64,000 nt of DNA from Lepidostoma basale (Eukaryota; Arthropoda; Insecta; Trichoptera; Lepidostomatidae). The translations under genes were made by a program, and so were the position numbers. The notes beneath the pieces are model-generated. The model ran no database searches, had not been told where the DNA came from, and was given only the letters and a program-made list of their open reading frames with translations. Numbering within the stretch: the stretch's first letter is position 1; every line of letters begins with the position of its first letter. Below, in pieces: positions 1 to 64,000 of the stretch. The stretch is from NCBI GenBank assembly GCA_022606425.2, contig JAHDVF020001030.1, forward strand, positions 545,001-609,000. Direction: 5' to 3'.

Positions 1-214
1 TTCTGAAAAAGAACATTTCTAAGATTCGAGCTTCGAAAGCTTCGATATCAGGGCTCACAGCTTTGTAAATCAAAATATTGCTCAATAACATTTTCAAAAA
101 TTAGATAAACTTAAGACATTCACTGTGTGGAATTCCATAATAATAATTGTTTATTAATTAAAATGTTGTTCTTTTTTCACTTTATTTTTTACCACGTTAT
201 ATTTTTGTTTATAA

Positions 215-445
215 AGTATACTTTAACGATGTGAATGGAGCGCGGAGTCATAGGAGGAAAACTTGGCATGACCAAATTAATCAAATTTTGAAGGTCGGCC
301 ATGTAAGATGGCGGAAGAACCAACGTGCGTGTATGACTATCTGTATGAATATGGAGGAATCTAGAGAAGTGTGTCAGGATCGAGTGGTGTGGCGGTCCAT
401 TATACTTATCATTCGGGGAACGGCGTGATAGGTTTTTTGTTTATT
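215..445 (+). mobile_element. Rte-a 3'-end fragment
   Basis: This is a 5'-truncated copy of the Rte-a retrotransposon, covering only the C-terminal tail of its polyprotein. The translated stretch shows the hallmark words of that tail (RRKTWH, NQILKVGHVR, RRACMT-like, EVCQDRVVW) and ends in the family's terminal GGCGTGAT motif followed by a T-rich (GTT-type) tail. A reading frame is open for 65 codons (231-428), but this is a dead remnant with no promoter or catalytic domain. The assignment rests on direct similarity to the near-complete copy at 22.46-25.55 kb. Confidence 0.8.
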
Positions 446-475
446 TGAGTTAATTTTTACTATAAATCGTTGATC

Positions 476-510
476 CTGATGATGAAGGTATGAAACCTAC
501 GAAACATGTC
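476..510 (+). ncRNA. hammerhead-like ribozyme motif, family hh-E
   Basis: The sequence reads CUGAUGA, one extra U, a GAAGG...CCUAC hairpin (one A-A mismatch), GAAAC, AU, GUC. These are the invariant core boxes of a type I hammerhead with a one- or two-pair stem III, and cleavage would be expected after the C at 510. The extra base after CUGAUGA is also seen in the other families here; a natural viroid hammerhead with an extra residue at that point is known. Stem I is partly lost in this copy: the downstream strand GAGAA (511-515) is intact, and its complement UUCUC survives in the related copy at 12339-12343. Flanking sequence to about 570 belongs to the same repeat. Activity is inferred only. 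Confidence 0.6.
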
Positions 511-689
511 GAGAAAAATAAACTCAAAAGTCGAAAAAAAAAAAACATTGTTTTATTCGTAAAAAAATAATGTTATTAATAAAAATAAATTGCTGCAAGT
601 TCGTTTTAAATAAAGAAAATAATGAAGTAAAATCCTATTCTAATATGTATTTAGTTTTATCCCGCTTGAATTTTAGCGTCGAGCGGTTT

Positions 690-735
690 TGGCAATTTAA
701 TGCCATCTTTTGGTCAACCAGTTGAAGCTAACAAT
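690..735 (-). repeat. degenerate hammerhead-like repeat, family hh-C
   Basis: On the minus strand a short hairpin with GGCA...UGCC arms is followed by AAAACC, matching the hh-C pattern of better copies at 58.87 and 59.11 kb. The core boxes are mutated, so this is only a relic. Confidence 0.45.
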
Positions 736-777
736 CAAGTGGAATAATATTCAATACATATATAATGAAGGATATTT

Positions 778-1005
778 AACTAACTAACTAACCATCACGC
801 CGTCTTCCCGAAGGGGTAGGCAGTTTTCTTTCCTGACATATTTCTCTCGCTTCCTCAACATTCATACATCGTGTCATGCACGGGCGTCGATTTCTCTGAC
901 TCCTCACATGGCCGACATTCAATTTTTGATTTATTTGATCGTGTCACGTTTTCCTCGGTCTTACTCTTTTTCTGGTTCCATTTACATTGTTAACATATAT
1001 TGGAT
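778..1005 (-). mobile_element. Rte-a 3'-end fragment, (GTTA)n tail
   Basis: Read on the minus strand this is the end of the Rte-a polyprotein (RGRPRKTW-like region to the end) followed by the GGCGTGATGGTTAG terminus and a TAAC/GTTA microsatellite at 778-793. It is truncated at about 1005, upstream of which nothing of the element remains. Confidence 0.8.
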
Positions 1006-1688
1006 ATTTCTGTTAAAAAATCGTTTTGAATTTTAAAAAATCATCACCAAAACAGAAATTAATTTTTAAAGTATCCTGAAATACACACATTATATATTAT
1101 AGGACTAGAATTTAATATATGGGTGTTCAAGGAAATAATTTGGGGGTGGTGTATCTGTATAGAAGGATGTATGGTTGAACGTAAGCCCCGAGCATATAAA
1201 CTCGTCGTAAAGCAGGTACATGCGACATTGTGATTAAACTTCTATACGAGTATAAATAATATATGGCGGGGGTAAACTTATCTTAGCTTTTTAAGGCAAC
1301 GGTGTTTACTGGCTGAAGTTAATGGGGAAATTGTGTTACCTTGTAAACAGAGCCATCACATCAGGTCGACCCTTTACGTTTGATGAATTAACGGGCACGG
1401 GAATTCCGAAGGTGACGACTCGGACTTACTTCTTGATGTCAAATTTATTATGCACTTTATTTAATACTATACCTTTTTTGTAAGATCACCGATAGAATAT
1501 CAAAGTAATTTATTAACCTTTTTAGTGCTCCTGGCTTCATTTACACGCAGACTACATTTGCAGCTCATGTATATTGTTTTCCTTTATTTTTTTCCAATAA
1601 TATGAATATTTATTTATTTCAATTTTTCTTTTTTATATAATTTGTATATACAACAATTTTATAATATTTTTATAAATATGTATCCTTA
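1006..1688. other. unassigned AT-rich interval with a short GC-richer patch
   Basis: I see no gene or known repeat here. The part from about 1130 to 1440 is less AT-rich and shows no repeat seen elsewhere in the window; 1620-1688 is the start of an hh-A repeat arm. Confidence 0.4.
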
Positions 1689-1801
1689 CTGAAATAGGAC
1701 TGTTTGTCCGAAACATGTCTATATAATTTTTTTTTTTTGATAAAAGTGTTGTATTATATAAAGTGTATAAAAAAGAAAAATAGAATTAAACCCATCATAA
1801 T
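1689..1801 (+). repeat. hammerhead-like repeat, family hh-A (left part)
   Basis: The core region 1689-1719 matches hh-A (GGAC-UGUUU-GUCC hairpin, GAAAC AU GUC), but the CUGAAGA box has decayed to CUGAAAU. The family tail (a TGTTGTA-containing stretch, then GTGTATAAAAAA, then CATCATAA) continues to 1801. There it is interrupted by an Rte-f insertion and resumes at 2316. Confidence 0.6.
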
Positions 1802-2315
1802 AACACAAAAATAACAGAGTCACATAATATAGACCTAAAACTGAGAATACTCCTCATCAAGACCTATGTATGGAGTGTCTTGATGTACGGCTGCGAAACA
1901 TGGTGCTTATCCGAAAGGGATAAGCGGAGACTAGAGGCTTTTAAGATGTGGTCCTATAGAAGACTATTAGGAATTTCCTGGAGAGACCACATCACGAATG
2001 AGGAATTTCTTCAAGGAATCGAAGGAGGAAGGTACCTGCTCAGGACCTTGTCCGAAAGGCGTGCAAGATGGATCGGCCATGTAATACGTCAAGAAGGTGT
2101 CTTGCATGCCATAATGAAGGGTATGACCGAGGGGACAAACTCTAGGGGACGCTCTCGCGGAGAGTACCTGGAGGACATGTTGGTGGACGTGCGCTTCTCA
2201 ACATATGCAGATTTCAAAAGAGCCGCACAAGACAGGGAAGAATGGAAGAGAAGAATAGAGGAAATTGCTGCAAACCAATCCCAGGATTGAAACCAGAGAA
2301 GAAGAACAACACAAA
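1802..2315 (+). mobile_element. Rte-f 3'-end fragment inserted in an hh-A repeat
   Basis: A frame open from about 1812 to the stop at 2288-2290 encodes the C-terminal tail of an RTE-type polyprotein. It contains LMYGCETW, then RRLLGISWRDHITNEE, then RRARWIGHVIR and a basic GRSRGEYLEDM stretch. This tail follows the reverse transcriptase in such elements and has no catalytic site of its own. The piece ends in GAAGAAGAAC and is bracketed by an 8-bp direct repeat, AACACAAA, at 1802-1809 and 2308-2315. The flanks join into an otherwise intact hh-A tail, which supports a real 5'-truncated insertion. It differs clearly from Rte-a. Confidence 0.75.
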
Positions 2316-4064
2316 GTATGGCGTATACACAATGAATATTTATTGGTTTCAAAATTAATTACGTACGTTTTATAAAATTTTCTATCGATATTTAATTTCA
2401 ACTCTACACAGTTGACTCAATCAAGCTCTGGGATCCATAGTCTATCGATACTCATATATATTCTTACACTTCTTTTACAGCTGACAAAACCGTATTTTCC
2501 TGCAGGAATGCAGGAAAATAAATAGGAAATTACAATGTTCCTCTTATCCCAAAAAATAATGAAAATCTATGGATTTTTCAAAATGTCCATCTCTAAAAAA
2601 AGAACAAAATTGAGAGAATAAAAACTTGGTTTTACCCATTTACTTGCCTATTTTTAAAATACGTAAAATCCTTTAAAGAAGTTGTGTTTTTCGTATATAA
2701 TCTCGGTGCAATGAAAGTCTACGTGATGGGCACGACAGTATCACACCACCGCGTGGAGTGCGCAGTTAACATTTATTCTCAAAAATACCGTTGGGTTGAT
2801 AAAAAAAACTTATTAGAAAATAAAACGTCGCGGTAATGGGTGAAAAAAGCTGCTTACTTTTTATGATTTCGGCTATCTAAGATTTCCCAGATAGGGGCGG
2901 CTTACCCTAATATTTGGACAAAAATTTCTCCCAAGGTCAGCGGTAAGCCCTCCGCGGGAAAGTGCCCCGAGTGATATTTCAGGACGACATAATGAGGTGA
3001 AACGTCACCGGATTTATAAATATTGCTTTCGTGGAGACTCGCGCGGCTACGCGTAACGCGAACTCTCAATTGATATCTTTAAGGGTAGAATTATCATTAC
3101 ACGAGTGCCGAATAAAGTGTCACCCCTCTTTATAGAAAATTGTTTATTCAAGCGATAAATCTCTCTTTTATCTATAATTTATCAAATATTTTAAATTTTT
3201 GTATAATGGAAAAAATTATGTTTAACAAGCTTATTATCTTCTTCTTTGTGTCAATGGCCAACTAGTCTCGTAAGTTATTGATGGTTGTGGTTTTTATTTT
3301 GCAAACTCCATTATAAAGTATAAATTAAACGCAATTGGATTTGCAGAATATTTTATTTATATAATAATATTGAAATTAGTGAAAAATTTGTTTCGTTTTG
3401 CGAGGGCATTTTCAAATTCCTATGTTTTTGTAAGATGAGAATGCCCTTGCAATAACATTCTCAAACTCACAAATATTTATATTTTTCTATTTAAAAAATC
3501 CCTGAAAAAACAATTAAACAATCGTATTGATATTATAGTATAATTCGGTCTCGTAAGGTCATAATAGGGTCTCACCTCTTCTGTTTCTTTTTTCGTTGTG
3601 GTGGAAAGTTTGGCCGACTTTGCGTTGTTTTCAGGAGCGCCGGGTGTTACGAACATCACATAGAAAGGGACTTTTCTTGTCCCTTGAATTAATTATAAAT
3701 GAATTTATCGGTTCACACAATATATACACAAAAACAAAAATAACAATAATTACAAAAACGACAATCAATTCAAAGTTCAAAATTAAATATTAATTACATC
3801 TGAACGACGCTACATGCATTGCTTTAAAATCTGTTGCGTCTCAGATGAAAAACATAAGTATTATAAAACACTTTTTGTATTTAATTTATTAGTTATTATA
3901 GTTTTATTTGATGGTGCCACATTTTTCTCGGTCTCCCTCCTTTCTAATTTTATTTTCATCAGTTACATCTACGTTCTTACTATTCTTTCTTCACTCATTC
4001 TTTCCATGTGGCCAAACACTGACTGTTCTTTCTCTGGGGTCCCAAATGATAGAGCAGTATTTCA
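2316..4064. other. interval without a recognisable gene; GC-richer island about 2700-3070
   Basis: The first 30 bases finish the interrupted hh-A tail. The part around 2700-3070 is GC-richer and single-copy within the window, a possible conserved noncoding stretch. Around 3575-3660 a short module with GGCCGACTTT and GGCGCC-like words also occurs at 47510-47600, so it is an unnamed dispersed repeat. The rest is AT-rich and featureless to me. Confidence 0.4.
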
Positions 4065-4215
4065 AGTTACTACGAACGATGTAATGTCGAACCATCTCTC
4101 ATGCGTTCCTGGTATTATATATTTGTTATGTTTTACCTGTTCTCAATAGATGCTTTAAACTATAATTGTTGTTTGTATTATCTTTTGAGAAAATAAACTG
4201 ATTTGATTTGATTTG
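4065..4215 (+). mobile_element. CR1-type retrotransposon 3' end with (GATTT)n tail
   Basis: This short stretch is nearly identical in layout to 31910-32060 and (inverted) 55596-55740. It carries a TAATGTCGAACCATCTC word, a GCGTTCCTGGTA word, and AATAAACTGATTTGATTTGAT at the end. The terminal pentanucleotide repeat is typical of CR1/L2-like elements that end in short tandem repeats rather than poly(A). It is heavily 5'-truncated; only 3' UTR remains. Confidence 0.7.
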
Positions 4216-5300
4216 TAATAATGCCGAAGAAGAATAAAACTAACACAGGCCGTCGGAAATCTGTTTGAGTGTATAATCGTTGCATCTCATGTTTATTCAC
4301 TTCGACTTTAAAACACCATACGGTGCATTGAAAATAAGCATGCGAATGGTAGATGAAGTAATCTTTCAGCTAAGCAAACAGTGACTTATCAGGCCGGGAC
4401 TAAATACTCGGCGCTAACACTTATCGCGCTCTCGACAGACTGGCAGAAGACCTTTAATTGCAATGAGCATTAAGCGTAATGCCGCTTTAAGGCCTTCAAC
4501 GCCATTAACTTAATCCGAATGCATTTTCTTAATGTGCACACACTTTGTAACCCGCCAGACATCGGCGGCAGCGTATAACCCGAAAACGCTATAACTCGTG
4601 AACTTTCTCGCAAACAAACTTAAACGCAAACAATTGCTTTGTGGTCCCCTGAAATATGCTTTGAACAGCTTATTCGAAAGAAGAACACCTATGGAATAAG
4701 CTTTAAAGTAACTACCTCTTATCGTTTCCTTCATTGTTTTTCGCAGAAATGATGGAATTAAACACATTAAGAAGCGAATATTTTTCTAGTGTTTTAAGCA
4801 AACGTTTATATATTTTGAGAATAAAGTGTATGTTTACCACAACTATAGAATACTAAGAAGGTAATACTTATTCTATGCTCCATATTGCCACACGGAAGTA
4901 CTTCTAAAATGTCTCAGAAAGTGAAGGAAGCAACGAAATAATATTTTGTTCACATATTTATATAATATAATATAATATTACATTTATGTTAACCGAGGAA
5001 GATCTTTGGACATGCCTGGTTTACCAAGTTGTCTGTCAGTTTCCACCTTATATCCAAATTTGATAAGTTCTAAAAATGGTTTAAAGATAAAACTTGCCGA
5101 AGCAATCTGTTTAATAGAACATTGTGAAAATTATGTTTATTTTTTTATTAAGTTACTCATTTTTGTTCATATACTTGTATTTTTTCAACAACACAGAAAG
5201 AGCAGAAAATACTTCATGTATTAATTTAAATAAAATTATATGTAAATTTGAAAAAAACGAAATGAAGAAATTTGATGCCGAGCCAAAGTTTCCGACATCA
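4216..5300. other. interval without a recognisable gene
   Basis: The part from about 4240 to 4520 is GC-richer and not repeated elsewhere in the window. From 4520 to 5300 the sequence is AT-rich. Short open frames exist but show no domain or coding bias I would defend. Confidence 0.4.
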
Positions 5301-5304
5301 TGTA

Positions 5305-5545
5305 TCGTATAGTTAAATTGGAGTGGGAATGGGCTAGATATGCAGATAGATAGAGCACTCCCAGATGGATACTCTATGGAGACCTTGGAAAGAAAAAGGC
5401 TTCCGGGAGTCCATCTTAAAGATGGACTGATGAAATTGCCTGAATAGTTGAATGCAGAAGGGACAAGACATGAACGAATGGAAAAAAATGGAAGAGGTAT
5501 ATTTCCAAGTGGAGGGAAGAAGGCCGTTGAAGATGAAACAGGGGA
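5305..5545 (+). pseudogene. Rte-b-type C-terminal remnant
   Basis: Interrupted frames read LEWEWARY, then RW(T)DEIA, then EWKKMEEVYF-like words. These match the order LKWRWAGH, GRPxxRWxDDI, WKxxEEAYVQQW seen at the end of RTE-type polyproteins. Several stops and frameshifts are present. Only the tail domain is recognisable. Confidence 0.55.
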
Positions 5546-5699
5546 TATATAAAAATACAGTTTGAAATAAAATTAATGTTGGCCACTGAAAATTTATTAT
5601 AAAAAAAAAACAAATAAAACTAATGCCACAAATAAGATGTGTAGATTATCAACAATGTTATATGTTATACTACGAGTATTTCAAGCAATTAAAACTATT

Positions 5700-6010
5700 T
5701 CTCTTTTTCTTTTTTATATACTTTGTATATACTCGTACAACACTTATATTAAAAAAAATAAAATAACATAGACATGTTTCGGACAAACAGTCCTTCTTTA
5801 GTAATACATATTATAAAGTTACATTTTTTTAAATATTAAAAAAAAAATTTACATGATCTGACAGATGTTATACAGAAGAAGGACTGTTTGTACAAAACAT
5901 GTCAATGTAATTTTATTTTTTAATATGAGTGTTGTATATACAAAGTATAAGAGTAAAGAAAAAGAGAAAAAAACATCATAACAACACATAGTATGGCGTA
6001 TAAAGAAGAA
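5700..6010. repeat. hh-A inverted pair (palindromic repeat)
   Basis: Two hh-A hammerhead-like cores face each other. One is on the minus strand at 5771-5801 (box CUAAAGA, GGAC/GUCC hairpin, GAAAC AU GUC). The other is on the plus strand at 5873-5903 (box CAGAAGA, hairpin and GAAAC decayed). Both are flanked outward by the same tail, with TGTATATAC and an AAAGAAAAAGAG stretch, ending in CATCATAACAACACA. Each core carries at least one mutation of an invariant base, so neither should be active. Confidence 0.65.
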
Positions 6011-6698
6011 ATTAAAAATATTGTCATGATATATTTAATTCCTCACCCTTTTGATGCTCTCGAGGGTTAATTCACTTAAGTGATCTTAGGAGACTGCAAG
6101 CCTTAATAAACGCTCTGCAGTAAACAGTTTAACTTCGTGCCATGTTCCATTCCAGAAATAAAACTTGCGTTTATTTATGTCAAGATCCTTGTAAGCGCTA
6201 TTTCATAAAACACATTATTATTGTTACCATTATTCTAATGAACATAAACTTTAAAAAAAATAATGTGCTATTTAAGATTAAAAATTCTTTTGTTTTATTT
6301 TATATGATTGTATATCGCCTTTCCAGGCCAAAGGACGCAATTTAAACATGTGGCTACTTAAATCTATAATAATAATGTCGGGCAGTAGGATTTCTTATCC
6401 TTCTAACAAAACAATTTTAGGCAATCTGAGTTCATAGAAGCTAATTATCACAACACTTTAGACAATTAAGCTTATTTTGGTTCTGTTTAGAAGTGCTTCA
6501 AGTTTTCATAGCATGATTTATTTTTACTTTTTTTCTTTATTGTTTCTTAAACAAACATGTTCAATATTTAATATGAATTAAAATGTCTTTAATACAATTT
6601 TTAATATATTTAAGGGAATGACATGTTTCACCTTTCTAAGTCATTATTCAATATCACATTTTCTAATGATAATAATAAGATCTTCATAACCTTCGTAA
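6011..6698. other. AT-rich interval with an hh-F remnant
   Basis: There is no gene I can support. At 6612-6660 the minus strand has GAAACAUGUC preceded by a decayed hairpin, the hh-F pattern described at 10.53 and 27.73 kb. Confidence 0.4.
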
Positions 6699-6955
6699 CG
6701 ACGTTTTATTGGCCGAGTGGTATGACTACCACACCGAAGGTCCCGTTTTCGATTTCTGACGATGGCAGTGTAATTATCACACTGTCTTTAGTCTGGTGTT
6801 GAAATTCACGTGACAATAGAATGGCTATAAATTAGCTACCAATTTATGAAAATCAATATGATAGCTTATACCCTTTACATCGATTTGAATTGCGCTGTAA
6901 TGTTGTAAATAGCAATTCAATAAAACAAAAATTTTAATAAAAATAAATTTAAAGA
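6699..6955 (+). mobile_element. tRNA-derived SINE, copy 1
   Basis: The head has a tRNA-like A box (GGCCGAGTGG, 6711-6720). A B-box region follows, decayed here compared with the copy at 44.14 kb. The body has the family signature GATGGCAGTGT...CACACTGTCTTTAGTCTGGTGT and AATGGCTATA. The 3' part (ACATCGATTTG...AATTCAATAAAAC) is the tail type shared with 8.49 and 42.81 kb. Confidence 0.8.
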
Positions 6956-7194
6956 TATATGCCATATTTAAACTAACGTATAATGATTCTCAATTTTTTG
7001 CTATATATTCTTCCGTAATCTATATTTCGTCAATTCATGTTTTACTTTCTAACCTTGAGATCGGTATCAGAATACCATAGAGAACAGACATCACAATTTT
7101 AACAAATAACCCACAAAATTCTAGTTTAAATAACTTATACTATGTTATATAATTTTAAAATATTGAGATAGATCTGGAAGCACTGTCGGTAATA

Positions 7195-7290
7195 GAGTAA
7201 ATGGAGCTAGAGAAAATTGTCAGGATTGAGTAATGTGGCAGTCTTTTTCCTCTGCCAAGTGATGTGATGTTTTTGTTATTGTTATTGAAA
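7195..7290 (+). mobile_element. Rte-a terminal scrap, GTT-type tail
   Basis: Words for the last Rte-a residues (GTCAGGATTGAG, GTGGCAGTC, CTCTGCC) are followed by TGATGTTTTTGTTATTGTTATTG. Only about 95 bases remain. Confidence 0.55.
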
Positions 7291-7821
7291 AGGTTTTTTG
7301 TTTACATTAAGGAACTTTAAGAAATCTTTTACTTTTTAGATAACACGAGTATTTAACCATTTAAATTCACGTACTATAAAAAATGCATAAACTCGCCATA
7401 TTTCAATTTATTCCGAAACAAATTGCAACAGCTTTAAAAAGAGAATATTTGCAACCGGAAGAGGCCCTCGAGATGTAAAAAGGGCCCCCAGCGGACCGGA
7501 AGTGACGGGCCATTACTCACTTTACGTCACCGGAACTAGTCACCTGGGGACGCAACCCGAAACTTCTGCCACACACGAAATGCATTTTATTTGTCGTGTC
7601 ACGTTAGCGTTTGCCTTTTTTGGCCTTATATAAATATGTTTATATACATAATGTGAAAAGTAATCGGCTACTGCTCATTTTAACTACCTGCAAACATATT
7701 GATTGGCTGTGAATGAACATACGAGTATATGAGATCATATTAATTTTAAGCTTCGAATATTTTCATAACATTTATTGCATATTAAACATTTCTCTTCTAA
7801 TTAAAATATGATACCATGAAA
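7291..7821. other. GC-richer island about 7430-7600 in AT-rich DNA
   Basis: The stretch from about 7440 to 7600 is markedly GC-richer than its surroundings and has no copy elsewhere in the window. It has no open frame of note. It could be a conserved noncoding or regulatory element, but only its composition supports that. Confidence 0.35.
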
Positions 7822-7866
7822 AAAAACAGGAAATGGCAGCGAGCTGCCGAAACCGGTCGAAGACAC
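7822..7866 (+). repeat. hammerhead-like repeat, family hh-C
   Basis: A GGCAGC...GCUGCC hairpin is followed by GAAACCGGUCGA, the hh-C arrangement. The first box reads CAGGAAA rather than CUGANGA, so the core is not canonical. Confidence 0.5.
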
Positions 7867-8220
7867 AAACAGCGGTGGATTTTAACTAAATATACGTATG
7901 TACATCATAAAAAGATTTTTTTTATTTTTTTTTATTTTCACTATGATAACATGAATTATTATAAGTATTTTATTATGAATAAGTTCGTAACGTATTTGAA
8001 TTTATTAGAATTCATTATTATTAAAAAACATTTTTTTTTTCAGAACTATTTGTTCTGATCGATTTTTACAACTCAGTCCCTTTTGTCAAGTGAATAACTT
8101 TAGTTTGCTTCAATGAAATATAATATATAGCACTCTTTACTGTAATTTTCAATTTGACAGCATTTTTTATATTGATTTAAATAATTTTAACTTACAATAA
8201 ATAGTTTAACTAAAAATTGC

Positions 8221-8450
8221 GAACCACTACACTGTCCTGTTCTGACATACCTCTCGAGTTTTCTCTACATTTATACATCGTTACACGCACGTTCGTCGAT
8301 TTTTCCAACTTCGAATATGGTCACCTTTAAGTAATTGATTAATTTAATCATGCTATGTTTTCCTCGGCCATCCTTGGCTTCTCTTTCCAATCACACTGCT
8401 TGTACACAAATTTTCTCCCATCCATTAGGTCCAAACCGTCTTAGTGATTA
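8221..8450 (-). mobile_element. Rte-a 3'-end fragment
   Basis: The minus strand encodes broken words of the Rte-a tail (RWFGP-like, GRPRKT-like, RRACV, RVV). The terminal motif is partly lost. This is a truncated and mutated copy. Confidence 0.7.
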
Positions 8451-8487
8451 TTTTCTAATTTTGCTTTTTTAACTTTCTTGTATATGT

Positions 8488-8742
8488 TTATTATTATTAT
8501 TATTTTGTTGAATCGCTCTTTACATCATGACAGCATGAGCCAAATTGATGTAAAGGATATTATAGCTATCATAGTGATTCTCGTGACATGTGATAGATAG
8601 CTAATCTATCGCCATTTTATTGGCACGTGAATCCTACACCATACTATAGACAGTGTGACAATCACACTGCCCTCATCGGGAATCGAACCCGGAACCTTCG
8701 GGGTCACAGTCAATGCACTTACCACTCGGCCAAGAAGGAATT
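8488..8742 (-). mobile_element. tRNA-derived SINE, copy 2
   Basis: The orientation is minus. The head at the high-coordinate end has CTTGGCCGAGTGGTAAG (A box) and GGGTTCGATTCCCGATGAGG (B box). The body contains CACACTGTCTATAGTATGG and AATGGCGATAGATTAGC. The 3' end contains ATTCAACAAAATAATAATA with a (TAA)n tail at 8488-8510. It is one of the most complete copies. Confidence 0.88.
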
Positions 8743-9648
8743 TTTCGTAAATTTTTGTCAATTTTTGAAATTGTCAATTAAGAAAAATAATGAATTGAAA
8801 ATAATTTAAGTTATGCCACAATTCAAACACATTTGAGAAAAACATGTTTTTGCCCTCAATGTACAAGACTTTCGTGCATCTCGTATTTTGCTGTGCATCA
8901 TAAACAGAAGCTCGTAAAAGTATTAGCTTGGAAAGCACTGCAGAGCACATTTCTCAAACTGCGAATCGTGACACGACACGAATGCAGACACCGAATATTG
9001 CGGTTCTCAATCATCGGGCCGCATCGGGTCCAAGCTGCGTTATTGTCTTTGCGAGTCACTTATGATTTATGATTGTATAGAAAATAGCATCGTGCGCCGT
9101 CTGCACTCGCCCCGTGCAAGCTGCCAGTCGAAGACTTACTTTAAATCATCTGCACGATATCCGAAAATAAATCATTTTCGATGTTGATTATTGCTTTTCC
9201 AATACCAGCCCAAGTGCTGGCGCATCTACTTTTAATATCAATATTCTCTGTGAACGAAAAGCAATTTTTCTATTTATGAAACAATCTAAAACTTTTGTTG
9301 TTTTCTTAAGAAAATAGACTAGAAACTCGAGAAACCTTTCAGTTTTATGCATATTGCATATCTATAGATGTTAACCGTATTCATTCGTGTAGTATCGCGG
9401 ATGTACAATTTTTATTGTATTTTGAAGAGAAAAAACTCCATATTCATAATCTTCGCTCATTTTAGAAACTTTAGAGTCAATTTTTAGTTATTTTCAATCT
9501 AAACGACATTTTTTGTTTTCCGTTAAAGGTTTAAAACAGCAAAAGCGTATACATTTTTAAAATTTTAGGCAACCAATTTTAATACTTTATTATAAAATTT
9601 ATGTAATTTACACATGAACATCATCAAAATTAATCATTAATATTTCAA
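8743..9648. other. interval without a recognisable gene; GC-richer island about 8830-9130
   Basis: Part of this stretch (8830-9130) is GC-richer and single-copy in the window. I see no gene. The remainder is AT-rich. Confidence 0.4.
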
Positions 9649-9823
9649 CAACAAACCATTACGCCGTTTCTCCGAAAAGGTAGGCAAAAATTGACCGCCA
9701 AACTAATCTATACTGACATACATACCTCTCTTAATTTCTCTACATTCATACAGCAAGTCTTACATGAAAGTCTATTCTTCCGACATCTTAAAATTAAAAT
9801 TTGATTTATTTGGTTTTAATATC
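9649..9823 (-). mobile_element. Rte-a 3'-end fragment, (GTT)n tail
   Basis: It begins with AACAACAAACCATTACGCCG, the complement of the family terminus, and runs to about 9823, where it abuts another Rte-a piece in the opposite orientation. Coding words are decayed. Confidence 0.75.
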
Positions 9824-9825
9824 AG

Positions 9826-10165
9826 GAAGGAATCTAGAGTGGAAAAAAGTATTATGAACAAAATTATGAAAGGATCACTGCGCTGGTTTCGATACATAGA
9901 GCGCATAGATGAAGAAATAATAGTTAAGATATTTACGATGTGAATGGAGTACGGACGGCTGTAAGACCAGAAGAAAATTTGTCGTGACGAGATTAATCAA
10001 ATTTTTAAGGTCGGCCTTGTTGGAAGTCGAAAAAATCGACGCTCGTGTTTAACGCGCATTATGAATGTGGAAGAATAAAGAGAGGTATCTCGGGATAGAG
10101 CTGTGTGGCTGTCCTTTCTCTCTGCCTACCTCTTCCCAGAAACGGCGTGATGGTTTGATCTTTAG
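9826..10165 (+). mobile_element. Rte-a 3'-end fragment, head-to-head with its neighbour
   Basis: Broken frames give MNKIMKGSLRWF, then an NGV-like stretch, then RRSCLTRIMNVEE and AVWLSFLSAYLFP, ending with AACGGCGTGATGGTTTG. It starts within a few bases of the minus-strand copy at 9649-9823, so the two truncated ends meet. Confidence 0.8.
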
Positions 10166-10324
10166 TTTTATTGTTTTTTTTTATAATATTTTATATACTT
10201 GAAAATTCAAATGTATTATGATATTTTAATTTCATTGTAAATAGTGAAATAATTTTAAATTGCAAATTTTAAAAAATGTTTATTTAGTTAAAATCCATTA
10301 ATGTTTGTGTCTTAGACCAGTCTC

Positions 10325-10375
10325 AACAGCTCGCTGCTATCTTCTGAACGGAAACCGATCGAATACACAAATATT
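10325..10375. repeat. degenerate hh-C repeat
   Basis: A short run combines AGCTCGCTGCTATCTTCTG (minus-strand hh-C half) with GGAAACCGATCGA (plus-strand half). It is a collapsed head-to-head pair without an intact core. Confidence 0.4.
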
Positions 10376-10429
10376 AGCGGATTTTAATTAAATGTATTTT
10401 TTTTTTCATTTTACAATTGTTTATTGAAC

Positions 10430-10620
10430 AACGATGTAAAACTCCATATTAACTCCATATATTTAACATGAATGAAAACGTCTCTCTTCTAGGAGTTTTA
10501 TTATAGATTAGATAGAATAACATGTTTCACCTTTCTACCATAAGCCATTATCAGATGTGACATTTGATAATGCCTTAGAAGGGTAAAACATGTCATAACA
10601 TCTAAAATACAATAAAACTT
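10430..10620. repeat. hh-F inverted pair
   Basis: A minus-strand GAAACAUGUU box at 10529-10540 faces a plus-strand motif at 10562-10594 (UGAUAAU, GCCUU...AGGGU hairpin, AAAACAUGUC). The outer arm has the hh-F signature ATGTAAAACTCCATATTA and GAATGAAAACGTCTC. Core boxes are mutated (UGAUAA for UGAUGA, AAAAC for GAAAC). Confidence 0.55.
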
Positions 10621-10621
10621 C

Positions 10622-11195
10622 AAGAATCAATTGTATCTCAATAGAGACGAAGATGCAAATTGGAAACAGAATATGGTTGATCGAGGTGTTTACAGGACTT
10701 ATGACCTGTCATTGGTTGGGTTACGCGCACGCTTTATGTAATACAACATTCCCCATTCCACTTTTTTTCTTATGACCACCAAGTCTGACAATTTTTTTTG
10801 GAAGTTGTATATATGTTAATCTGCAACACCACCCTTTGCATGGTAGTTTATTCAATCTACACACTAACGCCATCCATGAAGATTGTATTTTTTAGCATTA
10901 AGCAGAATATCTTTTTAACGCAATGTGAAAGGCTACCGCCATTTAGCGCATTGCTAGAAACCGCCTGAAGATGTCACTCCAATCTATATGCTATAATTTT
11001 GACCAGTTTTTGTTTTTTACAACATTTTGAATGTATACAAATACTTGTAGACGAACAACTCGATCAACCATATTCAGTTTCCAATTTGCATCTTCGTCTC
11101 TATTGAGATACAATTGATTCTTGAATTGATAGCCCGCAATGGGTGAAATCCAGTTGTTCGGCTACAAGTATTTGTATACATTCAAAATGTTGTAT
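10622..11195. mobile_element. palindromic MITE, family M, copy 1
   Basis: The repeat is a large foldback. The segment after AATCAATTGTATCTCAATAG (10626-10645) recurs inverted at 11096-11115. The outer arm GTATACAAATACTTGTAGAC (11032) recurs inverted as ACAAGTATTTGTATACATTC near 11167-11190. Other copies lie at 18.05, 31.38, 38.68 and 62.64 kb. No transposase frame is present, so it is a non-autonomous DNA-transposon-like or foldback element of unassigned superfamily. Confidence 0.65.
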
Positions 11196-11689
11196 AATAA
11201 AACTCTTAGAAAACAGACGTTTTCGTTCATATTAATTAGTAATACGCCGACTGTACTCGGTGCTTGTACTCGTGCTGTACTGGCGCTTGTCCTGGCCGCT
11301 GACCAGCGGCTGCGGATGACAAGCCTTTGAGGTTTTCGGGACGTTTGACGAAGGTTTCGGCAATTACGGGTACAGCTTACAGCGGGAACTCCTGCCGCAA
11401 GTTTTATAACGAACCGGTTGCACCGAACGGATAATGCTTTGTCGTTTCAGTTTCGTCCGCCGGAAACTAAACTGTTATAATCGTATTACTTCTACTGCGG
11501 TGTCCCCGGAACAATGGCGTAATGGGATAATGGTGCATATTCCACTTGAATCAAATCTTTCTACAAATCTGTAACAACCATGTTTGATGTGCATTTTTAC
11601 CGACGTATTTTTATATCATCTTGAATATTTCGAACAACAAATAAACCAGATGTCTTCTAAAAATGGCTTAGGTCAGTGGTCGGCAAACT
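11196..11689. other. GC-richer island about 11225-11540
   Basis: The first bases (ACAGACGTTTTCGTTCATATT) are an hh-F tail. The following 300 bases are GC-richer and single-copy here, without a convincing coding frame. Confidence 0.35.
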
Positions 11690-12010
11690 CTAACTAACTA
11701 ACTAACTAACTATCACGGCATTTCCCGGGAGGGGTGGGCAGAGAGGATGGATCGCCACAATGCTCTGTTATGGTACACGTCTCGGGTTCCCCTACATTCA
11801 TACATCGTACCATGCACGCACGTCGATTATTCCGACTTCGAATGTGACCGCCTTTTAGTAATTGATTAATTTGGTAATGCCATGTTTTCCTCGGTCGTCG
11901 TCGGCTTATTTTTCCACTCACGCTGCTTGCGTACAATTTTTTAACCATTCTACTCTAATCCATTCGTTCCATATGTCCAAACCATCTCATGGATCTTTTT
12001 TTATCTATGA
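11690..12010 (-). mobile_element. Rte-a 3'-end fragment, long (GTTA)n tail
   Basis: On the minus strand the frame at 11948-11706 reads VKKLYA, then RRRPRKTWHYQINQLLKGGH, then RRACMVRCMN, the Rte-a tail. The terminal TAAC microsatellite (11690-11713) has about five units. The copy continues with MERMD-like codons to about 12010. Confidence 0.8.
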
Positions 12011-12310
12011 TGCAGGCAAACTCGTGAATCGTAAAAGCCAAATACCGGAGAAGCCTGACTTTAGAAGTCATCTAGTTACATAGAATAAAACCAAGTGTCC
12101 TACTTTATTATTTTTTTATATATACTGATAAAAAAATGTTTAAGTGGTTTTAGTTTTATAATTAAAACGTTGTTATGTTTAATGTGAACAATGGCTTTCT
12201 ATTTCTTTGAAATTATTTTGGTAAGTAAGGTTTTTATTTCATTTTTCATAGGTTTTCATCGAAAATACTTATTCATTTTTCTATTTATATATAATTTAGT
12301 TAATGAATTA

Positions 12311-12420
12311 CCAAAACCTTCATCATCGGTTTACATCGTTCTCCCGATGATGAAGGTGTAAGCCTTCAAAACATGTCCAGAAAAATAAACTCAAAAGTTG
12401 AAAAAACAATGTTTTAATTC
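12311..12420 (+). repeat. hh-E hammerhead-like repeat with partial inverted partner
   Basis: The core at 12344-12377 reads CCGAUGA, U, GAAGG...CCUUC hairpin, AAAAC AU GUC. Two positions differ from the canonical core. The upstream bases UUCUC (12339-12343) supply the stem I strand complementary to GAGAA in the 476 copy. A partial inverted copy of the same box lies at 12311-12329. Confidence 0.55.
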
Positions 12421-13003
12421 ATAAAAAATTCGTCAGTATGGAATTCAACAGTATTAGCGCGTTAAGTTTATCTAAAATTAATTACAATAAAATTACAAAT
12501 TAATAAAAATGTATTTAAAACTGATCATTCGTCGTACCGCAATAGCCAAAAAGAAACATTTTGCCCGAGAAAAAAAGTTTGCCGACTGAAATATTTTAAA
12601 AAATATATCCAAACGAGACAGGTCTATAATTATTTGTAAGCAAATGGAAAAATTTATGACGTACAAATATGATATGAACGGTTTTTAATTTAATTAAACT
12701 ACTATTGTTAAAATAATTTGTTTCTAGGAAAATTTACATATTTTATTAATAACTGTACCTGCGAAGATAACCATTACTTTATTTATTGTAAATTAAATCA
12801 AACATATCACTCTCTTCAATCACGATGAAGAAGAAACTGTAGTGGTCTCTGAAACGCAGGTAGCAGAATAATCTATGGAACTGTTTGCACCCAAAAATCA
12901 TATTATTTTTTTGATATTAACTAAAATTCCATACTCACATTTAAAAAATGTTTTGATATTCCATTGTTCCAATTGATTATCTAAACATTTTGATATAAAA
13001 AAA
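12421..13003. other. AT-rich interval, nothing recognised
   Basis: I see no gene, repeat family or RNA motif that I can support in this stretch. Confidence 0.4.
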
Positions 13004-13490
13004 ATTATGTATGGAATTGAAGCATGGAGCTGGCAAAAGAAGGATAAAAGTAGAATAAATGCAGTAGAAATGAGATGTCTAAGACAAATGTGCGGCAAAT
13101 CTGTATATAATAGAGTGACAAATGCAAGTATAAGAAGTGAGTGTGGTGCGAATGAAAGTGTTATGAACAAAATAAGGAAAGGGTCATTAAGATGGTTTGG
13201 ACACATGAAAAGAATGAGTGAAGACAGAATGGTAAAGAAGATATATGTAAACGGCGTGAACGGAGCTAGAAACAGAGGAAGGCCGAGGAAAACGTGGCAC
13301 GATCAAATCAATCAAATATAAAATGTCGGTCAAGTGAGAAGTCGGAGAAAACTACGTGCGTGCATGACAAGATGTATGAATGTAGAGGAAGCGAGAGAAG
13401 TATGTTAGGACAGAACAGTGTGGCCTTCCATTCTTTCTGCCTACCCCTCCAGGGAGATGGCGTGATGGTTAGTTATTTAGTTACATCTTT
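13004..13490 (+). mobile_element. Rte-a 3' fragment with long intact tail frame
   Basis: A 104-codon frame (13007-13321) encodes MYGIEAWSWQKKD, then INAVEMRCLRQMCGK, then GSLRWFGHMKRM, then GRPRKTWHDQINQ. A stop then replaces the continuation, and a frameshifted remainder gives RSEK/RACMTRCMNVEEAREVC-type sequence to the GGCGTGATGGTTAG terminus. It is 5'-truncated, with no reverse transcriptase part. Confidence 0.85.
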
Positions 13491-14667
13491 AAAAGCAAAA
13501 AATTCCACTGGAATAACTGGCCGATTACTTCCTCTTTGTCACTATTTATTATATATTCTTGTTCAGTGTCATTAACAATTTCCGAATATCTAGAACGTGA
13601 CCATTTTGACGGAGATGACACCACTTCAGAGATTATCTGTCTTCTGTTCGATCCGTGACATTTGCGACAGCCTCTTTCATGGTCCATTGATTATAAATTT
13701 CATGAGAACTGTCCTAAATATTTTCTCCACAAAAACCTATTTTTTGCAAACATTACCAAAAAAGTTATTCTTACAATTCTATATAAACGCAAAACGAAGT
13801 TATTTTGTATTTGATTTGTGTATGATTTAAAAAGATATAATTTGAAGCTGGAATGGTTCTAGTATTTAAACAGAATAACACATTTGCTATTGTAGGTATT
13901 TTGAAAACAATTTTACTCTATTTTATAAGATTTATCTTCTCTCCATCCTATAGTTATCCATCATAATTATAGTGTTGTAATTACTTTGACAGCTTTGTGA
14001 ATAATTTATATATTCTGGCTGTATACGAGCAACAACACACAAATAACTGATCGTAAATTCTGTTTGTTGTATTACACTGTACCGTATATAATTTCATAAT
14101 GTTTTGTCTACTATGTGATAATTAATTACTATTGTGTTAACGCCTGGTAAAACTTTAATTAGTTCATTTTAAAATACAAAAGTACGTAAAACAATATTGT
14201 CAAAATATAAACGAGCATGTACGAGTATATGTGATATTAATTCAATGAGAGAGCAAAAACATTTTTTTTATAATTAATTCGGACAGAAAATATTATACCT
14301 CATTACAAGCCCATGTATTGATTTGTTCCCATAATCCCACAATTCTAATTAAATAAAACCAACCTCTACACTCAACTTCATGCCCATTCCTTTTACAAAA
14401 CTTATATAAGCATACCTATTGTTTTATTTTTGTTGTTGCAAACAATGCAAATTTTCTACGTAAAATATAAAATTTTAAAAAGGTATTCAATAGTTAATTC
14501 ATAACACAAAAATTAATTATGTTTTATTTTAGCAACTCTTTAATCCCTATCAAAACTAAATATCATAAAATTAAACCTTTTTAATCTGATGTTCAAGTTC
14601 AACAAATATATGTTTCTTTAATATATTTATGTTTAGGTTAAAAACACTTAGGTTTTTAGAACTTCAA
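13491..14667. other. AT-rich interval, nothing recognised
   Basis: More than 1 kb without a gene or a repeat that I can match elsewhere in the window. Confidence 0.4.
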
Positions 14668-14703
14668 CCGGTTTTGGCAGCTCGCTGCCATTTTCTGGTG
14701 ACC
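14668..14703 (-). repeat. hammerhead-like repeat, family hh-C
   Basis: The minus strand reads CAGAAAA, UGGCAGC...GCUGCC hairpin, AAAACCGGUU, the hh-C layout with decayed boxes. Confidence 0.5.
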
Positions 14704-14819
14704 AACCTCATATATATTATTTATTTTAACAAAAAAAATATTCTCATTATTGACAGTAAACTTCTATAAATAAATTTCAAATAACAATAACCTTGTTTTG
14801 CGGATTCAATCCATTGTTT

Positions 14820-14935
14820 TAAACTTTGTTAACTACACGAACTCTATAAAAAAATTAAAAAAACAAACATGTTACGGAAACAAAAGCCCTTTACCAGTGT
14901 AATGAATGTTTTAACATTTTTTTCATGAAAAGTTC
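14820..14935 (-). repeat. degenerate hammerhead-like repeat related to hh-A
   Basis: The minus strand has CUGGUAAAGGGC...UCCGUAACAUGUUUG. A similar decayed copy is at 39.6 kb (AAAGGGCUUAUGUGUCUGAAACACGUUU). They appear to be an old branch of the hh-A pattern. Confidence 0.4.
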
Positions 14936-16140
14936 ATGTTGCGTACATAGTTTAAAAAAACATATTGTTCGACATCATAATTATTTATAATATTTGTTTG
15001 ATTTGATTGTTCCACGTTTTCCTCTGGCTTCGTGTATTTTTATTATTAGAAAGTTAGACAATAAACGTAAAATTAAACCACTGAATATAAAGCACAGTAA
15101 GTGATATCGCAATAGATCATAACCGTGTCGGTTGTAAAAGCCGTAAATGGGCGAACAGTCCTCACCCTCGATTGGGTCGCGCGAGATAAAGTCGACATTC
15201 TTGCTAACGCCGCGCATAAATCCTTCCGCTCTTCCGGACATCCGAACTGCCCCCGGCATATTTGCTACGGGAATAAATAACACATTTTATAGCGGATTTT
15301 TTTTAAACAAATATCGAAGAACTCACACAAAACACTTTTTTTCAACCTCAAAATATATTTTTCATACATTTAAATGTTCCTTGCACTACTCCAACTTCAT
15401 CTCATTCGTTTCCAGACCACGACCTAAATTATTACTATCTTCTTTATCAATAATGACCCTTTACCACCAAGATATCCACCATCATGCAGTCCTTTACCTT
15501 TAACACTCCGGGCCATACATTCAGCCCCATCATAAAACAACTACCAAATCACATTCCAACAATGTTTCCTACAGACGTAAGAGGAATAGCCACAAGAGCT
15601 GAACCTCTATAAGCCAGAAGATCCAAGTCCAAGTCCAGTGGAATTTCATAATGGCGTTTTTCGTGAATTAAAACACTGTTTATTCAACTTTTTATAAAAA
15701 AAAACAGTGTATTAATTGAATTAAACATTTAAAAATAATTGCGCAGATTTTCACGGTTGTAGCAATGTGTATTTTGGAATTCGGAGAAAATTCTTGTAAC
15801 TCGTATTTCTGGGCCGAAGTTTCGGAAATCTTTGTAGTCTTATAAATATGTGATGTGTAATGAAACATATGCTTAACACTTCATACGCTGTGCCGTGTCG
15901 CTGGAAATATGAGAGCAAAGAAAACATTCGCGCTTTGATATCTGAGCTGGTTATCACACTGTTATGCATCACACTCAGCTGTGAGATAATTTTAATAATG
16001 TCGACGTTCCATTTCGTCATTCATTTTATTCAAATTGACAACATTACATTTTTCGTTAGAAAATAATAAAAATAAAAATATCCTAATACTGTTAATTCTG
16101 AAATACAACAGAAATGACGGAACAATGAAAAAAGAATGAT
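14936..16140. other. interval without a recognisable gene; GC-richer patch about 15130-15260
   Basis: The patch near 15130-15260 is GC-rich and single-copy. Open frames of 100-118 codons overlap it on both strands but show no domain. I regard them as chance frames. Confidence 0.35.
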
Positions 16141-16290
16141 ATTCCGATTAGCATTGTATAATGCCTTAACAAGGCAAAACATGTCATTTCCATTAAATAT
16201 ACTATATTATTACAAATTCTAGAAAATAGACGGTTTCATTCGTATTACGTATTTAATATAGAGTTTTTTATTATTGCTAAAGAAACAATT
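16141..16290 (+). repeat. hh-F repeat
   Basis: The motif AUAAUGCCUUAACAAGGCAAAACAUGUC (decayed core, good GCCUU/AAGGC hairpin) is followed by the hh-F tail (AGAAAATAGACGGTTTCATTC, then an AATATAGAG word). Confidence 0.55.
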
Positions 16291-16304
16291 AATTATCTAA
16301 CAAA

Positions 16305-16495
16305 CTAACTAACTTATCATCACTGAAAGAACGAACCGCCATACTGCTATTTTCTTTCATACTCCTATCGTTCCTCAACATTCATAAATTGTGTCATACA
16401 CGCACGTTAATTTCTCCGACTTCTCAAGTGGCCAACATGCAATATTAGATTTATTTGAACATTCCACGTTTTTCTCGGTCTTCCTCTGTTTATAC
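16305..16495 (-). mobile_element. Rte-a 3'-end fragment, (GTTA)n tail
   Basis: Starting at the AACAAACTAACTAACTTATC tail, the complement of the Rte-a terminus runs to the RPRKTW region (ACGTTTTTCTCGGTCTTCCTC on the plus strand). It is truncated at about 16495. Confidence 0.75.
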
Positions 16496-16929
16496 AATTA
16501 ATTAAAATTATTATAGGTTTGAATAAAGCATCCAATATACTTAAATAAAAAATTGCAGATTTTTAAAATGGTTTTAGGGCAGACCACTCCGCATTTTTTT
16601 CCTAGGGAAGTCAAGGCGGGGTCGAAGGACCTTTCTTAAATTTGCGACGCCCCCTGCGAACTGTGAACTCGGGACTAATTTTCTGGCGAGATAACGGCCT
16701 ATTTTCGTTTTGGGCTTTTCTGTTTATTAACACTGTGGGACGAGCCCGCTACCTTGGACTTATGTGCCCCTTTACATTGTGATAATCTTCAGCAGCATCT
16801 TAACAGCATTTGAAAAATTATAGCCCATCATAATGAAAAATTCCAATAACGGAATTTTTAAGTTGTTTTCAGTAAAGAAAGGCTTCCAAACCTTTTTAAT
16901 AAAATAACTTTTATAATTATTTATAAACG
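16496..16929. other. GC-richer island about 16560-16780
   Basis: This is a clearly GC-richer, single-copy stretch without coding potential that I can defend. With the other islands it is a candidate conserved noncoding element. Confidence 0.35.
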
Positions 16930-17070
16930 TCTGTTACCGGTAGAATCAAATGCCTTTAAAAGGCGAAGCTTGTCACTACTAGAAACTATAATGAAACTTC
17001 TAGATAATTTTTCATTCGTATTACTTATACTCGTATAATATGGAGTTTTACGACACTCTTTAATAAACAA
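16930..17070 (+). repeat. hh-F repeat
   Basis: The sequence AAAUGCCUUUAAAAGGCGAAGCUUGUC has a perfect GCCUUU/AAAGGC hairpin but a decayed GAAAC. It is followed by the hh-F tail with ATGGAGTTTTACGACA. Confidence 0.5.
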
Positions 17071-17284
17071 TACATGATATTGAATAATTTTTATAAAGGG
17101 AAAACATTGACATATTTGTATTTATGAAAATGTCTGTTTTTTATTATATTTTATGGGAATATTTCTTTTTATTAAGACAATAGCAAATGCGACAGTATCA
17201 ACATTTAAAATGTAAAATGTGTATCTTTCACAAAATACTTTACAATGAAATGTTAAATTTTTCTTCTACTCGTATGTTCGCCAT

Positions 17285-17430
17285 ACTTTGTGTTGTAGAT
17301 GTTTTTTTTTTTATTTTTTTTTATATATGTTTTGTATACAACACTCACTTTTTAAATAAATTAAATTTTATTATCAAACATGCTTCGTACTACTCAGCCC
17401 TTCTTCAGTGATATTACATAGATATTTAAA
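17285..17430 (-). repeat. hammerhead-like repeat, family hh-A (half element)
   Basis: The minus-strand core at 17376-17407 keeps CUGAAGA, but the hairpin and GAAAC (GAAGC) are mutated. The flanking TATATGTTTTGTATACAACAC arm identifies it as hh-A. Confidence 0.55.
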
Positions 17431-17645
17431 ATATTATAAAATTGTTTACAAATATGGTCAGTTATAATGAAAACTTTTATAATTATTAATAAACGTTATT
17501 TTGTTCACAATTTATATACATGAGTGTGTCGCGACAGCTGTTTCGCCAACCTATGGTGGTATCAGGTGTTACAAACAACTGTCTTTAACTTGTTTGTCAC
17601 ACTTAATGATACCAAAAAAGGTTGGCGACGACTGTCTATACACAC
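17431..17645. repeat. hh-D inverted pair
   Basis: A minus-strand copy at 17529-17562 (GGUUGGC GAAAC AGCU GUC, first box decayed to CUGAUAC) faces a plus-strand relic at 17603-17640 (AAUGAUACC, GGUUGGCGACGACUGUC). Both belong to hh-D, better preserved at 20.68, 48.76 and 62.06 kb. Confidence 0.6.
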
Positions 17646-17861
17646 TCGTATAAATAAATTGTCATTCGAAGTAATTAATTAATTATTTCAATTCCCAATT
17701 TAAATATTTAATACTCGTAATGTCGAAGCATCATAGAATTCAATAATATAAGGATTATCTTAAACTTAAGTTAATACTTTAATATTGATTATTTAATCAT
17801 TGACTACGAAAATTTATCATTGTTTACGAAAAAATAAAATTATTATCTTACATGTTTTAGA

Positions 17862-18005
17862 GAATAATGGTAATTATAATTGTAACCATCTTGTTTCTCT
17901 TGTACCCAAACTGCTTCGGGGCAATATAAGATCTTACATTCCTCTGATGAAGCTTGGTTACAACCGAAACTAGTTGGCTTTAATTATAATTACCATTTCT
18001 TGGTA
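17862..18005. repeat. hh-G inverted pair with one canonical core
   Basis: Arms (AATGGTAATTATAATTG and its complement) enclose two facing cores. The plus-strand one at 17944-17975 reads CUGAUGA, A, a GCUU-starting hairpin, GAAAC, UA, GUU. All core boxes are intact, and the cleavage triplet is GUU. The minus-strand partner at about 17892-17922 is decayed. The related pair at 33755-33895 has the same outer arm. Confidence 0.55.
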
Positions 18006-18044
18006 AACTACTAGTTGTTTATTTTACTTAATATATTGTTTTCT

Positions 18045-18450
18045 TGAATGTTACCAATACTTGTAGACAAATACTGGATTTTACCCATTGCGGGTTAATC
18101 ATTTAAGGATTGATTGTATCTCAATAGAGACGAAGATGTCAATTGTTTTTTTTTGGAAACAGAATATGGTGGTCGAGCTATGTATAGATAGCGCTTATCT
18201 AATTTTAATAGATGACGCTAGTGCAGATTGAACAAAAATTGATGAAGTGTTTCTCAACATAGTAGCATATTCATCTTTCAAAAATTTGTCAGTCATGGTG
18301 GTCGTAAGAAGGGCGTAATGGGGAATGTTGTATTACATAAATCGATCGCTTAACCCAACCAATGACAGGTCATAAGTCCTGTAAACGCCTCGACCACAAT
18401 ATTCTGTTTCCAAAAAAAACAATTTACATCTTCGTGACTATTGAGATACA
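18045..18450. mobile_element. palindromic MITE, family M, copy 2
   Basis: Same family as 10.62-11.19 kb. The TTGTATCTCAATAGAGACGA stretch near 18115 recurs inverted near 18430. An inner pair (ACTTATGACCTGTCATTGG type) flanks a core with GACGCTAGTGCAGATTGAAC. It carries no protein. Confidence 0.65.
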
Positions 18451-19059
18451 ATCAATATTTAATATATTTTAAATGTCCAAATTACAAGGTTGTTTGGTTA
18501 AAGTTATTCAAACACAATATTCATTAGAGTATCAGTTTAAGAAATGTTTATTTTATTTTGCGTGAGATATTTTCTCGTTTAGCAAGCTATATAAACAGCC
18601 TTTAAATATTTTTGTAGTTCTTAAAATATAATTCTAAAATTGCCTATTTTAAATATTATTGAAATGATTTCAGGCATTGCGATATGATATTAGCTAGGCA
18701 TTCTACTGCTATACCTCGATACTGGTGATTCTCATGGAATATTTCTACAGGGGATTTAAATTCGATTGAATTGGTTTGTGAGGCTTATATATAGAACTGA
18801 CAAAGAACGAACGAAACCAGGTCAAATGCTGTATAAAGATGAGCTCGTTGAAGAGCACAAATCATTTTGCGTACGAAAAAATGCCTTAAACTATTGCCGC
18901 CGACTAGCATGACTTATGAATCGTATATTCAATGATGTAATATAAATATCAAAAAGTTTTACGCTTTCTCGTTCTTTTGAAACATTTTTATGTTAATATA
19001 CGTATTATATAATACTTAATATATATTTTTTTTAAGTAAACTTTTTATAATAACTATAA
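18451..19059. other. interval without a recognisable gene
   Basis: Mostly AT-rich sequence. I see no repeat shared with the rest of the window. Confidence 0.35.
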
Positions 19060-19205
19060 CTCTTTCTTGCTTCTTCTTCAGCCAATTCCTTCACTCTTGA
19101 ATAAATGACTAATCCATTCACTTCCACACCACTCTTGTGAAGACTGCATCCAGATTATCCAACTTATTGGTCATCCTTACACGGCTATTGCGTCGCCCTG
19201 CACGT
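19060..19205 (-). pseudogene. Rte-b-type C-terminal remnant with (GAA)n end
   Basis: The minus strand gives decayed GRRNSRVRMTNKLDNLDAVFT-type words followed by a GAAGAAG end. It aligns with the end of the copies at 28.36 and 38.97 kb (GRPQxRWKDDLNR, then QSAQDRVTW, then EEVFVQEWTGIG). Confidence 0.5.
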
Positions 19206-19438
19206 ATCTTTACGGTCAATATGAATCTAAAAATCTATAAACAATTTCGATTTTTTTTTCAAATAAATTTACAGGATTTTCAGAAAATTCTTTTTTTTAA
19301 GCTTTTGTTTAAAAACGGCATAGAATTAAGAAAACTTTATATTTCTTCTATATTTGCCATCATTATGTGTTGTGGATTTACATTTAAATAACTTTTTGAA
19401 AACATTGTATTTTCACAACACTTTTTTGCACCTTTCGC

Positions 19439-19473
19439 AAACATGTTTCGGGACACAGACTTCCCTTCTTCAG
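19439..19473 (-). ncRNA. hammerhead-like ribozyme motif, hh-A, minus-strand member
   Basis: On the minus strand it reads CUGAAGA, A, GGGA...UCCC hairpin, GAAAC, AU, GUU. All invariant core boxes are present. The cleavage triplet is GUU rather than GUC, which natural hammerheads tolerate but less efficiently. Confidence 0.55.
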
Positions 19474-19501
19474 TGTATTAAAAAATTTAACAATTCATAC
19501 A

Positions 19502-19535
19502 CTGAAGAAGGGAAGTCTGTATCCCGAAACATGTT
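19502..19535 (+). ncRNA. hammerhead-like ribozyme motif, hh-A, plus-strand member
   Basis: It reads CUGAAGA, A, GGGA...UCCC hairpin (one loop base different from its partner), GAAAC, AU, GUU. In the same RNA the two facing copies would pair with each other, which may compete with ribozyme folding. Confidence 0.55.
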
Positions 19536-19689
19536 TGTAAAAGGTACAAAAAAGTGTTGTGAAAATACAATTTTCAAAAATATGTTTGAAAACTTTATAA
19601 ATTTAAAATACAATAAAGTGAAACATACCAGGTTTTCCTCATAAGCATGAAATAAAAGTCGAAAAATCATGTTTGATATATTCAAAACT

Positions 19690-19890
19690 CTATTCTTCTT
19701 CTTCAGCCTTCTTCCCTACATTTCTGGATAAATGCCTCTTTAAATTTTCTCCACTCGTCCCTGTCCTTTCCGCATCCAAGTCGTTTCAATTATTCGGACA
19801 ATGTCGTCCGTCCAACTTTTAGGTGGCCTCCTCACACTTATTTTATTAAGGACTCCATTGAAGTATTCTATATGTCCATTTGGTATTTAT
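19690..19890 (-). pseudogene. Rte-b-type C-terminal remnant
   Basis: The minus strand reads RRPPKSWTDDIVRIIE, then a broken WKxF/RGI stretch and a run of GAAGAAGAA. This is the GRPxxRWxDDI...EEE tail of RTE-type polyproteins. Frameshifts are present. Confidence 0.55.
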
Positions 19891-20485
19891 CTGACATCCG
19901 TCTATCAAAAACAATTATTTGAATTTATTATTCATACAAATCAATCACATTGGAAGGCAGAGAAGTGTTATTAACACCCGCGACCCCATAAATGGTACAA
20001 GTTGGCCAAACCTTTCACCATAATGAAAAATAAGGCACTTTTAGAGCCATCTTTACAAAACTAGCTTGCCATTGACATTATGGAGATGGGGAATGATATG
20101 ATGCCTACGAAAACATTAAAATATCAAATATTTGAAATTACTTATGATCTAACACTAAATTAAAAGCATTATGTACTAAATAGCACAGGGATCACAAATA
20201 TTGTTTCGCAATATAGAAAAATACTTTAAAAATGATAAAATGTATTCCCTAATTACGAGTAAACAAGCAAAGCATGATTTCAAAAAAAAAATTAACAGGT
20301 ATCATTACATTAACAATGGTTTTTAAATAATGTTTTACAAACTTATCATATTTGTAAGGGAAATATTAAACATTGTATAATCCACATAATTTATTTAATA
20401 TTTTTAACAAATAAAATTATTGCATGTAATAATAATAATAATATTAATTACATATAATATTATTATTATTTTTTGGATTTTTTAC
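19891..20485. other. AT-rich interval with a palindromic (AAT)n microsatellite
   Basis: No gene is seen. Around 20425-20472 an AATAATAATAATATT run is followed by its complement, a simple self-complementary microsatellite. Confidence 0.4.
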
Positions 20486-20487
20486 GA

Positions 20488-20668
20488 TCGAAATGTGCGC
20501 TGGAGATGCCTATTGGTGGCGATGAGGTTCGCAACCCTTCACACCGCGTCTCCCGCGGGGCGAAGAGCGAAGGATGGAGTGCTGCATCAGTTAAAGTGTG
20601 GCAGTCATTTCTTTCTGCCTACCCTTTCGGGGAGACGGCGTGATGGTTAGTTAGCAAGTTAGTTTTAT
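20488..20668 (+). mobile_element. short internally deleted Rte-a derivative, copy 1
   Basis: The left half (GGCGATGAGGTTCGCAACCC, then CGTCTCCCGCGGGGCGAAGA, then GGATGGAGTGCTGCAT) matches the 5' end of the near-complete Rte-a copy (25533-25455, minus). The right half (GTGTGGCAGTCATTTCTTTC, TGCCTACCC, GGAGACGGCGTGATGGTTAG) matches the last 65 bases of Rte-a. The 3 kb between are absent. It has no coding capacity and is presumably mobilised, if at all, by an Rte-a reverse transcriptase. Two more copies have the same join. Confidence 0.8.
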
Positions 20669-20675
20669 TATTATT

Positions 20676-20800
20676 ATAACACCTGATGATGTCAACATAG
20701 GTTGTCGAAAGAGCTGTCGCGTAATTAATGTTTTAATTTAACAGTTCATAACGTTAAAGTATCATAGTATTTTGGCCAAAACAATGGACTATTCAAAAGT
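20676..20800 (+). repeat. hh-D repeat
   Basis: The core at 20683-20718 reads CUGAUGA, U, GUCAAC...GUUGUC hairpin, GAAAG AGCU GUC. The first box is intact. It is followed by the family tail with GTATCATAGTATTTTGGCC and AAAACAATGGAC. The base after GAAA is G instead of C, which weakens stem III. Confidence 0.55.
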
Positions 20801-21234
20801 CACATTTAAAATATTTTAATTAAACATAAATTATACATTATTTCGTACCATCCGTAGCATTGCCATCACTTATAAACTATTAGAGAATTTCAATGAACTT
20901 AACAAGTATTCTGTCGGCGTCTTGAGAAATGATTTCAAGCGATTAGTTCCACGACGCATCCGACAATAAGCCCAGCTCTCACTTCATTAGGCGCTGCAGG
21001 CGGCCGAGTGCGCGCGGAGATGGTGGTCGTACACCAGACAGATACAGACGGAACGTCTTTGGGATGCAGCACTGAGGAGGCACGTGCTATTTTCATTTAC
21101 AAAAAAAATATTAATACAATATTCACTTTCGCATTTCTCAACCATCCCTCGCCCCTGATATTCATCTATCTGAATTTTATTAGAATTAATTTTGTAGCCA
21201 CAAATACTCCGTAACCGCGTTGATAGCCCATACC
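20801..21234. other. GC-richer island about 20870-21080
   Basis: A single-copy, GC-richer stretch with CpG-containing words. I see no convincing coding region. Confidence 0.35.
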
Positions 21235-21254
21235 TCTTAGAGTGGTATGGCTAC

Positions 21255-21449
21255 AATGCACCGGACAGGTATGCTCGCGCTAGAAGACACGATCTGTTGT
21301 GCATACCGCATAGCAGAACAAATGTCATGGCGCAGCATACAATGACCCGGGGTATGGTGCTCTTGAATGAGGTGTCAGTCGATGTGGACATTCTCCAAAT
21401 GACCTATGCGTCCTTTAAGGATCATATTGGTACATGCCACAATTGCTAG
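21255..21449 (+). pseudogene. Jockey/CR1-type reverse transcriptase C-terminal remnant
   Basis: One open frame ending at TAG 21447-21449 reads RARRHDLLCIPHSRTNV, then a TRGMVLLNEVSVDVDI-like stretch and SFKDHIGTC. This is the conserved C-terminal segment that follows the reverse transcriptase in Jockey/CR1-like elements (R..H.L..P..RTN......P.....LN......D......F...L). Upstream parts are missing. It is distinct from the CR1 family at 31.6 and 35.6 kb. Confidence 0.6.
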
Positions 21450-21748
21450 TATACGAGTATGTACTTTATTTTAACATGTATGACTGTGTTATTTTTGTAA
21501 ATGTAAAATGTATATAGTTAAGTATACAATAATTAGTTTTTTTGTCATTTTCAGTTTTTTTTCTAAATCAATGGCTTTAGAGTAATAAATCACCCTCATC
21601 CCTAATTTTCCTTTCAAAAAATCATTTTCTAAACCTAAAATATTAACCGATTGATCTCTTTAATATTATATTCCCAGTACTCTTACTAATTTTAAATAGC
21701 ACATGCTACATGTGTTATTAGGTTCTTGTATTTTGTTTAGTTTATGTC
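21450..21748. other. AT-rich interval
   Basis: Nothing recognised apart from AT-rich DNA, probably the 3' UTR of the preceding remnant. Confidence 0.35.
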
Positions 21749-21850
21749 GTTCTCCAAATGATGGAGGTGTAAAGTCTTCGAAACGTGTCGAAAAAAAAAA
21801 TTTAAAAATGGAAAACACGTTAATATTATAATTTCCATAAAAATGTTCTC
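21749..21850 (+). repeat. hh-E hammerhead-like repeat
   Basis: At 21755-21789 the order AAAUGAUGGAGG, loop, UCUUCGAAACGUGUC follows the hh-E plan with several core changes. The upstream bases UUCUC and a downstream GAAAA recall stem I of the family. Confidence 0.45.
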
Positions 21851-22458
21851 GGCGTCATAAGTATTTATTTTATATTAGAAGAAGTATGGACCACCACTGC
21901 ACGGAATATATTTCCTGTTTTATACACATATATCTTGTTAATAAATGAAGCTTTCACGGTATATTTCCTGGAGAGACGGAGTCGCTAACTCAGCATGTCC
22001 CACCCGGTAGCCTGCTCCCTGCTCCCACAGCCTGCACTCCCTAGTCACCCGGTACAAAACCAGGGGTGGATGCAATTTCAATTGAAGGCGATACAATCTA
22101 ACATCTATTTCATGTGGATACTATTCATAAGTTAATGAAAACGTTTTCTCGGGCGCGAGTACTCGGGTACTTGTACAGTATTGAAATTCTATTGTCATAG
22201 ATGTCTGAAAAAAGTATGTTTGAATAGCCATAATAATAACAGATTGTGAAAAGTCAACATTATAATGTATGCGTGATTTAAATATGAATCCAAAATTCAA
22301 AGTCATTGCAAATATGCGAGAGTTTTTATGATTGATTTTTGTTTTCTTACAGTTATATTCGATGAAGCGCCATAATTAGCTTATAAAATGAAGTATTCAA
22401 AATAATTTTGATACAACTTAGGTTTTAGATTTTTTTTTGGCAAAAAATTCATGTTGGA
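21851..22458. other. interval without a recognisable gene
   Basis: A GC-richer patch at about 21960-22075 has no copy elsewhere in the window. Otherwise the DNA is AT-rich. Confidence 0.35.
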
Positions 22459-22477
22459 CAACAACAACAACAAACCA

Positions 22478-23007
22478 TCACGCCGTTTCCCCGCAGGGGT
22501 AGGCAGAGAGAATGGACCGCCACACTACTCTATCCTGGCAAACCTCTCTAGCTTCCTCCACATACATACAACGAGTCATACACGCACGTCGATTCCTCCG
22601 ACTTCTAACATGACCAACCTTTAAAATTTGATTAATTTTGTCATGCCATGTTTTCCTCGGTCTGCCTCGACTTCGTACCCCATTTACATCATTAACGTAT
22701 ACTTTCTTAACCATTCTTTCTCCATCCATGCGTTCCATATGTCCGAACCAACGCAGCGATCCTTTCATAATTTTGTTCATTATACCTTCTTCCGCTCTAC
22801 ATTCCTTTCTTATATCAGCATTTGAGATTCTGTCGTATATCGTTCTACCACACATACGTCTTAGGGACCCCATCTCTACCGCATTTATTCTACTCTCATC
22901 CTTCTTTTGCCAGTTCCATGCTTCGCTTCCATACATTAAGGTTGGGACCAGAACTCCATTGTGAACGGCCGTTTTCGCTTTCATTGATAAATTCTTGTTT
23001 CCAATAA
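22478..23007 (-). pseudogene. Rte-a C-terminal tail frame (frameshifted)
   Basis: This frame continues the polyprotein after a one-base loss near 23012 and carries the family tail. It contains LMYGSEAWNWQKKDE, then INAVEMGSLRRMCG, then SLRWFGHMERM, then RGRPRKTWHDKINQILK, then RRNRRACMTRC, then CQDRVVWRSILSAYP. The first ATG is at 22984, but homology extends upstream of it through a VIGNKNLS-like segment, matching another copy at 41.98 kb. The function of this basic tail is not established; it follows the reverse transcriptase and may bind nucleic acid. Otherwise there are no stops to 22480. Confidence 0.85.
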
Positions 23008-25533
23008 CTATTTTAAAGCTCCATTCACTTTGTTACCCGCACCAACCCTTCTTTCGACGTCACTATCCGTTCGGGCATCTGCTGTGAACATACTACCTAA
23101 ATACACAAATTCCCTCACCTGTTCCAAGTTCTCTTCGTTCACACTTATATTACAAACTGTCATTTGCTCTTCCCTTTCGAAAACCATCACCTTTGACTTT
23201 CCGACATTCATCATTAAATCATTTGACTTGCATACCTCATTCATTCTCGACACCAAGACTTGTAATTCGTCCGCACTATCCGCAACGAGAACGGCATCGT
23301 CCGCGTAAAGCAGACAGTTTACAGACAGATCACTCATCTTAGCACCAGCATTTATACCTTTAAGTTCTTTCATACACTTGTCCATATACAGATTGAACAA
23401 CCATGGAGACATCACGCAGCCCTGCTTAACACCCTTCGTGATATCAAACCAAGGCGTGATGTCTCCATTTACCCTAACACTGGCAGTGCTCCCTTCGTAG
23501 AGAGAAGCAACCGCCCGTATCAGTTTTGTGCTCACTCCGTATTCGGACAAGATTGACCACAGTTTATCTCTGTTCACTCGATCATAGGCTTTTTGCAAAT
23601 CGACAAACGCACAGAAAAGCTTACGGTTTTTGGCCATAAACTTCTCCGCAAGCGTTCGAAGTGCAAAAATCTGATCCATACATCCTCTTCCGGTCATAAA
23701 AGCGCCTTGAACATCCCATACTCTTTCAGTCGTCGTCTTTTTTACTCTTTCTATTAAAATTCGGCCGTAGAGTTTACCAACGGCGCTTAACAGACTTATT
23801 GCCCGGTGATTTCCGCAGTCCATACGAGACCCCTTTCCCTTATATAGAGGCATGATAACAGCCCTCCTCCAGTCGAGCGGCGTATATCCTTCCTCTAAAC
23901 ACTGGTTAAAGAGTCTGTATAACCACGCTGCAACAACCGGCCCACCGTTTTTAATAAACTCCAAAGCGACACAATCATAACCAACAGCTTTTCCACCTTT
24001 CATACAGCTTACAGATTTTACTATTTCGTTCAAACTTATTTCTGTCATATCTCTTTCGCTATTCGTGCAACTCACATTTGTAACGCTCCTTCTCATTGAA
24101 CTCTCAGTCATTTCACTGCCATATACATCTTTAAAGTATTCCATCCATCTTCCTTGTATACTGTCAAAATCAGTAATCATTCTTCCCTCACAACTCAAAA
24201 TTGCTTTCGCACAACCATTTTCGGGAGGATTCCGGGCCTTTTTGACTTCCTTCCAGAACATTTTTATGTTGCTCTGAAAGTGACTCGTCATCTTGAGACC
24301 GTCTTCCTCCTTCAGTTTATCCTTTTTCTCTCTCACTTTCAACTTGACATTCATCTTACAAACTTTGTATGCTTCTTTTGCTCTTTTATATTTCTCGCAA
24401 TCTCTTTTATCCACAGATATCATATTTAACCATGCATCCTTCTTTTCTTTGACCAGAATTTTTACACAGTCATCCCACCAAGCATCTCCATTCCTTCTTC
24501 CTTGCACACATGTACCACATACCTCTTTCGCTGTTTCACATAGACTTTCTTTCAATTTGTTCCAGATCTCGTCTATACTTATAAATTCAGATTCTCGACC
24601 ACTCAGCCTCTCATTCACTTTCGTCGTATAACTCTCTTTTACGTCATCGATTTGGAGTTTTTCTATTTTAACTCTAGACGGGGCGGTCACTGTTTTGTTC
24701 TTCTTGGTGCGCCAACCTCGGAACAGGTTTATCTTTGTCACCACCAAAAAATGGTCAGTTCCGAGTTCGGCCCCTCTGAACACTCTGGTATCTACAGTGT
24801 CCGTCCGTAATCTAGAGTCAACGATGACGTAATCGATAGTCGTCCTTTCATTCCCTCTCTCCCATGTATACTGATGGATCCTCTTATGATCAAACATCGT
24901 GTTTGACACAAAGAGGCTCCACTCCAGGCATACACCAAGCACTCTCCTTCCATTATCGTTCGTCCTACTATCACCATACTTACCGAGACATTCTTCATAA
25001 CCAGTCCTTTGGATTCCTACCCATCCATTCAAATCTCCTGCTAAAATAATTCTTTCGTTCACGTTCTTACTCGCTGCTATCTCGTTTACACTATCCCAGA
25101 ACTCATCTTTCACAGCTTCATCTTCGCTATTAACAGGAGCATACCCAATTATGAGTAATACTCTTGTCAATCCAATTTTGAAGCGGATCCACATCAATCT
25201 AGGACTTATACATTCGTATCCTTTCATACATTCTACCATCCTTGGAGCTAGAATCGCTGCCACACCCTGACCTCCCCTTTGTTCTTGTGATACCCCTGAC
25301 CATAAGATGAACTTATTATCATGCTCTCTAGATCCGCACTCTTTAACCATGCATTCAGTCACACACAAAATATCCAAACACTTGTTATTAAATTCATCGC
25401 ACATCTCACTTAACTTCCCTTCCATACCTCCTCTAATATTCCAAGTACCAATGCGGCACTCCACTCTCCTCTGTTCGCCCCCGCGGAAAATGCAACGTGA
25501 TGGGTGGCGAACCTCATCGCCGTCTCTAAGCAT
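23008..25533 (-). pseudogene. Rte-a endonuclease/reverse transcriptase (main frame)
   Basis: The protein nicks target DNA with an N-terminal AP-endonuclease-like domain and copies its RNA onto the nick. The first ATG is at 25533; an in-frame TAG a few codons upstream limits the start. Residue numbers count from a TTG at 25542, three codons upstream. Endonuclease: TWNIRGG with Asn35, Glu63 (VTEC), GDLNG with Asp170 and Asn172, YTW near 226, IDYV at 236, TDH at 262-264. Reverse transcriptase: HRAISLLS, FVDLQKAYD (Asp648), GVKQGCVMSPWLF, YADD at 746-749, then VREFVYLGS. The frame ends at TAG 23008-23010 after NKVNGALK, where other copies continue, so the C-terminal quarter lies in another frame. 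All catalytic residues I can check are present. RTE group is likely; the exact clade is not settled. Confidence 0.88.
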
Positions 25534-25556
25534 TTCCCACAACCACTAAAATCTAC

Positions 25557-25796
25557 CTTAACATTAATTACATTTTACAATCCACATCAACTATCCTAAA
25601 CAATATTAAACTAAATTAAACTATTACAATATATTACACTATTCATTATATAATATACGAGTATTACAAAATTATTCATGTTGGTATTTGAAAAATTATG
25701 GTAGAAGTTCATTGTAAATAATAAAAATAACTAAAAATATTTTTTTGTATATTGTATAATATATTTAGTTACTTCCGATTGTGTTTATAGCATCGA
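25557..25796. other. AT-rich DNA upstream of the Rte-a copy
   Basis: This may include the 5' leader of the retrotransposon, but I find no second copy to define its edge. Confidence 0.35.
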
Positions 25797-25875
25797 CTGG
25801 TTTTGGCAGCTTGGCCATCTTCTGGGAAGATGATAGCGAGGTGTCGAAACCGGTCGAAGCCATAAACGTAAGTGT
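25797..25875. repeat. hh-C inverted pair
   Basis: The minus-strand half (GACTGGTTTTGGCAGCTTGG and CATCTTCTGG on the plus strand) faces a plus-strand half (GAAGAUGAUAGCGAGGUGUC GAAACCGGUCGAAG). GAAAC CG GUC is intact in the plus copy, but its hairpin is mutated. Confidence 0.5.
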
Positions 25876-27307
25876 TATTAACTAAATATGCATATTTTAA
25901 AAAAAGTACATCATATTTTAGCCCCGAATCATTAGTAAATAGATCGGCATTATATCAGTAAATAGGTTTTTTTCCTAGAGGCTTTGGTCAAAGTGCATAT
26001 CAATATCCGTAAGATCCGAGTTGGTTTTAATTTAAAATAACACAGTTCAAAAAATAGTTTTTTTTTGATGATTGAGGATATATGAAGCACTTATAAATAT
26101 AGTTTGGAGAAGAACTTAAATACTATACCGTTAAACTTATATTTTACCATTTAAAATTGAAAAATATTTAAATCTTGCATCCAAGATTCAAATTATAACC
26201 TCGTTTTTTATTTATTTTCAGTAACTCCAACTCTGATCACGAATAAAGTAACAACTTTTTTATTATCAACTGTGAAAAAATCTGAAATCAAATTATTTTA
26301 CATAATTAATAATATTATAAATAATTATGCTCTATTCTCATTTATTCATGTAAACATAAACAAATATGATATTTATATGCAACTGGTAAACTGTACGAGT
26401 ATTGTGGTGACAGACTAGAGGAATTGATTTATTCCTTATTTATTTATTTTTAGTTCAATTGTGAGCATATTAATGCACTCTGTTAAATTATTCGAGCTTT
26501 AAATAATGTACTCGTATATGAATTTGTGTTTAAATGATAGAATAATTTTCTTTAAAAATTCGATGATAAAAACTAAACGGATCTACCTTAAAATAAACAT
26601 GGTATTAGTTCTCATATGTTTTGATACTACTAACGACATGCGAATGCAAACCGTTTTACATTTAATTCAATCGTGGTTTAGAAGGATATAAAAAATACGT
26701 ACCAACACTGAATTAGCGTGGAAGCATTTTTCCATTTAATTTTAATAAATCCCCCTGTAAAATTTTTAATTGAACCTATTTTTAGGCAATTTAGGGTTAT
26801 TAATCTTTGAAACTCCCTCCAATATAAATTTAAATTAATTGCGATACCAGCTTCTCTTCGCCGTTCCGCGATCTTTTACAAGCTCGGAGAGAAAGTGCGA
26901 AAAAGATTTTTTTTCAAAAAATAATCACTTTCTCACTGGAAGCGGATGTCGACTTTCGGAAACGGATATCGGAAGAGTCTTCTTCGTTTTCAATAGTCAT
27001 TTCTGTGCTTTAAAATGCTGTTTAGTTTTCTAACAGAATAATTATTGGTAACTGGCAATATACGAGTTTAAATATGTTTATAAATATTAGAGATTATATA
27101 TTATATTATGAGAACAGAGTATTGAACACGTGTCTCCCAACCCACAGAATGTTAATTAGGTCATGGGTACAAAACATTTTTTTCTGTATGCAAGTAACAT
27201 AATTTTAGCTTATTGTATTTGTAAATATATTGCATTTAGTAATTAAGTTAGCTTTTTGATTTGATTTTGTTTATTAAGTAATACACTTCTTTCCACATTG
27301 TTTATTT
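25876..27307. other. AT-rich interval, nothing recognised
   Basis: There is no gene or repeat family I can support. A small GC-richer patch lies at 26840-26990. Confidence 0.4.
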
Positions 27308-27420
27308 TTCTCGACATGTGTCGAAGGTTTTACAAATTGATTATATGGAAGGTATAAAACCTTCTAAACATATCAAGAAAAGTGTTAAAAAAAAAACACT
27401 GTTTTGTTCATAAACAAATT
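27308..27420. repeat. hh-E inverted pair
   Basis: A minus-strand half with AACCUUCGACACAUGUCGAGAAA faces a plus-strand half with GGAAGGUAUAAAACCUUCUAAACAU. Both are mutated; CAUGUCGAGAAA preserves the family's cleavage site and stem I strand. Confidence 0.5.
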
Positions 27421-27460
27421 CATCATATAGAATTCTTTAGTGTCAAACCTCAATTTTACA

Positions 27461-27610
27461 ACAACAACAAAACCATCACGCCAATTCCTCGCAGATAGGC
27501 AGAGAGAATAGACCCCCACACTACTCTATCCTGACACATCTCTCTAGCATCCTCCAAATTCATACAACGAGTTATACATGCACGTAGATTCTTCCGACTT
27601 CTCACATGTT
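27461..27610 (-). mobile_element. Rte-a 3'-end fragment, (GTT)n tail
   Basis: An AACAACAACAAAACCATCAC tail is followed by the complement of the Rte-a end up to the RRNRRAC region. It is truncated at about 27610. Confidence 0.78.
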
Positions 27611-27639
27611 AATTTTAACTAAAATAATTACACATTTTT

Positions 27640-27900
27640 TCTTAAACAATGATGTAAAATTCCATATTAAATAATTAACGCGAATGAAAATGTCTGTTTT
27701 CTAGAAATGTTGCGATAGTTTATGGAAATGACATGTTTTACCTTTTTAAGATCATCAAGTGTCATGTCTTACATGTCAATGTTTTGCATTTGATAATGCC
27801 CTATAAAAAGCGGAACGTGTCAGTCGGATAAACTATAATTCAACTTTTAGAAAACAAACCTTTACATTTGTAATAAATAATTAACTGTCCCTTATCATAT
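27640..27900. repeat. hh-F inverted pair
   Basis: A minus-strand GUAAAACAUGUCAUUUCC box at about 27726-27745 faces a plus-strand motif at 27798-27830 (UGAUAAUGCCCUAUAAAAAG, CGGAACGUGUC). The outer arm has the family words AAATTCCATATTAAATAATT and GAATGAAAATGTCTG. Confidence 0.55.
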
Positions 27901-28359
27901 GTTCGTAGATTGTTTATTGTTTATTAACAAATTGCATTCAGTGATATATTTAAGTGTTTGTTTTTTAAATGAACCCTTACCAGATTTTATCTGCACAACT
28001 GTATAACGGAAAGAAAAATTCTTCTGTATGTTCACTTGTGTGAGGTCACATTTAAATCGACTTCAAGCGAAGAGAAAGGATAGCCTAGTCTATGGTGAGA
28101 CATTTTTATTCCTTTTATGATTTCCGGACAAAGAATAAAGGACGTTTCTCGTAGAGAAAATGGCCTTTCTGCCAGTCCTCACCCTGTTAAATTAGCATCT
28201 ATATCGGGACCTGAATTTCTTAAATTTTCCTAGATTTTCAACTTTTGTTTAAAAATATATGGTTCACTCTATACTCTAACTAAATTACAACCATATCAAA
28301 CAAAGTTGGAAAATTTCATAATTTTCAGTGGCATCAAATTTTAAAAAAAAAGGTAACTA
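27901..28359. other. interval without a recognisable gene; GC-richer patch about 28040-28200
   Basis: Single-copy in the window, with no convincing frame. Confidence 0.35.
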
Positions 28360-28830
28360 TCTTCTTCTTCTTCTTCTTCCTCAGCCTATTCCCGTCCACT
28401 CCTGGACAAAGGTCTCCTCCATTCGCTTCTATGTCACTTTGTCCTGTGCAGACTGCATCCAAGTTATTCCGACGTATCTGTTCAGATCATCCTTCCACCG
28501 TTGTTGCGGTCGCCCTGCACTTCTCTTTGCCGTCCACGGTCTCCAAGTCAGCAGTCTTCTTGTACACTTTTCATCTAAGCTTCTGGCAACGTGACCTGCC
28601 CATTGCTATAATATTTTAGAGTCGCCACCCGGTGGATGATGTCAGTGACCTTTGTTTTTTTTTCTCATCGTATCGTTTCTGACTCTGTCTCTTAGGCTTA
28701 TTCCTAACATGGCTCTGCCCATGGCTTTTTGGATCGGCACTTTATTTAGACAACAGTTTCAAGACCATAAGTACCAACTGGCAGAACGCAGGCTTCATAG
28801 GCTTTTCGTTTCAGGTTGATCGACATCGAC
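28360..28830 (-). pseudogene. Rte-b C-terminal fragment with (GAA)n tail
   Basis: The minus strand encodes broken pieces in the expected order: YEACVLPVGTYGLET, then RxRxSETIR, then KVTDIIHRVATLK, then GRPQQRWKDDLNR, then WMQSAQDKVT, then EETFVQEWTGIG. It ends in (GAAGAA)n at 28360-28378. It is the best long remnant of this lineage besides 46.29 kb. Numerous stops and shifts are present. Confidence 0.7.
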
Positions 28831-28844
28831 AAAGGTGCATGTTA

Positions 28845-28950
28845 CGAAAAATCGACAAAGGTGCATGTTACGATATAGAAAAAAAAGTATAGCGGTCTAT
28901 TCTCTCTGCCTGCCTCTTCGAGGAAGCGGCGGTATAGTTTATAAGTTGAT
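28845..28950 (+). mobile_element. Rte-a terminal scrap
   Basis: The words GTATAGCGGTCTATTCTCTC, TGCCTGCCTCTTCGAGGAAG and CGGCGGTATAGTTTATAAGTTG correspond to the last about 70 bases of Rte-a. An adjacent imperfect duplication (ATCGACAAAGGTGCATGTTACGA, 28827-28876) precedes it. Confidence 0.55.
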
Positions 28951-29261
28951 TCGTTTTATTTTCCGGTTTTGTTATTTTATTCTACTTTCTGCTCCTTCAA
29001 TATCAAAATTAAAAAAAACATAAATCGTTTCCTGGTGATACGAGTAGTTGTACAATTGAAATATATCGAGATAAATATCGGCATGTTCAAGGAATAAACA
29101 GTCTAATGGTAATACTTTACATAATCCTAGGCCTTCGTCTGGTACAATCCACTGGAGATTCGATACACAAGGATGAAGATAAAACTGCAACATTCTCGGG
29201 AAATTCAGTCGAAAGGGTTCACAAAATTAATATTTAATAAATTATATAACCAAAAATGTAA

Positions 29262-29757
29262 ACTAGAATGGCAGTGCACAACGGTGTTCTTCAACCGACC
29301 CTTATGTATGGAATCGAAGCATGGAACTTGCAAAAGAAGGATGAAAGTAGGAAATGTTCAGTAGAAATGAGATCTCTTAGATGATTGTGTGGATACTCTG
29401 TGTATGATAGAGTGTCGACTGAAAATATAAGAAGTGAATGCGGTGCGATGGTTGGTGTTATGAACAAAATAATGAAAGGATCATTAATATGGTTTGGACA
29501 TATGGAAAATATGAATGAAGAAATAATGGTAAAAAAATTATACCAGAAATAGATGAAGACTGAGGAAAACGTGGACGATCAAATAAATCAAATATTAAAT
29601 GTCGGCCATGTCTGACGTCAGAGAAATCGACGCGCGTGCATGACATGATGTATGAATGTTGAGGAATCGAGAGAAATATGTCAGGAAAGAAAAGTGTTGC
29701 ATTCCATTCTTTCTACCTACCCCTTCAGGGAGACGGCGTGATGGTTAGTTAGTTAGT
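29262..29757 (+). mobile_element. Rte-a 3' fragment, (GTTA)n tail
   Basis: It reads MAVHNGVLQPTLMYGIEAWN, then VEMRSLR, then VYDRVSTENIRSECG, then MNKIMKGSLIWFGHMENM, then RACMT, with several stops and frameshifts. It ends with GACGGCGTGATGGTTAGTTA at 29733-29752. The upstream boundary near 29262 is a 5' truncation just downstream of where the reverse transcriptase would end. Confidence 0.82.
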
Positions 29758-30357
29758 TATAATCAAATACTTGTAACAGTTATAATTGAACGTTAATAAT
29801 AATAATTTAAAAATAGAAATCCTAGACTCACCGCCCAAAACCAGGCCAGCATCCGTTTTTAAAACCTCTGCACCCGCCGACCTCGGAGATTGTGAGCTGT
29901 CTGTAGGCCAAATTCATGGGAATATTATTCCTTTCATCCCGCCACCCCCTCGCACCGAAATTAAATAAATAAACACGTGACCCGGCGCACTCCGAGTCCT
30001 ACAATGGAAGTTTCACATTACTTTGACTTTTGTTTGGTGTGATTTAGCGCACAGAGCTCGCGCACGTATCACATATGGCGTCTATGATAATATATTTCTC
30101 TCACTATTGCGCTCGCGACGTTAGATGGAATAACATGCAGTATTTCAAATAGAGTATACCCATTCAACATTCATTCTAGTATTCAGCACTCTAGTTTTTA
30201 ATGAAAAATCATTAAATTATAACTTACGAAACTTATTCCATTAAATTGCTTAATTCAAAATTTCAGGTAAATTATCTTACAACACGAGTATATTATAATT
30301 TCTTATGAAGCACTTAATTTGTGTTGTATCGTTATTAAAAATAATTTAATACACAAT
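29758..30357. other. GC-richer island about 29820-30120
   Basis: Single-copy, GC-rich, with palindromic GCTCGCG/CGCTCGC-like words. A 60-codon frame at 29786-29968 has no recognisable domain. It may be host noncoding DNA. Confidence 0.35.
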
Positions 30358-30962
30358 ATAATACAAATAGGACGACTGAAAGAGTATGGAATGTTCAAGG
30401 TGCTTTTATGACCAAAAGAGGATGCGTGGATCAGATTTTTGCACTTCGAACGCTTGCGGAAAAGTTTATGGCCAAAAGCCGTAAGCTTTTCTGTGCGTTT
30501 GTCAATTTTCAAAAAGCCTATGATCGAGTGAACAGAGATAATCTGTGGTCAATCTTGTCCGAATACGAAGTGAACACAAAACTGATACGGAAGGTTACTT
30601 CTCTCTACAAAGGAAGCACTGCCAGTGTTAGGGTAAATGGAGACATCACGCCCTGGTTTGATATCACAAGGAGTGTTAAGCAGGGCTGCGTGATGTCTCC
30701 ATGGTTGCTCAATCTGTATATGGACATATGTATGAAAGAACTTTAAGGTATAAATGCTGGTGCTAGATGAGTGATTTGTCTGTAAATTGTTTGCTTTCCA
30801 CGGACAATGCCGTTCTCGTTGCGGATAGTGCGGAATGTTAAAAGCCGGAAGAATCGACGTGCGCGTATGACTCGCTGTATGAATGTGGAGGAAGCTCGAG
30901 GGGTATATCAGGATAGAGTAGTGTGGTGGTACATTCTCTCTGCCTACCCGTGATGGTTTGTT
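30358..30962 (+). mobile_element. Rte-a copy with an internal deletion
   Basis: The first part is a reverse transcriptase segment from MTKRGCVDQIFALRTLAEKF through FVNFQKAYDRVNRD and GSVKQGCVMSPWLL-type sequence (motif A Asp changed to Asn). A stop follows MKEL (30744-30746), then a piece up to VADSAE. At about 30836 it jumps directly to KSRKNRRACMTRCMNVEEAR, skipping about 180 residues that include RWFGH and RGRPRKTW. The conserved terminus lost the GGGGAAACGGC stretch but keeps GTGATGGTTTGTTG. It is both 5'-truncated and internally deleted. Confidence 0.85.
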
Positions 30963-30984
30963 GTGTTGTATTTAATACACTTTT

Positions 30985-31150
30985 ATGCTTTGTTTTTACA
31001 ACATTTTTTTTTGTTTTATCGAACGAACCGTTTCGCTCCCGCCAGAGCTTCATCCGGGTTACAAAAATAAAATTTGTTTTTTGTAATGCTGACGATGCTC
31101 CGGTAGTAGCGAAACCCTTTGGTTCGATAAAATAAAATAAAGTGGCCTAA
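30985..31150 (-). repeat. hammerhead-like repeat, family hh-H
   Basis: On the minus strand at 31025-31057 it reads CGGAUGA, A, GCUC...GAGC hairpin, GAAAC, GG, UUC. Only the first box departs from CUGANGA (position 4). A sister copy lies at 57590-57640. The flanking arm has ACAACATTTTTTTTTG. Confidence 0.5.
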
Positions 31151-31295
31151 AATCTAAATATACATGTTTTAAGTTATTTTTAATAGGTTTATTATTTACA
31201 AATGGTTAAGCATAAACTTATAAACCTTCCTAAATGGAATGAGTGCATGCAAATACTGAATGAATAAATAAATAAATATACATATTTTTTAAACT

Positions 31296-31372
31296 CATAG
31301 AGACTAAGAGGAGTCCCACCACTTTCCCGAAGCTTTTATAGGCGGACGTCGCCTTTCGTCAGCTTCACTCTT
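31296..31372 (-). repeat. hammerhead-like repeat of another type
   Basis: On the minus strand CUGACGA, A, AGGCG-ACGUC-CGCCU hairpin is followed by AUAAAAGCUUC instead of GAAAC. The first box and hairpin are good; the second box is lost. I found no second copy in the window. Confidence 0.4.
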
Positions 31373-31374
31373 TA

Positions 31375-32265
31375 ACATTTTGAATGCATACAAACACTTG
31401 TAGACAAATACTGGATTTAACCCATTGCGGGTTAGTCATTTTTAAGGATTAATTGTATCTCAATAGAGACGAAGATGTAAATTGTTTTTTGGAAACAGAA
31501 TATGGTGGTCGAGGCGCTTACAGGACTTATGACCTGTCATTGGTTGGGTTAAGCGATTGCTTTATGTTAACATTCCACATTCCGCCCTTCTTACTACCAT
31601 CACCAATTCTTTACAGCTTCGAAGAGATGGACATCTAATAACCCATTTCTTCAGATTAATTAGGGGATACTTCGAGAACTCGGCCGTAATGGAGGATGTT
31701 GGTCTTTTTGTCCCCGATAGATATCTCCGACAGCGACAGCACAGATTGTTTTACCTACCGGCCGCCAGAACCAATCTGCCTCTGGTGACACCGGTGGGAA
31801 GAGCAATTAGTCTGCTGAACGCGGTCTCCTCGGAGATCGACGTCTTTCATGTTAGTGAAAGTACGTTCAGGGGGCAAATACTATTGACTTTAGAAAGTAT
31901 CTTGTCTTCCTAATGTCGAACCATCTCTAATGCGTTCCTGGTACTTTGTTGTATTTTTATGATATTTTACCTGTACTTAATAGATGCCTTAAACATTTTC
32001 CTGTTTGTAATGTCTATTGAGTTAATAAACTGATTTGATTTGATTGATTGATTGATTGATCACGTCTGAAAAATTTTTGGAAAATGTATATATGCGACCA
32101 TGTTGAGAAACACTTAACTTTTTTGAGTTCAATCTACACTGGCGCTCTCCATTAAGATAAGGTGTAAGCAGAAAATCTTTTTGAATGCAATGTGAAAGGC
32201 TACGCAATTATCTTACATTGCTAGAAAACGCCTGGAGATGGCTCTCCAATTTTTATGCTTTAACT
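31375..32265. mobile_element. palindromic MITE, family M, copy 3, split by a CR1 insertion
   Basis: The left part (31375-31604) has ATTTTGAATGCATACAAACA, the CTCAATAGAGACGAAGATG arm and the GACCTGTCATTGGTTGGGTT segment. The right part (32061-32265) has TGTTGAGAAACACTTAAC and CAATCTACACTGGCGC. Compared with the copy at 62.64 kb, the two parts are contiguous in the ancestor. The break holds the CR1-type fragment listed next. Confidence 0.65.
31604..32060 (+). mobile_element. CR1-type retrotransposon 3' fragment, nested
   Basis: The frame from about 31621 to the stop near 31911 reads HFFRLIRGYFENSAVM, then GLFVPDRYLRQRQHRLF, then RTNLPLVTPVGRAISLLN. It aligns end to end with the C-terminus of the CR1 ORF2 at 35.6 kb and shares its stop region. 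A 3' UTR with GTTCCTGGTA and a (TTGAT)n tail (32020-32060) follow. The 5-bp word ATCAC at 31599-31603 and 32059-32063 fits a target duplication, though it overlaps the tail repeat. Confidence 0.8.
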
Positions 32266-32651
32266 TCATTCGTTCATTTAACATTCACTCTATCAATCCT
32301 TAGGCCCGTCCCTCGTCCATGTGGGACTTAAGAACTCATGACCTCCCGCTGTTATGTACCCATGTGATAGTTTCCAGAAGCTTTGTTTTGTTTAAATTTT
32401 TTTTGTATTATGTTTGTTAAATAAATTTAGATTTCGGCGAGACATTAGAGGTTATGGAAAGTTTAAATGTGGCCTGGGTCCCTCTTATTTTTCTTTAATC
32501 ACAAAACCCCAGTAACGTAAATAAATAAATTAATTAAATATATATTTAATTATAATCCACTAATGTTTGTGTCATTGGTTGGTTTTAGCAGCTCGATGCA
32601 ATCTTCTGGTCAGCAAGCCCGTCTTATTGTGTGACTTAGAAGTTCGTAGTT
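32266..32651. other. interval with an hh-C relic at 32578-32612
   Basis: The minus strand at 32578-32612 has CAGAAGA, UUGCAUCGAGCUGC, UAAAACCAACC, an hh-C relic with a decayed second box. I see nothing else. Confidence 0.4.
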
Positions 32652-33210
32652 ACTAACTAACTAACTTACCATCATGTCTCCCCGAAGGAGTTGGCAGAAA
32701 GAGTGGACTACCACACTTTTCTTTCCTGACATATTTCACTCGCTTACTCAACATTCATACATCGTGTCATGCACGCGCGTCGATTTTTCTGACTCCTCAC
32801 GTGGCCGACATTCAATATTTGATTTATTTGATCGTTTCACGTTTTCCTCAGTCTTCTTCTATTTCTAGTTGCATTTACATTGTTAACATATACTTTTTTT
32901 ACCATTCTTTCTTCATCTTTCCATGTGTCTTAACCATCTAAATGATCCTAATTATGTTGTTCATAACACCATCTTTCGCACCGCATTCACTTCTTATATT
33001 TTCATTCGACACTCTATCATACACAGAGTATCACACATTCATCTAAGAGATCTCATTTCTACTGCATTTATTCTACTTTCATCCTTCTTTTGCCAGTTCC
33101 ATGCTTCGCTTCCATACATGCGGGTCGGTACAAGAACACCATTGTGTACTGCCATTTGAGCTTTTTTGGATAGGTTTTTGTTTGCGATGACTACTTTTAG
33201 TTTCTAGTAA
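32652..33210 (-). mobile_element. Rte-a 3' fragment, (GTTA)n tail
   Basis: The minus strand reads from VVIANKNLSKKAQMAVHNGV (high-coordinate end) through MYGSEAWNWQKKDESRINAVEM, then RVSNENIRSECGA, a WxGHMKR-like part, and RACMTRCMN. It ends in the family terminus and (TAAC)n at 32652-32668. Frameshifts occur near 32930-32960. Confidence 0.82.
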
Positions 33211-33754
33211 ATACTTGTAATTAAATAATTATTGCCATGGTCCGTGCTATGTTAGTTATATTAACTAACGCAACAGCGGAGTCTAAAGACCATTACATGG
33301 CAACTATGATCGTAATGAAATTATTTAATAAACTCAATTCTCTGTAATAGTCCATTATTTTATTTATTGTAACGGAACACGCAACCTGTGTCGTCACGAA
33401 GGTTAATTTGTGCAATAAATAGTCGGCCTAGACTTTACTGAGCTAAATGTAATTTCTATTCATAAACCCATTGCCTTCGTCTAATTCATTACACGTGGCT
33501 TTACAAATATTACCTTTTGGATTTAACCATTCATTCCTCAATCTTTAGAATTCTAAAAATATGTCAAATATAATATATTGAGATATTGAACATGTTTTGA
33601 GATATTTGTGTATCACGTTACCACTGCATTATCATGTATCTCTTTTTTTCTGCTTCTCGTGCTGTTCCCCCAACGTTGTATACAATAGAAATGTGGTTAG
33701 ATATTTTAAACTCATATATATTATGTTTAAATTAATAAAACTTTTCGTATTTAT
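33211..33754. other. interval without a recognisable gene
   Basis: A short palindrome (TTAGTTATATTAACTAA) lies near 33250. Otherwise nothing is recognised. Confidence 0.35.
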
Positions 33755-33895
33755 ACACTGTATGGTTATTATAATTGATGCCAACTCGTTTCGCTTGGAC
33801 CTAAGCTTCATCTGGGCAGTATAATGACGGCTATTATATTGCCCTAATGAAGATTGGATCCAAGCAACACTAGTTTGCGTAAATTATAATGACCA
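33755..33895. repeat. hh-G inverted pair
   Basis: Outer arms GGTTATTATAATTGA and its complement enclose two cores. The minus-strand one at about 33782-33816 reads CAGAUGA, A, GCUU...AAGC hairpin, GAAAC, GA, GUU. The plus-strand one at about 33845-33880 (UAAUGAAGAUUGGAUCCAAGCAACACUAG) is decayed. Only position 4 of the first box deviates in the minus copy. Confidence 0.55.
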
Positions 33896-34400
33896 AACCG
33901 TAGTTTTATACAAAGATATTTATTATTTTTTTATTCAACCAATTTTGTTTACGTTAAAACAGACAAACAATTTTTACCTCTAGCAATAGGAAAAATAAAA
34001 TATCTCAAAGAACTCCAATATATTTTCTACTTCTGCATATCATTTTCTTATCTAGTATTATACGCTTCAACCGCTGCAATGTTCGATGTACAAGCATTTA
34101 GCTGTCCGAGGGTAGTACCGTATTGCCAGCAGCGCTTCAAAAAATGTCAAAAAATGCACTGAAGCGTTGCCTTAATACCTGTTTGATTTTCAGCAAGGCG
34201 AATTGTGTCACTCTGTCATTAATGTATGGTTTTAAACATCCCTTATTTTTTAAATGTATTTAAATTCTTCTCTTTCTCCTGGTGTCATGTCAGATCCCTT
34301 CGAAGTTGACTATCATTTAAGAGTAGGCAACTCTGTCCTAGCAGCTCGAAATACTTCTTAAACGTTTTTAATACCCGTCCAGTTAAATATATGTATCCTC
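33896..34400. other. interval with a small hairpin at about 34128-34166
   Basis: GCAGCGCTTCA and TGAAGCGTTGC form 11-base arms with one mismatch around an 18-base loop, the size of a MITE end or simple hairpin. At about 34265-34330 a CTTCTCTTTCTCC...GAGTAGGC module resembles 41060-41110. Confidence 0.4.
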
Positions 34401-34615
34401 CCTTCTTCTTCAAGTGCCCTGTTGGGTCCTCTCAACGTTGGCGATCACCTCGGCGAACCTGTCCCTGTCCTGCGCCGCTCGGAATAGCTCCTCCACACTT
34501 CGGATGCCGATCCACTCCCTTACGTTTCGCAGCCAGGACATTTGTCTCCTTCCGAGCCCTCGGTGTCCCTCAATTTTTCCCTCCAATATCAGTTGGAGAA
34601 GGTGGTACTTTTCCC
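34401..34615 (-). pseudogene. Rte-c C-terminal fragment
   Basis: The minus strand reads GKIEGHRGLGRRQMSWLRNV, then REWIGIRSVEELFRAAQDRD, then VIANVERTQQGT-stop, then GAAGAAG. This is the conserved end of another RTE-type polyprotein. A sister copy with an intact final frame is at 59.39-59.60 kb. Confidence 0.7.
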
Positions 34616-35312
34616 CACGTAGTATATAGTTTGAGGAAAACCGTTCTCAAATATACAAGTATATGGGTATTTGAGAACTGGTATAATAATATAAACTCAT
34701 GAGAAGTGGTTCGACTTTAAGAAGACTAGATATTCTCTAAAGATGTCGATCTCCAAGCAGATAGCCTTCAATTATTACGGGCTTTAAAGTTAATACTTGC
34801 ATTTGATTAACTTCTAACTGAAATTTATTTTGATATCCTCAAAATAAACAACGCGAATGATAAATTTTAATATTAAAAACTCTTTTAAATTTCTCTAAAA
34901 ACGGATACAAATTTTCTTCGTTTTCTTAAATAAATTATTCTTATCTAAATATAGTATACCATTCAAGATTATAAGAACGACCTTAATTAATTTGAAGGTC
35001 AATAAAGTTCTTGTAGACAATGTTTCTTTTAAATGTCAAAAACCTCAACACGCCGTTACAAGTCGCGACATATTTTAATTAGAGCTTATGAACCAGCAAT
35101 CCTAAAACAAGTCTCATTCGCTCTGCTTCCGTCACTCCGGCCTCACTCCGCCCAAGTTGTCAACCTTCTCAAGTGAATAACTTTTCAAATTATATTCCTT
35201 AGTATTAAATTTGCTTACGTGGTATCAAATTCATAAAATAAATTTAATTAATCGTCCTAGTTATAAAAGCATGTACCGTCGTTACAAGAATATGTACCAA
35301 AAATTTACAACA
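34616..35312. other. AT-rich interval
   Basis: No gene or repeat recognised. A short GC-richer patch with CTCACTCC words lies near 35110-35170. Confidence 0.35.
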
Positions 35313-35583
35313 TTTTGAATTCAATTCAATTCAATTCAATTCAATTCAATTTATTCAAAAAAATTATAAACATTACAGAAACACATCCAAATCGTTTATA
35401 ACCACAAAAATAAAATTAACAATTAAAAAAAACATATTTACAAATAATATAACAAGAAAACAAATAAGAGTAAGTCAGAAAAAAGAAAAAAGAAAAACAG
35501 AAGACAATTTTAAAAAAAATATTCGAGAACAGTTTGGTAAAGATTAACATTTTTGTACAATAAGTAGAGAAGCAAATAGTAAT

Positions 35584-38331
35584 TTAATACATAAGAGATA
35601 GATGCTTTCTGAGGGTAGCCTCACTATCGTGAAAAATATCCACATCCGAAGAGATGCGGTTTAATAGGATTATTGCCCTGCCCACGGGCATTACCTTAGG
35701 TAGATTGGTTCTACACAGTGGCAGGTGAAATAATCTATGTTGCCTTTGTCGCAGATAATTGTCGGGGACAAACAAAGTCAAGTCATTCAAAATATCAGAG
35801 TTATGTATTCGACCACGAATCAGTTGAAAAAAATGAACACCCAGGTGGATGGTTCGTCTAATTTCCAATGATTGGTAGTCCAGCATACCCAGCAAGAAAT
35901 CAGTTGGGTACAGCCAGGGATAGTAACCGTTCTCTTTAAGGTACAGAAATCGTAAGAATTTTTTCTGTACCTTCTCGATTAATAGACAATATTTTGTTTC
36001 ATGCGGTGCCCACACCAGTGTACTAAATTCCAACCGACTTCTTACCAAGGAATTATACAATAACTTCAGGACTTTTGAATTTTTAAAATCCTTTCCATTC
36101 CTAAGAACAAATCCCAAAATCTTTTGGGAGCTATTACATACTGATGTAATATGAAGACTGAAAGATAATTTGGGATCGAATGTAACTCCCAAATCTTTCG
36201 AAGAAACAGTCCTATCCAGTAGTATATCATCCATTGTATAACTGTGATAGATCGTTGTGCGAGCCCTAGTAAAGGACATGATGAAACACTTCGATATATT
36301 AAAATGCAATTTATTTATTTTACTCCATTCCAAGACACTGTGTATGTCATCTTGGAGTTTTAAACAATCGGCGACAGATTTAATTTCTCGAAAAATTTTC
36401 AAATCGTCGGCAAACAAGAGACTATTGGAATATTTGATATTTTTAGTAATATCATTTATAAAAATTGTAAATAATAACGGCCCTAGGATGGAACCCTGAG
36501 GAACTCCAGATGGTGTGAAGAACTTACTGGATTGGAAGAGTCCATAAGTTACGAACTGTTGTCTTTTGGAAAGATAGCTATTAAAAAATTGGACTAAGGT
36601 GTCACTTAGACCAATTTTACGAAGTTTTACTAAAAGAATCGAATGATCAACTTTGTCAAAAGCTTTTGAAAAATCACTGTATGCAGAGTCAACTTGAAAA
36701 CCTTTATCCAGGGATTTTGAGACGTAGTTTGTGAACACCATAAGATTTGTATTGGTTGAACGTGCCGGTCTAAAACCATGTTGCTCATTAATCACGAAGG
36801 GTTCAATTTTTGGATTAATAAGTGAATGGATTAATGATTCGAATGCCTTAGCAGGAGCTGACAATATTGCAACTGGTCTGTAGTTTTCCACAGATGATTT
36901 GACACCTTTTTTGAAAACTGGGGAAATTTTCGAAGTTTTCCAGAGTTCAGGAAATACACCTTTTTTCAGCGACATATTAAAAATTACCGATAATGGATTT
37001 TTAAGTATGTGATTACAACCTTTGAGAATAAATGTGGGAACGTAATCCGGACCCTGAGATGTAGTATTTTTAAGTCTTGAAATTGACATAAACACGTCAT
37101 TTTCGTCAATATGAGAAATGGAAATATCCTGGGCTCCTTGGTGTGAGATATCACAATAACTATCAACGACATTTTGCGAAGAGGAAACGTTATAAACAGA
37201 ACGAAAGTTGTCTGCGAAAGCATTTGCAACTTCAGAATTTTGCACAGTCTGTCCTCGCCATGTCATAGAATCAATGATTCCACCATCCTGACGTTTGGAC
37301 TTTATATATTTCCAAAAGTATTCAGGATTGTGAAGAATATTCGATTCCATTTCGGCGATATACGACTTGTATGCAGACTGTACATTACGTTTCACGATAG
37401 CTCGATACTGACTAAAAGAATTGTAATCATTCGAACTACCCGAAGACTTCCATTTTTTATGGTACCGATGCTTTGTTTTGATATCGCCGACGATCTCTCG
37501 AGTAAACCACTTCGGATATCGCCTTCCACTAACAGCCTGGGCTTTCCTCGGAAAACATCTATCGAAACACGAGTACAGTAAATCATAAAAAGAGTTAACA
37601 GCATCATTCACATCCGTTGCCATCCCAATACACTCCCAGTTGATTTGGCTCAGTGTTTCATAAAAGTGAACAAAGTCTCCATTGGCAAAATTCCACCCTC
37701 TCCATGACACTGTATTCACGGATGGTACATCCGTACGAGTCCGCAGCGACTGGTAAGTGTATTCAAATTGTAATGCGGGATGGTACGGATCTTCAGATGT
37801 AAGGGGAGATTCGCTTCGAGAAACGGATATCGGAGTAGTTGACAATATTAAATCTAAGACGCGATCTTTAGAATTAAGAATGTCATTATACTGAGTGAGC
37901 CCCAAAACTGAGCACAAGAAATTGAGTTCGATTGTAACTCCGTCCTGAACCGAGTGCATGTTAAAATCTCCCAGTATAATAACACGCTTGTTTGCAAATA
38001 AATGCGCATTCGAATAAATATTATTAAAGAATATGTTATAACTCTCCGGACTACTGTGTGGAGGAAAATACACCACACATAAAAATATCGTAATGTCTCT
38101 ATACGATAACTTCAGCCAAAGGTCTTCATTAATGGTTTCTAAAGCAGACAATCTTTGAATATTCAAATATTGTCTGTTTCGCACCGCCAATAAACACCCT
38201 CCGCCTCGTTTATGCGCAATTGCAGAGGATTCACGATCTCTTCTATAAACCGAAAAGTCATTAGTGAAGAGTTCCGAGTTGAGAACGCTTTCACTAGCGC
38301 GAGAGACAGAAGGAGTACGCGCTAGGCCTAG
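35584..38331 (-). pseudogene. CR1-type ORF2: endonuclease (start missing) and reverse transcriptase
   Basis: The frame is open from after the ORF1 stop to 35584 with no internal stop. Residue numbers count from a TTG at 38190. Endonuclease part: FSVYRRDRESS and RGGGCLLAVRN upstream of that TTG, then GDFNMH (Asp75, Asn77), RVLDLIL, and EDPYHPAL in place of the usual SDH. The first strands carrying the catalytic Asn and the ETWL Glu are absent, since only about 22 residues lie between the ORF1 stop and the NSELF word that should follow ETWL. Reverse transcriptase: ENYRPVAILS, DFSKAFDKVDH (Asp506), SGVPQGSILGPLLF (561-), FADD at 593-596. The C-terminal RQRQHRLFHLP...RTNLPKVMPVGRA domain is complete. 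The reverse transcriptase looks intact, the endonuclease does not. No ATG is obvious near the start. The clade is CR1/Daphne/Kiri- or Jockey-like. Confidence 0.85.
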
Positions 38332-38674
38332 TCAGTTATTTCCGACAGTAGGAAGCCGCGGCGCCCTCACTCTGTTCTCCCACTCCTTCACATAGGAGTA
38401 ACGTGGCCAGTGACTAGCCTTCAAAACCTCACCAACACAATTAGTTGGTATTCCAATTTTGAAGGAAGCGTATTCCCCCTTCGATCTGATTTTATGAACT
38501 GTGAATGATGCCGATGCTGAGGAAACTAGCGACCTAATATAATTCAACATATCTTCTTCCGATGTATCGCTGTGGAACGGATAGCAGTGAAATTGTTTAG
38601 TCTCGACATCGCTTTTCTTCCCTCGTATTCCCTGTTGCCTTTTATGACTAACGGTTCTCCAACTACCGGAGTCG
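38332..38674 (-). pseudogene. CR1-type ORF1 C-terminal part
   Basis: The frame is open from the 5' truncation at about 38674 to TGA at 38332-38334. It reads KRQQGIRGKKSDVETKQFHC, then SDTSEEDMLNYIRSLV, then SFKIGIPTNCVGEVLKASHW. The FKIGxP...W ending is the pattern at the C-terminus of the nucleic-acid-binding ORF1 of many insect Jockey/CR1-like elements. It lies in the same frame as ORF2, separated only by this stop. The PHD or zinc-knuckle part, if any, is missing. Confidence 0.6.
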
Positions 38675-38945
38675 TTTTGAATGTATACAAATACTTGTAG
38701 ACGAATACTGGATTTTACCCATTGCGGATTATCAATTCAAGAATTAATTGTATCTCAATAGAGACGAAGATGCAAACTGGAAACAGAATATGGTTGTTCG
38801 GTGGTCATAAAAAAAGGTGGAATGGAGAATGTTGTATTACATAAAGCGTGCGCTTCCGTCATAAGTCCTGTAAACACCTCGATCAACCATATTCTGTTTC
38901 CAGTTTGCATCTTCGTCCCTATTGAGATACAGTTAATTCTTGTAC
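38675..38945. mobile_element. palindromic MITE, family M, copy 4
   Basis: Near-perfect arms of about 57 bases at 38740-38796 and 38884-38941 (TTGTATCTCAATAGAGACGA inward to the AGAATATGGTTG end) enclose an 87-base centre. The left outer end GAATGTATACAAATACTTGT is preceded by the CR1 insertion. It has no coding capacity. Confidence 0.75.
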
Positions 38946-38964
38946 CAATAATATTATGAGGATA

Positions 38965-39135
38965 TTACTTTGGCAGGGCGACCGCAACTACGGTGGAAGG
39001 ATGATCTGAACAGACATATCAGAATAACCTGATTGCAGTCTGCACAGGACAGAGTGACATGGAAGCAAATGGAAGAGGTCTTTGTCCAGGAGTGGACGGG
39101 AATAGGCTGAGGAAGGAGAAGAAGAAGAAGATTAC
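38965..39135 (+). pseudogene. Rte-b C-terminal fragment, (GAA)n tail
   Basis: It reads LAGRPQLRWKDDLNRHI, then QSAQDRVTWKQMEEVFVQEW, then TGIG, with one in-frame stop, and ends in GGAGAAGAAGAAGAAGA. It is the same lineage as 28.36-28.83 kb, in opposite orientation. Confidence 0.7.
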
Positions 39136-40139
39136 TTTGGTATCAATTAATTTTTTAATTAATTATTTTGAAAGTCACAAATTGATAAAATAAACATTGA
39201 TAATACCTATCAAAGACGAAACATGACGTTATACGCATTAATTAAAATAAAAATTTTAGGAAACAGACGTTTTCATTCGTATTAATTGTAAATGTTTGCG
39301 CTTAAAAAAAAAGTTTTTATGAATTTATGTAGCGAAGCAATTCATGTAACCGTATTTTTTTTTTTTTTTGATTTTTGGGAAAAGTGGTAGTCTAAAATAT
39401 ATATTATTATATCAACAGAAATTTGTCTCGCCTATTTAAAAATCATTTATATCATAACTTCTTTGTAACGTTTGTTTTCATTTAAAATATTTTAAATGAA
39501 GTTGTTCCTCAAACAAAAAAATTATATCGAAATTTTCGCTTCACCACATCTCTGGGTTACGGATTCATTGAACGATGTTTATTTCTTTGTAAACAATACG
39601 TTAAAAAAAACTAAATTAAATTAACAGAAACGTGTTTCAGACACATAAGCCCTTTAACAATGTAGATAATATTATAAACACAAAATAAATATTTATACAA
39701 ATTTTTCATGATGTGTGAATTTAATGTTTTTATTTTAATAAAGTGTTGTTTACAAAGAAATATATATTGTTCGAAAATTAGGCCATAGATATTAATCTTA
39801 AGAATCTTTCACAATACTACATAAAGATATTCTGTATTTCTTTTAAATCGGCTCATGGACCAACCGTGGCAACCCCTGATGGCTATCAAGTTTTAGGGGG
39901 CCATTACGGTAGGGGAACAAACCGCTAGTACAATTGCACCTGAAAGCACCATGTTGAGCGGACCTCGCGGATGAATTATCGTCTCAAGAGCCCCCGCGGG
40001 ACACGCCCCTCTCGCAGCTCGTGATGTCCAAATTGGATACTTGTGTGCATGCAGGCTGCGCGATGTCCAATAACACCAGACACTTCATAAATATTACATT
40101 TTTTTTAAATGAGATGGAAATAAAATATATTTGAACAAT
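39136..40139. other. interval with hh-F and hh-A-like relics; GC-rich island 39840-40080
   Basis: At 39195-39235 an hh-F relic (UGAUAAUACCUAUCAAAGAC GAAACAUGAC) is followed by its tail ACAGACGTTTTCATTCG. At about 39605-39660 the minus strand has a decayed hh-A-like core. The part 39840-40080 is GC-rich and single-copy. Confidence 0.45.
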
Positions 40140-40345
40140 TTCATCAATCCACCACACTGTCTCTCCGGAGGTGTAAGCAGAAATAATTAGCTGCCACTCT
40201 TTTCTATTATTTCATAACCTCTTACTTTAAACTATACTTTTCAACATTGGAAATGCCTTAGTAAGGTAAAACGTATAATTCCCAAAAATGATATTGTATT
40301 TTTAAAAGCTTCTAGACAACAAAATTTTCCGTTTGCATAAATAAG
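40140..40345. repeat. Rte-a terminal scrap followed by an hh-F relic
   Basis: The bases 40140-40215 match the complement of the last 70 bases of Rte-a (CCACACTGTCTCTCCGGAGG, TGTAAGCAG). At 40250-40275 AAUGCCUUAGUAAGGUAAAA is an hh-F hairpin with its tail to about 40345. Confidence 0.45.
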
Positions 40346-40369
40346 ACTTTTCAACAATTCTTTCTAACT

Positions 40370-40545
40370 AACTAACTAACAAACCATCCCGAAAGGGTAG
40401 GCAGAAATAATAGACTGTCACACATTAACCATCCATCCTTCTCTCCTTGATCCGCGGGAGACGCGGTGTGATGGGTTGCGAACCTCATCGCCACCAATAG
40501 GCATCTCCCGCGCGCACTTCGATCATTCAACATCCCCAAAATCCT
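40370..40545 (-). mobile_element. short internally deleted Rte-a derivative, copy 2
   Basis: Reading on the minus strand: GATCGAAGTGCGCG, then GAGATGCCTATTGGTGGCGA, then TGAGGTTCGCAACCC (Rte-a 5' part), then TGTGACAGTC, then TTTCTGCCTACCC (Rte-a 3' part), then a (GTTA)n tail at 40370-40385. The 5' end extends as far as in copy 1, defining a shared start. Confidence 0.8.
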
Positions 40546-40572
40546 AAAATAAATCTAAAATAAATAATATAA

Positions 40573-40832
40573 AAGGCCGGCCACACTGTTTTAAACAAGC
40601 TCTCCACATCGGTCTCCACCGGCGGCTTAAAACTGTGTAAACACTTGTTTGAAACCAAAATTTGTTTGACCTTCAACAAACTTTGTGGACGGACGCGCTT
40701 TTAAACACGCATTCCACGTGTAGAGAGCTTGTTTACAACAGTGTGTGGACGCTACACCAACCGTGGGCTCCACAGCTCTCCACCAAGGTCACCCCTGTGG
40801 AGAGTTAGTTTCAAACAGTGTGGCACGGCCTT
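40573..40832. mobile_element. MITE with long terminal inverted repeats
   Basis: About 260 bp with 36-bp imperfect terminal inverted repeats: left AAGGCCGGCCACACTGTTTT continuing to CTCTCCACA, right ending CAGTGTGGCACGGCCTT. Each end sits next to a TAAA word (TAAA before AGGCC, TAAA after GGCCT), a possible 4-bp target duplication. Internal subrepeats (CTCTCCAC, TTTAAAC) recur. There is no transposase. This is the only copy in the window. The superfamily is not assigned. Confidence 0.8.
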
Positions 40833-41599
40833 AAAATACAATGATATAAAATAAAATAACAATAATTTAACACAAAATGTTATATTTAGATGGTGCACAT
40901 ATTGTCTATTTAATTTATGTTCCACGTATCCCCTCTTTTTTTAATTAGTAGTATGAGCATTCACCATTCTTTCTATATGTGCAAACCGAAAAGGGGGTTC
41001 TTCTTTTATGATTGTGTTCAAAATATTTTAGATAAAAATAAATATTTTCTCGTAAATATTCTTCATATATTCTTCTTCTTCGTTCCGTGTCATATCAAGT
41101 CCCCCGACTCCGATTATCATTTGAGAGTAGGTGCCTCGGTACAGATCCTTAGTACAGTTAAAGCCAGTTATGATACGTAGCCATGAGATTCAGCAGTTAC
41201 CTCCTGCCAACAACTCGTATTTAAAATCCTAAATTAAAAGCGAATTTTATTTATAATATAACAAAAACTTTCCAGACATTAAAAACACAGTCTGGATAAT
41301 TTTTTATACAAAAAAATCATATATTTTTTTAACGCAGACTGAATTTAATTCTGGCAAAACCTCATTTAACGACTACTTTAAAAACGATTTCTAAATTACA
41401 AAAAGATACTTTCATCTAATAAATAATTCATATATTTATATAAAATATGTATTATCTTCAATATAAAACTGAAATCATATTTTAACTTAAAATTAAACTT
41501 GAAAAACGCGTCTGAAATTATGAAAAATAATATTATATTAATACATTTTTATGAATGTTGGTGTAATCTCTAGAAGATAAGTATATTTTTAATTTAATC
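40833..41599. other. AT-rich interval; shared module at 41060-41225
   Basis: The bases 41060-41110 resemble 34265-34330 (a CTTCTTCTTC start and TTTGAGAGTAGG words), the complement of an unknown retrotransposon 3' end. Nothing else is recognised. Confidence 0.35.
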
Positions 41600-42125
41600 A
41601 TTTCATCAACATACATAAATTGTATCATGCAAGGCTCTTCACATAACGAACATTCGATAATTTATTTATTTGATAGTTCCACGTTTTTCTCAGTCTTATT
41701 TCTCTCCTCTATTTCTAGATCCGTTTATATTGTAAACATATACTTTCTTTACAAAGCATCTTTGTGATCATTTCATTATTTTGTTCTTTCACATTTTCGT
41801 TGTATTTTTACATTTGATAGTCTATCGTACGTAGATTTAATACACATTCATCTAAGGGATCTCATTTCTGCAGCATTTATTCTAATTTTATCCTTCTTTT
41901 GACAGTTCCATGATTCACGGCTATACATAAGAGTGAGAACAAAAACACCATCGTGTACTGCCATCTTACCTTTTTGAATAGGCTTTTGTTTGCGATGACA
42001 AATTTAAGTACACTATTCGCTTTATTGCCTGCCCAGCCCTTATTTCGATATCTCGCTTCTTCTCTCGTCCATCCTTTTAACATACTACCTAAATAAATGG
42101 ACTCATCCACTCGTCTCAGATTAAA
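41600..42125 (-). mobile_element. Rte-a internal-to-3' fragment
   Basis: The minus strand reads DESIYLGSML, then RNKGWAGNKANSVLKFVIAN, then KSLFKKV, in one unbroken frame (42110-41877). This shows the uninterrupted reading across the point where the 22-25 kb copy is frameshifted. The rest (SWNCQKKDKIRINAAEMRSL, RCVLNLRTI, then a decayed tail) continues to about 41600. The final terminus is missing. Confidence 0.78.
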
Positions 42126-42805
42126 TATTACTATTTTAATATCATGATCAGACTCTCATGATTTCAAAATATTGTTCAAATCTTAATCCACAACACAAAG
42201 TGATGGTGAATTTAGAAGAAAAACAATTGCAAGATATGCCAAGAAATGATTATTTAAACTTTATTCGATTCGGGAAACAGTTATTACGCATTGCTTTTAC
42301 CCCTTCTTCTCGTGCAACGAGCCCTCGCGCTGTTTCTCTCTGCAAATAGAATACAAAACAAGAAATCGTGAGTAAAAAACAACGCGTCACGAAAAAACCC
42401 TTTTACCGTCCGAATAAAGAACCTTTATGGTCAGCGTTCCCTTCCGCGGACTACCAAAAACTCTGCAGCGGCCTTTAACGTCACGTGACAGCCCTAAAAA
42501 ACTAAGCAAAAAGGTTCTGAATTTCTAAAGATATAGGTATTCTAAATTTAAAACAACGGACGTTTTTTTACAACGAATTTGGAAACGTAAGAAAATGTGT
42601 GAGCAAGTAATTTATTTAATATTCAGATTTTTTGCATTTCACAAATAATATAAAATCAAAAAAACTTTCTAGAAAACTGGCATTTACATTTGTGTTAATT
42701 GACAAAACCTAATATAAAACGAAGCTTTTGGAAACACAGATACAAGCTTATATGTCGTAGCATTACCGATTAAGCCTTAACATACTCGTACAAGGAAGAC
42801 CAACT
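42126..42805. other. interval without a recognisable gene; GC-richer patch about 42290-42490
   Basis: The patch is single-copy. At 42660-42710 there is a faint hh-F tail (CTAGAAAACTGGCATTTACA). Confidence 0.35.
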
Positions 42806-43018
42806 TTTATTATTATTTTGTTGAATCGCTCTTTACATCATTACAGCGTGAGCCAAATCGATATAAAGGGTATAACTATCCTATTGATTCTCATGACATG
42901 TGATGGGAATCTAATCTATCGCCATTTTATTGACACATGAATTAGTAGACTAGACCAAAGATAGTGTGACAAACATAATAGTGTGGGAATCGAACCTGGA
43001 ACCTTCGGGGGGGGCAGT
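42806..43018 (-). mobile_element. tRNA-derived SINE, copy 3 (head truncated)
   Basis: The orientation is minus. The B box (GGTTCGATTCCC-like, 42978-42995), the body (AATGGCGATAGATTAG, TGACATGTGATGGG on the other strand) and the tail type with (TAA)n at 42806-42815 are present. The A-box end is lost at a run of eight G at about 43008-43015. Confidence 0.8.
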
Positions 43019-43479
43019 AAAAATTGCAACTCTTTCACGAAGATTGTCGATTACAACCGAGTTTTTAAAAACCTTTAATAACTAACTTCAAAAGGGTAGC
43101 AGGGCTACGATGGGGTATGTTTTGCTGAAAATTATGCCTCTTCAAAATGTCGTAAGGCGCCATGTTGAATTTACAACAGCAACACTACTATCAAGTCCAA
43201 CTCTCTAGCGTCCACGAGAGGTCTTTTAAAGACCCCGCGAACCCCGGGCAAATGTGGCACATATTACTACGTGGCATATCAGATAGAGAGAGGACGAATG
43301 GCGAGCTTCCAAAGCCATAAAACTGGATACACACAATTAAGGGAAGGTAACCCCGACAAAAAATCCTCCAGAGAAGGCAAGGGGATACCACTCTGAATAT
43401 TTTTCCCCAGGTCATCACTATGTAAAAGGGTGATAGTCAACGTTAGGGAGACCTGACAGGACACAGAAAGAAGTAGAAG
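43019..43479. other. interval without a recognisable gene
   Basis: Moderately GC-rich. A 75-codon minus-strand frame (43418-43191) has no domain I recognise. The region could be a decayed retroelement, but I cannot show it. Confidence 0.3.
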
Positions 43480-43655
43480 AATAACTAACCAGCTAACTAA
43501 CTATCACACCGTTTCCTCAGAGGGGAAGACAGAGACGATGGACCGCCACGCTGTTCTACCCTGACATTACTTTCGCGCCTCTTTTACAATCACAAATAGG
43601 GACATACACGCTCGTCGATTGTTCCTACTTCGAACATGCCCTTTGATAGAAAGAG
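43480..43655 (-). mobile_element. Rte-a 3'-end fragment, (GTTA)n tail
   Basis: A TAACCAGCTAACTAACTATC tail is followed by the complement of the Rte-a end to the KVGHVRS region at about 43650. Confidence 0.75.
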
Positions 43656-44089
43656 TAAGTAAAAGAAGAACTGTAATAATTACAATAATATTATCTTTTA
43701 CGTACAATTTATTATCTTATCTTAAAACTTATTAATCCAAGGACTGTTTAGAACGAATTCGGAAACATGTAATCATCTTTAAATTATTAGTATTTCCAAT
43801 AAATACTCTTAAAAAATTTCGAAACATGTTTGATGAAATAATCGAATATCATTTCTATTAATATATCTAACACATTTCTTTATATGTATACCATAATACT
43901 TAATTTTTTACGGTTTTCACTGCATGATATTTTTGTGCTTGTCAGTTAGAGAGAAAATTTCAGATGAATATTGGCTTTTATCCATCTAGCAGATTTCCCT
44001 GTTGTGCACAAGATTTAACACAATATCATTTGGCCAAGAATCAAAAATCCAGCACTTTGATAACTATTGATTTTAAAACAATATACATC
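43656..44089. other. AT-rich interval, nothing recognised
   Basis: A faint hh-A-like stretch (GGACTGTTTAGAACGAATTC GGAAACATG, 43741-43769) is the only repeat I can point to. Confidence 0.35.
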
Positions 44090-44510
44090 AACAAATTTTT
44101 ATGACAATCTTTAAGCAAGATGAAACATGTCACGACGACCTTCTTGGCAGAGTGGTAAGAGCTCTGACTTTCATACCGAAGGCCCCGGGTTCGATTCCCG
44201 GCGATGGCAGTGTGATTGTCACACTGTCTTTGGTCTGGTGTAGAATTCACGTGACAATAAAATGGCGATAGATTGGCTACCTATCACATCTCACGAGAAT
44301 CAATATAATAGCTAAAAAAATCTATTGTGTACAGTAATTGGGTTCAAATGACCTGTTGTATACAAAAAAAATAATAAAAAAAATAGAAATAAAAATAAAA
44401 ATCAAGTAAAAAAATAAAAAAAATAAAAATTACCATAAAAAATAATTATGATTATTAAAAACGGACGTTTTCATTCATATTAATTTCTAGTCGTTACCCG
44501 TAAAATTTAA
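44090..44510 (+). repeat. hh-F repeat interrupted by a SINE
   Basis: The left part has UUUAAGCAAGAUGAAACAUGUC (44111-44132). The right part has the family tail ACGGACGTTTTCATTCATAT (44460-44480). The SINE at 44133-44420 lies between them. Confidence 0.5.
44133..44420 (+). mobile_element. tRNA-derived SINE, copy 4 (best head)
   Basis: The A box TGGCAGAGTGG is at 44145-44155, the B box GGTTCGATTCC at 44188-44198, with a perfect 5-bp T-stem (CCGGG...CCCGG). The body has CACACTGTCTTTGGTCTGGT and AATGGCGATAGATTGGC. The tail type differs from copies 1-3 (CAGTAATTGGGTTCAAATGA, CCTGTTGTATAC) and ends in A-rich repeats. These are internal RNA polymerase III promoter boxes. The head also resembles a tRNA, but the downstream body and multiple copies show it is a SINE and not a tRNA gene. 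Confidence 0.9.
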
Positions 44511-45962
44511 CCCTTTAAAAACTTGGTTCACTGTACAATCGTAATTATTAATAAGTCTTAACTTTTAATGTCCATCGTTTTTTTCATGTGCTAAAAATTT
44601 TACAATTTACAATGATATAATTTTTCTCATTTTATTTTCTATTTTCGAAGTCAGAACGAAATTCGAAATTATCCAGAAACGTTCTCGGACATGCGCATCG
44701 TGTGCATTTCGAATTAATTTCGGAGATAATCTTCTATTCCTCTCTCGCTCTCTTTTATTCAAAATATTTTCTTATTTTTTCATAGTGACATTCAGGTTTT
44801 TGTCTATTATTTTATGTTTAAATATGGAGTTCGTTCAAGAAACAAAATGTGATAAACGAGTATATATCAGAAAAAATAGGTGTTAAATATATCTAAAACA
44901 TACGTAACCCGTTTTTCCTTACATATCACATACGCCCTTCCCGCTGCCCACTTTCCACATCTTCGTTTCCCTTGAAGGCAAATCTAGGAATTCGTTTGTC
45001 TGTAACAATATCCTTCTCTGTCCATTGTTCAGCGGAACCATCATAAATCGTAGAATACTTCTCCGGGAATTGAACCCGTAACCCCACAAGTGTAAATAGG
45101 ACACGAATCTTCCCCCTTCGTCCCGATACTATCTTAAATATTCTCACACTTAAATATCATCGAATATGTTTGAAATGTATTACTTAGTTTAAATTTTGAT
45201 TGGGTAATAATAATCGTCGGATGAAAAAAAAACTTTTTAAGGGCATAAATTTGTTTGATAATTCAAGAGAGACTAGCGGAATATTAAAAAACTCTTTTGA
45301 GTACAAAAATAATTTCATAATAATTACGTAATATTTCTTGAATTTAAATATTAGTATTAAAGTGATTTAGAAGTAATTAAAAAACATCGTTTTTTTAATT
45401 TGTATTTAAAATGAGCTTTCATCAAGGATTTCCTCAAAAGATTTTTATTTTTATTTGTTTACTATTTTTTCTTTTATAAATCTGATTAAATCTGGAATTC
45501 AGCAAAGAAATAAAACATATGATTTCAAATCACTTACAGGTTTCCTTGTAAGGCAACTCACGTATCCGTGATAATAGAATACATCATATTTACGCTCGGG
45601 ATGTGTAGCAACCCCCGCCCCTTGTTCTCGCACAATCATCTGATTACGGCCAATAAAACTCTTTCTCTAAATAAACACCCTCCCACCCACTGATGAGAAT
45701 GCTCCAGCATCTTCTGGTCCATTTAATCTGCAAATTACGTCGATTTAAATAAATGTGCGGCAATTGAAGAATTTTAACCGGGGAATTTATTGGCGATAGT
45801 TAAATGGAGTATTTTAGTTCAGAGAATATTATAAGAGTATCAATGATTAATTAGGTTCATTGTTTTATGTAAATTTGATACTTTAATATATTTGAGTATA
45901 AGCATTCAATATTTTAGTTTTAGTGGGGATTGTTGTCATATTAAGAAGTAGTTGGATGTGTG
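44511..45962. other. interval without a recognisable gene
   Basis: Mostly AT-rich. A fragment at 45375-45440 (ACATCGTTTTTTTAATTTG, then AATGAGCTTTCATCAAGGA) matches the outer arm of the Penelope-like family at 52.98 kb. The patch 45540-45700 is GC-richer and single-copy. Confidence 0.4.
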
Positions 45963-46175
45963 TGACGTTCGTGAGAGAGTGACAAGAGATATGACTTGCG
46001 CACCGAAGACCCCGGGTTCAATTCCCTGCGATGGCAGTGTGATCGTCACACTGTCTTTAGTCTGGTGTAGAATTCACGTCACAGATTAGATACCTATAAC
46101 ATGTCATGAGAATAAGGAACTAAAAAATTGTTCACAAGAATTGGATTCAAGTAGCCTATTGTATACAAATGTGGA
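45963..46175 (+). mobile_element. tRNA-derived SINE, copy 5
   Basis: The body is GGGTTCAATTCCCTGCGATG, CACACTGTCTTTAGTCTGGT, GTCATGAGAATAAGGAAC and TTGGATTCAAGTAGCCTATTG. The A box is decayed; the tail is of the copy-4 type. Confidence 0.82.
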
Positions 46176-46291
46176 AAGTAACGGGAAATCACCACATTAA
46201 ATGCTCAAAAGTGGTAACTCAAAAAACCAGGAAGAAATGTTAAATTTTACACTTTGCTGCAAACCAATCCTTTGAATCGAAACTAGCAAAG

Positions 46292-46870
46292 AAGATTCAA
46301 TTAGGTAGAAACAATTTCTAGAAAGAAGCCGACCGAAGAATTCAGAGAAATTTCACTCTTTTGAAAAATTACGCCATGTTATCACCTAGAGGTGATAACA
46401 TCTATAATAACACAATGCCTCAAGACTAAAGTATTCAACCAGTGCGTCTTGCCAGTCATGACGTACGAAGCCGAGACGTGGACACTGACAAAAGGTCTAG
46501 TCTACAGATTCGCCCAAGGTCGCCCAACGCGCCATGGAAAGAGCCATGCTTGGAGTAACCTTGAGGGACAGATTTAGAAACGAATTTATTCATGAACAAA
46601 CCAAGGTGACTGAGGTAGCTCTGAGGATGGGTGTACTGAAGTGGCGATGGGCTGGCCATATCTGTCGGAGAACCGACGGCCGATGGGGGAAACGAGTTCT
46701 GGAGTAGAGACCGCGTACAGGATTCCGCAGAGTTGGACGTCCCCCTGCCCAATGGATCGACGATCTGGAGAGGATTGCTGGACATAGATGGATGGGAGCG
46801 GCAATGGATAGGGGGCGCTTTGGGAAAGGCCTACATTCAGCAGTGGATGACAAACGGCTGATGATGATGT
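46292..46870 (+). pseudogene. Rte-b C-terminal half, frameshifted
   Basis: In shifting frames it reads EADRRIQRN, then LKTKVFNQCVLPVMTYEAET, then WTLTKGL, then MLGVTLRDRFRNEFIHEQTK, then LKWRWAGHICRRTDGRWGKR, then GRPPAQWIDDLERIAGHRW, then GLHSAVDDKR, ending in CTGATGATGATG. This tail is typical of widespread insect RTE elements. Frameshifts or stops occur near 46500 (within the MTYEAETW region) and at the TAG after VLE (46706-46708). The reverse transcriptase is absent. Confidence 0.78.
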
Positions 46871-47684
46871 TGCCTGTTTTACTGCTTTGTTTTTGGCATG
46901 AATTTTGTTTTATTTACATTAATTTATAATCCAACTTCTTTGGATGACATCACAAAACAAAAAAGTTTTCGGCTAATTTATAAAAATCATTCTTTGTTTT
47001 TTATCGATCACACATCTCCAGTATTTTTTCTAAAGAAATCTTGCTCCAAGTGCAAAGTCTATCACAGAGCTCGTAAAAATAATCGGAAAACACTCTGAAA
47101 GGATGAATTTCGCATTGAAATTTCTAAACAGAACGTACACGGAGAAAGTATTGAAAAAGTCTTGTAAAGTACAAGAGCAGACTCGTCTCATATAAAAATT
47201 GTGGGGAATAAAGAAAAACAAGTTGCTTGACATAAAGATATGCAATCTGTAAAGGTTTTATTTTGACTAATTATTAGACCATTTTCAAAAAATAAATATT
47301 GAATTCAATTAATTTAGTATAAAATATTCATAAATGACTGACGTACTTTCTAAACATATATATGACCCTGTAAATCAGCGTAAAAACGTTTCTTGGATAA
47401 CTTGTAATACTTAAATAATATTTATAACTGCAGAAATATTTTGATAAACCAAATATGATATTTTTCCTCTTCTACGTATCAATGACATTAAAGTTGTATG
47501 TATTGCAGAGGTGGCGCTAAAATGTGTTCTCCTCTTTTTATCTTTCCTTTGCCTTGGGCCGACTTTTTTGTCATTTCCAGGGGCGCCGGATGCTGTAGTT
47601 TTAATAACACCACACGTGTAGGCACCTGCTTTACCTGTCAATATAATATTAAGGATGATATTCATCTATCTAACATATTATTAT
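46871..47684. other. interval without a recognisable gene; shared module at 47490-47640
   Basis: The bases 47510-47600 (GGCCGACTTTTTTGTCATTT, CCAGGGGCGCCGG) resemble 3595-3650, an unnamed dispersed repeat. The rest is AT-rich. Confidence 0.4.
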
Positions 47685-48082
47685 CAGCCACCATAGTGAT
47701 GTCTATCTATCCCCTCAAGACCAGCCACTTGGATGAAATCTATCTAGCATCTTACGACCAGCCACTAGCGTGAAATCTATCTAATTCTTCATGGTCTGCC
47801 ACTAGCGCGAAATCTATAAAGACCCTATCAGCCACAAGTATGAAATCTATCTAACTCCTTACGACCAGCCACCAGCGTGAAATGTATCTAGCCCCTCATG
47901 ACCATCCACTAGCGTGAAATCTATCTAGTCTCTTCTGACCGACCACTAGCATGAAATATATTTATCTAGTCCCTCGTAACCCCAGCCACTAGCCTGAAAT
48001 CTATCTAGCCTCTTCTGACCGGCCACTAGCATGAAATCTATCTATATAGTCCCTCGTAACCCCAGCCATTACCGTGAAATTG
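47685..48082. repeat. minisatellite, about 10 units of about 37 bp
   Basis: Units follow the pattern CAGCCACTAGCGTGAAATCT, ATCTAGCCCCTCATGAC. Unit length varies (33-44 bp). The last units form a higher-order pair of period 80 bp (the word TCTTCTGACC occurs at 47931 and again at 48011). There are more than five stops per unit set in all frames, so it is not coding. Confidence 0.88.
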
Positions 48083-48739
48083 CAAAAATATAAAACCATG
48101 GACTAATAAGACAAAAAAATTTATAACGGATCTTCTGTCTTATTGATTCGCTGGCAGCGCGTCAAATGTACTTGAAAAATAATCATACGTAACACCTTGC
48201 ATCGGGCGACAATCCCATTTCGGCAATTTCCTCAGAGAAAAATGAATAACATTTCCAGGCGTGAAAATTTACGCAAAATGGTTCTGTGCGATTTTTCCCG
48301 ATCGATCTACCCCCACAGCGGAGATACGCGGCCCGAGCGGGAGGTACCTCTCCGGATCCAAAATTGTAAAGGAGCTGAAAAACGTTCACGTCGAGGGTGT
48401 GTTATGAGCGACGGATGATGAAAGTTTATCTCGAGTGGTCCTTTGATGTTTGTTTTCTTGCCGTTAAATTATAGAATTTTAGAAGCAATTGAAAGGCTCC
48501 GAAGATAAAAAATCATTTATTGATGAGTGGAACAAACAACGCATTATTTTTTATTAACGCAATTCTGTGAAATAGACAGTGTTTATTAAATAATATTTTA
48601 TTTCACCATTACAGTATCCATTTAAGTGTTCATATTACTCGTTTAAGGATTTTGTACAATTGTTCGCATTACTCGTTTAAGCATTTTGTACAATTAATTA
48701 ATTCAAGTGTTAATGAATAAACTTTGTTTTTTTTATCAC
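48083..48739. other. GC-richer island about 48120-48420
   Basis: Single-copy and GC-rich, with CpG words. Short frames on both strands (68 and 73 codons) lack domains. Around 48615-48700 a roughly 38-bp imperfect duplication (ACTCGTTTAAGGATTTTGTA and ACTCGTTTAAGCATTTTGTA) is seen. Confidence 0.4.
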
Positions 48740-49015
48740 AATTGCATTTTATTTGACGCGACAGCTATTTCATCATCCAATGTTGACATCATCAGGTGTA
48801 ACAATGTAGAATTTCATAAGTCCGAATTATTTTTTAATTAAAACACTATTATTTCACATTCGACTATATTTTTCTCAAAATGTTTTGAAGGCACCTTCAT
48901 CATGCGTAAAATAAAATACAATTGTGATACAAAAAACAAAGTTTATTCATTAACAGTTTAAAATGTTAAGGTGTCATAGTGTTTCGGCCAAAACAATGGA
49001 CTATTTAATTAATTC
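48740..49015. repeat. hh-D repeat with an hh-E repeat nested in it
   Basis: The left hh-D part holds the minus-strand core at 48760-48795. An hh-E relic occupies about 48815-48935 (minus strand: AUGAUGAAGGUGCCUUCAAA ACA, then UUGAGAAAAAUA). The hh-D tail (AAGGTGTCATAGTGTTTCGG, CCAAAACAATGGAC) resumes at about 48950. Confidence 0.55.
48760..48795 (-). ncRNA. hammerhead-like ribozyme motif, family hh-D
   Basis: The minus strand reads CUGAUGA, U, GUCAAC...GAUGAU hairpin (one A-A mismatch, one G-U), GAAA, UAGCUG (short stem III), UC. Core boxes are intact. Stem I beyond GUC (GCGUCAA) pairs partly with the upstream GUUACAC. Among the hh-D copies this one has the fewest core changes. Confidence 0.48.
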
Positions 49016-49046
49016 AACGTATTTGTTCTTCTTTAAAAAATTAAAA

Positions 49047-49215
49047 CTAACTAACTCACCATCAAGCCCTCTCAGACTGGCAGAAATAATGGACCGCAAT
49101 ACTGTTCTTTCCTGACATACTTCTTTTGATTCCTTAACATTCATACATCGTATCATGTACCTACATCAATTTATCCGACATTTAAAATTTTATCGATTTA
49201 ACCACGTGATTTGTT
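49047..49215 (-). mobile_element. Rte-a 3'-end fragment, (GTTA)n tail
   Basis: An AACTAACTAACTCACCATCA tail is followed by the complement of the Rte-a end. It is decayed and truncated near 49215. Confidence 0.7.
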
Positions 49216-49314
49216 TTTTTTTTTCAAAATACATCTCATTCATTAAATATCAAATAATATTTGATTAAAATTGAGGTACACTTTTTACATATAATAAATT
49301 TAAGGCGTTGACGC

Positions 49315-49445
49315 TGTAGGATTCCATAAGTACGAATCATTATTTAATTAAAACACAATTTTTCCACATTCGAGTATATTTTATTCTAAATGTTTCGATG
49401 TTTTATACCTTCGTCATCCGGAAAACGATACAAAAGACGGGGTTA
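49315..49445 (-). repeat. hh-E repeat
   Basis: The minus strand has CGGAUGA, C, GAAGG, loop, AUCGAAACAU, UUAGAA and the family arm (CGAATGTGGAAAAATTGTGT). The box is changed at position 4 and the hairpin is partial. Confidence 0.5.
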
Positions 49446-50149
49446 CCTGCATTCTATGTGTGTCTCTTTCATGAGATAATTCACTATTTAAAGCACAACA
49501 AATATTTATTAGAATCAAAGTCTTCAAGAAAGAGATTATGATTATTTACACTTTAAAACAGCTTAAACGTCATGTTTCTTCTTTAACGAGTATATACGAA
49601 AATAAAATATTTAAGAATAATCTTAAAATATTTTGTTTTCATTTTAATTTTCTTCAGATTTAATTAGAGCTACCGCTGAAAATTTCCCGAATTCAGTAAT
49701 GCCATTTTAAAATTATGATTTCCCGAATCGAGATATTTTTGGCGGGAACTTTTATTTCAAAAGGTTTTCATTTCCGGAAAATGAAATTCAGATAGTAAAA
49801 TGGTTTATTACGTTTCCTCAGAGGGCACCTGTGATCCTGTATCGCCCTGTTTCAAAAATGAAAGACGAATTCGTTTTATTTTGCGTTGGAAATGTAGATT
49901 TTGTAGTGAAGCTGCGTACAAAAAAAATACAAAGCCACATTGAATTTTTTTTGTTCTATTGTTACGGGCAATATTTAAAATTCCCTGCTCAAATAAAATT
50001 CAATATGAAAAATTCAAAACTGTTTTGTTTAAAGTGACCATTCTATAATTACACATATTGTACTCAGAGAATTACAAAACAAAAAGAAGGTATTTGTGTA
50101 AAACAAAATGTAATGTATTATTAATGTTTCTTCTATATTCGTCATATTT
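49446..50149. other. AT-rich interval, nothing recognised
   Basis: A 68-codon frame at 49831-50037 has no domain. No repeat family is recognised. Confidence 0.35.
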
Positions 50150-50450
50150 TGTGTTGTAGATGCTTTATTTCTCTTTTTGTTTATATACATTGTATATAGG
50201 TACTACACTTACATTTAAAAAAATAAAATTACAAAGACATGTTTCGGACAACCAGTCCTTCTTCAGTGATACACATTATAAAGATACATATTTAAAATAT
50301 TATAAAATTGTTTACATTATCTGATAGATGTTATAAAGATTTATTAAAATAAATCTTTATAACAAACAAACACGTCTATGTAATTTTGATTTTTTTAATG
50401 TTAGTGTTATTTATACAAAGTGTATAAAAAATAAAAAGAGAAATATTATT
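50150..50450. repeat. hh-A inverted pair, one intact core
   Basis: Arms with TATATACATTGTATATAGGT and AAAATAAAATTACA enclose the intact minus-strand core at 50236-50266. A plus-strand partner at about 50360-50400 is reduced to ACAAACACGUCUAUGUAAUU. Confidence 0.65.
50236..50266 (-). ncRNA. hammerhead-like ribozyme motif, hh-A, canonical core
   Basis: The minus strand reads CUGAAGA, A, GGAC-UGGUU-GUCC hairpin (four perfect pairs), GAAAC, AU, GUC. Every invariant base of the hammerhead core is present, with the extra A after CUGAAGA shared by the whole family. Stem III would be C-G plus A-U with a two-base loop, the very short type seen in Penelope-like elements, which are thought to need dimers for activity. 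Stem I is weak as read here. Confidence 0.6.
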
Positions 50451-50579
50451 AATGTATTTAAATAAAAGTCAAAGTATATTGTAAGCAATCGATACAATTA
50501 TTTATTTTACTAATACTTCCTCTAAATACTAATTTAGTTTGAAATAGAACTGTCTTTAATCCACTTTTAATTACTGTTA

Positions 50580-50748
50580 AAATATAAAAGGCCGTTTATG
50601 GTATCACGTTTTTTATTTTTTATTTAGCGACAACAGTTTCAAAATAATAAAAATGTGATAACATAAACAGCCTTTTACGTTTTAACAGTTAATAAAGTTG
50701 AAGTATCATAGTGTTACGGCCAAAACAATGTACCACTTTTATTTATTA
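50580..50748. repeat. palindromic hh-D-like repeat
   Basis: Arms AAAAGGCCGTTTATGGTATC and its near-complement (50660-50685) enclose a decayed AGCGACAACAGUUUC box. The hh-D tail GTATCATAGTGTTACGGCC follows at 50700-50738. Confidence 0.5.
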
Positions 50749-50754
50749 AATATT

Positions 50755-50885
50755 TTTACAGAATAAAAATTTTATTCAAACCTGTTTCGGAGGTGACCTC
50801 CTTCATCCTTTAATGTTAATAAAAAAAACTCACATGGGAAGTCGCCTCCAAAACGTTATGATTCATATTTTAATACAATAAATAT
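50755..50885. repeat. hammerhead-like inverted pair, family hh-I
   Basis: On the minus strand at 50783-50815 GGAUGA, A, GGAGGU-C-ACCUCC hairpin, GAAAC, AG, GUU is found, with the first base pair of the CUGANGA box lost. The plus-strand partner at 50838-50862 (GGGAAGUCGCCUCCAAAACG) is decayed. Confidence 0.5.
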
Positions 50886-51211
50886 ACGAAAGTTGATTAA
50901 AAACAGGGTCATTTATTATATTTCAAAATACAATGGAATTCCACATTGTTAACGCCTAAACATTAAATAAACTATAAAAAAGTATGTTTGACTATGGCAA
51001 AGAATGAATAGTAAATATTATTGTGTGAGTGCATAGACCTGAATGAATCTGTTTTGGGCTACTGATGATGGAAATGTTTTTTCTCAGGCGATATTTTAAC
51101 GTCAAAATAATCCAATGAACTAAAAGATAACTCGGATTTGGTTTTATAAATCAATGACTTTTACAAAATTCACTAGAAAAATGGTATTCATATCGGCTGA
51201 ATTTTAAATAC
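50886..51211. other. AT-rich interval, nothing recognised
   Basis: No gene or repeat that I can support. Confidence 0.35.
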
Positions 51212-51450
51212 TCCTTCTTCTTCTGATTGTAAATCTTGCGATCTGTGTATGCAGGATATCAACTTTCTTCCTGGAATGAAGACGACCAGCCTTCTCTCCA
51301 TCTCTTTGGTGGTCGTCCTGGTGGTCGACGGCCCTCTGGAGTCTCGTGCATCATAATCTTAGAAATTCTTGCTTGATCCATTATCTCGATGAGGTCCCTC
51401 CAGAATCGCAAGATTTGCATTTTTTTCATTCGGGTTTTCCCCAAAATAGA
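51212..51450 (-). pseudogene. Rte-d C-terminal fragment
   Basis: The minus-strand frame ending at 51259 reads QARISKIMMHETPEGRRPPG, then RPPKRWREGWSSSFQEES-stop, then GAAGAAGAAGGAG. This is the GRPxxRWxD...EE tail of an RTE-type polyprotein of another lineage, with a sister fragment at 55.37 kb. Confidence 0.55.
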
Positions 51451-51680
51451 TTGCAATGTTTTCATTGCCGTAACTTTTAAGAGATGTTTGGTACTTACAG
51501 TATAAAATTATTTTCGTTGCTAAAGATGTAAATTCGTCTGTATCATCAAAGAAGTAATCGATATTTTGCAATGTTTTCATTGCCGTAACTTTTAAGAGAT
51601 GTTTGGTACTTACAGTATAAAATTATTTTCGTTGCTAAAGATGTAAATTCGTCTGTATCCTCAAAGAAGTAATCGATATT
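51451..51680. repeat. 115-bp tandem duplication
   Basis: The bases 51451-51565 and 51566-51680 are identical apart from one substitution (ATCATC versus ATCCTC at the third-last word). The unit starts TTGCAATGTTTTCATTGCCG and ends AAGTAATCGATATT. It covers no gene. Confidence 0.93.
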
Positions 51681-51929
51681 TGGACTTAAATTACAAATGA
51701 TAAACTTCCATCCTCTCTCCCTTACCTCCCATCCCTCAGCTTATTATAATCCCCCTGTCGCCGTGACGTCCGGTGGATTTTAGAATATTAAGTGATTAGC
51801 TAATTGGATTTATTAGTAATTACTCAGACATGCTAAAATATTATATTTTCATAACTGATGCACACTTTCGTTTATTTTTTTAAGTCGTCTTGTAATTTTT
51901 GATACTGGAATGAGCGATTAAATATATAA
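51681..51929. other. short interval, nothing recognised
   Basis: Includes a small GC-richer patch at 51705-51780. Confidence 0.35.
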
Positions 51930-51983
51930 TAATTAAATAAAACGATGTTTTTTAACTACTTCCACTTTTGTCTTTATTTAGAC

Positions 51984-52022
51984 AGCGACCGGTTTCGCCA
52001 GGCTTGCTGGCATTGACAGACT
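51984..52022 (-). repeat. hammerhead-like motif in Penelope terminal repeat (hh-B)
   Basis: The minus strand reads CUGUCAA, U, GCCAG...CUGGC hairpin, GAAAC, CG, GUC. The second half is canonical, but the first box has U and C where hammerheads need A6 and a free N7. It is therefore hammerhead-like, not canonical. The mirrored copy at 52898-52936 (plus strand) has CUGUCGA and GAAC (one A short). Confidence 0.5.
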
Positions 52023-52399
52023 GGTAACACTATTGTAAACTTAGTCCTTTATAAACATACAGATCAGGGGTGGTAAACATGATTCTATACAAAAATAATC
52101 TTCAAATATTTAAGTAAAATTTTTCTGAACTATTGGTATTACAGGTATTCTTGGAGGTTCGTATTTAATACAATGGGTTTTAATTTTTATTATCTCATAC
52201 ATATTCATATATAATGTTTGAAAAAATGGTAATTTTGTTTTAATTATTACTAAATTTAAATATTATGTGTTATAGTTCTTGGTCCGTAAGGTTGGCCTCG
52301 CCTTATTCGGTTTTCCCCATCCATAAAGCTGCTAGGGTCTGGAATCAATCAAAAACACATTTTGGGCAGTAATCGATTCCAGGAATATTTTTTATTTAT

Positions 52400-52900
52400 T
52401 TATATGGGGTATAGCAACGGGGAGTGCACAAACAGTAGTTGGTCATTAAGAACTACTTGGTCAGGGGTATTGTATTTTAGCCTATTTATTTCTAGAATTT
52501 CTAATTTGTCTAGTTTTTGACTTTTTGGGCATTTATGCAAGATTTTAGCGTTTTCGGTTGGGTTAAATGTATGATTGTTTTCAATAAGGTGGTTAGCAAA
52601 ATTAGAGTTCGTTTTATTATTTCTCCAACTTTGTACATGTTCCCCGATTCTAGTTTTGAAGGTCCTTCCTGTTTGGCCTACGTAACTTGCAGGACACGTA
52701 CTGCAGTTAAGTATGTATGTGCCTGAATTTTGCATATTATCTTTTTTATCTTTATTGTTTACAATTAGATTTCCTAAGGTTTTATTATTATAAAACGCTG
52801 TAATGCAGTTTTCTTCTTTTAAAACGCGTTTCAATTTGTTATTTATATCACCTATGTATGCTGTCTGTCGATGTCTGTCGATGACAGTGTTACCAGTCTG
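52400..52900 (-). pseudogene. Penelope-type GIY-YIG endonuclease domain
   Basis: Penelope-like polyproteins end in a GIY-YIG nuclease that nicks target DNA. The minus-strand frame, open from 52948 to 52400, shows a GTYILNC (GIY) strand at residues 76-82, SYVGQTGRTFKTRIGEH with YVG at 89-91, Arg97-Arg100 and His104, FANHLIENNH near 117-126, and Glu150/Glu153 as candidate metal-binding Glu. A CxxC pair (STCP, 83-86) is typical of the family. The first 30 or so codons are translated terminal-repeat sequence, not protein, and the nominal start is TTG. The reverse transcriptase that should precede the domain is absent. Family assignment is firm; function of this copy is unlikely. Confidence 0.85.
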
Positions 52901-53040
52901 TCGATGCCAGCGAGCCTGGCGAACCGGTCGCTGTCTAAATAAAGACAAATGTGGAAGTAGTCAAAAATCATCGTTTTATTTAATTATTATTTAAAATGAA
53001 CTTCCATCAAGAGATTTCAGTAAAATCATTTGATTATCTT

Positions 53041-53639
53041 AGACTAAATATATCTCTTGTTACCTGTAACGGTGGTGAATATTGGATGTGAAAGTATAAA
53101 TATTCCTGGATAACTACCATGCTATAACCTCAGAGCGTTAAGAATAAAATGAACTACCACACTCTTTATTATTTATTGTTTGGAAATAATTCTAGACTTT
53201 CTATCCATTGATATAAAACGAATACATCATTACACGTTGGCTCTTAAATTGTTTCGTTTATGAAAATGGTAGCTAGCAGCTGAAAGTTCTTTTTTTAAGC
53301 TACCATTGAAGAATTTTTTGATTTTGTAGTGTGTTCGTCAATCATTTAAGACTTTATAGACTCCATAAAATAGAAGACAAGAGTCTTCCATTTTAGTTTG
53401 AATACACATTTTATATGATATCACTTCATTCATCTGCTGGGTGTGAATAAACCATTGACGAAACGATTTCATAATAAATAGTCGTTGTCAAAATAACAAT
53501 AAAAAGTTCGACTTTGGAAGGTGGACTCGGAAGATAGACTGTAAAATATAAAAATCAAAGAATCATGAGACAAATAAAAAAAATTTCATTGTTTTCTATA
53601 GAAAATGAATTTTTATTTTCAATAATAAATTCAGATTAA
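53041..53639. other. AT-rich interval, nothing recognised
   Basis: No gene or matched repeat. Confidence 0.35.
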
Positions 53640-54355
53640 TAATATTTAAATAAACGATGTTTTTTAACTACTCCCACTTTAGCATTATTTCGACAGCGAC
53701 CGGTTTCGTCAGGCTCGCTGGCATCGACAGTCTGGTGACACTATTGTAAACTGAGTATTTTATATATAATACATACAGATAAGGGGTGGTAATCGTGATT
53801 CTACATAAAAATAATCTTCAAATATTTATGTAAAATTTACTGATTTTAAATATTGGTATAATATGTATTCAAGACGATCCATATTTAATACAATGGATTT
53901 AAAATTTTATAATAGCTGACAGATTTCTATTTAACGTTAAAAAACTTGGTACTTTTTTTATTATTACCGAATTTAAATAAAATATGTTATAGTTCCTTGG
54001 TCCATAAAGTTGGCATCGCCTTATTCAGTTTTCCCCATCCATATAGCTGCAAAGGTCTGGAATCAAACAAAACAGTTATTCGGCAGTCATCGATTCCAGG
54101 AATACGCTTTATTTGTTTATATTGGGTAAAACAAAGGGGAATAAGCAAACAGTAATTGGTCATTAAGGACTACTTGGTCAGCGATGTTGTACTTGAGCCT
54201 ATTTATTTCTAAAATTTATATTTTATCTATTATAGTTCTTAGTTTTTTGGGCATGAATGTAAATTTTTAACATTTTCAGATGGATTAAACATCGTTTTAC
54301 TTAATTATTATTTCAAACGAACTTTCATCAAGAGATTTCAGTAAAATCATTTGAT
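53640..54355 (-). mobile_element. Penelope-like element remnant, second copy
   Basis: It begins with AATAAACGATGTTTTTTAAC and the GACAGCGACCGGTTTCGTCA hammerhead-like module (minus strand, 53692-53730, CUGUCGA...GAAAC CG GUC). It continues through 3' sequence alignable with 51.98-52.40 kb and the decayed end of the GIY-YIG frame (54120-54290), and closes with the outer arm (AACGAACTTTCATCAAGAGA) at 54300-54355. It is a deleted copy of the same family. Confidence 0.75.
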
Positions 54356-55244
54356 AAATGTAGATATTGGAAAGCTTTCGCATATCATCATTTCATGTCA
54401 CAGTTATCAATGTATCAAATATCAATAATGTCATCCGTTTTCTAAAAATTGTATGATATTAAAGGTATGATAATAAAAATTTTATTAGAGATTTGCATCA
54501 CTTACTAGAAACAATAAATAAACTTGCGAATGTGCAGGAAACATGATTTGCTAGTTATAAGGTGAAATTTTATTACTTCGACGGTGAATCATCTCTACAT
54601 TCTAAAGTATTGAATATTAATGCTATAAAGTACTTATGAATTATTTATAACCGCTTTTATGATCCGTGATATAATCTCTTTTCTTTGAAACTATGTTGAA
54701 GTTTACATTTTTAATAGAAAGACAGAACCTTTTATTTTTACTCTTCAAAGTTCTTTACTAATAGTTGTTAAAAAAACTAAACAGTATCATAAAGTTTAAA
54801 AAATTTTATCTCATGTTACATCAATAAATATGTAAATTATATACACAAGCAAGGCAATATCAAATTACTTTAACGTTAAAGCGTTATCACTGTGCTTCAT
54901 TTCATTAAAGCTTTTGATTTAATTGCAACTGTGTATTATATATTATATATCTATTTTATATATTTTTAAAGTAATTTTAATTTTAAATAAAATTACAAAA
55001 TTATCGGAGTGAGACATTTATAATAACTAAATAAAATGGTGACAAAATCAAAATAACTAATAATTCGTAAATACCAGAAAAAATACGTCATAAATTAAAA
55101 AATGATTTTATTCTGTTTTCGCCGTCAATTCGTGTTGTGAATTCCCATTTGTTTAAATTTAAAAAAAAAAGTGTAAATACAGTGTTTTTTAAAAGTTATT
55201 CAAATAAAAATGGATAAATACGTATGAGAACGTTTCTTTTCTAT
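54356..55244. other. AT-rich interval, nothing recognised
   Basis: No gene or matched repeat. Extremely AT-rich. Confidence 0.4.
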
Positions 55245-55595
55245 AAGTTTTATTATAATTTATAGAAATGACATATTTCACCATTCTATTTTTTCGCCTT
55301 ATAAATGCGAGTTAAACGACCAGGCTATTTACTTTAACCCATGTTTATAAACAAAAACGCGCTTGATTTTTGCTTCTTCTTTTAATAGATCTGATGATCT
55401 GTGATACAGAAATCATATCTCGTCGGATGATGAGATCCAGCTGTCCCTCCATCTCTTAGGCGGTCTTCCAGGTGGGCGGTGTCCGGAGGGGATTTTATAA
55501 GCGGCTTTTGAAATCCCCCCCTCCCCACCGATTTTTGCTACATTTGAAAATACCTAAGAGAGGCGAAACGTGTCATTCAGATAAACTTCTAAAAA
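55245..55595. repeat. hh-F relics around an Rte-d fragment
   Basis: The hh-F left half (GAAATGACATATTTCACCAT, 55265-55285) and right half (AAUACCUAAGAGAGGCGAAACGUGUC, 55550-55576) flank a minus-strand Rte-d C-terminal scrap at 55372-55505 (PPGRP/RWxD-type words, GAAGAAG end). The order suggests the scrap inserted into an hh-F pair. Confidence 0.45.
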
Positions 55596-55815
55596 TCAAA
55601 TCAAATCTATTTATTTCATCAATAGACATTACAAAATGAATTTTTAAGGCATTTATCGAGAACAGTTAAAATAGTATATTGTGTATAGTATACTACCAGA
55701 AACGCATGAGAGATAGTTCGGCATTAGGAAGACAGGATACTCTCCAGAATTAAGAGTATTTTGAACCTACTTTCCTAATATAAACCTACTTTCACTAATA
55801 TGAAAGTCGTCGACG
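55596..55815 (-). mobile_element. CR1-type 3' end
   Basis: It begins with AAATCAAATCAAATC (the complement of the GATTT tail), then the mirror of the 3' UTR words seen at 4.07 and 31.91 kb (CATTACAAA, AAGGCATTTAT, ACGCATGAGAGATAGTTCGG, CATTAGGAAGACAGGATACT). It is truncated near 55815. Confidence 0.72.
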
Positions 55816-55904
55816 AAATTTATAATTATTGAATATGGAGTTTTACATCATAGTTCAAGGAACAATAAAAAAGTGAATATAAAGTGGAAAAAGGGATTAT
55901 GAAT
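55816..55904. repeat. hh-F outer arm
   Basis: The words ATTGAATATGGAGTTTTACA and ATCATAGTTCAAGGAACAAT are the outer arm of hh-F, so the CR1 fragment just before it probably also lies inside that repeat. Confidence 0.45.
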
Positions 55905-56110
55905 AATAATTAAATAAAACGATGTTTTTTTAACTACTTCCACTTTTGTCTTTATTTAGACAGCGACCGGTTTCGCCAGGCTCGCTGGCATCGACAGACT
56001 GGACTGGTAAATAAAGACAAAAGTGGAAGTAGTTAAAAAACATCGTTTAATTTAATTATTATTTAAAATGAACTTCCATCAAGAGATTTCAGTAAAATCA
56101 TTTGATTATC
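55905..56110. repeat. solo inverted pair of Penelope terminal modules (hh-B)
   Basis: The left module (TTAAATAAAACGATG...GACAGCGACCGGTTTCGCCA, CTGGCATCGACAG) is followed after ACTGGACTGG by the mirrored AATAAAGACAAAAGTGGAAG, AAAAAACATCG. Nothing of the protein remains. The minus-strand hammerhead-like motif spans 55959-55998. Confidence 0.7.
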
Positions 56111-56689
56111 TTAAAAAGGGGATTATGAGTTTATAATTACATAATATGTTTATATCGAAAGCAAACGTTTTTTAATATTTATTGTACTTACTTAAAACTT
56201 TTAAGAGCTTCGCAGAACACAATCTGGATGCAGCTCCGCCCGTATATTCGTGGGCACACCCTTGCCCCTCACCCCCAACCCCAGTACCCCAACCGTTCTG
56301 GAGACATACACGCAATGCAACAAATCCCCTATACTATGACCCAAGCAACCAACTGAATCAAAGGATTTCAACTCTTGTTAAAGTTCATCCTATTTGTGGT
56401 CCATTTTTGTTGCGGATATTTCGTATTCTCCGTTAACCCCGACAAAGGTTTTCATGTGAAATCGACGGGATTTAAACTCGCAAAGTTATATTTACTATTC
56501 TACATTCAAAATATTATATCGGTTGTTCCTGTTAATAATATTAAATGAAGAGTAAAACATAAGTTTCTTTAAACCTTTGTTATAATTGAGGGAGAATTTT
56601 TAATTTAAATCAATTTTTAAAAATGTTCAAACGAATGTGTTATTTTAAACGTTTTTAATTCAACGTTTATTTTTTCTTTGTCTCTTTTT
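56111..56689. other. interval without a recognisable gene; C-rich patch about 56210-56440
   Basis: An 84-codon frame at 56182-56436 is proline-rich because of CCCC runs and shows no domain. I would not call it a gene. Confidence 0.35.
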
Positions 56690-56893
56690 TTATACACTTG
56701 GTATTTACAACACTTTTATTAAAAATAAAATTATGTAGACATGTTTTGGACGAACAGTCCTTCTTCAGTAAAGATACATATTTAAAAAATATTATAAAAT
56801 TGTTGTTGTTTACATGATCTGACACATCTATCATCTTAGTAGATCATATAAACAACAACAATTTTAAAATATTTTTATAAATATGTATCTTTA

Positions 56894-56924
56894 CTGAAGA
56901 AGGACTGGTCGTCCGAAACATGTC
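56894..56924 (+). ncRNA. hammerhead-like ribozyme motif, hh-A, canonical core (first copy)
   Basis: It reads CUGAAGA, A, GGAC-UGGUC-GUCC, GAAAC, AU, GUC. All invariant bases are present. The upstream UAUCUUUA and downstream UGUAUA give only four of six stem I pairs. Confidence 0.6.
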
Positions 56925-57097
56925 TGTATAATTTAATTTTTAATAAAAGTGTTGTAAGTACAAAGTGTATAAAAAACAAAAATAGAAAGCAACCATCATA
57001 AAATTGTTGTTGTTTACATGATCTGACACATCTATCATCTTAGTAGATCATATAAACAACAACAATTTTAAAATATTTTTATAAATATGTATCTTTA

Positions 57098-57128
57098 CTG
57101 AAGAAGGACTGGTCGTCCGAAACATGTC
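57098..57128 (+). ncRNA. hammerhead-like ribozyme motif, hh-A, canonical core (second copy)
   Basis: Identical to 56894-56924, one duplication unit (204 bp) downstream. If the region is transcribed as one RNA, two same-sense cores in tandem are the arrangement thought to let short-stem-III hammerheads act as dimers and release a unit-length RNA of about 204 nt. Confidence 0.6.
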
Positions 57129-57239
57129 TGTATAATTTAATTTTTAATAAAAGTGTTGTAAGTACAAAGTGTATAAAAAACAAAAATAGAAAGCAACCAT
57201 CATAACACCACAAAGTATGGCGTATATAGAAGAAAAGTT

Positions 57240-57424
57240 TATTTTTTAAATGAAAGAATCCATAATTTTCGTGGAAACCTACAAACTGATAATTTCTTCT
57301 TTATAAATATGATAATTCTACTTAAACAAGAGAAAATTCTACTTTGGTATGAAACACTTAATTTGGGGTGTGGTATTATTAAAAATAAACCTTTAAACAC
57401 ATTTACTAGTTTTAACACCACTTT
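57240..57424. other. short AT-rich interval
   Basis: Nothing recognised. Confidence 0.3.
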
Positions 57425-57585
57425 ATGTTTTAGTGGCGATGAGGTTCGCAACCCATCACACCGCGTCTCCCGCGGGGCGAAAAGAGAAGGATGGAGTGCG
57501 GCATCAGTAAAACTGTGACAGTCCATTCTTTCTGCCTACCCTTTCGGGGAGATGGCGTGATGGTTAGTTAGTTAGTTAGTAACAC
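57425..57585 (+). mobile_element. short internally deleted Rte-a derivative, copy 3
   Basis: GGCGATGAGGTTCGCAACCC, CGTCTCCCGCGGGGCGAAAA, GGATGGAGTGCGGCATCAGT (5' part) is followed by GTGACAGTCCATTCTTTCTG and GGAGATGGCGTGATGGTTAG (3' part), with a (TTAG)n tail at 57560-57580. The join is at the same place as in copies 1 and 2. Confidence 0.82.
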
Positions 57586-57645
57586 CACTTTATTTTTGTC
57601 AAAACCAACCGGTTTTGCTCCCGCCGGAACTTCGTAAGACTTTTA
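57586..57645 (-). repeat. hammerhead-like repeat, family hh-H
   Basis: The minus strand reads UACGA, AGUUCCGGCGGGAGC hairpin part, AAAACCGGUUGG, a decayed sister of 31.03 kb. Confidence 0.45.
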
Positions 57646-57954
57646 GTTTATTTTGTAAACGTTTTTTAAATCGTTTTTAGGAATAAACTGAATAAGTTAA
57701 GTTTTTTTATTAAAAAACTTTACAAAAATCGTATATTTTCCTAGATATTAAATATTTTATTTAATATGACAAACATCATTCAATTGAAATTCGTAAATAT
57801 TTTTTTTCAAATAATTATTTTTGTAATGTTTTGTAATAAATTTTACACAGTGTAAAAAGGACTTATTTTCAAGAAATTTTTCGTGTTATATTTTGACATT
57901 TATATTTACGACTCCTTATAGAAATCTAAAAGAAACAAATAATATATTTTTAGA
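57646..57954. other. AT-rich interval
   Basis: Nothing recognised. Confidence 0.35.
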
Positions 57955-58110
57955 ATCTTTGAAGGTCGGCCAAGTTAGATGCCGGAAGAATCGACGCGCG
58001 TGTAGGACTCGCTCTATTAATAAGGAGGAAACTGGAGAGTTGTGTCAGGAGAGTTCATTCTCTCTGCCTACCCTTTCGTGGAAACGGCGTAACTGTGTGT
58101 TGTTGTTTCT
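57955..58110 (+). mobile_element. Rte-a 3'-end fragment, (GTT)n tail
   Basis: KVGQVRCRKNRRACRTRSIN, then EETGELCQES, then a short deletion before FSLPTLSWKRR (frameshifted). It ends AACGGCGTAACTGTGTGTTG, TTGTTT. Confidence 0.78.
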
Positions 58111-58839
58111 TAACACATGAAGGTATTAATTGATAAGTGAGTTATTAAACTATTACGCAAGTATTGTACTTCCCTCGAAGACTACTTGTCCCGAACGTTT
58201 AATCCCATTCACCCCTGACTATGATCCTAGCTAATCTCTGTTTGGTTTTTGAGACTCATTTATATTCTATCACCCGCCTTGTTCTGTTGAAGGGAATTCA
58301 TGTGGAACACCACATCGGAGGCCATAATACTTACACGTAGTCGGCTTACTGCCTTTATCAATAATGTCTTTGTGTTGAACCTTTGAAGTTCATATGGCAG
58401 GCATTATTTATGCTTAGCCCATATAAGTTCAACACGGCCCGATACAAATACTCAGATTTCCTTGCTTATGTCTTAAGACGGGATTAGACCCCTCATCCCT
58501 TACCAGTGGGAAACATCCATCTGTGTAGTGCGCATTCTACAACTTCACTCACTCTGTCAACGGAATCGATTCATTTTAGACTTTCCAAATAATATTTATT
58601 CAACTTAAAATATTCTCTATTTTTATATAACTAAGCAACCAGTACAAAATGTGGATAATCCATAAAAGTGACTTAAAGCGTAAAGTTGAAATAAGATATA
58701 AAAGTAATATCCATAATTGAACAATATTTTATTAACTTTATTACACAATACTACATTTAAAATAGGTATAAAATTAAAACTTAAATAATGAAAACAAACA
58801 AAAATTGATACAAAATTTCTTTATTTTTATGTATTTAAT
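58111..58839. other. interval without a recognisable gene; single-copy stretch 58140-58560
   Basis: The region 58140-58560 is less AT-rich. It contains imperfect inverted words (GTTGAACCTTTGAAGTTCAT and CATATAAGTTCAACAC) but no repeat found elsewhere here. Confidence 0.35.
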
Positions 58840-59165
58840 GTGCTTCCACTTGTGTTTATGTTCGATCGGTTTCGGCAGCTTGCTGCCATCTTCTGGTCAG
58901 AAGTACGGGTCTTCTGATCGGCGAGTCTTCATTTCTGTGGTTCTTAGGATACTTTTTGTTCTGATGGTGTCAGCTCTCGTTTCTATTCGATATGTCACTA
59001 TAGGACGTACGCATGTCTTGTAGATTCGAATAATATTTTGTAGATTCGTCATGTACTCGTAGATTCGAATAACTGTATAATATATATTTAGTTTAATTCG
59101 TCTAAGGTCTACGACCGGTTTCGGCAGCTTACTGCCATCTTCTGGTAGATCTTCGATTTAAGACG
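58840..59165 (-). repeat. two hh-C hammerhead-like repeats
   Basis: Two minus-strand cores, at about 58866-58900 and 59112-59147, read CAGAAGA, U, GGCAGC/GCUGCC-type hairpin, GAAAC, CG, AUC or GUC. In hh-C the second base of the first box is A where hammerheads need U4. The second copy keeps GAAAC CG GUC intact. Confidence 0.55.
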
Positions 59166-59390
59166 TAAAAACAAATGTAAATTACTTAAATTTATTTTTA
59201 ATAAAGGAATTTAAAAAATATATTATATTTTATCATTATTTACCATGAACTTTTATAAAGTAATTTCAATCAACATAATCAATATTTTGGAGACTGCAAG
59301 TATCTTCGAAACGTCACCCAAAGAAAATACCAAAACACACAGATATATCTAAGATCCCATAAAACAAGTTTTAATTTTGCATTATTTTCT
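59166..59390. other. AT-rich interval with a possible motif relic
   Basis: At about 59291-59322 GGAGACUGCAAGUAUCUUCG AAACGUC resembles the second half of the hammerhead-like plan but lacks a CUGANGA box. Confidence 0.3.
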
Positions 59391-59597
59391 TCTGCTTCTT
59401 CAAGTGCCCTGTTGGGTCCCCCCAACGTTGGCGATCATCTCGACGAACCTGTCCCTGTCCTGCGCCGCTTGGAACAGCTCCTCCACACTTCGGATGCCAG
59501 TCCACTCCCTGACGTTTCGTAGCCAGGACATTTGTCTCTTAACCTCTCCTTGCATTATTTTGAAAATAACGATATTTCCACGGTAAAAGCCAAACAT
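59391..59597 (-). pseudogene. Rte-c C-terminal fragment
   Basis: The minus strand reads QGEVKRQMSWLRNVREWTGI, then RSVEELFQAAQDRDRFVEMI, then ANVGGTQQGT-stop (at 59400), then GAAGCAGAAGAAG. It is the same lineage as 34.40 kb. Only the terminal 55 or so residues are element-derived; the leading residues of the frame are flanking DNA. Confidence 0.7.
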
Positions 59598-60334
59598 TAA
59601 CTAAAAACACACAATTAACTAAAAATTAATTCATGAATTTAATTTGAATCAAAGATTTAATTTGAGAACCTATAAAATAATTATTCTGTATTACTCGTTC
59701 AACAAACAAAAGTTCCAACATAACCGCCATCGCGAGCACACCTCCTGAATATATCAATAACTAAACATGAACTAATTGATGTGTAGTGTTCAGGTTGTCT
59801 AATTGTTTTTGATTTATTAACTCTGAAATGTTTGATAGCTGAATTTGTAAATAAATATTTCATGCGACGGGTTCAAAACTTCACAATATAAGAGCTTATG
59901 GGCTTTGTTGGTTGTGTGCCCTGTGAACTTTTCGAAAGTATTGTTTAGTTGTTAAAATAACAGCTGCGCTAAAAGTGTTTTATACTCGTATATATAACTC
60001 TTAAAATTATGATTTTTTGAATTTAATAGTCATCGAAGAAATTTTTTTGTATCGAAAATAGTTTAGTTCTATTTAAGGATAAATCTTATATTAAAAAATA
60101 AGCTCTTTAAAAAATATTATTCAAGTTCATAATACACCCACAACCAACAGACCAATAAGTAGTTGATGATGAATCGTAATGTTACATGAAATATTGAATA
60201 CAATAAAAAATTTACCCATTTCATTATAATTTGTTTTAATATGTTCAACAGAAAATCTATTTTCTACACTTTTCTGTTATACAAATTCGTAGTTGTTGAG
60301 TTTTCATTAAATAATTAAAAAAAACTTATCTTCT
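59598..60334. other. AT-rich interval, nothing recognised
   Basis: No gene or matched repeat. Confidence 0.35.
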
Positions 60335-60615
60335 TCTTCCATTATTTTTGTCTTGTCACACCTCCGTGGTGCATAGGGCCTCAAGGAACCTTCTCCACCC
60401 GACTCAATTGCATGCCTGATACCTAACATCATCCCAAGTGAGGCCTGCTACCTTAACGTCGTCCTGCAGGGTTCTTCTCCAGGTGGCTCTAGGTCTGCCT
60501 CGCTTTCTCTTTCCCCTCATAGGAGACCAGTCTAGTGCGCCCTGAGCGATGTAGGCTGGGTTCCGTCTCAGAGTGTGACCGATCCACTGCCATTTGCGTC
60601 TAGCGACTTGTTCTC
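60335..60615 (-). pseudogene. Rte-e C-terminal fragment
   Basis: The minus strand reads QWIGHTLRRNPAYIAQGALD, then MRGKRKRGRPRATWRRTLQD, then DVKVAGLTWDDV, then a broken GWRRFLEALCTTEV part and a GAAGAAG end. It is the tail of yet another RTE-type lineage. A copy in the opposite orientation lies 280 bp away. Confidence 0.7.
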
Positions 60616-60821
60616 AAATAAAAATACTGCATTCAAACATTTTATTCTTATTTCGTCCTCACAAGTAAGATTTCAAATTTATTTACTTGGATTATTGAAC
60701 TTGATAAGACAAATGAAAACATATTGATAATAATTTATTGTGAGATTCCTCACGAGCAGTTAAAGCTGCCCATTTCTGTTTTCCAAATCAAATTTATCAA
60801 TAATAACAGATTTCGTATTTC

Positions 60822-61055
60822 CCAGTCTGCATCGCTCAGGGCGCACTAGACTGGTCCCCTATGGGGGGAAAGAGAAAGCGAGGCAGACCTAGAGCCACCT
60901 GGAGAAGAACCCTTTAGGACGAGGTTAAGGCAGTAGGCCTCACTTGGGATGATGTTAAGCATCAGGCATGCGATAGAGTCGGGTGGAGATAATTCCTTGA
61001 GGTCCTATGCACCACGGGGTGTGACAGGACAAAAAGAAGGAGAAAAAGAACAGAT
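60822..61055 (+). pseudogene. Rte-e C-terminal fragment, inverted copy
   Basis: CIAQGALDWSPMGGKRKRGR, then PRATWRRTL-stop, then EVKAVGLTWDDVKHQACD, then RVGW, ending CACCACGGGGTGTGACAGGA, AAAGAAGGAG. It is about 80-90 percent similar by eye to 60335-60555 read in reverse. Confidence 0.7.
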
Positions 61056-62019
61056 TTCGTTAAGTTTATACCATAATGCTTATACAAACCTTCGTCCATC
61101 ATTTTTTTTATAAAATATCTAAATTTAAAATTCGTATTTTTCTAATCTGGAAAAAACAACGGGAAACCACTCCAGTAACACTCCTCGGGAAATCACTGTG
61201 GTGAGAAAGCGTGGTGAGCGCGTGGTGAGAAATCGTGGTGAGCGCCAACGCCAGAGAGACTTGAAGAGAAGAGAAAAATATTTTACTTATAAGTTAAAAA
61301 TAATACAAAATTTAATTGATACTATTAACTTTTAGGTTTATTTTATTGCATTAATTTAGCGACGATTCCTGCGAGCTTCTTGTATTCTCTGTTACGGCAG
61401 CCCGGATGTCTGGCGATCTAGACATAAAATTTCATTTACCGGAAAAGAATAACGTCACACCGAAACGTTGGTACTACTGCCAGCGTTCTGGGCTATGAAA
61501 TTACAATCTCGCGCCATTATCTGACAGATGGGACGGTTGACCGCCGCAGTTAAACTTTAATTCATTTCGAGATCACCAAGAAGCCCGCAGATTCCATTTC
61601 AATTCAGGAACAAAGTCGAGGGAGGTCAGTGAGGATTTCAAAAACAATACATGATACATATGTGCTTACAAACTATTCACTGTCCCAAAAAATTGAGGAT
61701 TTAAATATTCATTATGATATTTTTCTCTACTGTTTCGTATTGAAAAAAAAAATCTTGAATTTTAATGTTATTATGAGTAATCAGCAACTTCCACATTATT
61801 AGGCTTTGTTGACTTGCATAATTATCAAACCCTTTTCTCTAATAAATCATATTTAAACCTTTATACAATTTAAATAATATAAAATAAAAATAATTACAGA
61901 GAACTAATTATTAATACGAAAGAAAACGTCTATTATCTAGAAATTTAATTATATTATATTACTGTTAAAACTAAAAACACTGACATAATATCACAATTTG
62001 TTTTTATTGATGTTGGCAT
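61056..62019. other. interval without a recognisable gene; GC-richer island about 61170-61640
   Basis: The island contains a short direct repeat (GTGGTGAGCGCGTGGTGAGA, then AATCGTGGTGAGCGC; 61198-61246) and is otherwise single-copy. A hh-F outer arm (AATACGAAAGAAAACGTCTA) lies near 61915-61935. Confidence 0.4.
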
Positions 62020-62205
62020 CATCATCATCAGGTGTTACATAATTATTGTAACACCTGATGATGCCAACATCGGTTAGCGAAACAGCTATCGCTACACTCT
62101 CAGTGTATTAAAAGTAATTGTGGTATTATAACAGTGTTTTAAATTTTAACAGTAATAATGTTGGAGTATCATAGTGTTTCGGCCAAAATAATGGACTTTT
62201 ATAAT
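62020..62205. repeat. hh-D inverted pair
   Basis: A minus-strand half (GTTGGCATCATCATCATCAG, 62023-62042) faces the plus-strand core at 62055-62090 (CUGAUGA, U, GCCAAC...GGUUAGC hairpin, GAAAC, AGCU, AUC). The cleavage triplet is AUC, so stem III is weakened. The hh-D tail (GTATCATAGTGTTTCGGCC) follows. Confidence 0.6.
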
Positions 62206-62635
62206 TTATGTACTTAAATGACTTTTTTTGTCTTTCTAGATATTGAAAATGATTATTCAACATAAGGTGTTCGTTTGAGAAACAATGATATTATAGGTAA
62301 TAAAACGAATACTTAATTAATATTATAATGTCCATCTTCTTTCATTAAAAATATTATAATATAATATAAATGGGTATTTTCAAATATATTTGTAAACTAT
62401 TTTGCAAATAGTATATTATGTTCATTTGTTTGTAGATTTAATGACATTGGTTTGTTATTTTTTCAATAGCAAATAATAAAATAATTAATATTTATTAAGC
62501 ATCTATAAAAACGTCCATTTTTCAGAAGTGTTAATATATGCACCATCAAATGTTCCGTGTTGTAATGCATTTTTGAACTTCTAGTAAACGCACTTTTTTT
62601 TTTAATAAAATAATTTTACATTTTGATTTTTTTTA
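62206..62635. other. AT-rich interval
   Basis: Nothing recognised. Confidence 0.35.
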
Positions 62636-62955
62636 ATTTATACAAATACTTGTAGACAAATACAGGATTTACCCATTACGGGTTAATCATTAAAGATTAA
62701 TTGTATCTCAATAGAAATTATTTGGAAACAGAATATGGTAGTCGAAGCGTTTACAGGACTTATGACCTGACATTGGTTGGGTTAAGCGATCGCTTTGTGT
62801 AATATAACAATCCCCATTCCGCCCTTCTTACGATCACCTCGTCTGACAATTATTATTGGAAGATGTATATATGCTACTACGTTGAGAAACACTTCACATG
62901 TTTTAGTTCAATCTACACTAGCGCCATTCCATTTTGTAGTTTTACGTCACTAGCC
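62636..62955. mobile_element. palindromic MITE, family M, copy 5
   Basis: ATACAAATACTTGTAGACAA, then TTGTATCTCAATAG, then CAGAATATGGTAGTC, then CTTATGACCTGACATTGGTT, then CAATCTACACTAGCGCC. The right arm is incomplete. This copy is uninterrupted where copy 3 holds a CR1 insertion. Confidence 0.65.
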
Positions 62956-63719
62956 GAAAAACGATAAATAAAACTTATTTTTTATTTACATCGTACTCTA
63001 GCATTAAAATGATTCCTTCTTAGCAACCCTTCGAAATGGAAGGAATAAAACATCAGCCACAAAAGTAATGTACGAGTATACGAGTATGTCCCGATTCAAT
63101 TATCGCCGTCTTGCTCCGCCCGGCGCGCGGTGCGGCGCGGGGCGACAAGAGAGACATTCCAGAAGGAGACACCGACGATTTGTCACAATCTGAAATTTGA
63201 TATTTTAATTAAAACCAAAGTTCCGCCCTCACCCGGCCCTCGCCAGCGCGCCGAGTTGCGCTGTTGAACCAATCGTAATTTATTCATGGGATAACTTTGC
63301 AGGCGCGTCAATCCTGAAGGCCCTTTGATACATGTAAAGGCTCAACTTTGAAGGGCTAACAAGCTTGTCTTTGACGTTTACGTCATTTTTTACCAAATTC
63401 AACACGTAAACACTTTTATCCGTAAGCTTATTATCATAATTTGGCGTCTGGTGGGATCCCCGCCGCGGCTATCCACTCGCTGCGATGTTTGATGTGGCCA
63501 TTTACCTAATTGTTATTCTCGCCCTTTCACTTCGCTTAAAAACATATTTTTCAGATGTTTTAACTTTTGAAATATACGTTAAACACCTTTCAAAAATTTG
63601 CATTATACGTACGATTTTTGACATATCAATACATACTCGTATTGATATGTCAACAAATTATTGCTTTTTGTTTAAATTAAGAAACACAATTAGAAGTATC
63701 ATATTTTTTGGTATTTTCA
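62956..63719. other. GC-rich single-copy island about 63080-63490
   Basis: The longest GC-rich single-copy stretch of the window. It has CpG-dense words (CGGCGCGCGGTGCGGCGCGG) and no convincing frame. A 109-codon frame at 63485-63814 runs into an hh-D repeat and is not a gene. It could be a conserved noncoding or regulatory element of a neighbouring host gene. Confidence 0.4.
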
Positions 63720-63960
63720 GAAGAATGTCGCTACAGCTGTTTAACTCACCTACAATGGCATCATCAGGTGTTACAAATAACTGTTGTTTGTGTCACCTGA
63801 TGATGCCAATATAGATTGCCAAAACAGCTGTCGAAACAATATCATTAAAAAAATTGTAGTACGTAAATTACAACGTTTCAAAATTAAAACATTTAAGAAT
63901 GTTGTAATATACGTATCGCAGTGTTCGGCCAAAGCGGATTTTATGATTGTTACAAAAAAA
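63720..63960. repeat. hh-D inverted pair
   Basis: The minus-strand core at about 63737-63772 (CUGAUGA, U, GCCAUUGUAGGUGAGU, UAAACAGCUGUAGC) faces the plus-strand core at 63797-63832 (CUGAUGA, U, GCCAAU...AUUGCC hairpin with one C-C mismatch, AAAAC, AGCU, GUC). The first boxes are intact in both. The G of GAAAC is lost in both. The hh-D tail (TATCGCAGTGTTCGGCCAAA) follows. Confidence 0.6.
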
Positions 63961-64000
63961 AAGAAATTAGTTTAATGTTAATTCCATTGTTTATGTTTTA

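Follow-up and report, generated by a model that had tools for sequence, protein, structure and literature searches.

Worn copies of a predicted self-cutting RNA motif from Penelope-like elements in Lepidostoma basale

The window analysed here, a stretch of 64,000 nucleotides of Lepidostoma basale DNA, holds repeat families that had been noted for one shared order (a CUGANGA-like box, one extra base, a hairpin, GAAAC, a short segment and then GUC or GUU), and it raises the question of whether this order is that of a hammerhead ribozyme (HHR) and which elements carry it. The order was verified at 50236-50266 (- strand), 56894-56924 (+) and 476-510 (+), the three sites named by a sequence-only reading of the window, and the repeats are worn copies of a predicted self-cutting RNA motif from Penelope-like elements (PLEs), a known kind that is very abundant here. 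A 2020 review (PMC7761336), in its relevant part, describes PLE hammerheads as having an unknown role. About sixteen families occur together in this genome, several of which include near-identical copies, and those with core substitutions are natural tests of the need for cutting.

Motif families and their copies

Self-BLAST of the window with 12 seeds gave 35 non-overlapping matches from 451 to 63833, some poor motifs among them. A covariance model gave 33 window matches at E<=0.01 (51 at E<=5), 45 at E<=0.01 in 200 kb from elsewhere in the genome, and none at this threshold in 218 kb of viral contigs (n=23), which served as controls for the consensus and model searches; the bare consensus occurred by chance in 23 stretches of these contigs, none of which reached E<=0.01 with the model. 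Genome-wide, four motif patterns were counted 9948, 2387, 4932 and 17194 times, and their reversed controls 0 times each. In a descriptor scan of the window and 20 other 10-kb pieces (264 kb), an intact CTGANGA box was followed by no extra base once, by one extra base 15 times and by two or three extra bases 0 times, against 0, 0.2 and 0.6 in simulated sequence. For a box with one mismatch, the counts with zero, one, two and three extra bases were 3, 14, 7 and 4 versus 5.2, 2.8, 4.2 and 3.0 in simulated sequence, so that only the class with one extra base is enriched.

The sequence-only reading had set apart at least eight families, whose letters were reconstructed here from the hairpin arms that it quoted. 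Because E and G have GUUGGC and AAUUAUAAU in common downstream, they were merged (E/G), and the window keeps A, B, C, D, E/G, F, H and I, plus N-like copies. The flanks of the families had been called unrelated, which is not fully right, as A and K arms share the start-codon tail CACAAAGT-ATGG (6 of 22 and 10 of 24 arms, respectively), a tail absent from all 103 arms that represent ten further families. In addition, CUGAAGAAGG, GAAACAUGU and a GUGUUGU end are common to A and D.

Family A is represented by an insertion with outward-facing pseudo-LTR (pLTR) arms at 56676..57236 (strand not assigned), with an 11-bp target duplication, GTTTATTTTTT, at 56665-56675 and 57237-57247. Its left arm bears a motif with G12A (56729..56776, -), its right arm bears the start-codon tail (ATGGCG) at 57217, and an internal 204-bp stretch is a tandem duplication; the motif at 56894..56924 (+) has an intact core, stem II GGAC/GUCC and helix III ACAUGU, and its duplicate lies at 57098..57128 (+). 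The core is likewise intact at 50236..50266 (-), and worn A copies are located at 1681..1728 (+) and 5762..5809 (-), the latter with an inverted partner at 5865-5912 (+).

Family D forms an inverted pair, with its left arm at 19440..19473 (-) and its right arm, with stem II GGGA/UCCC and a 4-bp stem I, at 19502..19535 (+). The H copy at 476..510 (+) has a worn stem II (GAAGG/CCUAC), and the one at 12336..12386 (+) has box CCGAUGA and stem II GAAGG/CCUUC. Family E/G was identified at 17944..17975 (+) and, with GCUU/AAGC and box CAGAUGA, at 33783..33814 (-), and family F at 31089..31124 (+), with helix III ACC/GGU and a CUUU loop, as well as in its inverted partner at 31017..31064 (-). Family I occurs at 20675..20727 (+), 48751..48803 (-), 62047..62099 (+) and, as a weak match (E 0.019), at 63789..63841 (+), where the inverted partner at 63723-63775 (-) has E 0.23. 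A family N motif at 10556..10603 (+) and an N-like one at 55536..55583 (+) both have U3-A8. The CUGANGA-like box stands as part of the plan without being intact everywhere: it is CAGAAGA (U4A) in family C, at 59104..59152 (-) with a 5-bp stem I, U4A being seen in the window copies of C that were examined (the other lies at 58855..58903, -), and CUGUCGA (A6U) in family B at 55956..56005 (-).

Helices, core and extra base

Three helices were found, namely stems I and II plus a reduced stem III. Stem I, which the sequence-only reading had missed, covaries across 16 family representatives (A, B, C, D, E, F, H, I, J, K, L, M, N, O, P and Q): its first two pairs are formed in 28 of 32 cases versus 13.6 expected, a value that 0 of 100,000 shuffles reach, and its pairing was no selection criterion when rows were picked. 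It is weak in A, N, E/G, H and O, with 1, 2, 2, 0 and 0 leading pairs, respectively. For stem II, 98.1% of cells are paired and three of four pairs changed on both sides in a hand-picked alignment (A2); the cell count and the covariation score were above all 500 shuffles, and the measures of change on both sides and of further pair types were reached by 346 and 181 of the 500. Most A2 rows came from descriptor hits for which at least four stem II pairs and a helix III with AC/GU were required, so that neither stem II nor the outer two pairs of helix III are independent tests; the inner helix III letters were under no requirement, and misalignment of stems I and III in rows F, M and O lowers the counts there. 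The covariation of hairpin arms proposed earlier is borne out, though on rows partly selected on stem II.

Helix III is a perfect palindrome in 14 of the 16 representatives, the exceptions being F and O. Stem III has two pairs in cis in most families and six to ten between two copies; the computed energies of palindrome pairing between two copies range from -4.6 to -11.1 kcal/mol, and the palindromes have no fold in cis. Palindromic helix III suits dimers.

Pair 3-8 is C-G in 13 and U-A in three (M, N and O) of the representatives and mixed in none, and a descriptor that supplied A2 rows let positions 3 (C/T) and 8 (G/A) combine freely. Among 78 model matches, 19 of which are training rows of the covariance model, 66 have C-G or U-A, eight C-A or U-G and four other combinations, and the 59 held-out matches comprise 30 C-G, 17 U-A, six C-A, two U-G and four others. 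The remaining classes of an earlier descriptor scan comprised two A-G hits, one A-U hit and, in addition, one C-A, one U-A and one U-G with two extra bases; the A-G, C-A and U-G hits were judged to be chance or worn copies. The concerted changes in pair 3-8 and in stem I are an argument that the active fold is under selection. The hammerhead core (C3 U4 G5 A6 N7 G8 A9 / G12 A13 A14) is strictly intact in nine of the 16 representatives (A, D, E, F, I, J, K, P and Q) and in 12 when U3-A8 is allowed, with one deviation each in B and L (A6U), C (U4A) and H (U4C). Family B has A6U even though most of the top GIY-YIG matches of this family reach 94-97% identity.

The extra base, which follows A9 and precedes stem II, was A or U in all 78 model matches, among them all 59 held-out rows, in agreement with the constant base described earlier; as its column is a position of the covariance model, the matches lean towards having it. 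With covariation of stem I at the family level, of core pair 3-8 and of stem II, the last partly selected for, the reading as a type I hammerhead with minimal stem III is supported, and catalysis is predicted. The search against Rfam hammerhead models that the sequence-only reading had proposed went the other way, with no gathering-level match in the window and, at a threshold relaxed to E<=10, still none either there or in five loci; we infer that these models are built for a proper stem III and a core that lacks the extra base. Rfam microRNA hits were below gathering scores and were taken as artefacts of long inverted repeats. The lack of an Rfam hammerhead match and the core substitutions of B and C count against strict catalysis.

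Penelope-like carriers and insertion ends

The window contains the 3' end of a PLE with a GIY-YIG endonuclease domain at 52400..52948 (-). A family B motif lies downstream of this frame in the same sense (51978..52027, -), an inverted one is positioned at and overlaps its upstream end (52890..52938, +), and another copy is found at 53689..53738 (-). A protein search with the GIY-YIG fragment returned seven relatives with 42-50% identity. The motif is also present beside the frames of PLE copies that have long open frames, families B, K and M being directly linked. RVT_1 was detected in all three PLE proteins examined; GIY-YIG, through which all three loci had been found as the query, was above the Pfam cutoff in one, below it in another and unreported in the third. 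The link to PLEs suggested earlier is direct for B, K and M, through RVT_1, GIY-YIG and the adjoining motif, and is supported by tail homology for A; we infer it for the rest, an attempted tie of families C, D, E/G, F, H, I and N to a PLE frame having found none.

Where a carrier is identifiable, the motifs are PLE pLTR ends, often in outward-facing pairs whose second arm is 38-46 bp longer and whose target duplications span 11-16 bp, and direct tandem PLE copies occur at spacings of 2709 and 2954 bp. The motif of the intact tandem copies L064 and L067 was absent from a first scan, which missed it because of its U3-A8 core, and was then seen by eye. The features of PLEs, namely reverse transcriptase with GIY-YIG, inverted pLTRs with a short tail, target duplication and tandem copies, were all found.

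For the families measured, most credible insertion ends fall at two distances beyond the predicted cut, 50-76 and 90-119 nt, and this narrow spacing ties the ribozyme to the start of reverse transcription. Of the nine family K pairs, eight have a tail arm that stops 90-97 nt beyond the cut, L072 having a chance word for its tail arm. The seven rows of family B represent six distinct pairs, as L053 and L062 are one place, with five credible and one microsatellite; one of two is credible in M. Among eight rows for A, only L002 and window 57128 are credible, four others being short words at implausible places and two giving none. The first ATG of family M is 83 nt, and the tail ATG of K, a putative start codon, about 75 nt, past the predicted cut.

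Explanations and known systems

The motif is very probably a PLE hammerhead with reduced helix III, a constant extra A or U, and predicted dimer pairing and cutting. Two copies in a tandem transcript would pair through the helix III palindrome and may then be cleaved after GUC, GUU or GUA; such cleavage would be slow, would perhaps require bound PLE protein, and would trim multimers to unit length. As insertions contain sequence past the predicted cut, the template of reverse transcription would have to be either RNA left uncut or cleaved RNA closed into a circle, and outward-facing pairs would be single insertions arising from PLE integration rather than ribozyme products. A bolder version, in which the ribozyme is slow and dimer-gated, the extra base is an evolved brake sparing the template, a circle closed by a host ligase is copied and one module holds both starts of reverse transcription, seems rather unlikely; if the copying of circles were true, it would explain both the insertions running past the cut and exact-period head-to-tail arrays.

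It is possible, though doubtful, that the fold is instead a landmark in PLE RNA, derived from a hammerhead and used for protein binding or as a reverse-transcription start module, in which cutting is no longer kept. The core substitutions of B and C and the constant place near insertion ends are in its favour, as is the Poseidon element PAc of Anolis, a GIY-YIG PLE whose ribozyme, as reported in the relevant sections of PMC11167929, was dispensable for insertion in vitro; it is countered by the retention of G5 in 71 and A9 in 76 of the 78 model matches and by the paired replacement of C3-G8 with U3-A8, which keeps a tertiary pair of the active fold (see the relevant part of PMC3088659). Outward-facing inverted pairs with target duplications would also suit terminal inverted repeats of a MITE or foldback DNA transposon with an incidental resemblance to RNA. 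That reading is very improbable and was rejected on the PLE frames between or beside the arms, the direct tandem copies and the longer tail of one arm, which is described as typical of PLE insertions in the pertinent section of PMC3846280; nor would terminal repeats predict the covariation of stem I and of the core pair. Chance matches in AT-rich DNA, as exemplified by the bare-consensus stretches in viral contigs, have a practically negligible probability given the failure of those stretches with the model, the empty reversed-pattern controls and the enrichment over simulated sequence. A retrozyme was rejected as well, as the window has a single motif-bearing tandem repeat, the 204-bp duplication.

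Minimal type I hammerheads of PLEs were reportedly treated by Cervera and De la Pena in 2014 and by Luense, Weinberg and Breaker in 2017. According to parts of PMC7761336 and PMC6155905, they follow the type I order with a reduced stem III, lie in pLTRs, are dispersed in thousands of copies and are expected to act as dimers. Such dimer-type hammerheads are already known and the L. basale motifs are one more member, sharing the order, the reduced stem III, the location, the abundance of dispersed copies and the expected action as dimers. Features that may set them apart are the extra A or U of every family seen and the U3-A8 of three families. A viroid hammerhead with an extra core nucleotide was reportedly described by De la Pena and Flores in 2001. 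Removal of its extra residue raised cleavage, according to the relevant part of PMC11014351; the one extra core residue is common to both systems, but belongs to a viroid ribozyme there and is constant in many retroelement families here.

Metazoan retrozymes, as outlined in part of PMC7229834, likewise have type I HHRs in short AT-rich repeats; they form tandem non-coding units of about 170-400 nt, whereas the present motifs belong to pLTR arms of PLEs, which bear PLE tails, a subset of copies also having PLE frames. In PAc, as given in the sections of PMC11167929 concerned, the HHR lies upstream of two reverse-transcription start sites. Its ribozyme did not cut in vitro without protein, and transcript ends at the cut site were not found; together with the dispensability for insertion, these results count against the cutting proposed here. 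The distance from cut to start there, 85-92 nt by subtraction of the published figures, resembles that of the tail-arm end in family K; the PAc HHR overlaps the start of the ORF, whereas the first ATG of M and the tail ATG of K lie past the predicted cut. Natural hammerheads with U3-A8 replacing C3-G8 are reported in the pertinent part of Perreault et al. 2011 (PMC3088659), and here the same pair is nearly fixed in PLE families whose patterns occur at 4932 and 17194 places in the genome.

The hammerhead-like fold and its covariation

The sequence-only reading had proposed that several repeat families share a hammerhead-ribozyme-like plan (HHR) consisting of a CUGANGA-like box, one extra base, a hairpin, GAAAC, two to four bases and GUC or GUU, and this plan was recovered in the window by both self-BLAST and covariance model matches. 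Self-BLAST with 12 seeds yielded 35 non-overlapping matches in the window, which is AT-rich and contains retrotransposons. At E<=0.01, a covariance model built from 26 rows picked by hand (alignment A2) matched 33 places in the window and 45 in 200 kb elsewhere in the genome (twenty 10-kb pieces, a convenience choice from seven large contigs), some matches being the model's own training rows. In 23 viral control contigs (217,720 bases), selected for containing the bare motif consensus, there were no matches at E<=0.01, the top score being 17.4 bits (E 0.25).

Read 5' to 3', the motif opens with a stem I strand and core positions 3-9, continues with one extra base, a stem II hairpin with G as the usual first base, GAA, helix III (A-C...G-U) and a cleavage base (C, U or A), and closes with the second strand of stem I. 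The extra base after core position 9, previously described as constant, was indeed A or T in all 78 covariance-model matches from the window and the 200-kb sample. With one representative for each of 16 families, the leading two stem I pairs were formed in 28 of 32 cases; swapping 3' flanks among families gave a mean of 13.6 pairs and reached 28 in 0 of 100,000 shuffles, a count that overstates significance because the families are partly dependent (A, D and P seem to be related, and K and Q have a common box). Five or six leading pairs are present in C, M and P, one in A and none in H and O. Stem I positions in A2 are paired in 22, 19, 17 and 11 of 26 rows, three rows being misaligned there.

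Core pair 3-8 was C-G in 13 representatives, U-A in three (M, N and O) and mixed in none, an unmixed split with a chance of 1 in 560 at these margins if the families are independent. Over the 78 model matches the pair was C-G in 45, U-A in 21, C-A in 6, U-G in 2 and other in 4. When positions 3 and 8 were left unconstrained in a descriptor scan, the one-extra-base class held 15 C-G, 9 U-A and 1 A-U matches and no C-A or U-G, compared with 1.3 matches in simulated sequence. Among about 100 family M matches listed, U3 was absent from three and A8 from two, and A8 was absent from seven of about 100 listed for family N, where the listing covers the position 8 side. Natural hammerheads with U3-A8 are described by Perreault et al. 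2011 (PMC3088659, section 8). Core substitutions, namely A6U in families B and L and U4A in C, count against a conserved-core reading. Family B is young, since most of its top GIY-YIG matches have 94-97% identity; for an A6C variant, low activity was measured by Perreault et al. (PMC3088659). The family L pair at L039:2538-2656, a locus elsewhere in the genome, has identical motifs with the box CUGUAGA and represents a second A6U family beside B.

The segment between GAA and the cleavage base is a perfect palindrome in 14 of the 16 representatives (ACAUGU, ACCGGU, ACUAGU, ACAGCUGU, ACAAAUUUGU), the exceptions being F, with a 3-pair hairpin, and O, with neither palindrome nor hairpin. The palindromic helix III has no cis fold, and its predicted pairing with a second copy amounts to -4.6 to -11.1 kcal/mol. 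It is compatible with dimer cleavage of the kind described for hammerheads of Penelope-like elements (PLEs; PMC7761336) and amphibians (PMC7229834). Family N copies at L039:1401-1482 and L034:8286-8381 form tight palindromes with the junction near the ribozyme core and two motifs almost abutting.

Class membership, abundance and Penelope-like carriers

None of the Rfam hammerhead families, a comparison suggested by the sequence-only reading, was matched in the window or in five loci, probably because those models assume a stem III and the absence of an extra base. Minimal PLE hammerheads are reportedly the subject of primary papers by Cervera and De la Pena (2014) and Luense, Weinberg and Breaker (2017). 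Minimal hammerheads in PLE pseudo-LTRs (pLTRs), with thousands of dispersed copies and expected dimer action, are established (reviews PMC7761336 and PMC6155905), and the window motifs belong to this class. In the literature searched, which consisted of partial texts outside the primary PLE hammerhead papers, no statement of a constant extra base was found. The AUG of the compared hammerhead may correspond to A9, an extra U and G10.1, and PLEs in general may carry the extra base.

Scaling from 45 matches per 200 kb gives, as a rough extrapolation, about 170,000 motif copies genome-wide. Searches of 768.8 Mb in 1572 contigs returned 5045+4903 copies of family A, 1198+1189 of K and 2418+2514 of M (<=3 mismatches) and 8489+8705 of N (<=2 mismatches), and reversed-pattern controls for these four families gave 0 genome matches each.

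A GIY-YIG frame (PF01541, E 7e-7) lies at 52400-52948 (-) of the window; used as a genome-wide query, with 150 of 5134 candidates scored, it gave 151 reported matches and recovered the loci of three open frames with RVT_1, of 758 aa (B), 873 aa (K) and 831 aa (M). For GIY-YIG, the Pfam search placed the 758-aa frame above the cutoff and the 831-aa frame below it (21.0 vs 22.6 bits), and reported none in the 873-aa frame. Motif B flanks the 758-aa frame on both sides, outward-facing (L065), and motif K lies 41 nt downstream of the 873-aa frame (L066). The first motif scan of L064 and L067 found no motif; in the tandem array at L064 (period 2954 bp), motif M with U3-A8 was read by eye in the 0.46-kb spacer. 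This array (G000:C502:8300-15300) contains uninterrupted 831-aa PLE frames with U3-A8 motifs in the spacers, and the 2954-bp spacing is also present in contig C308.

Insertion ends and the predicted cleavage site

Among exact K matches listed, 32 neighbours were outward-facing and two pairs were same-direction (2709 bp apart), with no inward-facing pair within 5 kb. For nine outward-facing K pairs, direct end matches placed the insertion end 54 nt past the predicted cleavage site (the cut) for 8/9 short arms, compared with 92 nt for 9/9 arms carrying the extra stretch, or tail. Target-duplication words (12-16 nt) placed the short end at 50-57 nt, or 30 nt in a single truncated arm, and located the tail end at 90-97 nt in 8/9 pairs; the ninth tail end (+114) was taken as a chance word. 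Ends lie 56-63 and 105-107 nt past the cut in 5/6 distinct family B pairs, and 76 and 119 nt in 1/2 family M pairs. Family A had credible ends in 2/8 rows, namely L002 (68 and 100 nt) and window 56676-57236 (62 and 108 nt); the latter is flanked on either side by GTTTATTTTTT, and its longer arm bears a start-codon tail. Within this insertion, 56794-57205 is a perfect 204-bp tandem duplication with one ribozyme motif exactly duplicated, either of recent origin or produced by the assembly.

The start-codon tail CACAAAGT-ATGG occurs in 10/24 K arms and 6/22 A arms; it ties A to K only, since 0/103 arms of ten other families carry it. PLEs are known to carry an optional tail on one of their two inverted pLTRs (PMC3846280), and in the Anolis Poseidon PLE (PAc) two reverse-transcription start sites delimit this tail, with a cut-to-start distance of 85-92 nt by our own subtraction (PMC11167929).

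Fold, covariation, location and insertion geometry are established by the analysis. Two motif copies of a tandem transcript would cleave as a dimer, probably slowly owing to the extra base and weak helices; in a viroid hammerhead, removal of an extra base raised cleavage (PMC11014351). A protein may assist cleavage, as in PAc, where the ribozyme failed to cut in the absence of protein (PMC11167929). Every insertion measured extends beyond the cut, which excludes a fully cut linear unit as the direct template. Uncut RNA might be copied instead, as PAc suggests, or the unit might be circularised before copying.

Other elements of the window

Two long non-LTR retrotransposon frames of 868 and 844 aa lie at 35584-38190 (-) and 23008-25542 (-), and match RVT_1 and endonuclease-type Pfam entries, the first of these scoring under its cutoff. 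A degenerate minisatellite of ~37-bp units occupies 47682-48080. The 136-aa open frame at 1880-2290 (+) had no Pfam match, and its sequence presumably resembles the end of a non-LTR reverse transcriptase.
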